NCBI GenBank assembly: GCA_030272155.1
Contig: CP126206.1
Location: 2,914,001 to 2,978,000 of the forward strand
From: Tetradesmus obliquus
Taxonomy: Eukaryota; Chlorophyta; Chlorophyceae; Sphaeropleales; Scenedesmaceae
Reading direction: 5' to 3'
Length of the DNA: 64,000 nt
Shown: positions 1 through 64,000 of the stretch, piece by piece
Numbering within the stretch: the stretch's first letter is position 1
Layout: each line of letters starts with the position of its first letter
Translations under genes and position numbers: made by a program
Notes under the pieces: generated by a model
The model's database searches: none
The model's input: the letters and a program-made list of their open reading frames with translations, nothing else
Told to the model about the DNA's origin: nothing

Positions 1-583
1 GCAGCTCGTTGCTCCAGTCTGAGCAGATCAAACCCACTAGCGACATGATGATGAACACATAGTATATTTATTCCAAGAAAACAATGAACATAACCGTAAG
101 CTAAGCGTAAGTCACCTTGAAGTAGTCGCCGCTGTCGTTCCGGACGCCAGCCGCCACCAGCAGCTCGTTGCTCCAGTCACTGCAGAAAAAGTCCAGGTCA
201 TCACCCGCGCCTGGTACTAGGCAGTAGTCTGCTGGGGCAGCGCCTGTGCAGGCACAACACAGCAAATAATAAGCAGGGCAGTGTGGAGTGTCAATGGCTG
301 CAGTGTTACAGCAGAAGAAGTCCAGGTCATCACCCGCGCCTGGTACTAGGCAGTCATCTGCCGGGGCAGCGCCTGTGCAGGCACAACACAGCATACAATA
401 AAATCGGCAGTGTGGAGTGTCAATGGCTGCAGTGTTACAGCAGGAAAGGTCCAGGTCATCATCAGCGCCTGGTACCAGGCAGTAGTCTGCTGGGGCAGCG
501 CCTGCAGGAAAATGAGATGTGCGGGGTACAGGCAGAGTCAGGGGCTGTATCAAAAAGAGCACAGGATCCGACACAACCCACAC
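1..583 (-). CDS. 3'-most exon(s): DWSNELLVAAGVRNDSGDYFK and GDDLDFFC modules
   Basis: Minus-strand segment 110-185 reads SDWSNELLVAAGVRNDSGDY then FK, with an acceptor CTGCAG and a donor-like AAG|GTGACT; read through, it ends at a TAG (101-103). The first 35 bases of the window repeat the start of the same exon (DWSNEL), so this gene probably continues past the left edge. Segments GAAPADYCLVPGAGDDLDFF recur at about 180-250, 310-375 and 440-510, again with TGTAACAC-CTGCAG junctions. Product not recognised on its own. Confidence 0.4.
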
Positions 584-1351
584 AGGGCATCAGGCAAGGC
601 AGTTGGCTGGCCCAGAAGCCAAGCCGCACACCATATCTCATTTTCCCTGAACAGATAATGATACATGATGCTGAGTCACAAAACAACAGCATCAAGTCAC
701 CTGTGAGGTCTGCTGCCGCCTTCCACACTGCCTCTGCCGCGTCCAGCTTGCCCAGCAGCCAGCCCTCCGCACCCCTCAGAAATGACAGCACCAATATGAC
801 AATGTAACACAGTTTGAATCACCTGTGAGGTCTGCTGCCGCCTTCCACACTGCCTCTGCCGCGTCCAGCTTGCCCAGCAGCCAGCCCTCCGCACCCCTCA
901 GAAATGACAGCACCAATATGACAATGTAACACAGTTTGAATCACCTGTGAGGTCTGCTGCCGCCTTCCACACTGCCTCTGCCGCGTCCAGCTTGCCCAGC
1001 AGCCAGCCCACCGCACCCCTCAGAAATGACAGCACCAATATGACAATGTAACACAGTTTGAATCACCTGTGAGGTCTGCTGCCGCCTTCCACACCGCCTC
1101 TGCCGCCTCCAGCTTGCCCAGCAGCCAGCCTACCGCACCCCTCAGAAATGACAGCATCAATATGCAACCCTCAGAAATGACAGCATCAATATAACAATGT
1201 AACACATCAAATCACCTGTGAGGTCTGCTGCCGCCTTCCACACAGCCTCTGCCGCCTCCAGCTTGCCCAGCAGCCAACCGACAGCGCCCCGTGCATCCAG
1301 CCACCTGCAGCAGCAGCAGCGGCAGCAGCAGCAGCAGCGGCAGCAGCAACA

Positions 1352-1386
<35 letters not shown>

Positions 1387-1784
1387 TAGTGGTCGAATGT
1401 TGCAGCACAGTTGCATGATCATCTAACAGCCAGCCCACTGCACCCCGCGCATCCAGCCACCTGACATAGCAGCAGCAGCAGCAGCAGCAAAGGGCAGCAG
1501 CAGACAACAGTCAAAGTCTACTGTGCAGTTGCATGATTACCCAGCAGCCAACCGACAGCGCCCCGCGCATCCAGCCACCTGCAACAGCAGCAGCAGCAGC
1601 AGCACATAACATTCATAGGCTGCTGCACAGTTGCACGATTGCCCAGCAGCCAGCCCACTGCACCGCGTGCAACCAGCCACCTGCAGCAGCAGCAGGAACA
1701 GCAGCAGAAAGCAGTCAAAGGCTGCTGCACAGTTGCACGATTGCCCAGCAGCCAGCCCACAGCACCACGCGCATCCAGCCACCT

Positions 1785-1823
<39 letters not shown>

Positions 1824-4800
1824 ATCGGTCAAAGGCTGCTGCACAGTTGCATGATTATCTAACAGCCAGCCTACTGCACCCCGCGCATCCAGCCACCTGA
1901 CATAGCAGCAGCAGCAGCGGCAGCATACACGAGTCAGAGGCAGTTGCATCAGCAGCTGTCACACCGGGAAATTGGCGCCTCACAAGAGCCTGTTACTGTC
2001 AACCCAAATGCCACATGTGGCCGGCCTCATGTACTCAGAAACACAAGAGACATGCAACATTAGGACAATGCAATACTGTCAACGCCAATCCTCCTCTGGC
2101 GGGCCTCATATGCTTGGTCCGGAAAAGAGGCATGAAACATCAGGAAGCATCAAGCCATGCAGCAAAACAACCTCAAGAAACACAAGATGAGATACAAAAA
2201 ACCCACCCAAACCACCCAAGATAAACCACCCCAAAACAACCCACCTCTGGCTTTCTTGGTGTGCTTGTTGCAGTGCCTGCAGGTACCCCAGCAGCTGCAG
2301 CGGCTGCGGCTCCGGCACAGACCCTACACGCCTTACACCTGCTGCTGCTGCTGCCGCCGCTGCTGCTGCTGCACTAACACCACCTGCTTCGTCCTCCATC
2401 ACATCTGTCAGCGGGCGAGGAGCGCGGCGCTGCTTCTTGCTGCTGCTCTTCGTTTTTGCTTTGTCAGCACCAGCAGCATCAGCAGCAGCAGCAGCATCCT
2501 CATCCTCCCAGCCTGCCGCATCATCATCTGCTGCTGCTGCTGCTGCTGCCCTGCTGCTGCCAGCCAGCCGGCCGCGCCTCTTGCCGCCCGCTGCTGCTGC
2601 TGCTGCTGCTCCCTCGCCTTCTGAGTCAGCATCGTCGTCCTCGCTGCTGCTGCTGCTGCTGCGCTCTCCGCTGACGTTGCGCTTCACCAGCAGCTTCTGC
2701 ACCTGCAGGCGCACACAAAAGACATAACATGTTAGTAACGGCAAGAAATGATACATTCAATACCATTTGTGCAGCCAGGTCAATGTCACTCACAGCTGCC
2801 CTACATCACTGTTGCGAAGCAGCCACTGAGCGTGCCCGTCTGTGTCCGAGGCATAGCTACATACAAGCGTGTCCGAGGCATAGCTACATACAAGCGTGTC
2901 CGAGGCATAGCTACATACAAGCGTGTCCGAGGCATAGCTACATACAAGCGTGTCCGAGGCATAGCTACATACAAGCGGGAAAGAAAGGGGCAGCTGAAAC
3001 ATAGCAATGGTGGCTGTTCTCACAACACTGACGTTTAAATAAACCCTCACCTCCAGCACAGTGAGCCCCAGAGCCATGGCTGTCAGGTTGAGGCCGTCCG
3101 GCTCAACAGCCTTCCCGCCATCCCACATTTCTGGCGAGCCACAGCCACAACAACCCCATATGTCCAACTCTCACCTCCAGCACAGTCAGCCCCAGAGCCA
3201 TGGCTGTCAGGTTGAGGCCGTCCGGTTCAGTGCCATGTCGCGCACACAGGCTCTGCAGCAGCGCCTTGCTCACACGCCTGGTAGCAGCAGCAGCGGCGGC
3301 AGCAGCAGCAGCATGACACAACAATCTGAGGTTCTGGATCAGTGCCGTGGCGCGCACACAGGCTCTGCAGCAGCGCCTTGCTCACACGCCTGGTAGCAGC
3401 AGCAGCGGCGGCAGCAGCAGCAGCATGACACAACAATCTGAGGTTCTGGATCAGTGCCGTGGCGCGCACACAGGCTCTGCAGCAGCGCCTTGCTCACACG
3501 CCTGGTAGCAGCAGCAGCGGCGGCAGCAGCAGCGGCGGCACCAGCAGCAGCATGACACAACAATCTGAGGTTCTGGATCAGTGCCGTGGCGCGCACACAG
3601 GCTCTGCAGCAGCGCCTTGCTCACACGCCTGGTAGCAGCAGCAGCGGCGGCAGCAGCAGCGGCGGCACCAGCAGCAGCATGACACAACAATCTGAGGTTC
3701 TGGATCAGTGCCGTGGCGCGCAAACAGGCTCTGCAGCAGCGCCTTGCTCACACGCCTGGTAGCAGCAGCAGCGGCGGCAGCAGCAGCAGCATGACACAAC
3801 ATTCTGAGGTTCTGGATCAGTGCCGTGGCGCGCACACAGGCTCTGCAGCAGCGCCTTGCTGACACGCCTGGTTGCAACAGCAGCAGCAGCAGCAGCAGCA
3901 GCAATTGAGTGGTTGCGCAACAAACACCTTGCATTTGCCGCTTGGCGCCTGCTGCGGCGCTGCGACTGATGATGCTGTTTGCTGCCTGCCATTCTGTTTT
4001 GGCTCATCAGCACCCCAGCGACCGCTGCCAGGCTGTTGCTAGTCTGCTGGATGCCTGAACCCACCTTGTGTCTGCGTTGCCGGGCCGCCTGGCGCCACGT
4101 GCCTGCTGCTGCTTTTTAGGCTTCTCCACGATGCCATGGAAGCGCAGCTTGGCCAGCACGTCCGCAACTGATGCAAAAGCCTGCTGCCAGCTGCTAGATG
4201 CTTGGACCCACATTTGTCTGCATTTCTGCCCCGCCTGGCACCAGCTGCTGCTGTTGCTGCTGCTGCTGTAATGCACCATACATATACAGGGCGGAACGCC
4301 ATCCATTCAACCAGCGTCGCCTACCTTGCGTCTGCGTTGCCGCCACGCCTGGCGGCGCGGGCTTGCTGCTGCTGCTGCTGCTGCTGCTGTAAGTGCACCA
4401 TTGAACATGGAAGAACCCCATCCATCCAACCCGTGTCACCTACCTTGTGTCTGCGTTGCCGCCCCTCCTGGCGCCCCGCGCCTGCTGCTGCTGCTTTGTA
4501 GGCTTCTCAACAATGTCGTGGAAGCACAGCGTGGCCAGCACGTCTGCGGCTGACGCGTTGGGATGCTCAGCGCTCAGCTTGTCAGCGATCTGCAACAAAA
4601 AAAGCAAGGGCACCAATGGTTGGATTAGCAGCAGATGCGCCTGCGTGCTCCGGGCCTAGTTCTGCAGCAATCTGCAAAACAAACAAGCAGATCATCGGAG
4701 GAGCAGCGGCCGCTGCTGCAGCCGTAGCATTATACAACACGATCCACGCCCACAAAAACACATCACCCCGCTCAGCCCTGCTGTCACAACCATCGTTGTC

Positions 4801-7800
4801 ATCGCCATCTGAGGAGAAGCCGGCTGCCTCAGCACCACCAACCAATCTGAGGGAGCCATATTAGAATACCCGCACCATAACACTCTTTGATTGCCCACCT
4901 TTGCCAGGTAGTCCTCATCTGCCAGGTGCTGCGCGTACAGCCGCTCCATCTGCTGCTTCTCCACGCCAAGCAGCACGTCACCACCCTCGGCCGTGCTGTC
5001 CCAACCATCGGCATCGTCGTCATCATCCGACGAGCCGCCGGGGCGCTGCTGCCGCCACTTGCCGCCGCCGCCGTTGCCTGTGAGGCCCTCGGCCCGCAGC
5101 AGACGCCGCACCTGCAGGAGCAGCAGACACAAAAGTATCGAAGCTGATCTGAAGAGCCGACGGGGCGCTGCTGCCGCCGCTTGCCGCCGCCGCCGTTGCC
5201 TGTGAGGCCCTCGGCCCGCAGCAGCCGCCGCACCTGCAGGAGCAGCAGACACAAAAGTATCGAAGCTGATCTGAAGAGCTGCCGGGGCGCTGCTGCCGCC
5301 GCTTGCTGCCGCCGCCGTTCCCGGTCAGGCCTTCAGCGCGCAGCAGCCGCCGCACCTGCAGAGGCACAAGGTTTGAAGTATTAAGCCACTAAAACAAAAG
5401 AGTGAAGCTGTTGACCGTTGCCTGTGAGACCCGCAGGCCGCAGCAGCTGCCGCACCTGCAGCAGCAGCTGCATGAAATGTTGCTGATGGAACAACAGACT
5501 GCAGTAGTACAGCTGCTTGCAACAGTTGCTGCTGGATAGGCCCTCGGAACGCAGTAGTCGCCGCACCTGCAGTGGCAGCAGGTTAGATTCATTACGATGT
5601 AGAAAAGATGAGGGCGGCGCTCCCTCCTCCCGGCTCCAACCCTTTGCACCAAAGACAAGCATTTACACACCCCTAGATATGCTAACCAAAGTCAAACATA
5701 GCGTTCAAAACACGCACCTGCTTCTCGTTCCAGCCGCCGGGCAGATCTTGAGCAATGACTGCTGCTGCTGTGGCGATGCCGCTGTCCCGGTTCTCCTGCC
5801 ACAGCTGGTGCAGCTGGCGCATCAGGCTGGGGGGCAGGCGGCCAAACTTCAGGCCAAGGCGCTTCATCTCACTGGCCAGCTGGCGTGGTCCCAACCTGCA
5901 CATAACACAATGATGCAGCACAGCATGTGTTTTGGGCAGACGTGTGTCAGCGGCAGGCTGGGCGGCTTGCCAAAGTTCAGCCCCAGGCGCTTCATCTCGC
6001 TTGCTCAGCTGGCAAGGGCCCAGCCTGCATGAATCAAGTATGGCAGCAGATCAGGAAGAGTTGAGAAGAGAGCTGCTGCAGCAGGCTGTGGGAGGCAGCT
6101 TGCCAAATTTGAGCCCCAGGCGCTTCATTTCTGACGCCAGCTGGCGGGGGCCCAGCCTGCATTGCAGCAAGCAGTGGTTTGTAGCAAAGCAAACAGCAAA
6201 TGCTGGATTGTCAGTGATACGCAAGGAAGACAAAACGGGCAGGCTGGGAGGCAGGCGGCCAAACTTCAGTCCCAGGTGCTTCATTTATGATGCCAGCTGG
6301 CGGGGGCCCAGCCTGCATGCATCAGGTGTTGCAACAGAGCAGCAGCAGAGCCGCATATGTTATGAAGCAGGGTGGTGCAGCTGGCGCAGGAGGCTGGGTG
6401 GCAGGTGGCCAAACTTGAGGCCGAGGCGCTTCATTTCTGATGCCAACTGGCGTGGGCCAAGCCTGCATGAATCAAGTGCTGGCATACATCATTAGAATCT
6501 GATACATATTGATAGCATTCAACGTCACATTATCCAGTACAACATCAGTATAACATGCTATTATAACAAAAGGCCGCCCCTGCCGCCCATCTGCGCCATC
6601 AGCCGCGCCATGTTGGCCCTGTCAGCGCACAGCTGCTCGAACACAGAATGTCATATATAATACAATCAAACACATATTGTCTACGTTGAAATCACATAAT
6701 CTAGTACAACATAATATAATCAACGGCCGCACCTGCCGCCCATCTGCTGCATCAGCCCCGCCATGTTGGCCCTGTCAGCGCACAGCTGCTCGAAGAAGGT
6801 CACCAGCCGCTGCTCCTGGGCGGGGTTCAGCAGCCGCGCCATGGTGCGGGGTTTAGGCCTGCATGTCACAAAGGAGTGCAACCAAGGGTTCAGTGCATCA
6901 CAGAGAAAGGTGTTGCGGCGCTCAGCGGTCGCGCCATGGTGCAGGAAACTGAAACGGTGAGCGCAACGCATGCTTAATATTGGGTGTCAATGCATTGAAG
7001 ATGGTGCACGATGCTCCAAGGACAGCTGGCAGCTGGGTTGAAGTCGTGGATATGGCGCAGTGCTGCTGGTGAACCCATATGTTGATCAAAAAGCGGATGG
7101 TAGAAGAGAGCCACCACATAACTGCCATGCATCATGCATGCGCAGCTGCAACGCTCAGCTCAGCAGCACGCCAGCAGCAGCAGCAGCAGCAGCTACTCAC
7201 ATGCCGCCAGCGCCCTTGCGGCCTCCAGCGGCATGCCTGCAGGGCGCAGTGGTAACACACAAAAGTGAAGAAAGGACATCAAATCCAGCAGGTAGTTAAG
7301 CTCAACACGTGTTCTGAAGCATCAGCGCACATGCTTGGCCTACAGCACTTTGAAGGCATATTTGACAATATCGCTGGTGTTGATGAAGCACGTGCAAATG
7401 CTTCACCTGCTCCTGAGGTGCGCTACACTTCGAACCACATCAGCAACATTACTCATTTCGCGCATGACAAGAAACGGAACGGCCAAGCTCGACTCACGTG
7501 CCGCCCTCCTGTAGGTGGTACTCGTCTCTGATGTGTACTCGCAGTCTCTTAGAAGCTGCCAAAACAGCAGGTCCACACACACCATGCCGGCAAAATTCAA
7601 TGCATGACTTCCGTAGAGCACACTGTTGCTCTTACAAACCACATCGACTAGTGCACAACACAGCCGCAACACAAATGCACGACAGACACAAACCAGACAC
7701 CCAAAGCCCCATCCACAACCACTCACGTGCCGCCCTCCTGCAGGTGGTACTCATCCCGGATGTACTCGCAGTCCCTCGGAAGCTGCCAGAACAGCACGTC

Positions 7801-8397
7801 AACACACACCATGCCAGCCACGCCCGCACAAAATTGCTTCCTAGATTCATAAAGCAGCAGACCTGCGCTCATACGCGCCGGTATTTGTGATAGCACGACT
7901 ATAATGAACAGGCTTTCTTCACTCACGTGCCGCCCTCCTGCAGGTGATACTCGTCTCTGATGTACTCGCAGTCTCTTGGAAGCTGCCAGAACAGCAGGTC
8001 GGCACACCATGCTAGCCACACACGCACACATTCAGTACAAAATACGTCAGCCACATAAATCACTGGAATTGCAAAGACTGGAGCATGGCAAAAGCCACAA
8101 AACAGCTGTACTATCAGGGAAAACCAGCCACTCACGTGCCGCCCTCCTGCAGGTGGTACTCGTCCTGTATGTACTCGCAGTCTCGCGGCAGCTGCCAGAA
8201 CATGGCACATCTGCCCACAACTGTGAAACAGCAACACAAAGAGCTAAATGCACACACAGCCAAACTCACGTGCCGCCCTCCTGCAGGTGGTACTCATCCC
8301 GGATGTACTCGCAGTCCCTCGGAAGCTGCCAGAACAGCACGTCAACACACACCATGCCAGCCACGCCCACACGCCGCCGCTGCTCCCGCTCCAAATC

Positions 8398-8440
<43 letters not shown>

Positions 8441-11400
8441 GCCGCATCCCCTGCTGCTGCATCCCCTGCTGCTGCCGCATCCCCTGCTGTTGCTGCTGTT
8501 TCAAGAGGCGGTGGGGCGATCTTTGCAAAGAGGCCGCGCACCACACGCGTGGCAAGCTGAAGCACGGGGCGGTGCTCTGCTGACTTGCGCAGCGAGGCAT
8601 CCGACAGCAGCGCGTGGAACTGGCGCAGCACCGACAGCTGCAAATACAAGGGTGTGAACAAGACAGCAGCCGGGCATGAGTTCAGGAGGGAGATGGGTGG
8701 CTGGCGAAGGAGAAGATGCACATCATATGCCGCGCAGTGAGGCGTCTGACAACAGCACATAGAACTGCCGCAGCACTAACAGCTGCAGCAAGACAATGTG
8801 AATAAGGGGCGGCAATGCACAAAGTCAACAGGATTTGTTTGGCTGGCCTTGCAAAACATCAGAATGAAAACGTGAAATGTGAATGGTGGCGAGTTGAAGC
8901 ACGGGGCGGTGCTCTGCTGACATGCGCAGCGAGGGCGTCTGACAGCAGCGTGTGGAACTGACGCAGCACTGACAGCTACGCAAGAGTAGAAACGGAAAGG
9001 GAAGCAGCGTGGCACAAGGTCAGCAGGACTTGAAGGCGCTGTGCAAACAATACCCTCAGGAGTCCTCCTTTGTCTGCAGCCACACGGTTCCCAAGCGCTC
9101 AGATCACATACATAGTTGGACAGAACATGGTGGCCAGGGTGAGGCATGAGCAGTGCTCTGCTGTTTCGTGCAGCGATGCATCAAACAACAGCGCGTGGAA
9201 CTGGCTCAGCACCGACAGCTGCGGCAAAAAAATTACATCAAGCTTTAAATGTAACAATACAACTGCAAATTCTCACCTGGTAAAGCACTGGCTCCAGGTT
9301 GACATGCTCCGGCAGCACCAGCCGCCACAGAAACGACACCACCGTGTGGTTCAGTGCCGCGCTGTTGCCCCTGCTGTAGCCTGCCAGCAGCCAGCTGTAG
9401 AAGTGCACCACGGTGGTACTTTGCAGGACGCAACCCCCTGGCAGAGTAACAAAAACAAAGGCAACGAGCCGCCAAGATGACACATATCATGGTAAGGCGG
9501 CCCACCTGGTACAGCACTGGCTCCAGGTTCACATGCTCCGGCAGCACCAGCCGCCACAGAAACGACACCACGGCGTGGTTCAGTGCCGCGCTGTTGCCCC
9601 TGCTGTAGCCTGTTCTGGCAACCAGCTGTAGAAGTGCACCACAGCGGTACTTTGCAGGACTGGACTCCTAGGCAAATCAAAAAATTTGAAACGAAACGAC
9701 ACGACGACAGATACCAAGGTAAGGAGACCCACCTGGTAGAGCACCGGCTCCAGGTTCACGTGCTCTGGCAGCACCAGCCGCCACAGAAATGACACAACCG
9801 CGTGGTTCAGTGCCGCGCTGTTGCCCCTGCTGTAGCCTGCCAGCAGCCAGCTGTAGAAGTGCACCACGGCGGGCACTGCGAACTCCCTCCGCAGCAGTTC
9901 CCGCAAGTCTAGCGCCACTTCTTTGGTGTCGTCATCCTGCGTATGAAAGCATAGCAGCAACCTGGCGTATCAGCAGCAGCCAGCCGTAGAAGTGCACAAC
10001 GGCATGCACTGCAAAATCATGCTTGAACAGTTCCCAAAGGTCCAGGGCCACCTCCTTGGTGTCTTCGTCCTGCGCATGCAAAGTAACACGCCATTTGAGG
10101 ATGATGGTTGGTAGAAGTGCACCACGGCAGGCACTTCGAACGCCTGGTCCTCGCCAGGTCCTCGCCATCATATGTCGATCAGTCACAGCATGCGGACATA
10201 ACCACACTCACGATGCACATTGTTACATATTGTCAGCTCACCTGCTCCTCATCGCTGCCAGAGCCGCTGCCTTCCTCGTCTTCAAGCTCCTCCAACACAG
10301 TCACTAGACTGCAGCCACAGCTGGAAGCGCCAAAAAGCACTCAGTATGCCGCCGCAGTCATGTACATACACACAATTAAGCCCCGCAACCACCCTGCATT
10401 GTTTGTGACACGAGGTTGGCTGCTGCAGCAGCTACGCTGGTGAAACCCTCACCAAACAGCGCTCATCGAGCGAAAAACGTTACAAAAACAGGCTTGGGGC
10501 CAACCCACCTCCTCCTCATCGCTGCCTGAGCCGCTGCCTTGCTCCGACTCAAGCTCCTCCAGCATAGGCCTCCGGGCCTTGGCAGCAGCAGCAGCAGCAG
10601 CAGTGCCAGCAGCAGTAGCAGCGCCTGCTGCCAGGCTGCCCTGGCCTTCGCTGTCGCTGTCATCTGCCACATTGTGCTGCTGCTGCTGCTGCTGCTGGGG
10701 GTCCACCTCATCACCAAGGCCAGCAGCAGGAGAAGCTGCCCTAGCAGCAGCAGCAGCAGCAGGTGCTGCAGGTGCTTCAGCGTCACCTGCTGCTTCTGCT
10801 GCTGCTGCCGCAGCATCGCTTCTGTCACCGCCCTCGCCCTCTGCTGCTGCTGCTGCTGCCGCTGCTGCTGCAGGCGCTGCTTCTGCTGCAGGCGCTGCTT
10901 CTGCTGTTGCATCTGCATCTGCTGTTGCATTTGTTGCTGCTTTTGCAGCAGCGGCCTCTGCTGGACCCTCCTGGTCCTGCTGCTCACCCTGCTGCTCACC
11001 CTCCTCCTGCTGCTGCTGCTGCTTGTCCGCCCCGTCCTGCTTGTTCCCCTCTTCTTCTTCCTCCTCGTCATCAGCAGCAGGGGCTGCGGCCTTCCTCCTG
11101 CCGCCGCCTCCCCTGCGCTTCTTCTTCTTCACTATGAACTTGCCATCGTCACGCGCCAGCAGCCTGTGAAATTCACAGTTGCAGCAGAGGATGTGTTAGA
11201 AGTGAAACCTAGGTTATCAAGCCTCCCCTGCGCTTCTTCATTTTCACTATGAACTTGCCATCGTCACGCGCCAGCAGCCTGTGAAATTCACAGCAACAAC
11301 AAAAGAGGTTCAATGTGATGTGGTGTCTTCACTGCCCATTGTCACGCGCCAGCAGCCTGTGAAGTCCGCATTAACAACAAAGGAGCTGTTGGGTGTGATG

Positions 11401-11804
11401 TCTTCGCTATCAACTTCCCATCGTCACGCGCCAGCGGCCTATGGAGTGCACGGCTTCTGCCAGCACGCCAAGTGCTGAGCGTGAGTGGCGTGCAAAGAAG
11501 GCCTGCAGCTGCCATTTTTGCTACCAGTATACTAACAAAACCAACTGGCCCAGTCACGCTTTGAAGCCGCCCTTGACGCTCTCATTGCTGCAACACAGAG
11601 AATGCCGCAGTATCAGTCACAGCAATAGAGGAATTGGCCTACCTGTCATACAGGCGCAGCGTGGAGTGCACCGCTTCTGCCAGCACACCGGCTGCTGAGC
11701 GCGGCTCGTGCCGTGCTGAGAATGCCTTGATGCGCCCTGCAAAGCTGGCCAGCAGACCCTGCCTGGTGCCATCATGCAGCAACCTGGAAAAAAAGGAACA
11801 GAAA

Positions 11805-11861
<57 letters not shown>

Positions 11862-13320
11862 TCAACGTGAACCCAAACACCTGCCGCACCAACACTACTG
11901 CACAACATCACCGACATGCGGAAATGCGCAACAGCAAACACAGTGAGATGGCAGAAATACCCCTAGTCACCTGCGTGCCAGACGCTCTGCTGCTGTCTTG
12001 TCATTATCACTGCCTGTTTTGGCCGCCAGCTCCAGCACCCCTAGCTTCCCGCAGCAGCCGTGTGGACGCGTGCAGCAGCACCCCGAACGACAACCACACA
12101 GCCTATAAACTTCACAACATCGGCATGATCACTGGATGCAAGCTTGTGCAGCGCACCAAGCGCAGCAAGCGCATAGCATTCAATGACAGACAACCTGTTC
12201 AAACACACCTGCGCGCCAGGCGCTCTGCAGCTGTTTTGTCGCTGTCGCTGCCTGTCTTGGCTGCCAGCTCCAGCACTCCAAGGGCCTCCCGCAGCAGGCG
12301 TGTGGATGCGTGCAGCAGCGGCCAGTCTTTGCCCTCCGAGCGCGCCGGAACATCAACCTGCAGCAACAACAGGCAATCACAGCCGCATGTGTATAGTTAC
12401 ACCCGCATAGTATGGCTCGATGGCTAAATTGCAACAGCGGCCAGTCCTTGCCCACAAAGCGTGCCTGCATATCAACCTGCAGTCAATAAGAGAACAGCGA
12501 AGGTACCATTTCGGGCTGAATCAGAGGTATGATGCACGCGTGGACGCGTGCAGCAGCGGCCAGTGCTTGCCCTCCGATCGCGCCGGCACGTCAACCTGTG
12601 ATGGAAAGGATATGAAAGCAGCAGATCTGCGTCAGCTTCACAGCGTGGATCAACACCTGATGTGCAGCAGCGGCCAGTCCTTGCCCTCCGAGCGCGCCGC
12701 CACATCAACCTGCAGCAGCAAAAAAAACAGCAGTAGCAGGCGTGCGGTGAGGCCCGCATGTTATGGCTCGACAGCTGACGTGCAGCAGCGGCCAGTCCTT
12801 GCCCTCTGACAAGGCTGGAGCCTCAACCTACAGCGTCACAGCAGGTCGCAGCCGCAACAGAAACCACAAGAAAGCTGCAGACCCACCTGCGCCAGGAAGG
12901 TTGTTTGGGTCAGGTGGAAGGTCTCCCAGCCCACGCTGGCACTGATGCAGCCCAAACACATGATCAGCAGCAGAACTAAAAAAAGCCGGGTAATCTAACC
13001 CACCTGCGCCAGGAAGGTGGTCTGCGTGAGGTGGAAGGTCTCCCATCCCATGCTGGCACTGATGCAGCACAACACATGCGATCCACAGCAGACTTCACCA
13101 GCACATCAGCAATGTAAAAGAACCCACCAGTGGAAGGAATGACACAGTACAGCAAAGGAAAGGATGCAGTCGAACAGCAGTATGAAGCAGGGGAAACAAC
13201 AGCGGCAACAAAGAGACAGGTGGATTGAAGAGATTGAACCCACCTGCGCCAGAAATGTGGTCTGTGTGAGGTGGAATGTCTCCCAGCCCATGCTGGCACT
13301 GATGCAGCCAAACGGCGACG

Positions 13321-13358
<38 letters not shown>

Positions 13359-14682
13359 GAGGAGGCTTCCTCTGCTGCTGCTGGCTCTGCTGTTGTGGCG
13401 CCATCAGCACTGGCGCCAGCTGCCTTCTGCTGCTTCTTGGCTTCATAGAGCTTCTCCTGCAAACATGCGCAGCGTAGCGGCAGCAGTACCGAGAAAACAG
13501 GCAACGCCATTTTAGACTCCATTGCTCAGTACCTCATCTGCAGGTGCAGGCTCAAGCCGCTGGCAACATCCACAGCAACACCATGCAGTGCTGCTCACAG
13601 GAATAGTATACCGCTGCTGACAGCCCGACCCCGCACCTGCTGCTGCCGCACGTACGTGGTGAACCAGGCTGCCAGGTTGAACCATTTGGCGTGATCCCTT
13701 GCTTCTAGGCTGCCCACATACAACCACCACACGCAACAACCCCGCAATAACATGACACAGCGCTACTGCAGCACGGTCGCACACTCGAGACGAGGCTGGC
13801 TATTAAAAGCAGCGCTTACAAAAAACACCGGGAGCGTGGATTCACCTGCTGCTGGCGCACATATGCGGTGAACCAGGCTGCCAGGTTGAACCACTTGGCG
13901 TAATCGCCAGCCTCCAGGCTGCCCACACCAACACCTCCCGCCATGCCCAGGCGCAGGTGGCCCATCAGCACGTTGTAGGCACCTGCATTGAAAGGACCAC
14001 AATGCCACATGTTCTATCAGCTATTGATCGGTGCATGAAAAGCGCTTCACAACATGCTGAAACACAATGCAGCGGCGGCAGACACGTAAAGTGAGCATTC
14101 AGGTTTAGGTTTGTTCAGGACATCGCCAGCCCCCAGGCTTGCTGCCTACGCAGATGCCGCCTGCTGAGCCCAGCCTCAGGTGGCACATCAGCACAATGTA
14201 AGCGCCTGCATAACAATAGATTCATCATAGCAGCGGCGCGCATACATTTCATTTGGTGTGACGGCTCATCTTTTGAAAGTCAGGCGCAGACACACACGTC
14301 AAAGCCGCCATCAGACACAAACCCCACACCCACCTTTGAGCAGGGCGTTGCTGTAGCTGCGCAGCGCTGGCCGGCCCACTGAAAGTAATGTAACAGTTTT
14401 ATAGATATCTTCAGAGTCATAACCAGCAACAATCGCAAGCAAGTGCGTCACTGACCTTTTTGACGTTGTCGCTGTAGGAGCGCAGCGCCAGCAGCATTGC
14501 TTGCCTGCCCTCCTGATGTTATGCAAACTGTTCGATTTTTATCACTTCGATCATAAGAAGATAGACACTAAATGCATTCAGCTGCATCCGCCCACCTTTG
14601 AGCAGGTCGTTGCTGTAGCTGCGTAGCGCCAGCAGCAGCGCAGCGCTAGCCCGCTTGGGCGCTGCCGCCCGCACCTGGCCGG

Positions 14683-14714
<32 letters not shown>

Positions 14715-17700
14715 ACAGCAGCAGCAATATTCAAGTCAGCAGCAGCGCAGCGCTGGCCCGCTTGGGCGCCGCCGCCCGCACCTGGCCAGCAGCAGCAGCA
14801 TCAATAGCAGCAGCAGCGGCGGTGGCGGCGGGGGCAGTAATGAGCAAGTAATGTCCGCAGCAGCAACAACATTGAAGCTTTACAAAAACAATTGCACATC
14901 AGTCCTGCAGGCTGTGGTGCTACCCCAAGCTGTGTGCACATGGGTGTGCGCCAGCAGCAGCCCATAGCCAAATCAAACACCGGTGCCCAAACCCCAAACC
15001 CTCAAACCCAACAATGTTCTTACCTTGGTCTCAAGCTGTGTGTCTGGCCCCTGCAGGCTGTGGTGCTGGCTCAGGCTGTGCACGTAGGCGTGCGCCAACC
15101 CCATATTGAGCACCAATAATCAAATTATAAAGCTTAATTCCCAGCAATATTAACCCCTAAACCACGTTCTTACCTTTGTCTCCAGCTGTGTGTCTGGCGC
15201 CTGCAGGCTGTGGTGCTGGCTCAAGCTGTGCACGTAGGTGTTGGCAGGTGTATCGGAGTGCGTGGACACAAGGGTTGACTTGAAGCGCCCGTGGCGGGCT
15301 AAGTTCTTGCCCTGCAAGCAGCGAGCAATGATGGGATCAGGTTGTTATGTGGAAAGCGTGCGCAAGATTATATGTGTGCGTGGACAACAGGGGGGACTTG
15401 AAGCGTCCGTGGCGCGCCAGGTTCTTGCCCTGCAAGCAGCATGCATCCGGGCATGGCAGAAATGAAATTGTTGCATGAAAGGCGTGCCTGGGGATGTCGG
15501 AATGTGTGGACACTAGGGTCGACTTGAAGCGCCCGTGGCGCGCGAGGTTCTTGCCCTGCAGGCAGCATGCCATGATGATATCAGGTTGTTATGTGGAAAG
15601 CGTGCACAAGTGTATATGTGTGCGTGGACACTAGGTTCGGCTTGAATTGCCTGGGGCGCGCTAGGTTCTTGCCCTGCAGGCAGCATGCATAAAAGCATTG
15701 GAGCAGTAAGGTCAAGTGACAAGCATGTGTGGACACCACCGTGGACTCAAAGCGCCCGTGGCGCGCCAGGTTCTTGCCCTGCAAGCAGCATGCATTTGGG
15801 CATGGCAGGAATGAAATTGTTGCATGAAAGGCGTGCCTGGGGATGTCGGAATGTGTGGACATCAGGGTCGACATGAAGCGCCCGTGGCGCGCTAAGTTCT
15901 TGCCCTGCAGGAAGCATTGGAGCGTCAAGGTCAAGCGACAAGCATAGTGTGGACACTAGGGTGGACTTGAACCGCCAGTGACGGGCTAGGTTCTTGCCCT
16001 GCAGGCAGCATGTATGAGAGCATTGAAGCAGTGAGATAGTTACAGGACAGGCGCGACAGAGGGTATTGCGGGGTGTGCGTGGACACTAGGGTTGACTTGA
16101 ATTGCCTGGGGCGCGCTAGGTTCTTGCCCTGCAAGCAGCATGCATAAATGCATTGGAGCCATAAGGTCAAGTGACAAGCAGTTGTGGACACTAGGACTGG
16201 ACTCAAAGCGCCTGTGGCGCGCTAGGTTCTTGCCCTGCAAGCAGCATGCACCAATTCATTGAAGTAGTGGGGTAGATTACATGACAGGCATGCCAGGGGG
16301 TATTGTGGGGTGTGCGAGGACACTGGGGTTGACTTGAAGCGCCCATGGCGCGCTAGGTTCTTGCCCTGCAGGAAGCATTGGAGCGTCAAGGTCAATTGAC
16401 AAGCATAGTGTGGACACAAGGGTTGACTTGAAGCGCCCGTGGCACGCTAGGTTCTTGCCCTGCAGGAAGCATTGGAGCGTCAAGGTCAATTGACAAGCAT
16501 AGTGTGGACACAAGGGTTGACTTGAAGCGCCCGTGGCACGCTAGGTTCTTGCCCTGCAGGAAGCATTGGAGCGTTAAGGTCAAGTGACGAGCATAGTGTG
16601 GACACCAGGGTGGACTTGAAGCGCCCATGGCGCGCTAGGTTCTTGCCTTGCAAGCAGCATGCACCAATTCATTCAAGCAGTGAGATAGTCACGTGACAGG
16701 CATGCCGGGGGGTATCGCGGGGTGTGCGTGGACGCTAGGGTCGACTTGAAGCGCCCGTGGCGCGCTAGGTTCTTGCCCTGCAAGCAGCATGCATAAAAGC
16801 ATTGGAGCAGTAAGGTCAAGTGACAAGCATGTGTGGACACCAGGGTGGACTTGAAGCGCCCATGGCGCGCTAGGTTCTTGCCTTGCAAGCAGCATGCACC
16901 AATTCATTCAAGCAGTGAGATAGTCACGTGACAGGCATGCCGGGGGGTATCGCGGGGTGTGCGTGGACGCTAGGGTCGACTTGAAGCGCCCGTGGCGCGC
17001 TAGGTTCTTGCCCGGCAGGCAGCATGCATAAAACATTGAGCTATAAGGTCAAGTGACAAGCATGTGTGGACACCAGGGTGGACTTGAACCGCCCGTGGCG
17101 CGCTAGGTTCTTGCCTTGCAAGCAGCATGCATAAAAGCATTGGAGCCATAGGGTCAAGTGACAAGCATGTGTGGACACTAGGGTGGACTTGAACGGCAAG
17201 TCGCGTGCTAGGTTCTTGCCCTGCAAGCAGCATGCATAAAAGCATTGGAACCATAGGGTCAATTGACAAGCATGTGTGGACACTAGGGTGGACTTGAACG
17301 GCAAGTCGCGCGCTAGGTTCTTGCCCTACAAGCAGCGTATATGAGAGCATCAAAGCCTTGAAGGTTGACTAGTGGCAGGCAGAGGATAACGGCGTCAACA
17401 TGAAGCGCCTGATTGCGATGGCATAATGCTTCAACCCTTGGAGCACAATGCGAGGCACCGCCCCATGCAGGTCAGACTATTGCGGCTGCTGCTGCTGCTG
17501 CTGCTGCTGCCACCCACCTTGAGCAGCTGCTGCGCCAGAGTTTTTGATTTGCTGGCAGCAGCAGCAGCGTGGCGCCACTGCTGCTGCTCCCGCCGCTGCT
17601 GCTGCTCCTGCTGCTGCTGCGCTGCTTCCTCTGTGGCTGCCAGCACATCAGCCACCTCCACGCCCTGCAGTTATAACAGAAAGTGACAAACGAGAATGAT

Positions 17701-18599
17701 GTCATAACGCATTTTGTTGCATCATCTGTGGCTCACAGCACATCAGCCACCTCCACACCCTGCAAATGTAACAGAAATTCAACAACTATGACGTAATTAA
17801 TTATAACAAACACGAATGACGTAATTACACAATGTGTTGCATTCTATGTGGCTGCCAGCACATCAGCCACGTCCACACCCTGCACAAATACCAATATAGA
17901 AACGCGCAAGAATGATGTAATTACACATATAATTGCACATTGTGTGGATGCTAACACATCGGCCACCTCCACGCCGTGCACATGTAACAAAAAAAAACAA
18001 GATAACATGAAGAAGTGGCGTGGGAAAACCAGTTGTGATGGGTTTGCTACACATGTGATGACGAGAGAGCAAACGTGGCGAAGCAGACGAAAGACGTCTG
18101 CTGCACATAAGCGCATGGGTTGCAGGCTGCATGACTGACACCACATGCGCCCATGCAATGCATTCAGCAATGCAGTCAACACACCAGAGCAAACAACACA
18201 TGTACAGCAATTCTCACCGCGTACCTCTGACAGCAGGTCCAACAGTAGCGGTGGATCTGCCCTGAAGGGCCGCTCATCAGCACACCAGAACCAGAGCTGA
18301 CAACAAAATGGACAACAAAATGACAGCTGCGGATGCTCACCGCGTACACCTCTGACAGCAAGTCCAGCAGCACTGGCGCATCTGCCCTGAAGGGCCGCTC
18401 GTCAGCGCACCAGAACCAGAGCTGACAACTAAAATGGCGACAAAATGCCATTTAATGGCCCTCACCGCGTACACCTCTGACAGCAGGTCCAGTAGTAGCG
18501 GTGCATCTGCCCTGAAAGGCCGCTCATCCGCATGTGATGCTACTAGTGCCACCAGCTCCAGTGCTGACTCAGCATGCAGCGCCAGCAGCAGCTGCTCCT

Positions 18600-18656
<57 letters not shown>

Positions 18657-19813
18657 GGCAAAATATGGTGCAGTTGGTAAAAGAGATGTCACCAGCGCCA
18701 CCAGCTCCAGTGCTGATTCAGCATGTAGCGCCAGCAGCAGCAGCAGCAGCAGTAGCAGTAGCAGCAGCAGCAGCGGATCAGGGGTACAGATGGTAACAGC
18801 AATGCCACCAGCGCTGACTCAGCATGCAGCGCCAGCAGCAGCTGCTCCTGCGCAGCAAACGTGTTCAAAAACAGAGGACATATTAGAGGCAGTTGGCTAG
18901 ACTCGGCGACTCAACCAAGTGGCACATCAATGCCTTGTGGGGCCACCAGTGCCACCAGCTCCAGTGCTGATTCAGCGTGCAGCGCCAGCAGCAGCTGCTC
19001 CTGCGGGGTGCACATCAAAGGTGTGCAAACATGTAAGGGTGATCAGCGCCGCGTCATTCAGCACTAGCTGCTGCTGCTGCAATGCACAAGGCACAGCAGT
19101 GCAAATTGCTGTGCTGCAAGTGCAGCGATAACGCACTACCAGCCTCTCACCTGCAAGCTAGCTGCCCCTGCTGCTGTAGCGCCGGCTGCTGGCGGCGGGT
19201 CTGGGATACTGACTAGGTTCCTGATGAACGTCAGCAGCAGCTGCAGCGCCTGGTGATCTTCTTCTGACATGTACATCAGGTGCCTCAACATGTAAAAGGG
19301 GACAAATATGTCAAAAAAACCTAGACCAGCAGCTGCGCTGCCTCACCTGCAGCCTGGCCGCTGCTGCTGCCGTAGCGCCAGCCGCTGGCGGCGGGTCAGG
19401 GATGCTGACCAGGTTCCTGATGAATGTCAGCAGCAGCTGCAGCGCCTGGTGATCTTCTTCAGACATGCGTGGGTGGCGGGAGAGGGGGCCTGTTGCTAGG
19501 CCCATGAGGGAAGCGAGCAGCTCGCGGCAGCAGCAGGCGCGCTTGATGGACGCGAGGATGGCCAACTACGGCAGCAGCAGCAGCAGCAGTGGTGAGCAGC
19601 AGCAGAAGCAATGAGAGGGGCCCTGTTGCTAGGCCCATCAGAGAAGCTAGCGGCTCGCGGCAGCAGCAGGCGCGCTTGATGGACGCAAGAATGGCAAACT
19701 GCAGCAGCAGCAGCAGCAGCAGCAGCAATGAGAGGGGCCATGTTGGCCCATGAGAGACGCGAGCAGCTCCCGGCAGCAGCAGGCGCGCTTGATGGAGGCA
19801 AGAATGGCGAACT

Positions 19814-19871
<58 letters not shown>

Positions 19872-20291
19872 TGACAGTGGTGGTTGTGAGCAGCAGCAGC
19901 AATGAGAGGGGGCCTGTTGCTAGGCTCATGAGAGAAGCCAGCAGCTCGCGGCAGCAGCAGGCGCGTTTGATGGTCGCAAGAATGGCAAACTGCCAGGCGG
20001 CAGCAGCAGCAGCAATGGTAGTGAGCAGCAGCAGCAGTAGCAGCAGCAATGAGAGGGGCTCTGTTGCTAGGCCCATGAGGGAAGCAAGCAGCTCGCGGCA
20101 GCAGCAGGCGCGCTTGATGCACGCGAGGATGGCCAACTACGGCAGCAGCAGCAGCAGCGACAGCAGCAGCAGCAGCAGCAGCAGTACCAGCAGCAGCAGC
20201 TATGAGAGGGGCCCCGTTGCTAGGCCCATAACAGAAGCAAGCAGCTCGCGGCAGCAGCAGGCGCGCTTGACGGACGCGAGGATGGCGAACT

Positions 20292-20341
<50 letters not shown>

Positions 20342-20429
20342 TAGAGAGGCCCTGTTGCTAGTCCCATGAGAGACGCGAGCAGCTCCCGACAGCAGCAGGC
20401 GCGCTTGATGGACGCGAGGATGGCGAACT

Positions 20430-20467
<38 letters not shown>

Positions 20468-21648
20468 GAGAGGGGCTCTGTCGCTAAGCCCATGAGAGAA
20501 GCGAGCAGCTCGCGGCAGCAGCAGGCGCGCTTGTTAGATGCGAGGATGGCATACTGCGGCAGCATCAGCAGCAGCAGCAGCAGCAAGGCGGGCTCTGTTG
20601 CCACGCCCTTAAAGGCAGCCACTCGACCCAGCGCTTGCCCCTCTGCAATTGTCTCGTCTGTAATAGCAATTTCACTTACTGCTGCTGCACCTGACAGCTG
20701 CTGCTGCGGCGGCGGCCGCCGCTGCTGCTGCTGCTGCCGCTGCTGCTGCTGCAAAGGCCGGCTGGCAGCAGCGATCATGTACAGCAACTCACTTTGCCAA
20801 TGGTTTACTCATTTTGATAATCCGCACCTGTGTGGGTGTCTCAAAGGAGTTGGGGTCCACTGGCATAGTCATGAAAGTCAGCACCTTGACTGCAGCAGCA
20901 GAAGCAGCAGCAGCAATGAGCCAGCAGCAGCAGCAGCAGCAGGAGCAGGAGTTTTAGCTGACTGTGTCCACAGGCATAGTCATGAAAGCCAGCACCTTGA
21001 CTGCAGCAGCAGCAACAGCAGCAGCAGTAAGGGCAGTAGCAGCAGCGGCAGCAGCAGCAAGAGTCATTTGACAACGAACATCTAATGTTGAACAATTGAA
21101 AAGCCAGTCAAGCATTCGCACGTGCAGTTCACCAGCTATGTGTCTGTGGAGTGCGCCGCGCTGCTGCCGCTGCTGCTGCCAGATGTCATTCGGCTGTGCC
21201 CAGCTGGCCCAACCTGAAAGACGCCTCAGGCTGCTGCTGCTGCTGCTGCTACTGCTGCTACTGCTGCTGCTGTGGCTTGCAACTATGCTCGCTACGTCAA
21301 ACCTGCTGCCAACCCCGACAGAACGTTACATACACGTCCAACGCTTTGCGCCACTTACGTGCATGGTACACCAGCTCTGAATCTGTCGGGTGAGCTGCCA
21401 GCAGCGGGCAGATGTCATTCTCAACTGTGCCGAGCTGCCCCAGCTTAAAGAACGCCTCGCGCTCCTCTGGATCATCTCTCCTCAGAAAGCGCGCCAAATC
21501 CTTGAGGCAGGCTGCATTGCAGGCAAAACAAAACGGGCAGCAGCAGCAGCAGCAGGTTGGTGGATGCCAAGCTGCCCCAGCTTAAAAAATGCCTCCCGCT
21601 CCTCTGGGTCATCTCTCCTCAAAAAGCGCGCCAAATCCTTGAGGCAGG

Positions 21649-21682
<34 letters not shown>

Positions 21683-22079
21683 CAGCAGCAGCAGCAGCAT
21701 CAGGTTATTGAGTGCCCAGCTGCCCCAGCTTGAAGAACGCCTCCCGCTCCTCTGGATCATCCCTCCGCAAAAAGCGAGCCAGATCCTTGAGGCAGGCTGC
21801 AGTTCAGGCACACCAAAAGGTGCACCAGCAGCAGCAGCAGTAGCAGCAGCAGCAGGTTAGTGGGTCTCAGCTGCCCCAGCTTGAAAAAGGCCTCCCGCTC
21901 CTCTGGGTCATCCCTCCTCAGAAAGCGCGCCAGATCCTTGAGGCAAGCTGCATTTAAAAAAGAGCAGCAGCAACAGCAGTACCAGAGGTTTGCAATGACA
22001 GCAGGCAACTGCTTGAAGAAAGCCTCCCGCTCCTCTGGATCATTGCGGTGCAAGAACCGTGCGAGATCTTTCAAGTAGG

Positions 22080-22121
<42 letters not shown>

Positions 22122-22994
22122 GCGGCAGCAACAGCAGCATGATAAGATGTCGGCAGGCAGCAGCACAGTGGCACAACGCCTCACGCTGCTTGCGTTCTTT
22201 TCTTTCAGGAAACATGCCACACCTGAAGCAAGTTGCAGGAAAAAGGGGTTATAGATGCAAAAGTGGAGCAAGTGTCTGTGCAGAACTTAGGTTGCATGTG
22301 ATTGCGCAGGGAGGGGTTGACACTCGTGATTGAAGCTGTGAGTAGTGATAGGTTTGTGTGGCTGTGCTTCTTCACCAGCTGCTGCTGCTGCTGCTGTTGC
22401 TGCTCATTTGCCAATTTGTGCATATTCAATTAACTTGCAAGGAGGGCTTGCAGGAAACCAGCAGGATGCTTGCTGTCTGCTGCTAGTGCTGCAACCAAGC
22501 ATCACAGCATCATCCAGCCCTCATGCAGGCGTACACTGCTGCTGTCAAGCACCATGTATGGCGCTGGAACCGGTTCAACTAAAGATGCTTGCTGTCATTT
22601 GCTGCTAGTGCTGCAAACAGGCATCAGCGCATCATGCAGCACGCATGCAGGCGTACACTGCTGTTGTCAAGCACCATGTACGGCGCTGGAACCGGGTTCA
22701 ATTGCCACGTATACATTGCAAATCAAAGATCATCACAGCACTCAGATGCTTGAACTGCTGCAGAGTGCTGCTGTTGCAGAGTGTTCCTTGGATTGAGCCA
22801 GCAGCAGGCCAGCAGCAGCTGCACTCCTGCCGCAGCAGCTGACAGCCTGCCGGCACGTGCCACAGCCCCTTGCCAAACGATTTCTCACCGAAGCAGTCAT
22901 CGTCTTTCACGTAGACTCGCTTCAGATCATCCACGTACTGCCATCGGCCAAGGCCACCAGCTACTGACAGCAGCAAGTCCAGCTCGCCCTCCAT
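1..22994 (-). CDS. TIMELESS: TIMELESS/Tof1/Swi1 replication-fork protection protein (multi-exon gene, 3' end may lie beyond window)
   Basis: TIMELESS travels with the nuclear replisome (with TIPIN/Csm3), couples helicase to polymerase and supports the S-phase checkpoint. Reading the minus strand from 22994 downward, the exons follow the plant TIMELESS order: LKDLARFLRRDDPEEREAFF (21.4-22.1 kb), LKVLTFMTMPVDP (20.8 kb), EEDHQALQLLLTFIRNLV (19.4 kb), LLLDLLSEVYA (18.3 kb), NLARHGRFKSTLV matching the family RHSRFGG block (15.3 kb), LRSYSNDLLKGG (14.6 kb), LMGHLRLG and DYAKWFNLAAWF (13.9 kb), MGWETFHLTQTTF (13.3 kb), a basic KKKKRR and acidic linker (11.1 kb), LPEHVNLEPVLYQV (9.8 kb), VDVLFWQLPRDCEYI (8.3 kb), then C-terminal LASEMKRLGLKFG and VRRLLRAEGL motifs. 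Exons are separated by GT-AG introns packed with repeated exon-boundary fragments. Identity is firm; a full splice model was not derived. The tail below about 4.6 kb is assigned only because it continues in order and strand. Confidence 0.85.
697..1215 (-). repeat. Four downstream 122-bp copies of the GKLEAAEAVWKAAADLTG exon end
   Basis: Units beginning at about 697, 819, 941 and 1063 repeat with a 122-bp period and near identity. Each carries GWLLGKLxAAEAVWKAAADL and the donor CACAG|GTGATT on the minus strand. A fifth spacing leads to the intact exon at 1219. Only the donor-side half of the exon is multiplied here. Confidence 0.85.
1219..1305 (-). CDS. Exon WLDARGAVGWLLGKLEAAEAVWKAAADLTG (intact copy)
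   Basis: On the minus strand an acceptor CTGCAG is followed by WLDARGAVGWLLGKLEAAEA and VWKAAADLTG, ending in CACAG|GTGATT. It is the only place where the two half-motifs repeated on either side are joined. Family not recognised; same strand and order suggest the TIMELESS C-terminal region. Confidence 0.5.
1310..1950 (-). repeat. Five upstream copies of the WLDARGAVGWLLG exon start with (CAG)n
   Basis: Units near 1440, 1560, 1660, 1765 and 1880 each carry on the minus strand (CTG)n, a CAG acceptor and RWLDARGAVGWLLGN. The copies are separated by (CAG)3-12 runs (plus strand). They contain only the acceptor-side half of the exon, the mirror image of the array at 697-1215. Confidence 0.8.
2230..2760 (-). 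CDS. Acidic Ala/Ser-rich exon of the TIMELESS C-terminal tail
   Basis: A continuous minus-strand open stretch reading VQKLLVKRNVSGERSSSSSS, EDDDADSEGEG, poly-Ala, KTKSSSKKQRRAPRPLTDVM, poly-Ala and PEPQPLQLLGYLQALQQAHQ, preceded by a CTGCAG acceptor at about 2705. It has the composition expected of a disordered, nuclear-localised tail (KKQRR). It could be the end of the TIMELESS reading frame or an inner exon; no unambiguous family motif is present. Confidence 0.45.
2842..2977. repeat. 27-bp minisatellite, five tandem copies
   Basis: The unit GTGTCCGAGGCATAGCTAC (first 19 of 27 bases, then ATACAAGC) is repeated five times with essentially no divergence. It lies between two TIMELESS-tail exons and so is probably intronic. 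The exact copies imply recent slippage or unequal exchange. Confidence 0.9.
3060..3930 (-). CDS. TIMELESS-tail exon TRRVSKALLQSLCARHGTDPEP, in a seven-copy array
   Basis: The minus-strand unit TRRVSKALLQSLCARHGTDP occurs seven times between 3226 and 3890, with periods of about 112, 127 and 124 bp. Neighbouring copies are almost identical, differing mainly in the number of CAG/CGG triplets. A following segment LNLTAMALGLTVLE|GTGAG occurs twice (about 3065-3110 and 3180-3230). The array is the youngest-looking one in the gene. Confidence 0.55.
4040..4680 (-). CDS. TIMELESS: TIMELESS exon ADVLATLCFHDIVEKPTKQQQQARG with copies
   Basis: The minus-strand segment IADKLSAEHPNASAADVLAT, then LCFHDIVEKPTKQQQQARGA (about 4440-4590), recurs at 4050-4190 as VADVLAKLRFHGIVEKPKKQ. 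Shorter donor-side remnants (ARGARRxGNADT|AAGGTAGG) lie at 4205-4260 and 4320-4380. Placement in TIMELESS rests on order and strand; the motif itself is not one I can anchor to a named domain. Confidence 0.45.
4690..5600 (-). CDS. TIMELESS: TIMELESS exon VRRLLRAEGLTGNGGGGK...LLGVEKQQMERLYAQHLADE with copies
   Basis: The intact exon (about 4900-5112) reads VRRLLRAEGLTGNGGGGKWR, then an acidic stretch SSDDDDDADGWDSTAEGGDV, then LLGVEKQQMERLYAQHLADE and DYLAK|GTGGG. Acceptor-side copies VRRLLRxEGL lie upstream at about 5235, 5355, 5450 and 5565. Donor-side acidic remnants lie downstream at 4750-4850. VRRxLKxxGL recurs in the C-terminal part of plant TIMELESS. Confidence 0.6.
5715..6470 (-). CDS. 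TIMELESS: TIMELESS exon LGPRQLASEMKRLGLKFGRLPPSL, five copies of its start
   Basis: The intact exon (5720-5900) reads LGPRQLASEMKRLGLKFGRL, then PPSLMRQLHQLWQENRDSGI, then ATAAAVIAQDLPGGWNEKQ and a GTGCGT donor. It corresponds to the family's RxQVxxxLKxLGL helix followed by an EHxxDxxxxxxIAxxL helix. Acceptor-side copies (LGPRQLASEMKRLGLKFG) lie upstream at about 5990, 6140, 6290 and 6450, each preceded on the coding strand by a TGCAG acceptor. Confidence 0.7.
6560..7250 (-). CDS. TIMELESS: TIMELESS C-terminal exon MARLLNPAQEQRLVTFFEQLCADR
   Basis: The minus-strand exon (about 6725-6860) reads KPRTMARLLNPAQEQRLVTF, then FEQLCADRANMAGLMQQMGG and R|GTGCGG. It resembles the Myb-like helices near the TIMELESS C-terminus. 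A donor-side copy lies at 6575-6640 and an acceptor-side remnant at 6905-6960. A short glycine/arginine exon-like stretch (EAARALAA, 7200-7240) sits upstream. Confidence 0.5.
7490..8230 (-). repeat. Four downstream copies of the LFWQLPRDCEYIRDEYHLQEGG exon end
   Basis: The coding-strand segment VDVLFWQLPRDCEYIRDEYH followed by LQEGGT|GTGAGT is repeated at about 8135-8205, 7925-8005, 7725-7815 and 7495-7580. All copies retain the GTGAGT donor and none retains the exon's first half. They sit on the 3' side of the intact exon. Confidence 0.8.
8275..9215 (-). CDS. TIMELESS: TIMELESS exons SVLRQFHALLSDAS and VDVLFWQLPRDCEYIRDEY
   Basis: The segment LSVLRQFHALLSDASLRKSA followed by EHRPVLQLATRVVRGLFAKI is intact at about 8515-8640. 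Acceptor-side copies lie upstream at about 8740, 8930 and 9185. After a poly-Q run, DLEREQRRRVGVAGMVCVDV and LFWQLPRDCEYIRDEYHLQ follow (8275-8395) with donor GG|CACGTGAGT on the coding strand. LFW-x-x-x-RxCxYI is the plant TIMELESS signature VEILFWKTRxxCHYI. Confidence 0.75.
9245..10210 (-). CDS. TIMELESS: TIMELESS exon DDDTKEVALDLRELL...LPEHVNLEPVLYQV with copies
   Basis: The intact exon (about 9730-9945, minus) reads DDDTKEVALDLRELLRREFA, then VPAVVHFYSWLLAGYSRGNS, then AALNHAVVSFLWRLVLPEHV and NLEPVLYQV|GTGGG. This is the helical stretch that in plants ends ...SPMLYQLSLL. Donor-side copies lie downstream at 9500-9615 and 9280-9415; acceptor-side copies lie upstream at about 9975-10075 and 10100-10140. 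Copy identity is high. Confidence 0.7.
10450..11445 (-). CDS. TIMELESS: TIMELESS basic/acidic linker exon (KKKKRR ... EEEEEEG ... SGSGSDEEE)
   Basis: The minus-strand exon from about 11165 starts LLARDDGKFIVKKKKRRGGG, followed by an acidic run, long A/Q/E tracts and LEELESEQGSGSGSDEEE|GTGGG. The basic patch after a helical block matches the position of the KKKK-rich segment in plant and animal TIMELESS. The exon start is copied upstream at about 11270, 11360 and 11440 (LARDDGK...). The exon end is copied downstream at 10240-10320 (LEELEDEEGSGSGSDEE). Confidence 0.6.
11450..12830 (-). CDS. TIMELESS: TIMELESS exons EGKDWPLLHASTRLLREALG and LLHDGTRQGLL...HSTLRLYDR with copies
   Basis: The minus-strand acceptor-side segment VDVPARSEGKDWPLLHAST occurs at about 12820, 12710, 12590, 12470 and 12360. 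Only the last continues into RLLREALGVLELAAKTGSDS and DKTAAERLARR|GTGTG. A decayed donor-side copy follows at 11990-12080. The next exon, 11640-11785, reads LLHDGTRQGLLASFAGRIKA, then FSARHEPRSAAGVLAEAVHS and TLRLYDR|GTAGGC, with a damaged donor-side copy at 11450-11590. A (CAG)20 run (11805-11860) lies just upstream of this exon. Confidence 0.6.
12890..13460 (-). CDS. TIMELESS: TIMELESS exon KKQQKAAGAS...CISASMGWETFHLTQTTFLAQ with copies
   Basis: The intact exon (about 13245-13457) reads EKLYEAKKQQKAAGASADGA, a poly-Q run, then ASPFGCISASMGWETFHLTQ and TTFLAQ|GTGGG. Two downstream copies of only the donor-side half (CISASxGWETFHLTQTTFLA) lie at about 13000-13065 and 12885-12950, both with GTGGGT donors. 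MGWETFHL is my anchor to the TIMELESS family here. Confidence 0.65.
13500..14880 (-). CDS. TIMELESS: TIMELESS exons LRSYSNDLLKGG and YNVLMGHLRLG...KWFNLAAWF with copies
   Basis: The minus-strand exon at about 14595-14690 reads RAAAPKRASAALLLALRSYS, then NDLLKGG|GTGGGC. Variants of it lie at 14720-14790, 14455-14500 and 14330-14385 (ALRSYSNALLKGG|GTGGGT). The next exon, 13845-13985, reads AYNVLMGHLRLGMAGGVGVG, then SLEAGDYAKWFNLAAWFTAY and VRQQQ. It matches the family segment YNRLMGS...YYMWALAFFMAF. Its 5' half is copied upstream (14125-14215) and its 3' half downstream (13630-13720). A short segment near 13500-13560 (RLEPAPADE) may be an additional small exon. Confidence 0.6.
15174..15311 (-). 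CDS. TIMELESS: TIMELESS exon with RHGRFKSTLVS motif (intact copy)
   Basis: A 138-nt (46-codon) exon reading GKNLARHGRFKSTLVSTHSD, then TPANTYVHSLSQHHSLQ and APDTQLETK, with acceptor TTGCAG and donor AAG|GTAAGA. RHGRFKST matches the conserved RHSRFGG block of TIMELESS. This is the only copy in the region that has both the motif and the ...QLETK|GTAAG end. Donor-side copies of that end lie downstream at about 15020-15110 and 14890-14950. Confidence 0.75.
15380..17345 (-). repeat. Array of 18 upstream copies of the RHGRFKST exon start (19 with the intact exon)
   Basis: A unit of about 93-132 bp is repeated. On the minus strand each unit carries a TTGCAG or CTGCAG acceptor followed by GGCAAGAACCTAGCGCGC (GKNLARxxRFKSTLVST). 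Anchors lie near 15415, 15540, 15656, 15761, 15890, 15983, 16112, 16216, 16346, 16441, 16534, 16628, 16757, 16864, 16996, 17097, 17204 and 17308. Higher-order copying is visible: the block at 16630-16760 recurs nearly unchanged at 16865-16995. Unit lengths are not multiples of three, so including several copies in one mRNA would generally shift the frame. Confidence 0.9.
17500..17985 (-). CDS. TIMELESS: TIMELESS exon GVEVADVLAAT + Q-rich linker, with three decayed copies
   Basis: Minus-strand exon 17515-17665 reads GVEVADVLAATEEAAQQQQE, a Q/R/A linker, then SKTLAQQLLKVGG and a GTGGGT donor. The acceptor-side start (GVDVADVLAAT) is repeated at about 17760, 17885 and 17975, upstream of it. The linker precedes the RHGRFKST block, as the variable linker does in plant TIMELESS. 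Confidence 0.6.
18215..19010 (-). CDS. TIMELESS: TIMELESS exon LLLALHAES...LLLDLLSEVYA with copies of both halves
   Basis: On the minus strand the first half (EQLLLALHAESALELVALV) occurs four times (about 18.99, 18.83, 18.72, 18.58 kb). The second half (ADERPFRADAPLLLDLLSEV, then YA|GTGAGG) occurs three times (about 18.53, 18.41, 18.28 kb). The halves join into one exon only at 18470-18610, which is therefore the likely functional copy. It corresponds to the plant segment reading RENVMDxxLVLTQ...DNLLLLEIYHYIF. Long (CAG)n runs at 18600-18655 and 18735-18775 sit at the acceptor sides. Confidence 0.7.
19140..19275 (-). repeat. Downstream copy of the 3' half of the TIMELESS LTFIRNLV exon
   Basis: Repeats MSEEDHQALQLLLTFIRNLV and SIPDPPPAAGATAAG with its own donor (LQ|GTGAGA). 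It contains only the donor-side half of the exon next to it. It probably lies inside the intron unless used as an alternative 3' exon end. Confidence 0.65.
19345..20790 (-). CDS. TIMELESS: TIMELESS exon carrying EEDHQALQLLLTFIRNLV, with 8-fold array of its 5' part
   Basis: The intact exon ends at about 19345 (LQ|GTGAGG). It carries AILASIKRACCCRELLASLM, then GLATGPLSRHPRMSEEDHQA, then LQLLLTFIRNLVSIPDPPP, matching the family segment that reads E-x-DWKLVQLVLTLFRN in plants. Its first part (KRACCCRELLASLMGLATGP) recurs at about 19.69, 19.81, 19.99, 20.13, 20.29, 20.43 and 20.55 kb, eight copies in all. Copies are separated by (CAG)n on the plus strand, that is (CTG)nCAG acceptors on the coding strand. 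Upstream sequence 20590-20790 holds a Q-rich open stretch that may be part of the exon. Confidence 0.7.
20828..22994 (-). CDS. TIMELESS: TIMELESS N-terminal exons 1-3
   Basis: Exon 1 (22889-22994) starts at the ATG on 22992-22994 and reads MEGELDLLLSVAGGLG, ending ...KDDDCF with donor CG|GTGAGA. Exon 2 (21359-21511) gives A-CLKDLARFLRRDDPEERE through ELVYHA and ends C|GTAAGT. Exon 3 (20828-20889) gives LKVLTFMTMPVDPNSFETP and ends CAG|GTGCGG. Lengths 106, 153 and 62 join in continuous phase and reproduce the plant TIMELESS order (CL-x-NLKDLLRFLRRDDP, then VKVLVFLTMP). Four further partial copies of exon 2 (about 21580-22079) lie between exons 1 and 2, each ending on its outer side in a CTGCCAG/CTGCAG acceptor. 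A second copy of the exon 3 start lies at about 20965-21000. Confidence 0.8.
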
Positions 22995-23376
22995 AGCTGC
23001 TAATTCCGATGCTTAAAGTTCAAGATTCAAATATTATAGCATTTTTATCTAGTTGCGGCTGGAAAAGAGGGGCGTAGGACCACCGAGCGAATTCAAATTG
23101 CAGCGGGACATGCTCGCTGCAAGCAGCGCATACGCACTATTTAGAACGACATATTAACAAAACGCTCATTACTGTTTCCTATGGCCAGAGTGTTGGTGAG
23201 GCTTCGGAAAACCCCGGCGTCGTCACTCTTAATTACTTTTCTTGCTGTCTATTGCTGTTTGCCGCTCAAAAGCCTCTTGACGCATGGGCAAAGAGATTAC
23301 TCATTGTGCGCCGATGCACTGCACGAAAAAACGGTATTTCCCGGCACACTCCGACATCAAATCACCGCTTGACACC
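22995..23376. promoter_or_regulatory. Divergent 5' region between TIMELESS and the LRR gene
   Basis: 382 bp separate the two start codons, which point away from each other, so both promoters must lie here or overlap the 5' UTRs. The stretch is clearly less rich in CAG/CTG than its flanks and holds AT-rich pieces (ATATTATAGC near 23030, TATTTAG near 23140). No specific factor site is claimed. Confidence 0.5.
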
Positions 23377-23827
23377 ATGATCTCCAAACCTGTCCGTTCA
23401 ATTCTATTATTACTAGTGTTATGCCTGATTTGCGCCCCTGAATCACACGCTCGGCTCCAGTTCATGCTGCCAGCTGCTGTCACGTCAAGCAGCAGTGACA
23501 CGCCCTCTCCTGCAGGCCCTGCTGCAACTTTCGGCCTGTCTCTGGGATCCATCACAAAAACCGTGTCGCTCTCTCCATTTGGCCTATCGCTGGCCGTATC
23601 TACGGGCGAAAAGGCGGCACCCACCCCTGCAGCTGCACAAGCCAGTGCTTTGCTAGCTGGCAAAGCAGCCTGCCTGCAGGACCCCAAGGGAAGTTTGGCC
23701 AGCTGGGTAGCAGGCATGGACCATTGCAGCAGCTGGAAGGGTTTAAAGTGTGATGAGAAGACGGGTTTAGTGAAGGAGCTGGACCTGGAGGGGGCGGGGC
23801 TGGCGGTGAGTGAGCCAGGGCTACGGG

Positions 23828-23875
<48 letters not shown>

Positions 23876-26343
23876 GGAGCAGGGTGGTGCTCACTGGCGT
23901 CTCAGCTGTGTATTCCTGTTTTCTTCATCACGGCAGCAACAGCAGCGGCAGCAGCATTGTCGTTGCCAGTGTGTGGCTTCGTTAAATCTGCCCGACAAGC
24001 GAATCAGGTGCACTGATGACATGCATCACTGGCAGCGTAACCTGCAGGTCTCCTCTGTAGCCATGCCACTCCTGCAGATACACACCCACAGTTCATATCA
24101 TTGGTGCCCGTTTTGTCTGTGCTGCTGCTGTGATGTCTACCCATCGAAATTCAAAACCACCACAATTGCCCAGGGTTGCCTGCCAAAGGAGTGGGCAGCG
24201 CTCACAAGCTTGGAAGAGCTAAAGCTCAAGAAAAACAGCCTCACTGGAACTATTCCCACCGAGTGGTCACAGCTGGTCAACTTGCAGGAAATCAATTTGA
24301 AAGGCAACAAGCTGACAGGGCAGCTGCCAGCCGACTGGTCAAAGCTGGTCAACTTGCAGGAACTGAACCTTGCTGACAACGCACTGACTGGGCCGCTGCC
24401 AGCGGCTTGGTCAGCGCTGGGCAGCTTGCAGGAAATGATCCTTGCAGGAAACCAGCTGAGTGGTGAGCTGCCGTCGGGCTGGTCTGCCCTCACCAAACTG
24501 GAGAAGCTGCAGCTGTCCAAAAACAAGCTGACTGGGCAGCTGCCAGCCGCCTGGTCTGCGCTTGCCAGCTTGCAGGAACTGATCCTTGCAGGAAACCGCG
24601 GCCTTGGTGGGCCACTGCCGTCGGGCTGGTGGGCGATGCGCAGCTTGCAGGACTTGAGCCTCGGCGGGAACCAGCACACCGGGCCGCTGCCAGCAGAATG
24701 GTCTGCTCTGCGGGCTTTGAAAAAACTCAAATTGGGCGGGAACAAGCTGACTGGACCTCTCCCGGCATCCTGGAGTGCTTTGAAAAACTTGGAGGAGCTT
24801 GATTTGGGCGGGAACCAGCTGACTGGGCAGCTGCCGGCGGGCTGGTCTGTGTTGGCGAGCTTGCAGGAACTTGATCTGAGCAAGAACGCGCTGACGGGGC
24901 AGCTGCCGGCAGCATGGGGTGCGCTGAAAAAGTTGGAGGAGCTAGATCTGGTTAAAAACAAGGTTGGTCACTGAATGAAGAGCGTGCATGTTATACACGC
25001 GGCTTGCACAGTTGGGTCAAAGTTGTGCGTTCAGCATGTGTGTGTTTGCTCGTGTGTTGTTATCCACTTTGCAGCAAGCCTATTGTATGGTGCCACCGGC
25101 AAGCCCCTGGTTGCATTGCGCCCCTGGAAGTGCAGGTCGCAGATGCCGACATGTGCTGCTTGATCGCCCGCTGCCAATGCATGCCTGCTGCTGCTGCTGC
25201 TGCTGCCGCTGCTGCTGCTGCTGTTACTCATGCGCACCTGCTGCATCCGCTGCCTGCCTGCTGCTGCTGCTGCTGCTGCTGCTGGCAGCTGTCGGGCCCG
25301 CTGCCTGCTGCCTGGGCGCAGCTGGCCAGCCTGGAGGAGCTGGATGTCTCAAACAACAGCCTGACAGGTGGGTGGTTTATGTTTTTTTTCCTCAGGCACT
25401 TGATATTACCGTGTTGCGCTATACCGCTAGCTAGCGTGTGATGTATGAATTCATTTTACGCGTGTGTCTCTCGCTGCTGGCCTGCTGCCTTTTAAGCTCA
25501 GCAGCGGCTGCCGCAGAGATTGCGTCACCGACACTTTGCTAATGAGTGTGTCTGTGGATGGTATGCTGCAGGCCCGCTGCCAGCGGCGATGGCCTCCCTG
25601 AGCAAGCTAGAGGAGCTGGAGCTGCAGCACAACAACTTCCAGGTGGGCTGTCATTATAAAATTCAAACATTGTTACATTGTTAGGCGCTAATCCCGAAAT
25701 ATAATATCCTGAGTCATGATAGAGGCTGGCAGGGAATCTGGCCTCCCTGAGCAAGCTGGAGGAGCTGGAGCTGCAGCACAACATATTCCAGCTGGGCTGT
25801 CAGATTACAATCAAACACTGTTATACTGTAGAGGACCTCTTGTTATCTAATCTTAGCCCTGACCTCTTCAAGCGTGCATTTTCACAAGCCTCAGGTTTGG
25901 CAGGCTGCCAGCGTGCCAGGCCATGCCAGGTCAAGCTGACTACATACACACGCTTGCAAAATGCTGTGCGCCCTGCGCTCCGAGCAGTTTGATACAACGC
26001 AACATAGTCAAACATATTGCTGCATCTGTCTGCTGTGTCTGCAGGGCACCGTGCCTCAGGAATGTGCTGGCCTGGAGTCCCTAGAGGAGCTGTCACATTT
26101 CAAAATCCACCATGACGCTAGTGCTGCTGCTGCTGCCGTTGTTTTCTGCTGCTGCAGGGCACTGTCCCACAGGAGTGGGCGGGGTTAAAACCTCTGGAAG
26201 AGCTGCCACTGCATGAAAGCACACATGCCGCTGCTGCTGCTGCTGCTGTTGCTTGCTGCTGCAGGGCACCTTGCCGCAGGAGTGGGCCGGCTTGACATCT
26301 CTGGAGGAGCTGTCACTCTTCAACAACCCTGACGCTGCTGCTG

Positions 26344-26381
<38 letters not shown>

Positions 26382-26927
26382 GCTGCTGCTGCTGCCGCTG
26401 CTGCCGCTAATATCTGCTGCTGCAGGGCACTGTGCCTCAAGAGTTGTTTGGCCTGAGGTCTCTAGCGGAGCTGTCACAACTTCAAAAAACCATCGTGACG
26501 CTACTGCTGCTGCTGCTGCTGCTGCCGCCGCCACCGTTATCTGCTGTGTGCGCAGGGTACCGTGCCGCAGGAGTGGTCAGCGTTAAAGTCCCTAGAGGAG
26601 CTGTCCCTTTTCGAAAACCCTGGCCTCAAGGGCTGCCTGCCAGCCTCTTTCAAGGCACAGGAAGTGGAGCTTGGGCGCCCAAAAGGCAGCAGCAGCAGCA
26701 GCAGCAGCAAGGATGCTGATGAAGAAAAATTTGCAGACGACAAGGATGATAGAGAGAAGGGCAAAGCTAAGGGCAAGGAGAAAGGCAAGGATGCACAAGA
26801 TGCACCAGGTGCAGGAGGTCAGAAAAGGACTAAAGGCAAGGACAAGGGCAAAGACAAACAGAAAGAGGGCGGGGCTGCTGTTGTTGCTGCTGCCGTTGTC
26901 AATACTGGCCTGAGTGGCTGGTGCTAG
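23377..26927 (+). CDS. Secreted leucine-rich-repeat protein (about 579 aa, 5 exons)
   Basis: Model: 23377-23805, 24174-24962, 25289-25367, 25572-25642, 26556-26927; all junctions are GT-AG and phase-continuous (580 codons with TAG). The N-terminus MISKPVRSILLLLVLCLICA is a signal peptide. ALLAGKAACLQDPKGSLASW with CSSWKGLKCDE is a plant-type LRR N-cap. Exons 2-5 carry about 14 repeats of 24 residues of the plant type (GxLPxxWSALxxLxELxLxxNxLT). The C-terminus is a Lys/Gly/Glu tail (KGKAKGKEKGKD) ending VNTGLSGWC. No transmembrane helix or kinase follows, so a secreted or wall LRR protein is likelier than a receptor kinase. The ligand is unknown. Conserved Trp in each repeat (EW/DW/AW) is a local peculiarity. 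Extra 5' fragments of the last exon lie at 26045-26500. Confidence 0.8.
26045..26500 (+). repeat. Four upstream copies of the last LRR exon start
   Basis: At 26045, about 26159, 26266 and 26426, CTGCAG (or GCTGCAG) acceptors are followed by GT[VL]PQExxGLxSLEEL and then by (CTG)n instead of a donor. They match the start of the intact exon at 26556 (GTVPQEWSALKSLEELSLFE). Lack of donors suggests they are intronic remnants, although each offers a usable acceptor. Confidence 0.75.
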
Positions 26928-26939
26928 CTGCAGGGGCGT

Positions 26940-27937
26940 GACCTGCCGACACCTGCAGCACTGATGCAATCGCAAGAAAGAAAAACGGCCAAAAGAAGGG
27001 TAAAACCAAGCAGAAGGAGGGTGGTGAGAAGCTGGCTGGGGCTGCAGCTGTTGCCGCTGTTGTGGTCAACACTGGCATCACCGGCTGGTGTTAGCTGCTT
27101 GCGCCCTGAATTTATTTTACTTGGGGCAGTGGCGTGTTTCAGTAACAACCCGGGCCTCAAGAGTTGCCTGGCAGCCTTTTTCAAGGCACAAAAACTGGAG
27201 CTTGGGCGTCCAAAGAGCAGCAGCAGCAGCAGCAGGATGCTGATGAGGAGAAATATGCAGGACATGATGAAGAGAAGGGAAAGGTTAAGGGCAAGGAGAA
27301 GGGCAAGGACAAGGGTAAAGGCAAACAGAAGGAGGGTGGGGCTGCTGTTGTTGCTGCTGCCGTTGTCAATACTGGCCTCAGTGGCTGGTGCTAGCTGCAG
27401 GGGTGTGATCTACACCTGCAGCAACTGGGCAACTACTAGAGTAGAACAGCAGGGAAAGGGAGAGAAGGGCAAGGAGAAGGGCAAGGACAGGCAGAAGGAG
27501 GGCGGGGCCGCTGCTGTTGCTGCTGCTACAGTCAACCACCATGCTGGTGCTCACAGCAGCAGACAAGCATAAGGAGGGCGGGGCTGCTGTTGGCGCTGCT
27601 GCCATCGTCAACACATGTGCCTGTACAGGCCTGAGCGGCTGGTGCTAGGTGCAGCGGCGTGACCTGCTGACAGCCGCAGCACTGATGCAATTGCAAGAAA
27701 GAAAAAAGGCAAGGAGAAGGGTGTGGCCAAGGGCAAGGACAAGCGGAAGGAGGGCGGCGACAAGCTGTCTACGGCTGCCGCTGTCGCTGCTGCTGTGGTC
27801 AACACTGGCATTAGCGGCTGGTGCTAGTTGCTTGCGCCCCTGAATTCTCCAGTTGGCCGAGTGATTGTGACAACCCTGGCCTCAAGGGCTGCCTGCCAGC
27901 CTCTTTCAAGGCCCCAGAAGTGGAGCTGGGGCGGCCA

Positions 27938-27974
<37 letters not shown>

Positions 27975-28080
27975 AGGGTTGCGCTTGGGGCAGTGGCGTG
28001 TGCGACAATTCTGGCCTCAAGGGCTGCCTTGCAGCAACCTTCAAGGCACAGGATGCTGAGCTAGGGAAGCTGAGCTGCCC
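26940..28080 (+). repeat. Downstream decayed copies of the LRR protein C-terminal exon
   Basis: The ending VNTG[LI][ST]GWC plus TAG recurs near 27090, 27390, 27645 and 27825, four times after the real end at 26927. Two copies also carry the preceding NPGLKSCLAAFFKAQKLELG / NPGLKGCLPASFKAPEVELG block (27150 and 27870), and the Lys/Gly tail (KEKGKDKGKGKQKEGG) is repeated. A further piece, DNSGLKGCLAATFKAQDAEL, lies at 28005-28065. Frames are broken between copies, so this is 3' flanking debris or an unusually long 3' UTR. Confidence 0.75.
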
Positions 28081-29164
28081 TTGGCATATCACAACTTGTG
28101 TGAACACAGCCCATTTTCGGGCCAATGACCGGCTCATTGGGCACCCACTAAATCACTTCTTGAACAATCCTCTTGTTGAACCATCCGCTTTCATTATATG
28201 TTATCATATGCCGCCGGCATAATGCGGCGCATATGAGACCATGGGGTGAGGATGCAAGCTGTGCCATGCCACGTGCACGTGGGCGTTGCGTTGATTTGTG
28301 TTGGTTTGATCTTCATGTATATATTCCCTGTAATGTTTCTCTTTCTGCAGGTGCTGCGCTTGACTTGGTGCTGCTTGTACAGCATGGAAGGAAACTTCCA
28401 TTACAAATGGGCATCAGATGTGCAGCGCTGCGCACGTGCAGACTATAGCGCTGTGATCGATGGTGCGGTGCCTGCTGTGGTCTAGCTCCATATTCGTAAG
28501 CCCACAACATCAGTGCCAGTAATTGGTGGCGACATGTGACTCATACGTGCCTCTACTTCCCTGCATCAGCCTTGGGTGCTGGTATCTGTCACACAGACCC
28601 TGCCTGTCATTCGCGCCACGCTGCTAAGACCGCAGTGAGTGAATGAGCATTTGATCGTATGCAATGACTGATTTTACTGCAAGTAGCTTCGCGACCCTGA
28701 AACACACCGAATGCAGACCAAAAGTTCCCATCGCGCCTGTGGCTCGACCTTGTCTAGTTGTGAATACAAATTGTCGAAAAGCGGCTTCTTGAAATTGTTA
28801 AATAATGCTATTTTTGCTGGTCGGGTGTGACTGGGCAGTATGCCCTCATGGATGGCTCGTCAGAGCAGGATAGGCGCATGTCGACAGCAAGTGAAATAGT
28901 AAGAGGTAAGAAAACACCTCTCTCATTTTATCATGGTAATCAACATGGCATGGCAGCTTCAAGGGCGCGAAACCGTTTCCTTGCACCAAGTACCGCGCTT
29001 CATAGCGCAACCTCTTACAAGTCGCTGATGACATAGTATAAATGCTATTGTGCCATTTTTGCTCATTTTAGGCTTAGAGACAGCAGGCGACCTTTCCCGC
29101 GCCTGCTGACCCGCCCAGCAGCAGCAGCAGCAGCAGCAGTGCAGCTGCTCCGCTGCTGAGCAGC
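28081..29164. other. Intergenic stretch, no gene recognised
   Basis: Triplet runs are sparse here. A CTGCAG acceptor at about 28346-28351 precedes a short open stretch (VLRLTWCCLYSMEGNFHYKW) ending at a stop near 28483, which could be an unplaced 3' exon but has no supporting homology. TGTAA, the usual green-algal polyadenylation signal, occurs near 28330. The last 130 bp contain (CAG)n just before the next start codon. Confidence 0.4.
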
Positions 29165-30212
29165 ATGCATCCGGGAAGCAGCACCAGAAACGGGCAGCGA
29201 GTTCCAGATCTCGTGCTGCTTCGATATGCTGCATCCCTGGCAGCAGCAGGTCTGGCTGATCCCGAAATCATGTCCCGGGCGCAGCCAGAAAGCGTGGCGC
29301 TGCTGCGCATGGCAGCAGCAGCAGCAGAGGCCGCATCAGATGCAGAGTACGAGAACCCACTGGCTCGCAGACGCACTGTTGAAATAGCAGCGGACGTCCA
29401 CAGTGCGATAGACAGCATTCGGTCGAGCGCGGGAGGGGCAGGCAGCGACTCTGGTGCAAGGGGTCAACCTGCACAATCTTTTGACTTGCTAAGGCAAGCA
29501 GCAGAAGCTGCAGAGGCAGCAGTGCACTCTGCAGCAGCAGCAATGCAGGAAAGCCCCCGAACCACCCTCTACACAGCAGCTCAGCGGCCGATTTCCGCGC
29601 GCCTGGCAGCTTATGTGGTGGCGAGCGGATCGGCAGATGCAGAAGCCAAAGCGGCAGCAGCAGCAATCGCAGCAGCACGTGCAGCGTCGCGAGCTGCTGC
29701 CGAAAAGAGCCGCAGCAGCAGCCGCAACCCAGGTAGCGTTGCTGGCAGCGCACCAGCAGCAGCGGCTGGGTCGCAGGACCGCATTGCTGTTGCTGCTGCT
29801 CGCTACGCTAGCAGGGCAGCAGCAGCAGTTTCACTTGCCGAGCGTAAGTCTCAGGGTGGTGGCAGCTATAACAACCACAGCTACCGCAGCAGCAGCCCGC
29901 AGCGCAATAGCAGTCCACAGCGCAACAACAGCAGCACACAGCGCAACAGCAGTGCAACTGCTGTACTGCCTGGCCGAGGCAGGTCTGGAGGCGGTACACT
30001 CCATAGCAGCTTGAAGCAGTCAACAGGCGGTACATCCGGTACAGCTGCAGGAGGATCAGGCGGTACAGCAGGCAGTACAGGTCACAGCATCCGCTGGGCA
30101 GATCAGCCGCGCAGCAGCAGCAATGTAGCAGCAGAGGCGGCGGCTGCACTGCAGCGCAGCAGCAGCAGCAGGAACCGCACCAATGACTACTGCACAGCAG
30201 CAGGGTATGGAC

Positions 30213-30258
<46 letters not shown>

Positions 30259-30711
30259 CAGGCACCCTTCAGAAGTGGGGTGTGCCTTATCTGAGGCTGC
30301 TTTCCGGGCATCTGCAGCAGCAGCAGCAGCCTCAGAGCAATCGGCAGCAGCATTGGCAGCAGCAGACCAAGCAGGGCTGCCTGCTGCTGCTGATCTAGCA
30401 GATCAGGCTCGGCTCGAGGGGCGCTATAACAATGGGGGCTTGACGTTACATAACATGTTACTTTATGATGACTCAGATCCGGAGAGCCCAGTGGCGTCGC
30501 TCGTGCACAACCAGCCGCCAGCAGCAGCAGCAGCAGCAGCAGCAGGCTCGGCATCATCTGCCACTTCGTCTGCTTCACTGAACCTTGATGGGTTCTTTCT
30601 GGCAGATTGCAGCGCCCCGAACAGCCGCTGCAACAGCATGGCAGGCAGGAAAAAGTCCAGTGCTGGCGGCTACAAGCAGCAGCAGCAGCAGCAGCAGCAA
30701 AGGAAGCCTCC

Positions 30712-30743
<32 letters not shown>

Positions 30744-30829
30744 GTGAGGTGAGTCTTGCTACAGCAGCCGCAGCAGCGGCGGCAGCAGCGCGCTCAGAAG
30801 CTGCAGCGAATGCGGCTCGATCCCATGCC

Positions 30830-30870
<41 letters not shown>

Positions 30871-31137
30871 GCTCAAGCCTGGGGGTGCCGCCCCGGCAGA
30901 CTTGCAGCGGCTCTCAGCTGCAGGCAGGCAGAAGAGTGAGGAGCTGGCTGGCAGGCAGAAGAGTGAGAAGCTGGCTGGCAGGCAAAAGAGTGAGGAGCTG
31001 CCTCATGAGCTCATGGACTCTGACATCTGTGCACTAGCTTGCCAGAGGCAGCAGCAGCAGCAGCAGCTGGCGGCAGGTCACAACCCATTGCAGCAGCAGC
31101 AGCAGCAGCAGCAGCTGGCACAGGGTCGTAACCCATT

Positions 31138-31169
<32 letters not shown>

Positions 31170-31261
31170 TGCCGCAGATGCGCCGGGAGCGCATTGTCAG
31201 CGTCGGCGGCACCGTGTCGTGGGTGCAGGCTCTAGTGGCACAGTCAGCAGAAGCCAAGGCA

Positions 31262-31293
<32 letters not shown>

Positions 31294-33346
31294 GCAGCAA
31301 GCACCGGCTCAGAAGCAGCGGCAGCAGCAGCAGCAGCAGCAGCAAGCTTCGCCGCAGCCAGCTGCACTGAGTGATGCCCAGCAGCGGCTGCAGGAGCAGG
31401 GCAGCAGCAGCAGCTATGACAGCAGCAGCAGCAGCAGCAGCGGCGACGGCTCGCCAGCACGCAAGCAGCAGCGGCATCCTCCGCTGCAGCAGCTGCAGCA
31501 GCTGCGCATGCAGCGCGTGGCTGCTGCCGCGGCGCACCTGAAAGAGGTGCAGCAGCAGCAGCACCAGCCAGATCAGCAGCAGCAGCAGCAGCAGCATGTC
31601 AGGCTGACATCAGCGCTGCTAGAAGGCCAGCCGTCAGATAACAGCTCCGCCCTTTCATCTGAAGTTGAACCGGCATCGCCTGCAAGTTGGAAGATTCCTT
31701 CAGGCATGCCGCGTGGGAAGTTCAGCAGCAGCCTCACGCCTCCTCCCCCTGCTGCTGCTGCTGCTGCTGGCAGCAACGCAGCGGAGCTTGATCTAGGGCT
31801 GTCACTGTCCCGCCTGAAGATGCCGCCATCCGGAAATTCGAATTTAAATTCAAATGCGGTGTCAGACAAAGTCATGAGGAGCTCTTCCGGCGGCTTGTCT
31901 GTGCTGTCTCGCATGTTTGGCAGGCAGGGGACAGCAGATGACTCAGCAGCAGCATCAGCAGCAGAAGGATCAGCTGCAAATGCTGCTACTGTGGTGGCAG
32001 CACCAGTAGGAGCAGTGGCAGCAGCTGTACTGAGCAAAAAGCAGCAGCAGCAGCAGCAGCAGCAGCAAAAGAAGGGCAGCAGCGGCCTAGAGGAAGCACC
32101 CCTGCTGAAGCACAGCAGCGTGCTGAACAGCGCCGGCAGCGACAGCAGCAGCAGCAGCAGCAGCAGCAAGCAGCTGCAGCAGCACTCGCGGCTGATCCCG
32201 GCCCGCCCAGTCAGCCAGACCCTTTTTAAAAAAGAGGCTTCCCGCTTCTGGCAGCGCACCAGCCGCACCAAGTACATGCTGTGTGTGCTGCTGCCGCTGC
32301 TGTTAGTAACGGTGTTAGTCGGCGGCGGTTTAGGGGCCTGGGCGTGGCTGCGGAAGCAGGACAGGCACAGCGCGGCGGCTGGTGGGGTGGTGGGCCAGCC
32401 TCTGATGTTTGAGGTGGCTCTGGCGGTGCCTGCACGGCAGCAGCGAAGCTGTGACGCCTGGTTTGGCAGCAGACAGGTGAGAAAGCTTGTGTTGATTTTG
32501 TTCGTTGATTTCGTTCGTTTCGTTTTTGACACTACCAGTATGCTTATGTGGTTGTCGAACGTTTTGTTGATTCTGCTTTCAGGCATACGATGCAGCAGCA
32601 GTGGTTTGAGGCCTGGGCGTGGCACAGCGCGGCGGCTGGCGGGGTGGTGGGCCAGCCGCTGCGCCCAATGTTGCCTCATTGGCACTGCAGGGACAGGATG
32701 CGTACCGGCTCACCTTTGCAGAAGCCTACTCTGAAGCCCTCAGGTTCCTAACAAAGATACATGCACCTCAGTTCTGCCAACGCTGCTTTCCTGACTGCAC
32801 TGCAGAGGCTGGATGCGTACCGGCTGACCTTTGCAGACGCTCACTCAAACATCACTTGGAAGTGTCAGATCATGGCAGCCTCCGCGCATCGTCTTGTACA
32901 TTGCAGAGGCTGGATGCGTACCGGCTGACCTTTGCAGACGCTACTTGTGCATGAACAAATGCTGCAAGGACTTCTGAACTTGTGTCTACCTTCCTGCCTT
33001 TGATGCACTGCAGAGGCTGGATGCGTACCGGCTGACCTTTGCAGACGCCTACTCGGAAGACCTGAACATACCAGACGTAGTACATAAACTTCAGTTCTGC
33101 CAACGCTGCTTTCCTGATTGCACTGCAGAGGCTGTATACGTACTGGCTGATCTTTGCAGACGCTTACTCATAAATGACTGGCATGTCACATCACCTGAGG
33201 CTTCGTGCATGCTTTTTATGCATTGCAGAGGCTTGATGCGTACCGGCTCACCTTTGCAGACGCCTACTCGGAAGCCCTCAACATACCAGTTGGTGACTTC
33301 CGGGTAGGAACAGTCACCTGCAACGGCACCATCATGACAGGAGCAC

Positions 33347-33397
<51 letters not shown>

Positions 33398-34215
33398 CAG
33401 TGCAACCCAGCCGGCTGCTGCTGGCTGTGAACGATTCTGCTGTGCTGGCAGGAATCAATGCAGCAGCAACGCTGACTGGCGCTGCTGCTGCTCGAAACCC
33501 TGCAGCCAAACCCAAAGCAGCAGCAGCAGCAGCAGCAGTGTCACCAGCAGTTCCTCTTGTCGAGATCTCTACGCGCTTCAGCATTGCCGCGTCGTCGGAG
33601 CAGCTCGCCGCGAACTCCGCGCAGCGCTCGCGCGTCGTCAGCAGCGTCGAGTCGAATTCACAGGGCATCCTGCAGGAATCTCTCAGTGAACTTCTGGGAG
33701 TGCAAATTTCGGCGGTACGAAGTGCCTCCCAGGTGCACGACTACTACTTGAGCCCGGGTGAGGTGGAAGCAGCAGCAGCAGCAGCAGAACAGGATGTACA
33801 TCTGGCAATGCAGCCGCCGCCAGCAGCAGAAGCAGCAGCACCAAAGACACCAGTAACTGCTCAGGCTCAGCAGCAGGCTCAGAAGGTGACACCTGCTGCT
33901 GCTGCAGCAGCCTCAGCAGCAGCAGGAAAGCCTGCAGCGCCGGCGCTAGCAACAGTGAAACCTCCTGCAGCAGCAATAGCAGCAGCAGATCCCAATGAGC
34001 AGCGCATGCGCAAAGCTGCACCGCCGCCTAACCCAGCAACAGCATCACCAGCAGCAGCAGCAGCAGCAGCAGCTGGTAAATCTCATGCAGCAGATTGGCC
34101 AGATGACGCTTGGCCTGCAGTGTGGCCGGATCCTCCACCAAACAAGGACAAAAGCAAAGTCAAATCCAAAGATAAGGATCAGAATAAACCGCCATCATCA
34201 GGCAAGAAGCCCAGT

Positions 34216-34259
<44 letters not shown>

Positions 34260-35051
34260 GCAAGGTTCAGGGTACAAGGCACCAGCTGGCAGCACTGAGG
34301 AAGTCTTGCGGCCCTATGCGCCGTTCCCGCTGCCAAAGCACCCAGTAGTTACGCCACCCAGCAGCAGCAGCAGCAGCAGCAGCACTACTGCTGCTGCTGT
34401 GTCACCCGACGGCGGATCGGGTGACGCCAAGCAGCCGGTGACGAATGTCTGGCTGTCTTGGCAGTCCACCAAAACCCCAAACCCAAATCAGGCTGCAACT
34501 TTTACCATACAGGGCCAAGCGCCAGAACTGTCCCCGGGGGGAGATGGTTCAAGTAGCGCCTTGGCCCGCGGTAACAACAGCAGCAACCCCACCCCCACGC
34601 AAGACCCGGCAGCAGCGGCGGCAGCAGCAGTGGCAGCAGCAGCTGCGGGCACCGGCAAGCCAGCGAAGAAGCCTGGACAGAATGCAGCAGCAGCAGATGA
34701 AGCTGAAGTAATGCCTATGCCAGCTCTGACTGCAGCAGCAGCAGCGGCACCTGCAACTGCAAAGGCTGATCCAAGATCAGAAGGCGACAAGGTCTTCCAC
34801 AGCAGCAGCAGCAGCAGCAGCAGCGGCGGCGGCAGCAGCAGCAGCAGCGGCACTGGAAGTGTAGCAGCGGATGAGCCACCAGCTGACCAGCTAGCAGTGC
34901 CTCGTGCAGTAGCACCTCCTGCAGCCGCTGCTGCCAGCAGTGCTCCACAACCGGCTGCTGAAACACCACCTGCACCTGCACCAGCAACAGCAACTCAGCT
35001 GCCGGTGCCAGCAGCACCAGCAGCTCCAGCAGCAGCAGCAGCAGCAGCAGC

Positions 35052-35097
<46 letters not shown>

Positions 35098-36204
35098 CCT
35101 GCGTCTGCTAGCGATGACTCAGCTCTGGCAGATGGTGCTGCTGACATGCTGGCCTCACTCACCAACATGTTCACCAACCCAAATGCAGCAGCAGCAGCAG
35201 CAGCAGCAAAAGCAGCGCAAGCAGCAGATGTCCCACTGCCAACTCCAATAGCAGCAGCACCAGCAGCAGCAGATACAGCTGGTGACGTGCAGAAGGCAGC
35301 AGCAGTGCCAGCTGACACGCCAGCTGCTGCCAAGTCTGCCAATGCTACAACGGCAGCTAGGCAGCCTGCAGCACCACCTGGGGGCACTGCTGGTGATGGT
35401 CAGCATGGGGATGCTGATGAGTTGCAGCCATTAGCTGATGCAGCAGCAGCTGCTGCGCCTGACAGCAGGAGCAGCAGCAGCATCAGTGAGCCCGCTGAAC
35501 TTTCAAGCTCTGGCAGTGCATCATCTCAATCAGCACCAGCAACGGCAACTGCTGACACAGCTACGGGTGATGTCGTAATCCCCGCCTCCGATGACGCCCC
35601 AGCAGCAGACGCCGTCATCCCTGCCGCCGATGACGTCACCCCAGCCCAAGATGACGTCACCCCAGCGCCTGCAGAAACTTCACCGCGAACTTCAGATCCT
35701 GCCCTGGAGGAACCTCTTCCTGAAGTTTTCCCAGCGGAGCTCTTGGACGCTTCGCGGTACAGCTCAGCGCCCAGCTGCCTTTTCCCGCCCACAGCAACCA
35801 ACAGCTTATCTGACGCACAGGGCCGTTTGTGGGGCTGGATGAAAGGGACCAGCTGCCTCTTCCGGCAGCTCGACAGCGTAACTGCTGCTGCTGCTGCCGA
35901 GCGCTCGGCGCGCGAATCGAAGCTGTCGTGGGGCACTGCGGGCGTCTGCAAGGGCATTCCAAATGGCGAGACGAGCCTTATGGATGAAGGAGGGAATCTC
36001 TGGGGCTGGCAAAAGGCAAAAAGCTGCTCCTGGCGCGGAATTAAGCCGACTGTGGTTCGAACTGGGCAGCTGCCGATCGAGATGCAGCCGATGCTATGGG
36101 AAGATGCGCCGGCGTGTGTTGCAAATCCGACTGTGGACAACACCTCGCCGGATGCCTTTGGGCGGTTCTGGAGCCAGGAGGAGGGCAGGACGTGCGCGTT
36201 CAAG
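29165..36204 (+). CDS. Very large Q/A/S-rich single-pass membrane protein with Cys/Trp-module ectodomain
   Basis: Two long open exons, 29165-32476 (1104 codons, donor CAG|GTGAGA) and about 33229-36204 (992 codons, donor AAG|GTGGGT), give some 2100 residues. Residues 1-1030 are low complexity (poly-Q up to about 15, poly-A, poly-S, an 8-residue AGRQKSEE repeat near 586-610). A hydrophobic helix YMLCVLLPLLLVTVLVGGGL follows at about 1037-1060, then FEVALAVPA and SSANAAFLTALQRLDAYRLT-type sequence common in chlorophyte surface proteins. The second exon has EISTRFSIAASSEQLA, A/P/S-rich linkers and three 40-50-residue modules with paired Cys and GR[LF]WGW (CLFPP...WGWMKGTSCLF; CKGIP...WGWQKAKSCSW; CVANP...RFWSQEEGRTCAF). 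I infer a cell-surface or wall-linked protein with a long cytoplasmic N-terminus. Start chosen as the first ATG of an open frame; junctions between 32476 and 33229 are uncertain. Confidence 0.6.
32600..33228 (+). repeat. Copies of the exon start RLDAYRLTFADAYSEA and of the preceding exon end
   Basis: CTGCAG/TTGCAG followed by AGGCTGGATGCGTACCGGCT (RLDAYRLTFADA) occurs near 32803, 32905, 33013 and 33129, with a related GQDAYRLTFAEA at 32692. The intact exon starts at about 33229. Two copies carry a longer upstream part, TTCTGCCAACGCTGCTTTCC (SANAAFLTAL), near 32770 and 33095, which hints that the true exon begins earlier than 33229. At 32617-32660 the end of exon 1 (HSAAAGGVVGQPL) is also copied, downstream of exon 1. 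Confidence 0.75.
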
Positions 36205-36339
36205 GTGGGTGCAGGGTTTACATCAGCTATTGATTGGTTGATCACTGTCCATGGTTATTGGTGCAATGTCCAGGGTTCTTTGATCGGGGCTTTGGGGTGT
36301 CCAGGGTATGTTCTGTACCTGATGGTTGGATGGAGGATG

Positions 36340-36452
36340 GAGGATGCGCCGGCGTGTGTTGCAAATCCGACTGTGGACAACACCTCGCCGGATGCCTTTG
36401 GGCGGTTCTGGAGCCAGGAGGAGGGCAGGACGTGCGCGTTCAAGGTGGGCTG
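36340..36452 (+). repeat. Duplicate of the Cys/Trp-module exon end
   Basis: About 105 bp identical to 36103-36207: EDAPACVANPTVDNTSPDAF, then GRFWSQEEGRTCAFK with donor GTGGGC. Near-perfect identity means recent duplication. It lies downstream of the intact exon and retains only its donor side. Confidence 0.9.
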
Positions 36453-37131
36453 ATATTGAGAGAGGATAGTTACATGTGGGTCCTGACACCATCTTGAATG
36501 GTATGAGCCACAACATGTTGAACACAAGGTCTGAGACCGGATAGGAGAGTGAGCACCGCAAAACAAAATGCACACCCTATATTGTGACCAGTGCAGGGTT
36601 TCCGGTTTTGGGGTGTCGTTCTGATTTGGGTGCTTTGTTTCAGCGTTGCCGACCAGGGGCAGCTGCCGATGGTGGGTCAAGGTTAAGGTTGAGGTCATGG
36701 GCTGGGTTGGCCAGGTGCCGAGGGTTCATGGTGTACGTCTGGCTGTCCAGTGTTGTTGGTTTTGGCTGGTCAAAGTGTGTGAACGAGTGTCCAGGTTTGT
36801 TGATCGGGTGTCAAGGGTTGTAGATCTTGTGGCCAAAGTTTTTGATCAGGCGTCCAGGGTTGATAATCAGGTGTCCAGGGTTTCAAGGAAATGCGGCTGT
36901 CTGCAGCGAACTGAAGTCAACACATATGACCAACACATATGAAACCACTCGCCACATGGATTCTATTGATGCTGTTTTTTGGCACAGCAAGCCCTACATA
37001 TACTGCTTTTCCACAACACCAAGGGATCTCACAACAACACAATCTGGCTATTTTCAGTGACTTGACTGACCAAATGTGCCACGTTGCGCTGTCTTGACTG
37101 CAGGTCTAATGACGCCTTGCGCCTTTAGGCT

Positions 37132-37323
37132 GGTGAAGCCGTTGCGATGCTCACCATCAAGCAAGGCAGCAGTGTGTGCAGCAGCAGCCAAATCTGCAGC
37201 AGAAGCAGCAACAGCAGCAGCAGCAGCAGCAGCACTTCTACAGCAGCTGCCAGGCAGGCGTACTGCCGACTGGTAGTGTTGAATGAACAGTGGAAGGATC
37301 CTTCCAACCATATTTCAGTTTGA
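37132..37323 (+). CDS. Possible last exon of the Q-rich membrane protein
   Basis: Acceptor CCTTTAG near 37130 followed in matching phase 0 by AGEAVAMLTIKQGSSVCSSS, a Ser-rich run and RQAYCRLVVLNEQWKDPSNH, ending at TGA near 37321-37323. It would join the AFK| end at 36204 or 36447. Only phase and open frame support it; an earlier CTGCAG acceptor at 37103 would hit a stop at once. Confidence 0.3.
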   Translation, partial: GEAVAMLTIKQGSSVCSSSQICSRSSNSSSSSSSTSTAAARQAYCRLVVLNEQWKDPSNHISV

Positions 37324-38385
37324 ATTTGTCTTCGTACCATATTTCAGTTTGAATTTGTCTTCAAAAGGGGCTTGCACCATCAAGGTCATAGCCGTGCTGT
37401 GGTCGAAAGGTTTGAGTAGGGTGTGGTGTGTGGGTGTTGGCGATATTGTCTGTGGTTTCAGCTTTGCGCCAAGTATCGGCGCTTCTTGGCTCTGGCACAT
37501 GTATTGTGTGTCATGTATCGTATCATGTTGTAGGACATTCCTTGTCTGCAGATATTGACATCAGCAGAATCAGTGTGCTGGTTTGGATTAGGTAAGCTGA
37601 AAAAGACCGTCCATAGGTGGCTAGGGTGAAGCCTGGCTTCAAAAGGTTTGGGTAGCGCTGCACATGGCTGCAGTAGGCGTGGCATTGGCTTTTGGGTGTT
37701 AGCGTCACTGTGTGGTATGACCACTGCGTGTTAGCATGACTCTGTGTTAGCGTGAAGTTGTCTCAGCAGCAGCGCGCTGAGTGTGACCAGCACTGACAGC
37801 TGGGTCGGGACCTGCTGCTGCTGTCTTGCAGCAGGCCTTAGTCGCTGCCCAGGTGCAGCTTGCAGGGCAGACATGGTGACATAGTGATGCAGGGATGTCA
37901 TTTCAGATATGACATATCCCTGGTGGTTGCTATGGCTTGTTGAGTAACATGATGATGATTAGTGGTGGGTTTTGCTTGAATTAGTTTGTAGCACGCGGTC
38001 TGACTAAGCATCGAGTGAGGTGTACCTCCGCAATGGCAGCTGCAGCAGCATGTTGCCATATTAGCAAGCTGTGCACACGCCGGCACAGCATACATGCAAC
38101 GCATTTACCAAACAAGAAAAAGCAGGCACGCTGTGCCCACGCATATGTTGCGTGATAAACAAGCCTTGCAGCTGCGACTGCGCCTGCAGATTTATGACTG
38201 AAGAGTGCACCGGGCAATGAGGCAGGTTTAAGCAAGCTTGCGATGGTGTAATATGCGCATAACACAACAACAGCAATGCACAGAGTGCTCAAACTAGATT
38301 ACTTGTAACTGTTTGAAACATTCAAACGTATCTATGGGATGCTGTTTCTTCAGGGTGGTTCTCTCAGCATCTATTAAGTGATGAG

Positions 38386-38426
38386 CAGCAAGTGCAGTGC
38401 CTGCACTCAAGGCACTGCACTTGCTG
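38386..38426. repeat. 17-bp perfect inverted repeat with 7-base loop
   Basis: CAGCAAGTGCAGTGCCT at 38386-38402 pairs perfectly with AGGCACTGCACTTGCTG at 38410-38426 around the loop GCACTCA. It lies in intergenic sequence. It could be a hairpin RNA, a cruciform or a relic of inverted duplication; nothing around it decides. Confidence 0.7.
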
Positions 38427-38714
38427 TGCGGTACAGCAGTACTGCATGCAAGCATGTATTGTCCTGTACTGGCACTGTGCAGGCTGCATCTACTGATTTG
38501 TAGTTCCGTGTGTTTAGACTCACACACAGCCACAATACGGTATCGATTCAAGCATGCTGACTCGTGAGGGTGCAGCACGTGTTGTTACATTGGAGAGGCC
38601 ACTGCGTCCGAGTAGGACCGGTCCCGCTCCTGCACCGACAAACATTATGTGCATTCCATTTCAAGGCGTTTCACTGATAAAATAAATGAAATCTGTGAAG
38701 GCATGATCAACACA

Positions 38715-41180
38715 ATGGCTGTCCGTGCGTACCTGCTCTTCGGCAGTCGCCTGTGGGCTGCAGGTGAGACCACCCGCTGGCAAAATCGCTACATATGATC
38801 ACAAATGTTTTATGTAAAGGCAGATTATTGCGGTGCCGTGCACGTTGCCTCTCCGACATCACGCTGCGATGGTGCAGTCCATTGTTGGACTTGCTGCTGC
38901 GCTCCTCGCGAGTCCGTGTGACAGCAAAGCACTCGATGCGGGTTTGAATCACTATTAAAGCCCATAAACGTGATGTGCAGCCGCTGCCTACCAGCTGGCC
39001 GTGCATCGGAGAAGGCAGCATAAACAACTGCAACTGACCCATGGCCAAGCAGCAGTTCAATCAGCTGACCCATTGCATGAGGCACCTGCAATTTGCTGCC
39101 CAAACCTTCCTGCATGCTTTATGCTTTTTTGATACTGTATTGTTGCTTTTGGTGATATTAATGCTGCAGGTTCCAGTGCCATGATGTGCAGCAACCCACC
39201 ACTCCGCAGCATCGCCTTCTTCTCCCGCGCCTCGCCGGCAACAGCTAGCCCCGGCAGCAACATTGCCACTGACACTACCACCAACAGTAGCGGCAGCGAG
39301 GACACCACCGCTGCTAGCCCCATCATCAGCAGCAGCAGCGGAGAGGTGGATGTGGACCTCGATGAAATCCTTGCAACTGGCAACAGCGACAGCAGCAGCA
39401 ACAGCAGCAGCAGCGCCATCATCTTCAGCAGCAGCGGTGAGGTGGATCAGGACATTGACGACATCCTTGCAAGCAACAACAGAGATGCTGCTGACCGCAT
39501 TGCGAAGGCGGCAGCAGCACTGGATGCGAGGTGCGGCATATGCGTCCCAATGCGCTAGGCTGATCGCTATTTGCTTTCTTTACCTGAATGTGTTGCCTGT
39601 GCTACATCACATGTGCTCCTTTGTTGGGCGGCAACAGCGAGGCCGCTGAGTGCATTGCTAAAGCGGCAGCAGCACTCGATGCGAGGTGAGTCGGCCGCGG
39701 CCTCCTGGACAACTTGGCTGACCCTGCTATGCGTTACTAAGCTGCTCCTGGTTGTGTATGCTGCTTACGTGTTTCCATGCAGGTTGTTGCAGAGGGGCTT
39801 CGTGCCCTCACCAACCGATGCACATCTGGACATCACCAGCCGCTTGAGCGGCTCTTGGCATGCTGCGGAAATGTGCACTGCATCTCATCGCCTGCTGTTT
39901 CTTCTCCTGCAGGGCTTCTCATGATGGCCTTGCAAGGCAATTGTGCCTTCACCAACCGATGCTCACCTGCACACCACCAGCCGCCTCGGCGGCCCTGGCG
40001 CGGCAACATACATTGACGTCAACACTACTCCCCATCGTCTGCTGTTTCTCATGCTGCAGGGCATCGCGTGGTGTCTTTGTACAGTGCCGTCTCCTACTGA
40101 TGCCCACCTGGACATCACCAGCCTGCTTGGCGGCCCTGCAGCAGCAACAACAACCGGCAGTGTCTATACAAACTTCAACCGCTTGGTGTTCTGTTATGCA
40201 GGGCATCTCGTGGCGGCTTAGTGCCCTCGCCAATAGACGCCCGACTTGAAATCACCAGCCGCCTCGGCGGCCCCGAAGAGTCAACAAACCTTACTGCTGT
40301 TGTCTCTTTTGCACATCCTGCAGGGCATCTCGTGGCGGCTTTGTGCCATCTGCAAGTGACGCTCACCTGGGCGGCCCCGGCGCAGCAGCGATGGGCGGCA
40401 TGGTGGCGGCTGTGTACAGCACATTCTCTGGTGATGGCAGGACAGTGGAGCGCAGCGTGGAGCATCTGACCTCCAGCATGGCAGGTGAGGCCGTATCAAG
40501 CATTGAACAGTAACCGTTTGGAGTGCGAGCCCAAACATTTCTGTTTCGAGAGGGTTTAGATTTGCAGCTTTTGACTGAAGTCTTTGTGACAGCAGCAACG
40601 GGCGATATGGTGGCGGCTGTGTACAGCACATTCTCCGGTGATGGCAGGACAGTGGAGCGCAGCGTGGAGCATCTGACCTCCGGCATGGCAAGTGGGCCAC
40701 CCAGTTTTAGGGGTTGGTGCTTGGGCTCAATGCAACAGCTGTGTACATAGCTGTGTAGCACGTTTGTCGGAGATGAGAGGACAGTGGTGCGCAGCGTGGA
40801 GCACCTCACAGCCGGCACAGCAGGTGAGACAATGTCAAAAGTTTGGCAGCAACCATTTGGAATTTTAGCCCAAACATTTGTGTTTTGAGAGGGTTGAGAT
40901 CTGCAAAATGTTGGCCGGCCCCGGCGCAGCAGCGATGGGCGATATGGTGGCGGCTGTGTGCAGCACAGATTTATCTGATGGCAGGAGGTAGATTGTCAGT
41001 TCATTTGCTGACAGGGTTTGAAAGCGGCCGCATCTCGACCTGCCCTCCAAAACGAGTTCGGTTGCTGCGGTTGCTGCCGCTGCTGTTTGCCAGGCGCGCC
41101 TGGCAGCTGCAAATGGTATGCCCCCTGCCTTGCCTGCATTTGAAAGGCTGTGATTGGTATTTTCGTTCCTGCTGTTTTGA

Positions 41181-41212
<32 letters not shown>

Positions 41213-41982
41213 CATTCCCCACAGGCCGCTCAACACGCGTTGGGCTCGAGCTCACACCACCAGCAGCAGCAAGGAGGAGGAGGAGGCTGAAGCAGCAGCC
41301 ATCAGAGAGACATTGGCCGCATACAGGTTTGCAGGTGAGCAGTTGTGTTTGCTTAGGTCTCAAAGTTCAGGTTTTTCTGGGATAGCATTGCAGACATAGA
41401 ATCACTTGTAATGCAGCAGCAGCCAGGAGCAAGGCTCAGGCAACAGCCATCAGAGAAAAGTTGAATGCGCACAGGTTTGTGATGTTATGTCTGTGATGCT
41501 TTGAATTCATCTGGCTTCCGTGGCTGAGCAGTTGTGATGCTGCAGCTTAGACCGCCAGAGCTGCCACTGGCAGGTTGAACCTGACCCAACCTGCCTGTAT
41601 AGCGTCCCAGACACATTTGAGATCCATTGCAAGCTTGCATTTGAGATGCATGCATTTGAGATCCATTGCAAGCCTTGCATTTGAGATGCATGCATTTGAG
41701 ATCCATTGCAAGCCTTGCATGGCTGTCAGCTGCGGTGTGTGTGATGCAGCCTAGTGTGAACCAGCACAAAGTTGATAGACCCCTAGCTAGGACTGAGCTG
41801 CTGCCTCAACTGCTGCTACTGCTGCTGCCGCTGCTGCTGCTGCTGCTGCCGCTGCAGGCATGGGCTCGAGGACCTTCACGTCTGAGCCTGAAGCACCAGC
41901 AGAGCCGCCTGCTGATGCAGCAGCAGCAGCAGCAGAGGCGCCAGCACAGGCTGCAACAGCACCAGCCGGCGGCAGAGCTTGA
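38715..41982 (+). CDS. Unrecognised 272-residue protein with organelle-like N-terminus (5 exons)
   Basis: Model: 38715-38763, 39170-39530, 40324-40484, 41212-41334, 41858-41982. All junctions are GT-AG with matching phases, total 819 nt with TGA. The N-terminus MAVRAYLLFGSRLWAAGSSA and MMCSNPPLRSIAFFSRASPA is basic, Ser/Ala-rich and free of acids until about residue 45, as in mitochondrial or plastid presequences. Next come two copies of SSSSGEVDxDxDxILA, then AADRIAKAAAALDAR, GGFVPSASDAHLGGPGAAAM, VAAVYSTFSGDGRTVERSVE, EEEEAEAAAIRETLAAYRFA and an A/P/E-rich C-terminus. I do not recognise the family. Copies of exon starts and ends fill the introns. Alternative use of the copy at 39640-39686 or the LLQRGFVPSPTD exon at 39783 is possible. 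Confidence 0.55.
39640..40323 (+). repeat. Upstream copies of the GFVPSxxDAHL exon start
   Basis: TGCAG acceptors near 39781, 39925, 40058 and 40199 are each followed by a version of RGFVPSPTDAHLDITSRLGG. The first keeps the frame (LLQRGFVPSPTDAHLDITSR); the others have small indels. The intact exon begins at 40324. A copy of the previous exon's end (IAKAAAALDAR|GTGAGT) lies at 39640-39686. Confidence 0.7.
40590..40975 (+). repeat. Downstream copies of the YSTFSGDGRTVERSVEHLTS exon end
   Basis: Three partial copies (about 40598-40690, 40737-40825, 40917-40970) of the donor-side half of exon 40324-40484. The second keeps a GTGAG donor. Frames are interrupted by stops, so they are probably intronic. 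Confidence 0.7.
41620..41722. repeat. Short tandem repeat, ATTTGAGATCCATTGCAAGC family
   Basis: ATTTGAGATCCATTGCAAGC alternates with CATTTGAGATGCATGCATTT in roughly 43-bp periods, about 2.5 copies. It lies in the intron before the last exon of the 272-residue protein. Confidence 0.75.
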
Positions 41983-42195
41983 TTCAACAGGCAACTGCGA
42001 GAAGCAAGCATCATGCCAGGTGGCTGATACGTGGCTGGCTTCTGAGGATCTGCTTGCGGGGTGTGGCAGGGCAGCACAGGCCAGAGAATTGATGCAGCGT
42101 CATATACAAAGTATATGTGTTGCCTCCAATGTGTGTTGTTGTGCGGACAGCACTGCCTGCACAGCAGTTGTATAGCAGTGTTCTGTACCAGTGAG

Positions 42196-42303
42196 AGCCC
42201 TGGCCGATACCCGTGTCGGCCAGGGCTCGTGTCGGCCCTAGGGTTTAGGGCTCGTGTCGGCCCTAAACCCTACCCGTGTCGGCCAGGTCGGCCAGGGCTC
42301 TCA
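42196..42303. repeat. GTGTCGGCC repeat with telomere-like inverted units
   Basis: CGTGTCGGCC occurs four times. Between copies, TAGGGTTTAGGG (near 42238) faces CCCTAAACCCTA (near 42262), giving an inverted pair able to fold into a stem. The combination of a telomere-like core with a GTGTCGGCC spacer looks like a small repeat element rather than random sequence. Confidence 0.7.
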
Positions 42304-43995
42304 CAGGACGCAGTGTGGCAACAGTGCAAGCATGTTGTTGTTCATTGGGTGTGCAGCAGTGCTGTCAGTGTCATACAGTCCACGTCATCTTAGGACAGCA
42401 TCTTGAACAGCACGCTGATGACGTATGACACAGAGTGTTGTACAGTATGCCGTGCCGTTTTCCAGAACAGTGTACAGTGCATTTCTGTATGGTGACAGCG
42501 TTTTGAAATGCATGCTGCCTGCAGCCTGACCACTTATGACACAGAGTGCTGTACAGTATGTCATGCCATTTAGGTATAGCTTCAGGCTGACAGCTCCTGC
42601 TTGTGCTGTTTATGTCCAAGGCTTTCACCACCTCAAATCCAAGTTGCCTTGGAAGTTGAGTCAGTTGCTGGGGGTCAGTGGCTGATCTGAGGCTCAAGTG
42701 CGGGCCGCATGTTTACACCGCAGCAGTCCGACTTGTTGGCGACGGTACATTGCCATCATGGATTAGGAGGCTGGTAGTTGCAGCAGCTACAGTTGTTGAA
42801 GTCAAGCAGCCCTCAGTAGCCTTGTGCTGCAGTGGCACCAGTACGTGTCGGCCCTGCCTTGCTGGATGTTTCAAATCAGTTGCAAGTTGCAGCAAGGTCA
42901 GGCGTGAACTGCTCGTGGCAGTGTGTTTTGAGTCTCACGCATATGATGTCAGTGTTGGTGTAGTTGCAGCAGTAGGCTTCTGAAGTTGTGTTGCACTGAT
43001 TCTATGGCCGCTGCATCTCCATGCTGTCATAGGAGGACCTTAATCACCAGATGCATGCATGCTCTGCTGCCTCAACACTGTTGAGTGATTCGAATTTTAC
43101 TGCAGGGCTGCGGTGCAACATGGCACATGCATGCATCGCATAAGCCATTTTGCACGCTTCATCCTCGGGAGTCCGGCCACAGCGATAGGCTCGCTCATTT
43201 GCAGTCGGTATGCATATGACAAGCAGCAACGCTTTTGTAATAGGTGCGCTTGGACCCTGCGTCGCGCCGAGCAGCGCATTGTGTTGCTGCCAAGCATACA
43301 CTCTGTGGTGACAATCACTGTCACAGCAACTTTGCGCAACAGCCACCAACCAATTCAACAGTATTTAACGCCTCACAAAGTACTGGAGCACGACAGACAG
43401 ACAGCGACTGATGACCTCATCCTCTTATGCTCACCAAGTCATGCACTCACACAAACAGGCTGCGGCAACTGCTCCTGGATTGCCCTCCATTGCTGAGTAT
43501 ACCTAATCAACGTTAAATGCCAACGTATACCGCCACCTGTGCTCGAACTTTTGGCATGCCATTGTCACTGCGCAGTAACGGCTTGTGCCAACGCGTAACT
43601 GGATTGCACAAATGACAGCCATGCAACTACATAGCAAGCAAACACATGGCCGTGCATGGCGCAAGCCAACCCACTGTGTGCCTCCAAACCCACTGGCGCA
43701 GCAAGCTAGGAAGCCTGACTTCAGCTCACCATTACAACTGCACAAACACCACATTCAACTGACACTACAACGCCGCCAGCACATGTGCTTGTACAACTTG
43801 CACACTTAATATGAACAACAGCTGAATCGGAAGATAAACCCCGCCAAACTTGTCCGCAGCAGCACTATTGTCACCAGCTAGTGTTGCCTCTGCTTGGTAG
43901 GGCAGCCGCAGCGCTGCCACCGCTGCGGCGCCTGCAGCGTACTGTACCCATTAGGAGGAAGATGACTTCCTGCGGCCGTTGCCATTGCCGCTACA

Positions 43996-44032
43996 CCTAA
44001 ACCCTAAACTGAACCCTAAACCCTAAAGGGCA
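43996..44032. repeat. Interstitial telomere-like CCCTAAA repeats
   Basis: ACCTAAACCCTAAACTGAAC is followed by CCTAAACCCTAAAGGG: four CCTAAA/CCCTAAA units, one interrupted. TTTAGGG is the plant and general chlorophyte telomere unit. Flanks are ordinary gene-bearing sequence on both sides, so this is internal, not a chromosome end. Confidence 0.8.
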
Positions 44033-44161
44033 GCATCATAATGAGGCACGCTGCGTGTTATGTCATAGCTGGCGCGGCTTGATACGATAATGCCCCTGCA
44101 TTGCTGCTGCTGAGGCAGCGGCTGCAGTGGCGCCAGGCCCTGTTGTTGCTGCTTATCTACA

Positions 44162-44409
44162 TTACATGCTGCTGCTGCTGCGGCCGTTGCCGCTGCCGTT
44201 GGCGCTGTACTGCCGCCCTTCCTGTGCTGCGCTGCTGCCCTGCTTGTGTGCGTGCATCATCTTCATGGCAGCGTCGTAATGAGGCACGCTGCGAGTGATG
44301 TCATAGCTGGCGCTTGAGGAAGGAATGATGCCCAGAGTGTTGTGGTAAAAAGTGTGGCCCTTCACTTCAGGTGCCAGTGCAGCGTAGAGAGGCGTGCGTG
44401 CACCTGTGT

Positions 44410-44444
<35 letters not shown>

Positions 44445-47400
44445 GCAGCATGTGAAGATAATGGCGGGGTGATGCCCAGGGTGTTCTGGTAGAAGGGGGC
44501 CCAATCACTCCAGGGTGCTTCATCCAGATAAATCCTTGTAGCAAGCCAAACCTGAACCCCTTTCACGCACCGTCCTCTGGGCGTGCCAGCAGGATGCTCG
44601 TAATGGTCTGCACGCCTGTCAGCACGACTGTAAGCCCGCTGCCAATCACTCCAGGGTGCACCACAGATGTGGCAGCCACACCATCACGATTCTGAACCTC
44701 TGCTGCTATAAATCTGGCTTTGCTCACCATCCTCGGGCCGCGCCAGCAGCACGCTCTTGATGGTCTGCAGCCCAGCTGGCACCACGGTAAGGCCGCTGTC
44801 AATCACGCCAGGGTGCACCACAGGCACAGTCAGCTCCGGGTGGCGACGCTGCAGCTCGTAGCCAAACCAGGTCTTAGCCAGGTTGCTCCTGCAGGGTTCA
44901 GGGTTTAGCAGGCAAGCATCAGGGTTCAGCGCAAAGGATTTGAAGCTGTGCAGTTGTTGGAGGAACAATAGGCACAGTTAGCTGGGGGTGATGGCGCTGC
45001 AGCTCGTAGGTGAAACAGGTCTTTGAAATGTTACTCCTGCAGCGTTAACGACAGTAGGCGGCAGGGGGTGCGGAGATAGGGCTTCAAAGCATGCACATGA
45101 GAGGATAGACTAGACTCACTGCAGGAAGCTAGCTTGCTGCTGCAGGGCTTAGGGTGCAGAAAGCGCGGCGCTGTCACCACATGTACTACGTAGTACGAAT
45201 CACAGAAGACGGCTGTCCACTAGGGTTTTTTGGGGGGCACATGACAGTCGCGGATACCTGCAGTTGCCTGCCAGGTTGGGCAGGTCGGCCAACCGCACGC
45301 ACATCACTGGCCTGAACAGCGAAATGCATGATTGCAACCCTACTACAGAACCCTAGCACCATCAACTGCTTGTTTCACCGCACCTGCAGTAGGCGCACCA
45401 GCCGCAGGCCAGGCCCGGTAGGTCTGCCCACCACACACTATCTTCGCAAAAAGATGTGACCCATGACTGGCAAAAACCTTCTAGTCAAAACGCCACATAA
45501 TGTCCTGTGATACGTCTCCCTTAAGAGGTGTCAGCCCACCAGTAGGCCCACCAGCCGCCCGCCAGCCCAGGCAGATGATCTTTGCAAAAAGATGTGACCC
45601 ATGACTAGCAAAACACTTTTAGTCAAAAGATTAGCCCACCACACCCATAACCACCGTTTCACCACCAAAACATCATAGCATCACGTCGTTGCTGCAAAGC
45701 CCTCAACATATCAACCCCAAGACCTCACCTGCAGTAGGCCCACCAGCCGCCAGCCAGCCCAGGCAGGTCAGCCCACCACACGCGCTTGCCGACGCTCTCA
45801 AAGGAGGGGTAGCTCCAGCCAGGCCCTGCATCATCCACGTAGGTGTGCAGGATGGATGATACCACCACCACGCGCGCGCGCTGCTCCAGCAGGGTGGGCA
45901 GCAGGTGCTGCGTCAGCGCAAAGTGCCCCAGGAAATTCACTGCGTAGTGCAGCTCAAAACCCTGCAAGAAAAGGTTGACACAGGCAGTTTGTGCGAGTAA
46001 GAGTGTGAAAAAGTTTAACATCAGGGAAGCAACATATGTAGCAAGGCAATTTAGAAAGGGGAGTAAATGCTACTGGCGGAAGCAGTGGCAGCAGGTGCTG
46101 CGTCAGCATAAAGAGGCCCAGGAAGTTGACCGCGTAGTGCAGCTCAAAGCCCTGCAAGAGAAAGGTTTGCCAGTGCAACCACAAAAAGAGTAAGTCAGCG
46201 GGTAATGAAGTAGAGGTGGTGACGGTGTCTTGCTGCAGCAACAGCAGCAGATGCTGCGTCAGCGCAAAGTGTCCGAGAAAACTAAACTGCGTAGTGCAGC
46301 TCAGAAGCTCTGTGGCCATTTGCTCATCAAGAAAGCAGCGTCAGGTGTCAGCAAGCAGCGCAGGAACTTCCTACACCGACTGCTGACACCTGCAGCTGCT
46401 GTCTCGCTGCAGCCGCTGCAGCATATACTTCAAGCGGGCCGTTACACACGCTGGCAGCTGACAACCTTGCATATGACAGCGCTCATTAGCCTGCTATGTA
46501 ACATTAACTATGTGACAATATCCATAAAGAAAGTAACCTCAGGTGTGAGCTAGCAGTGCAGGCTGGTGCCTACACCTGCTGCTTACACCTGATGCTGCTT
46601 TGATGTAACATAACGCAACATAACAAATTGCTGCAAATGTTGCCTCACTTGGGTCGACAGCGTGTAGGGCTTGCCAGCAATCACGAAGCAGCTTCTGCAC
46701 TCCCAACTGAGCAAAACAACAAGTGCATGTTTGGAAAACGTGCTTCATCATTACCTGGGGTGACAGCGTGTAGGGCTGGCCGGCAACCGCAGACACAGCT
46801 GTTGCAGATCAGGTGTACAAATAAACAAATCACTCAGTAAAACTGATCGACCAGCAAAACTGCAAATGCCTCTGCTGACAAGACAGCATGTAGGGCTTGC
46901 CAGCGATGGCCGCACACAGCAATAGCAGACAGTGAACAAATGGCGGAAGGAGCACCATAACTAGTGACATCAGGCGGTTGAACAATTGCCTCACCTGGGG
47001 TGACAGCGTGTAGGGCTTGCCGGCAATTGCCGCACACAGCACCATGAGGTCGACCTTGCCCGCAGCGTCCTGCACGCGGCCTGGCAGCACCACCACCAGC
47101 AGCAGCAGCAGAGGCACAACTCAGACCATTCAAAGGAAGGTTTGGATCTGCTGGTTCCAAAGCAGCGCGTGCACGCGTACCAGCGTAGGATTAGGCGCAT
47201 GCGACAAAGCAGACCAGCCCTACCTTAACGACTTCAACATCACGATCTTCACAAAGATGCATGCGAAGATTCATGCACCTGTATATATATACTCATGAGT
47301 TGATCAAAACGTTTCATCCAAACACACCTGCAAAGGCCTCCACTGAGTTGAGGTCTGCCAGGTCCAGGTGCAGCGCGTGCACCGCGCCAACATCAGGGTC

Positions 47401-48689
47401 GGGGCGCGGGGCGTCAACAGACGCAGACGCCACCACACCTGCAGCAGCAGCAGCAGCAGCAGGAGCAGCAGCAGCAAGTACCCTGGATAGAAGAAAACAA
47501 AAAGAAGGGTTGGTGTGTGATGTCAATGTGTGATGTATGAATGGTGTGTGCTGCTTGCAGTGCAGCCACATGCATTCATCACCCGCTGCTGGCGGACAAG
47601 CACATCCCTTATGGCCTTAAGATAAATATGTTTATATATGGGCACTGAGACCAGTGTGACGGATGGTTCCGCAGCAGAGGCAGTAACTCTCTGCTGCGGA
47701 ACCATCCGTCATACTGGTCTCGGAGACCAGAGTCCGTTCCGTAGATGCTACTCACACAGGACACATTCGCCTTAATATCACCTCTAACCTCTATGCATGC
47801 CTAGTATGTATGCCAATACCTGTGCTGCACCGTGGACCACACGCACCCTGCAACCTGACCATTTAATGTCTAATGCAACAAAACACACACCTGCGGGACT
47901 GAGCCGTGCGGCACCTCCCATTACGGCTGCCGCTGCCGAGCCCTGAGCTTGGGCCAGGTCCAGCTGCTGGTGAGGCGTGAACAACACCCATTACCATCAA
48001 CTTGGCCAGGCAGTACAATATGCGCTGAAGACACAGGAAACAACACGGCCAAGCCGCTGATAAGGGACAGAGCACACACCTGCGGGGCTGAGCCCTGCGC
48101 TTGCCCCAGGTCACTGCTGCTGGTGAAACAAGCACCACCCTGAAACCTGACAGGTAATGTCCAGCTGCTGGTGATGTGTCAGAAACCCATCACCACAAAC
48201 TCAAACTTGCATTGAAGATGTGTTGAAGATAAGCTGACCCACTAGAAAAGCTTTAGAAGAGCGAAAGAGCACACACCTGCAGGGCTGAGCCGTGCGGCGC
48301 CGCCCATGACAGCAGCTGCTGCAGAGCCCTGCGCCTGTGCCAGGCCCAGCAGCGGCAGCAGCAGCAGCAGCAGCAGCAGCAGCGTTGATTGCAGTGTTAG
48401 GCCCACATGACGGTTGATGCCAGCTGCCGTGCATCAGGAGAGCAGCAAGGAATCAAACTGCAGCTGTAGCCCGCTGCCATCCACAACACCACCAAGGAAT
48501 CTTTAGTCGTCCAGCCGCAAGCACACACCGCCTGTATCTACCACACACAGCTGCTCAGGATACTTACATGCTTACATGCCATATGAAAATCCCCGTCAAC
48601 AGCAGCAACATGCCGCATGTTTTCATGCTACCACTCACCTGTGCCAGGTCTAGCTGCTGGTGAGGAGCCGGCTGTCCAGGCCCTGCTGG

Positions 48690-48727
<38 letters not shown>

Positions 48728-48894
48728 GGGAGGGCTTGCCTGCTGCTGCTGCCACCCTGCGCTGAGAGAAGGTGCCTGTAGGGACTAGGTGGGGGCGCCT
48801 GCAGATTGAAAAGCAGCAGCAGCAGTAGCAGGTGCGTTGTGTGTGGGGACTGGTAATGTGCAAGGGCAGACGTGGCACGGCACACGAGCAGCAG

Positions 48895-48938
<44 letters not shown>

Positions 48939-50885
48939 GGTCTTGCCTGCTGCTGCTGCTGCTGCCACCCTGCGCTGGGAGAAGGTGCCTGTTGAGACTA
49001 GGTGGGGGCGCCTGCAGATGGGGTGGCAGCCCTAACGCCTATGCAGCGCACCTGCAGCCGGCGTACACAGTAGCTCCGCGAGAGGCCAGCTCCTTCACCA
49101 CCCTGTCTGTTGAACCCTCAAGCCTTATGCGGACACTGCACCCTTATATAACTGCACCCATATATGTTAAAATGAGATAAACCGCACCTGCAGCCCGCGT
49201 AGACAGTAGCGCCCCTTGAGGCCAGCTCCTTGCACACTTCCTTGGCCACGCCGCTGCTGCCGCCTGCACACATACGGAACATACAGACATGCAACATACA
49301 TATGTTCAGTGTATACACCGAGGGTTTGTAGGGCTGGAATCCGAGCATATGTGCATGCATCTGACGGTGCAGGCTGAACCACTCGTTTTCGTCAACAACA
49401 AGATTGCTGCTTAACAGCACAGTCAAACACAGCAGGCACCAAGCAAGCGCAGCAGTGCACCTGTAACCACCGCCACCTTGCCGTGCAGGTCAACATTCTT
49501 GGATGGCCCCAATGCACAATGCGGTCAAACCCAGTCAAACCCAGTCAAACACAGCAGCGCACCTGTGACCACCGCCACCTTGCCGTGCAGGTCAACGTTC
49601 TTTGGCGGTGCAAACCTGCAGGGTAGTTCACAGCCAGACATGGCAGGGTTCAGCGCAAGCACGGGGCAGTGTTTAGCGCAAGTGGGGAGCAGGGTTCGGT
49701 GCATGAAGGAGCAGGGCGGTGCAGCTGCTGTGTGTTCTGCAGGTTGCTGCAGTCCTCCAAGCATCTGCCACCTTAGTGTATGCGCACACAAGCTCAGTTG
49801 CTGCTGATGAAAGTGTTGATTTTGCCAGAATGTACACGTACATCAGCAGCAACTGAGCCTGTGTGGACGCAATTGGCTCGCGTGCATGTTGTGCGGCTGT
49901 CTGTTGCAAAGTTGTTTGTAGACTAGTATTGCATTGTGGGCTTGTGAGCTGTTGCAATGTGGTCTCTTGGCACACAGACATACACAGCAGCCTGCTGTCC
50001 TGCAAGCTACTGCAGTCACTGTCCTGCGAGCCACTGCAGCCTGCTGCCCGGCAAGCTACTGCATTGCTGTCCTAGACATAGCCTTGGCAACTTACATGTT
50101 CAACCCCAGCTGCACATGCTTGCAGGAACCTCACAATGCATCACAGCAGTGCAAGGTGGCACACCTGCTAACCAGTGCAGCACCACCTGCAGCACTCGCA
50201 AGTCAAGCTGCTGTGCTGCTGCATGCTGCTGTTGCAGACGTTTCAAACATGGATTGCACCAGCTGCCAAGTGTATATGCCACACACACAAATAGTCATCA
50301 TCATCATGTTACCATTTAAGCCATAGCAACGTCGCCATCGGCCCCGCGCCCCACAGGAGCGGCTGACACACAAATAGTGTATGGTTCAGACACGTTTCTG
50401 TTACACCTGTACAATGCGCGCAACCGCACGTTGGACTGAAATTTGCGCACCAGGCCCACAGCTGAAACCCCCACCACACACCTGTTGTAGCTGCTGCTGC
50501 TCAGCAGCGGCGGCAGTGTCGCCTGCACAGCGCAACCCACCACTGTACCGCCCACAAGACCGCCAATATACATGGAAGACGAGCTTCCTTGAGTATGTAT
50601 CTGCAATACACACACCTGTAGAATGCGCGCGGCTGCACGCAGGACTGAAAGGTGCACCAGGCCGACAGCCGACTCCCAACCACACACTTGCTGAAGCTGC
50701 TGCTGCCGCCGCTTGCACAGCGCAACCCACCAGTGCACCTCCCACAAGGTTGGCCTGCTATATATGTAGTATAACAAGATATTACGAGTAAAAAATCACC
50801 TGTAGAATGCGCGCGGCTGCACGCATGACTCAAAGGTGCGCACTAGGCCAAAGCCATGGTCCAGCAGCGTGTCCAGGCGGTGCAT
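44162..50885 (-). CDS. Short-chain dehydrogenase/reductase, retinol-dehydrogenase-like
   Basis: Minus-strand exons in order: candidate start MHRLDTLLDHGFGLVRTFES at 50800-50885; FAPPKNVDLHGKVAVVTG (49555-49618); GGSSGVAKEVCKELASRGAT with VYAGCR (about 49183-49268); Ala-rich segment with LHLDLADLNSVEAFAG (about 47325-47470); KVDLMVLCAAIAGKPYTLSP (about 46995-47090); FELHYAVNFLGHFALTQHLL with RVVVVSSILHTYVDDAG and WWAYCR (45729-45961); SNLAKTWFGYELQRRHPELT with VVHPGVIDSGL (44728-44888); then PLYAALAPEVKGHTFY and an S/G-rich end (stop 44162-44164). NAD(P)-binding VVTG, NFLGHF, the catalytic-Ser region VVSS and HPG identify the family. Two motif positions differ: TGxxxGxG reads TGGSSGVA, and YxxxK reads YCRSN across a phase-consistent junction. 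Substrate unknown. N-terminal exons before 49618 are unresolved. Confidence 0.7.
45250..45728 (-). repeat. Downstream copies of the GLAGGWWAYCR exon end
   Basis: Coding-strand copies of the ...GGWWAYCR end with CTGCAG|GT-like donors lie near 45385-45430, 45535-45570 and 45255-45295. Between them a second repeat, GCAAAAAGATGTGACCCATG, occurs at about 45446 and 45585. This is donor-side material placed 3' of the intact exon (45729-45961). Confidence 0.7.
46070..46320 (-). repeat. Two upstream copies of the FELHYAVNFLGHFALTQHLL exon start
   Basis: Minus-strand copies at about 46085-46150 (FELHYAVNFLGLFMLTQHLL) and 46235-46310 (LHYAV-FLGHFALTQHLL, frame damaged), 5' of the intact exon. Each has a TGCAG-type acceptor or its remnant. 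Confidence 0.75.
46630..46985 (-). repeat. Three downstream copies of the AAIAGKPYTLSPQ exon end
   Basis: IAGKPYTLSPQ|GTGAGG-like copies lie near 46650-46685, 46755-46800 and 46870-46915, all 3' of the intact exon at 46995-47090. Single-base differences are scattered through them. Confidence 0.75.
47647..47721. repeat. 33-bp near-perfect inverted repeat (hairpin), 9-base loop
   Basis: Left arm 47647-47679 begins GAGACCAGTGTGACGGATGG; right arm 47689-47721 ends CCATCCGTCATACTGGTCTC. The arms differ at one position only, which would be a G-U pair in RNA from the plus strand (an A-C mismatch in minus-strand RNA); the loop is GCAGTAACT. It lies in a long dehydrogenase intron, outside the exon-copy arrays. 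Length and perfection fit a small-RNA precursor, or a small inverted-repeat element that has lost its ends. Confidence 0.8.
47880..49010 (-). repeat. Copies of an Ala-rich dehydrogenase exon (LDLAQAQGSAAAAVMGGAARLSPAG)
   Basis: The minus-strand segment QLDLAQAQGSAAAAVMGGAA, then RLSPAG|GTGTGT is repeated near 47890-47970, 48080-48115, 48275-48345 and 48640-48670. RRVAAAAGKPSHAAA starts recur near 48690-48770 and 48930-48980. Which copies are spliced is undecidable here; the segment fills a position where other family members are not Ala-rich. Confidence 0.55.
49050..49115 (-). repeat. Downstream copy of the KELASRGATVYAGCR exon end
   Basis: Reads VKELASRGATVYAGC with CAG|GTGCGC, matching the donor side of exon 49183-49268. 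The start of the preceding exon (KNVDLHGKVAVVTG) is likewise duplicated at about 49460-49505, on the 3' side of 49555-49618. Confidence 0.75.
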
Positions 50886-51586
50886 GGCTGCTGCTCTTCC
50901 CCTGCTGTTGACCCCGTTGACCACGCAGCTGCTGCGTTGACCAGATGGTTTGCTGCCAAAGATGCTTCAAGTTGTTTGAGAAGGTTGGCTTGCAGGAAAC
51001 ACTGTCGATGCCTGGGTGCAGTCCCACTGCTCAGGCTGAACAGCTACAGCCAAATGCAGTACCTGAAACGTTGGTGTGCCAGATAGGATGCCAATCGCTA
51101 CTCGAAGGGAGAGTGTAGATAACGTGCGTATGATGCAGATGCGATGGTGCATTGAACGGCTGCCAACCCTCTCGGTCGTGGCCACAGGATGTGCGCACGA
51201 GATACGTCAGCATGACTGCTGGTGTCATCGCATCCAATGAAAGACGAGCAGAAAGGATCTAACGCAACATCTGTTGAATCTTGTTCAAAAGGCCAGATAA
51301 ATTGCTTCAAAGCCACTGCACAAGCTTTGCAAGAAAGGGCGGGGAAGCAAAAGAAAGATCGTCTTTCAGCACCTGATTGGTAAACTCCACTTGCGAGGTA
51401 ACATAGTTAACTAATCCAACTCTAGTTTCAGCGCTGATCACCCCAAGTGCTTGAATATTTCGCCCAACTAACTTGTTAGTGACTTACCACTGTTGTGCTG
51501 CAGTCACCGCCTTGTTGCGCATTTATTAAGTATTACATTGAAGCCCAAATGGCTTTACATGTGGTTGACAAGCATTGCGTGACGAC
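50886..51586. promoter_or_regulatory. Divergent 5' region between the dehydrogenase and the SSL-glutaredoxin gene
   Basis: About 700 bp separate two candidate start codons pointing outward. The half nearest the SSL start is AT-richer (TTTATTAAGTATTACATTGA near 51521) and poor in triplet repeats, as expected of a 5' flank. No defined element can be named. Confidence 0.4.
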
Positions 51587-52064
51587 ATGGTCAAGTTGAC
51601 GGGCACCAAGAATGTCGGAGGCCTGCTGGCGCTTTGCGCAGCTGGGATCGTCGCATTAATATCATCAGGTTTGATAAACGACGTTGTTCAGCTGGTCCGT
51701 GTCAAGTGTCAAAGTAGCACATAATGCTGGTGCAAGGAATGGCACCAAAACAAAGCGAGAGGCTTCGTCGCTGCAGCTGTTCGCTTTCTGTCGTGAACAT
51801 AGCTATGATATTTATCAAAATAAAACCTTCAGCAACCTTGTAGCCAAAGGCGCTGCTTGTGGCTGGTGTTTGAATTGCCCTCAGACAGCAGTGCTGTCAC
51901 TGTGTGCAAACCAACTGCATGCAACACACCCTCTGCTGCATGCCCTGCAGGTCAAATACAGGTTCCGCTGCCGTCTCCAGCACATGGAAAAGTAATACAC
52001 CTGGTATCCGGGGATGTGCTTCCCTGGAGGCCACGGCCCCTGCAGGTGCGCTGGTCCTGGAAGT

Positions 52065-52142
<78 letters not shown>

Positions 52143-52551
52143 GCAGCAGCGGCAGTGGCAGCAAAAGCAGCAGCAGCAGCAGCAGCAGCAGGAGCAGGGG
52201 TGGCAGCAGCTGACTGCGCATGGAGCAAGCTATGTGCCAGTGCAGCTCGTGTTTGTATGCTTAGATGCTGCAAGTGTGTGCAGCAGCAATGCCCTGCAAC
52301 CGCTGCAACCATTGCAACCACCTTAACTGCAGCAAATGGCAGCACTGTCATATGCTTTACATATGCTTCACAGCAGGACATATACATGCCTTTCGGTCTG
52401 TTCAGAATTCAGTGTTGTGCATTATCTGTGTTGGTAATGTTGTTGCTTTGTTGAACTGCAGGGGGAGTTTGCTCCCAACACACGCCTGTGCAGCGCAGTG
52501 CGCCTGTTTGAAGGCCAAGTGCATGGCGCAGGTGCGCAGCAAGCTTAACAG

Positions 52552-52583
<32 letters not shown>

Positions 52584-52750
52584 ACAGCAGCAGCAGCAGC
52601 AGCAGAAGCAACAGAAGCAGCAGCAGCAGCAGCAGCTGGACAGCAGCATCAGCTCGACGGTAGCAGCAGCTCCACCGATGCAAGATGAGGAGCCGCACCA
52701 GTGGCCCGAACCGCAGCAAATCGACATTGGCAGGAGCAGCAGCAGCAGCA

Positions 52751-52801
<51 letters not shown>

Positions 52802-54528
52802 TGCATAGGATCAGCTCCAGTACAAATCGTACAGGCTGATGCCACATTAGCAGCTTTAGATGATGACGCAGCAGCAGTGATTACATGCAGTAATTGTATG
52901 CCTAGCTCTCCGCAGCGGCACTGCAGGCACTGCAGGCATGCGCCCTGGAACGGCACAACCAGCAACGTATTTTTGTTATAAGAAGGAGCAGCAACGTGCG
53001 GAGGGATGGTGCAAACCGCAACAGCAGTAGTAGGACCTGGCCGAGCTTGCTATGGATGTCAGACACAAGTTGAGCGCACGTGACGCGTATTCATGTTCAT
53101 ACCACACTCTCTGTTCAAGGCCTCTTTGGTTGACGCTTCTCGCCTGTTTGTACCTCTTCTCACGCCACCCAGCATCAATGATAGAACACTGCCTGATCAC
53201 TGGCACCTTACTGCCCTGCCTCAAATGCACTACAGAGTCTGTTGCCGTACGGCCAAATGGTGACCTGGCACTGCTGGACAAGTACGGATGCCAAACTTCA
53301 CCGACCACAAACTATGTCCCTGCCCTGCTTCTGCATTGCCATCATTGCAGAGTCTGTTGCAGTGCGATCCAATGGCGACCTGGCACTGCTGGATAAGTAC
53401 GGCAACCTGTACGAGGCGGTAACCAGCAGCAGCAGCAGCAGCAGCAGCGCCGGCGGCGGCGGCTGGCAGCTGCAGCAGCAGCCGGTGGCGCGGCTGGGTG
53501 CTGGGCGGCCGCTGGGCTACCACTTTGACGATAATGGGGATATGGTGATATGTGACTCTCTGAAGGTGATCATCGTACTGTGCTTGTTGTTGTAACATGT
53601 AATCTGGTGTTATGAGCATGCTGAGGGCGCTCTCGTCACTCACAAACCTCTTGAATCATCACCTGTTATGTGAATATGTTACTGTTCTTGAGGTGTGTTG
53701 TCGGCTGCAGTGGGGGCCATTAGCTGGGTGCTGGGCGGCCGTTGGGTTATCGTTTTGATGCTGATGGGGACCTTGTTATGTGTGATTCGCTCAAGGTGAG
53801 TATCATGCTGCTTGCTATGTAACATGTCAACAGATGTTGTGTTCTGTAACATGCTGCAGGAGTCCTCAATGGTGAGCCTGCCTGGTAGTGTTATGTTATC
53901 GTGTCATTTTGCTCGAGGATATCGTTTTATCGTGGTGCATCAGTGTTGCACAACGCTGCTGCTCGCAACCGCTGCTGTCACCCACTCTGGCTGCTGTCAT
54001 CCCTGCTGTCATCTCTCACACTTTTTGCCTGAACAGGGCCTAGTCAAGTATGACTATTCAACTGCCGAGGTCACTCTTCTGGCCAGCCGTGTTAGTGACA
54101 ACTCGCCAATCGATCCAGGCAGCGAAATAACATATGCGAATGACCTGGCGATTGCAGCAGATGGGAAGATCTACTTCACGTCATGCAGCGACATTGTGCC
54201 AGCGCGCAACAGCGAAGGGTTTTATGACACCTTCAAGGCCTGGACCCTGGGCATGGCACAGGTAAGGGTTCAGCGAGGCTTGGCCTTGGGGGTTAGGGTT
54301 TAGGCATGATGTAGGTGAGGGTTTAGCAAGGCAAGGTGCAGGGTTCAAGGCCTGGGTACGGCGTGCAGTGGATCAGGGCTGATGGTTCCCAAAGTGCATT
54401 GCAGCTAGAACATGCAGCAAGGCAAGATATGCTTCAGTCGGTGCGGCCGCCAAAGTGAAACATGCGGCTACTCATTAGCTCAGCACACTCTGCACAGTAC
54501 ATCTGAGCGCAATGTTACCGACACTACA

Positions 54529-54560
<32 letters not shown>

Positions 54561-55676
54561 AGGGCCTGCCCCAGGGTCGCCTGCTGATGTATGACCCAGC
54601 CACCAAGGAGACAGTAGTACTAGCCAAGGTAAGTGTGAGAGGGTTCAGGGTTTTGCAGCCTCAAAACAATCACACATCTGCCTCCACCGAGGTTCGAACT
54701 CGGGACCTTTCGCTTACGAAGCGAACGCTCTACCAGCTGAGCTATAGAGGCTTCTGAGGAATTGAGCATGGGGAACAGGACGGGGGCACCAGTCTTGGCG
54801 TTTGGCGGCAGCGTCGCAACGCTGGTGCGCGCTGCTGCTGCAGGTGCTGTACTGCCGTGCCGAGCTATATGGTTGGCGTGCCGCCCTCATAACGCTGTAC
54901 ATCGGTTGGTGTGGGACATGGTCTGTCTTGCAGCAGTGCATGCTTTTGAGAAAGGCCGTAGGGCAGCGTGGGCTGTGTCGAGTGACCTTGGGGTACCCCA
55001 GCTGGTGGAGCAAGTGGCTGTGAGAGCAGCAGTAGGTGCTTTTTGGGATGCGCTTGCGGACTTTGCTGCTATGGCTAGGGTGCCGTCACGGTATAGAAAT
55101 CGGCTGCTCACACAACAGCCATTTATTGCCTGGCATACTGTGTTGCGTGGCAATAGTTTGTGTGTGGTGCGTCGGTGATGGCCTTCTTCTCACTGTGTGT
55201 ACATGCTTTCTCTGTGAGCTTCTGACATGCCAGAGCTAGCCGTCTTGCTTTGCAGGAGCTGTGAGTTGCCGTATCGCTGCTGCAAAATGTAGTTGTGCGG
55301 CCCTTGCAGCAGCTGGCTTGTTCTCTGCTCTCTCTCCCCAGTTTGTCGCCTCAGGCCACCGCCTGCCAGGCTGTGTTTCTGCTGGTGGGTGTTGTTCTGT
55401 GGGTTCAGCCCGCCCGCTGCACTGCATAAAGTGCAGCTTGCTGTCACTGACACTGTTTACACTAGTCCTACCTTTGTTTAGCATCAACACTGCGTGTGCT
55501 GTGACTGACGGCTTTGCCTGCAAGGCCATATGTCAAGTTACACACACAGAGACTTTCTGGGGTGAGTCTCCTTGAGTGACAGCCTGTTTTGCTGAGTCAT
55601 CTGCGACTTTCCAGGTTTTTGGGTGTTCGTTGCAACGTAGTTGCCTGTGCACACCGTGTAACCCCTCTTCTCCTTC

Positions 55677-55749
<73 letters not shown>

Positions 55750-56635
55750 AGGTGTTCCTTTCAGACCTTGTGCTGCCTGCTGAAAGTGTCGACTGACCGC
55801 TGCTGCTGGTGCTGCTGCTGCCGCTGCTGCCAGGGCTTCTACTATGCCAATGGCGTGGCCCTTTCTGCTGATGAGAGCTATTTGGTGATGGCAGAAACAG
55901 ACCGCATCCGGCTGCTGAAGTACTGGCTTGAAGGCCCAAAGGTGGGCAGATCTGGGTATGGTTCAGCAATGGCGTCTGATCAGGGTTTTGGGTGTTGGGT
56001 GCCGCGGGCATCTGTGAGAGAAGTCATGTGCCTGCTTCCACAATACATGAAAGGGTGTTCAGAAAGTTGGTGGGAGCCCCTGGCAGAGAACCTCCCTGGC
56101 CTACATGAAGGCGTATCAACCCATATACTGTAAAGATGGACAGTATAATATGAAAAAAGCAAATCTGTGCACCTTCAAGCAGTGCTTGTCCAGGAGACCC
56201 CCTATGTGTCTCATCAGGTCTCTCAACAGCCCTGCTGCTGCTGCTGCTGCTGCTGCTCTGCTGCCGCCACGCTATAAAACGTTTGCAGAGCACCTCTGCG
56301 GGCCCCCTTTATGGCAGGTCCAACCACATCAAAAGATGCACTTTGTTGTCTATTTGTCTCACCAATAATCACAAGAAAATTGCTGCTGCGGCTGCTGCGG
56401 CTGCTGCCAGGCGGGCACTTACGAACCGCTTGCAGAGCACCTGCCCGGCCCTCCCGGTGGCGTGTCCAACCAGTGCTGTCTATCACCTTTACTTCATCTC
56501 ACAACAACACTGCTGCTGCTGCTGCTGCCGCCGCCAGGCGGGCACTTATGCACCTCTTGCGGAGAACCTCCCCGGTCCTCCTGGTGGCGTGTCCAACCAG
56601 TGCTGTCTATCACCTTTACTTCATCTCACAACAAC

Positions 56636-56677
<42 letters not shown>

Positions 56678-56783
56678 GCCGCCAGGCGGGCACTTATGAA
56701 CCTCTTGCGGAGAACCTCCCCGGTCCTCCTGGTGGCGTGTCCAACCAGTGCTGTCTATCACCTTTACTTCATCTCACAACAAC

Positions 56784-56822
<39 letters not shown>

Positions 56823-56952
56823 GCCGCCAGGCGGGCACTTATGAACCTCTTGCGGAGAACCTCCCCGGTCCTCCCGACGGCGTGCCGACATATGTATTGG
56901 AAACGCATGCTGTGTCGACTACCCACTATGTGTCTCAACCCTCACGACAACC

Positions 56953-56983
<31 letters not shown>

Positions 56984-59829
56984 TGCTACTGCTGCTGCTG
57001 CTGCTGCTGCCAGGCTGGTACCTACGAACCACTGGCAGAGAACCTGCCCGGCCCTCCTGACGGCGTGTCAACCGCACCTGATGGCAGCTTCTGGGTTGGC
57101 CTGGTGTCACCCATTCCCCCAATTGCCAAGCTGTTGAGAGACCCTACCATTCGCGCATTGTATGTGTGGCTGCCAACCTGGCTGCGGCCATCGCTGAAGA
57201 AGTGGGGCGCTGTGGTGAAGGTGAGGTAGTTTTTGAGATATTTTTGAGGTTAGTTTGATGTTTCAAAGGGTGTTAAACGACCCCAGCGACAGCTGGCAGC
57301 TGCTGGGTGGTCCTGGTGTCACCCATTTCTCCCAATGCTAAGCTGCTGAGAGATGCCACCATCAGGGCGCTGTATGTGTGGCTGCCAACATGGCTGAAAC
57401 AACCGCTCAAAAAGTGGGGCGCTGTTGTCAAGGTGAGGCTTACAGCGGTTTTGGGTTTGAGGTTTCAGTTGTTTCGGGCTTCCTCAGCGCCTGAAGGCAG
57501 CTTCTGGGTGGGCCTGGTGTCACCCATCCCGCCAATCGCCAAGCTTTTGAGAGACCCAACCATCAGGGCGCTGTATGTGTGGCTGCCCAGCTGGCTGAAA
57601 CCACCTCTCAAGAAGTGGGCGCTGCCGTGAAGGTGAGGCTTGCAGGGCGCCTTTCGTTAGGGATTTTAGTTTTGGTTCGAGGGTTGAAAGGCAGCAAGGG
57701 GCCTCGGCGCCAGATGGAAGCTTCTGGGTGGGCCTGGTGTCACTCGTTTCTCTGAACGCGCAAATTTAAACACTTGCTGCTGCTGTTGCTTTTCTTTTGC
57801 AGATCTCCGGCAATGATGGTTCTGTTTTGGATTTCCTCATGGACCCCACTGGAAGCCACGTCAGCACCGTGTCAGCAGCACTGGAGCATGGCGGCAAGCT
57901 CTTCCTGGGCAACCTTGCAGGAAACCACGTCAGCTACGTGGAGCTTGCAGGAAACGCGCCCAGGCTTGCAGGAAATGCAGCCGGCAATGATCAGCAGCAG
58001 CGGCGGTCGCCGGGTGTGTTTGCAGCAGCAGCAGACCTACCCCCAGCAGCAGCAGGGGATCAGGGGGATTGTGAGCTGTGTGGGCTGACTGGAGAGACGG
58101 ATGTGCTGGAGGATGAGCCAGCAGCAGCAGCAGCAGCAGAGGGCGAGCAGCCAGTGGCGAGCTGCAACAAGGATGCAGCAGGTGAGCAGCGCTGTATTTT
58201 GGGAGGCATGAATGCATCCACCACCGTCGAAGTGTTCACATTCCTTTACAAGCAGTTGGGGGGCAACAGCACTGCAGATATGCTTGCTTACTGAGCATGT
58301 GCTTCACTGCTTGAATGAAGATTGCTGCAGCTTTGTTTCTTCCTTATGTCGTGTCAGCTGCTGAAGTGTCAGCCTGCCCTATATCAAACCCGAGCTGCTC
58401 CCCTCGCTAAACCGCAGGTGCCACAGGCATCGTCCACAGCCCCCTTGACATGCATGGCCTTGCTGTGGGTGCATAGCAAAGTCACAATTCAGGGCAGGTG
58501 GTCGTCGTGAGACAACAGCTACTGCTATGCTCCTCAAACCCCAAACCCCAAACCCGTGCTGTGTAACACCGCTAAACCCTGCAGGTGCTACAGGCATTGA
58601 TCACAGCCTTCTAGACACGGTTCTTCTCTGGATGCACGGCAAGGTTGCAAACAACAAAGTGGTTGTGTTCAGCAAGAGCTACTGCCCCTACTCACATAAA
58701 GCAAAGAGGGCGCTGCTGAGCTTGTTAGCCCCAGAGCAGATGCTGGTGGTTGAAGTGGACCAGCTTCCCCAACACGACAGCGGGGACATTGAAGCTGATA
58801 CCCTGATGGTGCGTTTGTGGTGAACTTTGGCTGCCTTTGCATGCCTTCTTTGTTTGTGTCGTGTTTGGTTTGTTGGCGTGAATTGTGGGGTATTCAGCAA
58901 GAGGCTGCCCCTGCTCACACAAGGCCAAGCGGGCGCTGTTGAGTCTGTTAGCCCCGGAGCAGATGCTGGTGGTTGAAGTGGATCAGCTGCCGCAACACGA
59001 CAGCGGGAACATTGAAGCAGACACACTCATGGTGAGTCCATTTTTTAGCTTTGACTGCATTTCATGCCATCTGGGGACACACATTGTCCTGCGTGTGCTG
59101 CTTTTACATCATGGGTCCTGCTGTAGGTTGCTGTTGGGTTGGCTGTTGATGGTTCGGTTGGGGCGTCTGCAGCCGCAGCAGATGCTGGTGGTGGAAGTGG
59201 ACCAGCTTCCTCAGCATGACAGCAGAGCCATTGAGGCAGACACTCTGATGGTGGGTTGACTTCTGAGTGCTGTTCTTCTGGGCCCTGCAGTAGGTTGCTG
59301 TTGCAGTAGGTTGCTGTTGTGTTTGCTGTTTGTGGTTTTGGTTCGGGCGTCTGATGCAGCCTGAGCAGATGCTGGTGGTGGAAGTGGACCAACTGCCGCA
59401 ACATGACAGCGGCGCCATCGCAGCAGACACACTCATGGTCTGATTTGATTTTACTTGGGTTGCATGTACGCGTCGCCTGTACTGTAATGTTGTGAAAGCT
59501 GCGAAAGATTGCCGCTGGTTTTAGTTTGAGGAGCAGTGCTCAGCAAGTGCTACTCACACAAGGCCAAGATGGCGCTGCTGAGCTTGCTACAACCTGAGCA
59601 GATGCTGGTGGCGGAAGAGGCAACATTGATGCATGTTCAATGCAGACACACTCATGGGGAGTTTGTTGTAATCTTTAGCTGCCTTTGTGTTTTTGTGTGC
59701 GTGAAAGCTGAGCAGGGTTGCTGTTGGTGTTGATCTTGTGGTGGTGTCCAGCAACAGGTGCTGCCCTTACCCGTAGGAGGTCAAGAGGGTAATGCTGAGC
59801 TTGCTGCAGCCCGAGCTGCTGCTGTTGCC

Positions 59830-59864
<35 letters not shown>

Positions 59865-60239
59865 AGGAGTTTGTGGGTGATGTCAATGACTCAAGATCCG
59901 CGTGCTGTCTCACTCATTTGCCCTTGCTGCTGCTGCTGCTGTTGCCACTGCGGCTTGCTGCTGCTGCTGCTGCTGCCGGTGCTGCTGCTGCTGCTGCTGC
60001 TGCTGCAGGATGCGCTGGCCCAGGTGACTGGCGCGCGCACGGTGCCCCGTGTGTTCATTGGCAACAAGTTTGTAGGGGGCGGGGATGACACAGCACGCCT
60101 TGCAGAGAATGGAAAACTAAGGAAGCTGCTAGCTGAAGTGGGGCTGCTGCAGCAGCAGCAGCAGCCGGCAGCAGCAGCAGCAGCAGCAGCAGCAGGAAGT
60201 GGTGATGCAGATGACGATGAATATGCTGATGTTGAGTGA
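51587..60239 (+). CDS. Strictosidine-synthase-like beta-propeller continuous with a C-terminal glutaredoxin domain
   Basis: Model: 51587-51668, 51951-52045, 52462-52531, 53351-53565, 54037-54261, 54563-54628, 55834-55941, 57014-57220, 57803-58181, 58585-58808, 60009-60239. All are GT-AG with matching phase, about 633 residues. The N-terminus has one hydrophobic helix (GGLLALCAAGIVALISS), a signal anchor as in plant SSL/APMAP proteins. SSL motifs: RLFEGQVHGAESVAVRPNGD, GRPLGYHFDDNGDMVICDSL, GLVKYDYSTAEV, ITYANDLAIAADGKIYFTSC, GRLLMYDPATKETVVLAK, FYYANGVALSADESYLVMAE, RIRLLKYWLEG, LPGPPDGVSTAPDGSFWVGL. Then KVVVFSKSYCPYSHKAKRAL, TVPRVFIGNKFVGGGDDTAR and a D/E-rich tail form a glutaredoxin with a CPYS active site. 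Plant SSLs lack strictosidine synthase activity where tested and resemble lactonase-type propellers. No start codon in context begins the glutaredoxin part; a shorter SSL form could end at the in-frame stop near 58292-58294. Confidence 0.7.
53236..53300 (+). repeat. Upstream copy of the ESVAVRPNGDLALLDKYG exon start
   Basis: An ACAG acceptor at 53232-53235 is followed by ESVAVRPNGDLALLDKYG, repeated 115 bp further on at 53351 where the exon continues. A donor-side copy of the same exon (GAGRPLGYRFDADGDLVMCD, then SLK|GTGAGT) lies downstream at about 53711-53793. Confidence 0.85.
54679..54751 (-). tRNA. tRNA-Thr (anticodon CGT)
   Basis: On the minus strand a 73-nt cloverleaf: acceptor stem GCCTCTA/TGGAGGC (one G-T pair), D arm GCTC-AGCTGGTA-GAGC, anticodon stem TTCGC/GCGAA with loop TTCGTAA (anticodon CGT, reading ACG threonine codons), five-base variable loop AGGTC, T arm CCGAG-TTCGAAC-CTCGG, discriminator A. 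No intron; CCA not encoded. A TTTT run follows within about 15 bases as a pol III terminator. It lies antisense in the intron after SSL exon 54563-54628. Confidence 0.93.
56065..56892 (+). repeat. Five to six upstream copies of the GTYEPLAENLPGPPDGV exon start
   Basis: (CTG)n then CCGCCGCCAG or CTGCCAG precedes GTYxPLAExLPGPPxGV at about 56412, 56534, 56684 and 56829, plus weaker copies near 56072 and 56280. Each is followed by the same spacer, starting CCAACCAGTGCTGTCTATCA. The intact exon is 57014-57220. Three copies (56480-56830) are almost identical. Confidence 0.85.
57285..57772 (+). repeat. Three downstream copies of the LVSPIPPIAKLLRDPTIRAL exon end
   Basis: Donor-side copies of SSL exon 57014-57220 at about 57300-57432 (VSPISPNAKLLRDATIRALY, donor GTGAGG), 57488-57630 (GSFWVGLVSPIPPIAKLLRD, donor GTGAGG) and 57707-57770 (truncated). 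All lie 3' of the intact exon. Confidence 0.85.
58413..59875 (+). repeat. Multiplied glutaredoxin active-site exon, with variant active sites
   Basis: An acceptor-side copy of exon 58585-58808 lies upstream at 58413-58500. Downstream are copies at 58890-59032 (GCPCSHKAKRALLSLLAPEQ, GTGAGT donor), 59165-59250, 59355-59438, 59540-59650 (KCYSHKAKMALLSLLQPEQM) and 59750-59870. The intact copy has CPYS. The others read CPCS, C-YS with residues lost, or CCPYP before a stop, and have frame breaks, so they are unlikely to be used together. Confidence 0.8.
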
Positions 60240-60289
60240 GCTGAAAAAGCTCAATATGTGCAGGTTTCTCTGCTGCAGCTGATGCCTTG

Positions 60290-60478
60290 TGTGTGCCCCG
60301 TGTGTTCATTGGCAACAAGTTTGTAGGGGGCGGGGATGACACAGCACGCCTTGCGGAAAATGGAAAGCTGAGGAAGCTGCTGGTTGAGGTGGGGCTGCTG
60401 CAGCAGCAGCAGCAGCCGGCAGCAGCAGCAGGAAGTGGTGATGCAGGGGATGACGTTGAGTATGCAGATGTGGAGTGA
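60290..60478 (+). repeat. Duplicate of the last glutaredoxin exon after the stop codon
   Basis: Repeats PRVFIGNKFVGGGDDTARLA, ENGKLRKLLVEVGLLQQQQQ and a D/E-rich end with its own TGA. It could be an alternative last exon or lie in the 3' UTR. It has no clean AG immediately before the duplicated part. Confidence 0.75.
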
Positions 60479-60526
60479 CGGTGGACAGGTTAAGGCATAG
60501 AGATGCTTGAGCAGGTAGGAGTTGTT

Positions 60527-60574
<48 letters not shown>

Positions 60575-60756
60575 CATTAATGCAGGTTGCAGGCGCAGAC
60601 TTGCTGCGCAGGCAGCTGCTGCTGCTGAACAGTCTGAGATGTACTGCATCATGTGCATACATATATGTGTTGTTGGTTCGTCCTTGCTGGCTGTTACTGT
60701 AGCGGTAAAAGCGCGCGCAAATGACTGCAGATACTGCTGTGGCAGCTGCCTGTCAC

Positions 60757-60781
60757 AACCGTCATGTTGAACATGACGGTT
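60757..60781. repeat. 25-bp palindrome
   Basis: AACCGTCATGTT at 60757-60768, one central G, then AACATGACGGTT at 60770-60781: perfect 12-bp arms. It lies in the 3' flank of the glutaredoxin exon, where it could mark transcript end processing or a DNA-binding site. Confidence 0.8.
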
Positions 60782-60867
60782 CACATGGTATACAACTTTC
60801 ACCAGTGCAGTCAGGCTTTTCACCACCAGTACATGCTACAAACCTGAGTGTGTCGCTGCAGTGCGTT

Positions 60868-60990
60868 GACTGCTAGTCAGTCAGACAGTGTAGTCAGTCA
60901 GTAAGTCACTGGCAGTGCATTGCATTGACTGCCAGTCAGCCAGTCAGTCACTGGCAGTGCAGTGCAGTGCAGTGCAATGCAGTGCAGGAG
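60868..60990. repeat. CAGT / GCAGT microsatellite
   Basis: CAGTCAGT-type units at 60875-60960 grade into GCAGT units at 60950-60985 (AGTGCAGTGCAGTGCAGTGC). No gene overlaps it. Confidence 0.85.
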
Positions 60991-61352
60991 CCTTGCAGGG
61001 GCCTTTTGCACTTGATGATCCCTGTCAGGTGCGTTCGTGCACTTCAGAAGTTAAATCGACACCTTATATTGTGTTTAATGTGCTATTCCTGCCCTGATAC
61101 GTGTGCGCACGATGCTTTATAGTGGCCTGCCAGCGACCTGCGGTGTCCTGCTTACGGGCGAACGTAACACGCATGCGGGGTGCACCTCGACAAAGCATAG
61201 ATCTGTGATCAGCAGCGTTCAGCGAATGTGACAGTTGCAGTTCGAAACCGCGTTCAAGTACAGTTCCAGCTCCCCATCAGATGTTCGCACTGATTTGTGC
61301 TGAGTTGCTACACTAGAAGCAATTAACCGTAAAACAATTACTATAAGTAGTC

Positions 61353-61686
61353 ATGCGTAGTGCTGCAGCAGTTGTGCTTGTGGTATGGATGCTACTGTGC
61401 TTCAGCAGGCCGGGGCAGCCAGGTGAGCATTAGCGAAGCAGCCAAGCGACCAAGATCGATTATAACGTGAAATATGAAACGCATGTGCTTGCAAGTGCAA
61501 CGTTTGCAGCACGGATGCCCTATCATACGCTATGCTAATCGCTTGGCCTCGCTACAGCTGGCTCGTGATACGTGGCGGTGCCACACCTTGATGCACGTGG
61601 CCGCTGTTTTAGGCTAATGGTGCAGCACGCGTAGCTGCTGCCGCGTGTCGTAACCACGTGAACTTGCTGCTGCTACTGCTGCTGCA

Positions 61687-61723
<37 letters not shown>

Positions 61724-64000
61724 TGTTGCTGCTGCCGAGGAGCCCCAAACCCTTCTGGCTAGGGTTCACAGCGATGACTGTGTTACAACCCAGCGTGTGT
61801 CAACGGCACGTGTGGCAGGAGGGGCCTCCCCTGTTGTCGGCCTGGCTGCTGTCACTGCCAGCAGCGTCAAAGTTGCAGCAGCAGCAGTGGGCCTCAAATA
61901 TATTGAGGACCTTCCAGTCGAGTGCTGGGTGCTGCTAGAGGGGGCAGAAACAAAAGAAGCAACAGCAGCAGCAGTGAAGGCGCTGCTGGCTGGCTCAGGT
62001 GCGAGTGGTGTTGTGGTGCCTGTGCAGCTTGGTTTGGCGTGCGTTTCAAGTTGCTATATGTGACCGGACTGGGAATGCAGCACCTGTGGTGGGCCTGGCT
62101 GCTGTCACTGCCAGCAGCGTTGAATTTACAGCAGCAGCAGTGGGACTGAAATATATTGAGGACCTGCCAGTCACCTGTTGGGTGCTGCTAGAGGGGGCAG
62201 AAACACAAGAAGCGACAGAAGCAGCAGTGAAGGCGCTGCTGGCTGGCTCAGGTGCGAGTGGTGTTGTGGTGCCTGTGCAGCTTGGTTTGGCGTGCGTATT
62301 AATTGCTACTTTTGGCATGACTTGGGGTGCTGCACCTGTGGTTGGCCTGGCTGCTGTCACTGCCAGCAGTGTTGAAGTTGCAGCAGCAGCAGCAGCAGCA
62401 GCAGTGGGACTCAAATATTTTGAGGATCTGCAAGTCACCTGGTGGGTGCTGCTAGAGGGGGCAGAAACACAAGAAGCAACAGCAGCAGCAGTAAAGTCGC
62501 TGCTCGCTGGCTCAGGTGTGCTGCAGTGTACACTGCCACGTATGCTGGGCACACGGCTGTGTGCTGTGCACACGGCTGTGTGCTGGGCACATGGCATGGC
62601 ATGGTATGCTGTGCACATGGCATGGTATGCTGTGCACATGGCGTCTGTGCTTACTGCTGGTTGAATCGTCCTTATGTTGTGTGATATTTGTCATTAGCGA
62701 GATAGCGTTTACACGCCAGGGAGCGCCACATGCACATGCTGTCGTGTGGGTTGATGGCTGGCAGTAGCAACAGAGTGCCTATGTATACGCTGCCGCTGTG
62801 CTGCAAGTTGCTCAATTACGACTCTGCCAGCGCTGCTTCCACATCACCACCTGCCGGCATTTTGTTTGACGCCATCTAGCAGATGAATTACAATCCTCAA
62901 TATGTGCCAAAATTGCTCTATTTCTGCCGCCGCAGATGACGCAGTCAGTGCTGCTTCTACATCTACACCTTCCGCTGGCATCCGCTTTGACGTCATCGAG
63001 CAATTGATCAACATGTTCAAACACATGGCATTCAACTGCTTGCTGCTGCAGGTGGTGACGCAGTCAGTGCTGCTTCTACATCTACACCTTCCGCTGGCAT
63101 CCGCTTTGACGTCATTCAGCAATTGATCAACATGTTCAAACACATGGCATTCAACTGCTTGCTGCTGCAGGTGGTGAAGAAGTCAGTGCTGCTGCTGCAT
63201 CTACACCTTCTGCCGGCATCCGCTTCGATGTCATCAAGCCGAACCGCCTCAAGCGCAAGTTTGCACAACCAGCCGCCAGCAGCAGCAGCAGCAGCATCAA
63301 GCCACGACAGAACCTTGCAGCTGCCCACAGCCACAGGGGCCCTGTGCCAAGGAGGATCCTTGACATGTGGCTTGGCAGGACCTCAAGTAATGTCACTCGC
63401 CGCCACCGCGCAAATCTTCACAGCAACCGCACGCGCAGCAGCATCAAGAATACTGCGCAGGCAAACCCTGCTGCTGCTGCTGCTGCTGCTGCGGGAGGGG
63501 TGAAGGCTCCCAAGGGCTTGCCTTCTGAGTGCAGTGCAGGGACGTGCTCCTTGTGGAACCTGAACAGGATCAAGGCGCCGGAGACGTGGGCGGCGCTGGG
63601 ATCGCTGATCCCTTTTGCACAGATCACCAAGAAGGCGATGATCATCGGTGAGTGCGCCTCCACCCAAAGAACAGGTTGAGATTCTGGTAGCAAATATGGA
63701 AAAAAAAAACCTAGAGAATAAGGAGTGGGTGAATGACCCAGTGAGTGCAGCAGTGAGCGGTAAAGGTTGAGGGTGTGGGCAGCGGCACATACAGCAGGGG
63801 CACCCTTGCCCCCAGAGTGCTTGACATGTTATAGCTGGCAGCTGCAGCTTGTGGAGGTTGAGTAGGCTTAAAATTCCAGAGACGTGGGCGGCTCTGGGGT
63901 CGCTGATCCGTTTGCACAGATCACCAAAACAGGCGATGCTCATTGGTGAGTGCGCTCCCGCTGCTGCTGCCGCAGCTGCTGCTGATGTGACATCACTGCC
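61353..64000 (+). CDS. Unrecognised secreted or membrane protein, 5' part (continues past window)
   Basis: Model: 61353-61422, 61723-61998, 63171-63647, continuing; junctions are GT-AG and phase 1 throughout. MRSAAAVVLVVWMLLCFSRP is a signal peptide. Exon 2 reads VAAAEEPQTLLARVHSDDCV, then GGASPVVGLAAVTASSV, AVGLKYIEDLPVECWVLLEG and AETKEATAAAVKALLAGSG. Exon 3 reads GGEEVSAAAASTPSAGIRFD, a basic stretch PNRLKRKFAQ, Ser and Ala runs, SECSAGTCSLWNLNRIKAPE and TWAALGSLIPFAQITKKAMI. I cannot place it in a family. Start chosen because it supplies a clean signal peptide and a phase-matched GTGAGC donor. Confidence 0.55.
62065..62518 (+). repeat. Two downstream copies of the VVGLAAVTASSV...LLAGSG exon end
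   Basis: Two long copies (about 62068-62250 and 62328-62518; period near 260 bp) of the donor-side two thirds of exon 61723-61998: APVVGLAAVTASSVEFTAAA, VGLKYIEDLPVTCWVLLEGA, LLAGSG|GTG. Each could remain open in one frame, so splicing into mRNA is conceivable. Confidence 0.8.
62545..62642. repeat. Short repeats of GGCATGGTATGCTGTGCACA and CACACGGCTGTGTGCTG
   Basis: CATGGCATGGTATGCTGTGC occurs twice in tandem, preceded by two CACACGGCTGTGTGCT units, in the intron after the exon-end copies. Confidence 0.8.
62840..63170 (+). repeat. Three upstream copies of the AVSAASTSTPSAGIRFDVI exon start
   Basis: Copies at about 62820-62875 (diverged: SASAASTSPPAGILFDAI), 62936-62997 and 63053-63115 (nearly identical to each other), each with a GCAG-type acceptor. 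The spacer starting CAATTGATCAACATGTTCAA is copied with them. The intact exon starts at 63171. Confidence 0.85.
63850..63955 (+). repeat. Downstream copy of the APETWAALGSLIPF...AMIIG exon end
   Basis: Repeats ETWAALGSLIR and QAMLIG|GTGAGT, matching the donor side of exon 63171-63647 with a one-base frame change. It lies 3' of the intact exon. Confidence 0.8.

Follow-up and report, generated by a model that had tools for sequence, protein, structure and literature searches.

What fills the introns of several unrelated genes with halves of their own exons, and why do these halves differ from the intact exons mostly at synonymous positions? The question is raised by a stretch of 64,000 nucleotides from the green alga Tetradesmus obliquus (CP126206.1, positions 2,914,001 to 2,978,000), referred to in its entirety as the window. 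An initial annotation had described extra acceptor-side exon halves upstream and extra donor-side halves downstream of intact exons, and had attributed them to intron growth by repeated tandem duplication across splice junctions. Exon positions were obtained by splice-aware alignment to other algal proteins for three genes of the window, encoding Timeless, a strictosidine-synthase-like protein and a glutaredoxin:

116..22994, minus strand, Timeless (Tof1-like) gene, 22 exons used (Pfam TIMELESS; spliced alignment to Monoraphidium P0121)
21359..21511, minus strand, Timeless exon 2, intact; four acceptor-side copies at 21565-22043, outermost exon start near 22079
19347..19565, minus strand, Timeless exon 4, intact; seven acceptor-side copies at 19613-20577, one donor-side at 19146-19271
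18466..18597, minus strand, Timeless exon 5, intact; acceptor-side copy at 18936-19004, another start at 18847, two donor-side copies at 18213-18406
15270..17325, minus strand, 19 copies of a 42-nt exon start, GKNLARHGRFKSTL; end of the intact exon not fixed
12209..12357, minus strand, Timeless exon 10, intact; four acceptor-side copies at 12430-12856, one donor-side at 11968-12079
9733..9936, minus strand, Timeless exon 13, intact; acceptor-side matches at 9974-10144, two donor-side at 9274-9647
8270..8637, minus strand, Timeless exon 14, intact; three acceptor-side copies at 8732-9222, four donor-side at 7492-8219
5760..5895, minus strand, Timeless exon 16, donor end not fixed; four acceptor-side copies at 5954-6467
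3175..3277, minus strand, Timeless exon 19, intact; five acceptor-side copies at 3333-3897, one donor-side at 3042-3105
1216..1304, minus strand, Timeless exon 21, intact; five acceptor-side copies at 1427-1925, four donor-side at 685-1141
52501..57950, plus strand, strictosidine-synthase-like gene, seven exons found (Pfam Str_synth; spliced alignments to P0001, P0003 and P0005)
57014..57220, plus strand, strictosidine-like exon 6, intact; five acceptor-side matches at 56074-56884, three donor-side at 57294-57743
58608..58808, plus strand, glutaredoxin exon (Pfam Glutaredoxin), donor fixed, start not fixed; five downstream matches at 58890-59827, including three that are donor-anchored

Timeless introns have a median length of 801 bp. 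Three filler exons of the Timeless alignment (15155-15298, 7636-7782 and 9277-9306) were left out, and 17737-17759 was joined to exon 6; exon 7 was taken to start at 14700 in the polarity counts, a position since revised to 14674. Ends of the glutaredoxin exon beyond the aligned stretch were placed by eye.

Each of the 31 exons of the three genes, with 30 nt of flank, was compared with its own flanking introns, and matches overlapping the exon by less than 15 nt were discarded. The screen returned 102 matches, 97 on the same strand and five on the opposite strand. The asymmetry that had been described is confirmed: 93 of the 97 same-strand matches fall on the expected side of their exon (binomial p about 5e-23), and counted by exon side, 36 of 40 agree in every match (p about 2e-7). 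The acceptor is crossed by all 53 matches anchored at the 5´ end of an exon, and the donor by 31 of the 32 with a 3´ anchor. The copies are indeed halves and not mutually exclusive whole exons, as none of the 97 spans an exon. Same-strand matches are absent for Timeless exons 1 and 20 and for strictosidine-like exons 1, 3, 4, 5 and 7. In a stricter set of 98 copies, from which those with exon identity below 0.7 or consisting mostly of CTG/CAG were removed, at least one anchored half-copy accompanies 18 of the 28 acceptors and 17 of the 28 donors. Polar half-exon copies beside intact exons are a strong and genuine pattern. They also enlarge the introns, as had been proposed: local duplications make up 55% of the 24,378 intron bases in the three genes, and exon-derived copies alone a fraction of 0.27.

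Several of the mirror-like regions singled out earlier hold once exons are fixed by homology, namely 7490-9215, 18215-19010, 56065-57772 and 697-1950, the last with its intact exon at 1216-1304 instead of 1219-1305. At 58413-59875 the donor side alone bears out the description. Local duplicates are present at 39640-40975 and 45250-46320, where a Pfam search finds no gene in either, and 26045-28080 contains many overlapping local repeats. The extension of the pattern to all seven genes thus stands for the three aligned here, to which ClpR2 on contig 1 can be added, with polarity obeyed in 20 of 20 copies. A search for half-copies in a strictosidine paralog on contig 10 found none. Since half-copies occur in unrelated genes, their cause does not lie in one protein, in agreement with the initial annotation.

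Polarity by itself does not point to a special mechanism: any duplication across one junction is expected to be polar if one intact exon has to remain. The two ends of the copies differ. At the outer end the splice site is usually kept, as had been noted (AG in 52 of 55 copies and GT in 30 of 32, together 82 of 87). The inner ends are ragged and carry no second site beyond the chance level; a donor-like site is found in 0 of 57 copies vs 3% of random intron windows, and an acceptor-like site in 10% of 40 copies vs 9%, which is no excess. The suggested kinship with intron gain from AGGT-containing segments accordingly finds no support, as that model needs a second splice site within the duplicated exon segment. 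Rejoining of half-exons through internal splice sites was rejected on the same grounds.

The intron flanks divide the copies. On the donor side, similarity mostly stops a few bases beyond the junction, and ungapped identity averages about 0.34 from +7 on. Among 85 copies, homology of the flank is clear in 38, not detectable in 37 and uncertain in 10, so that duplication spanning the junction, as originally proposed, is seen on the intron side in part of the set. Exon parts are about equally similar without and with a detectably related flank (0.865 vs 0.887), and in five of the 85 the exon part is at least 94% identical and the flank unrelated, e.g. at 7721-7829, where the exon part reaches 99%. 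Passive tandem duplication over one splice junction, by slippage or unequal exchange aided by CTG/CAG tracts, would produce neutral copies and growing introns. It gives polarity by geometry and accommodates the 38 homologous flanks, the arrays that are clear tandem repeats, and the regular spacing of 114-119 bp between the starts of the Timeless exon 10 acceptor-side copies. In addition, (CAG)n/(CTG)n occupies 6.4% of the window vs 1.9-3.7% in five blocks. The 37 copies with about equally similar exon parts and no detectably related flank speak against passive duplication.

So does the substitution pattern. For 86 of 97 copies (those below 12 codons being excluded; Timeless exon 6 read in frame 0 and the exon-4 match at 20685-20724 omitted in these later codon counts), pN/pS against the exon is 0.19 (95% interval 0.145-0.242; 36 arrays), with 262 nonsynonymous changes observed vs 777 expected. 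The regression pS = 0.302 + 0.63 pN implies that synonymous difference is present where pN is near zero. Simulated passive duplication with neutral copies gives 0.54-0.64, and drift at all codon positions, which that account entails, is contradicted. Simple local duplication does not explain the largely protein-neutral differences between copies and exons, and we consider it unlikely. CpG hypermutation is a doubtful source of the synonymous differences; by eye, about half of those inspected in one pair are transversions. Annotation-free 3-base periodicity is a weak signal, present in 27 of 242 local repeats of the window and in 4 of 122 from the control blocks.

Gene conversion within the genome, between an exon and its own copies, would keep exon parts alike while introns diverge, as seen in the several copies with similar exon parts and unrelated flanks. 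Simple simulations with one or five copies, whole-half resets and a small rate grid give 0.52-0.80, not 0.19. Moreover, single copies do not have a higher pN/pS (0.20; 15 arrays) than two to three copies (0.21, 0.25), and the lowest value comes from four or more (0.135; 10 arrays). This explanation appears quite improbable.

A different possibility is that the half-exons are used or selected, protein equivalence being kept in place through alternative transcripts or exchange with the exon. Differences between copies are mainly synonymous (pN/pS 0.23), even within one array; the 19-copy array has 41 third-position vs 30 other differences and is less diverged than its flanks; about 39 residues are common to the exon and three halves of an array on contig 6; and decoy donors score near real ones (9.68 vs 9.94). 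Selection of this kind is difficult to reconcile with inner ends that have no second splice site, with frame-shifting in 27 of 32 indels (Timeless exons 6 and 15 being excluded from the distance bins of that analysis), and with five in-frame stops in 2163 codons. In ClpR2, the four copies with identity 0.71-0.84 have 9 synonymous and 39 nonsynonymous changes, which also speaks against it; all 20 copies together carry 60 and 57, and a synonymous excess (51 to 18) emerges only once those four are removed. We regard use or selection as unlikely. A related and likewise unlikely proposal is that the half-exons, instead of being debris, form a standing reservoir of protein-equivalent halves with one splice site each, which exchange with the exon or are used in some transcripts and for this reason remain mostly unchanged in amino acids.

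The reading we prefer, at a probability of roughly 40%, is that the half-copies are exon halves left over after repair from diverged versions of the same gene. A DNA break would arise inside an exon, and the broken end would pair only with the exon of a diverged gene version, an allele or a hybrid partner, because the introns are too different to match. Repair would then copy the remaining exon, its splice site and part of its intron, and the second end, unable to pair, would be plainly joined. The outcome would be an intact exon and, on the one side that geometry permits, the former half next to it, still bearing its splice site and a flank of intron. Such copies would begin with synonymous differences and decay later, and some would amplify into local tandem repeats. 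The spliceosome would probably bypass them by exon definition, in which acceptor and donor are paired across the exon; that the correct acceptor is chosen in this way is suggested by the match of the intact exons to conserved proteins.

Repair from diverged versions would account for the polarity in the window and in ClpR2 (93/97 and 20/20), for unrelated flanks in 37 of 85 copies though AG or GT is kept in 82 of 87, for inner ends without sites, and for a pN/pS below that of simulated passive duplication and conversion. Decay after origin is consistent with the frame-shifting indels and with copy-specific changes in the inner and middle copies of arrays of at least three, which fall evenly on the codon positions (30, 33, 35). 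The five acceptor-side copies of Timeless exon 19 are closer to one another (pS 0.03) than to the exon (pS 0.22). Other observations point the other way. Outermost copies show a third-position lean (16, 17, 30), as do all arrays of at least two copies (75, 81, 130, from 133 less filtered matches with exon 6 misframed). Comparison of two proteins with another T. obliquus assembly revealed no diverged gene version; each differs by about one residue, out of 301 and 255 respectively, a sign of low diversity. At some synonymous sites three states are seen by eye, so that more than two gene versions would be needed. Five copies of Timeless exon 21 share spacer sequence, which makes them look like a single duplicated array, although the differences between them are mainly synonymous. 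The near-equal changes in ClpR2 and the contig 10 paralog without half-copies also count against repair.

Unmerged alleles, that is two diverged haplotypes interleaved by the assembly, would likewise show synonymous differences and foreign flanks. Such an artefact is very improbable given up to seven copies per junction, decayed copies with frameshifts, 264 kb of examined sequence without N, and half-copies in ORFs of other assemblies (P0055 and P0164).

In the window, 39.5% of the sequence is taken up by local direct duplication, vs 11.0, 3.7, 3.3, 10.4 and 11.3% in five 40-kb blocks from other contigs. Sampled in 5-kb pieces, contig 16 has 0-17% in five pieces up to 2.4 Mb and 14-50% in nine at 2.7-3.4 Mb; intron-rich genes may be the cause of the greater copy density there. 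A mating-type region was rejected as the cause, the seven RWP-RK matches lying on contigs 4, 6 and 12 and none on 16, and the occurrence of the pattern on contigs 1 and 6 makes a sex-linked region unnecessary. For the one 751-bp piece tested, an introner or other transposon is not supported: at least 91 matches came from the 40 candidates scored out of 143, and those off the locus are short (mostly 25-70 nt) and largely confined to the CTG-rich query positions 454-518, with no same element dispersed at unrelated genes.

In one table (PMC5966456), introns average 462 bp in T. obliquus and 230-302 bp in the four further green algae listed; half-copy arrays may help to explain the greater length. 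If the copies stem from diverged versions, introns would log repair between genomes whose similarity is limited to exons, and would allow such events to be counted and dated. If the half-exons are selected, a novel type of coding element would exist, equipped with one splice site and recurring in many genes. Either way they offer natural tests of splice-site choice: as many as seven similar acceptors at Timeless exon 4, and four similar donors at exons 14 and 21, lie near the site required by the protein, which is marked only by its partner across the exon. Gene predictors may be misled by them.

Searches of titles and abstracts found no description of such arrays, a weak absence as subscription papers mostly fall outside the coverage, and passages of two Haematococcus genome papers mention no such half-copies. 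Tandem mutually exclusive exons are whole exons with both splice sites; they resemble the present arrays in repeated exon sequence within introns and in coding-like conservation, but none of the copies here is a whole exon. In silent donor cassettes, such as those of yeast mating type and the pseudogenes of antigenic variation, one complete expressed copy accompanies incomplete silent copies. The likeness lies in this arrangement and in similarity confined to the common part; here, however, many exons of unrelated genes are involved, the protein is not changed, and conversion is at most hinted at, indirectly, by the sequence. AGGT intron gain shares the local duplication of an exon segment beside splice signals, but takes both AG and GT from that segment, whereas the inner ends here show no excess of either. 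In the potato RdRp gene, a tandem duplication over an intron-exon boundary was one event in one gene and the new intron is spliced (PMC4974935). There too the duplicated piece spans one exon boundary and carries splice signals; the T. obliquus copies, in contrast, occur at most junctions of several genes, have no inner splice site, diverge mostly at synonymous positions and often have unrelated flanks.

In several genes of this genome, exons are flanked in their introns by half-copies, partial exon copies that usually keep one splice site. These mostly obey the polarity claimed in the initial annotation, acceptor-side copies lying upstream and donor-side copies downstream: the rule is borne out by 93 of 97 same-strand exon copies in flanking introns and by 36 of 40 exon sides, and in ClpR2 (contig 1) by 20 of 20 copies. 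None of the 97 matches is a whole-exon copy. Anchored copies hold 21–96 nt of exon upstream and 34–147 nt downstream, and a 655-nt exon has copies of about 21–59 nt on both its sides. Polarity by itself requires no special process, because a duplication across one junction must place the partial copy on that side if the intact exon survives.

The window occupies positions 2,914,001–2,978,000 of contig 16. Exon structures in the genome (104,662,953 bases, 17 contigs) came from a purpose-written splice-aware protein-to-DNA aligner; filler exons were removed and doubtful exon ends left uncounted. For the strictosidine-synthase-like gene, the same seven exons were recovered with a protein from Chromochloris (P0001) and one from Raphidocelis (P0003), except for the last end, and transcript-derived P0005 was concordant over its six, the first start excepted. 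Timeless, aligned with a Monoraphidium protein, spans 23 kb of the minus strand. The glutaredoxin gene was called from a single template (P0008) and Pfam. Other features of the window are:

15270–17325, minus strand: 42-nt exon start in 19 copies within a single Timeless intron
23600–25000, plus strand: leucine-rich-repeat gene, divergent from Timeless
about 29–36 kb: long low-complexity open frames, beyond the leucine-rich-repeat gene
54679–54751, minus strand: tRNA-Thr (CGT) gene, antisense within intron 4 of the strictosidine-synthase-like gene

Local duplications make up 55% of the intron bases of the three window genes, and exon-derived copies 27%. Local duplication covers 39.5% of the window versus 3.3–11.3% of five 40-kb control blocks on other contigs, and along contig 16 low sample values give way to high ones in the interval 2.4–2.7 Mb. 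Genes of the control blocks carry half-copies of the same type, so in our view these regions differ in density rather than in nature; in one strictosidine paralog on contig 10, none were seen. Among the 5-kb samples of contig 16, local duplication was low in five of five up to 2.4 Mb and high in nine of nine at 2.7–3.4 Mb (L034–L042), and 17% of the sample at 1.4 Mb (L031) is inverted local duplication. Tracts of (CAG)n/(CTG)n with four or more units occupy 6.4% of the window versus 1.9–3.7% of the control blocks, and often sit directly at acceptors.

The AG or GT is usually kept, as initially proposed (AG in 52 of 55 copies, GT in 30 of 32), often as another consensus variant than the real site. 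Scores of decoy donors are comparable to those of real donors (9.68 versus 9.94), whereas those of decoy acceptors fall below the real ones (7.63 versus 11.09). Ungapped donor-side identity is 1.0 and 0.97 at the GT, 0.58–0.87 over positions +3 through +6 and about 0.34 further out, against about 0.87 in the exon part; the flank lacks detectable relatedness in 37 of 85 copies. The inner, truncated ends are ragged, with splice sites not above chance. In the 19-copy Timeless array, divergence is 0.26–0.35 in the flanks, which fall into several classes, versus 0.09 in the exon part.

Most changes separating a copy from its exon are synonymous, with an array-averaged pN/pS of 0.19 (interval 0.145–0.242, 36 arrays) and 262 nonsynonymous changes where 777 were expected; differences between copies are likewise mainly synonymous (0.23). 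In a contig 6 gene that we take to be phosphomannomutase-like, three halves downstream of the exon code for the same approximately 39 residues as the exon itself, with many synonymous sites differing; between the exon and its farthest copy there are 10 synonymous changes and no nonsynonymous change. The initial annotation attributed the arrays to tandem duplication across splice junctions. Local tandem amplification does contribute, but passive duplication leaves unexplained the outer ends, where flanks often lack detectable relatedness beyond the site, the siteless inner ends and the mostly synonymous differences: simulation with the same exons gave 0.54–0.64 for passive duplication, and 0.52–0.80 for conversion inside one genome.

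Present use of the copies, or selection acting on them, is a possible alternative. Copy-specific changes lean to third positions in the outermost copies (16, 17, 30) and in a wider count (75, 81, 130). Against present use stand the siteless inner ends, indels that shift the frame in 27 of 32 cases, copy-specific changes spread evenly over codon positions in inner and middle copies of arrays of three or more (30, 33, 35), and four low-identity ClpR2 copies with 9 synonymous and 39 nonsynonymous changes. In our reading the copies are non-functional at present, yet descended from functional sequence, with which the regression pS = 0.302 + 0.63 pN agrees.

Most of the evidence fits an origin in which the copies would be leftover halves of diverged exon versions, made when repair can match exons only. 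The copies combine the polar geometry, one-sided sites and often foreign flanks with synonymous difference where nonsynonymous difference is near zero; break, template, joining and exon definition are the steps that we infer. However, versions about 0.3 diverged at synonymous sites are not seen in present data, and two proteins are almost identical to the other T. obliquus assembly: ClpR2 (OEZ85_007551, P0122) differs from contig 1 at one residue in 301, and the strictosidine-synthase paralog (P0032) agrees likewise with contig 10. Moreover, one array whose copies share spacers acquired synonymous divergence after it had formed. Hybridising relatives, an unusually diverse population or selection on the copies are possible explanations. 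The annotated P0032 stops at the end of its exon 7 plus one extra residue, at a point where the relatives go on, and its gene model may be broken.

The pattern of half-copies probably extends beyond the T. obliquus genome, because protein translations of two ORFs run from an exon into a donor-side half-copy (P0055, from a JGI contig, at strictosidine-synthase-like exon 6; P0164 at ClpR2 exon 7) and the predicted Timeless of Monoraphidium minutum (P0121) has HLGLEPMLYQ twice in tandem. This doubling, possibly a half-copy annotated as coding, ends the exon homologous to window exon 9733–9936, which itself carries donor-side copies. Among the titles and abstracts listed in literature searches, none describes such half-exon arrays. 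The nearest published case found, in potato (PMC4974935), is one duplication crossing an exon boundary, whereas T. obliquus has arrays in several genes.
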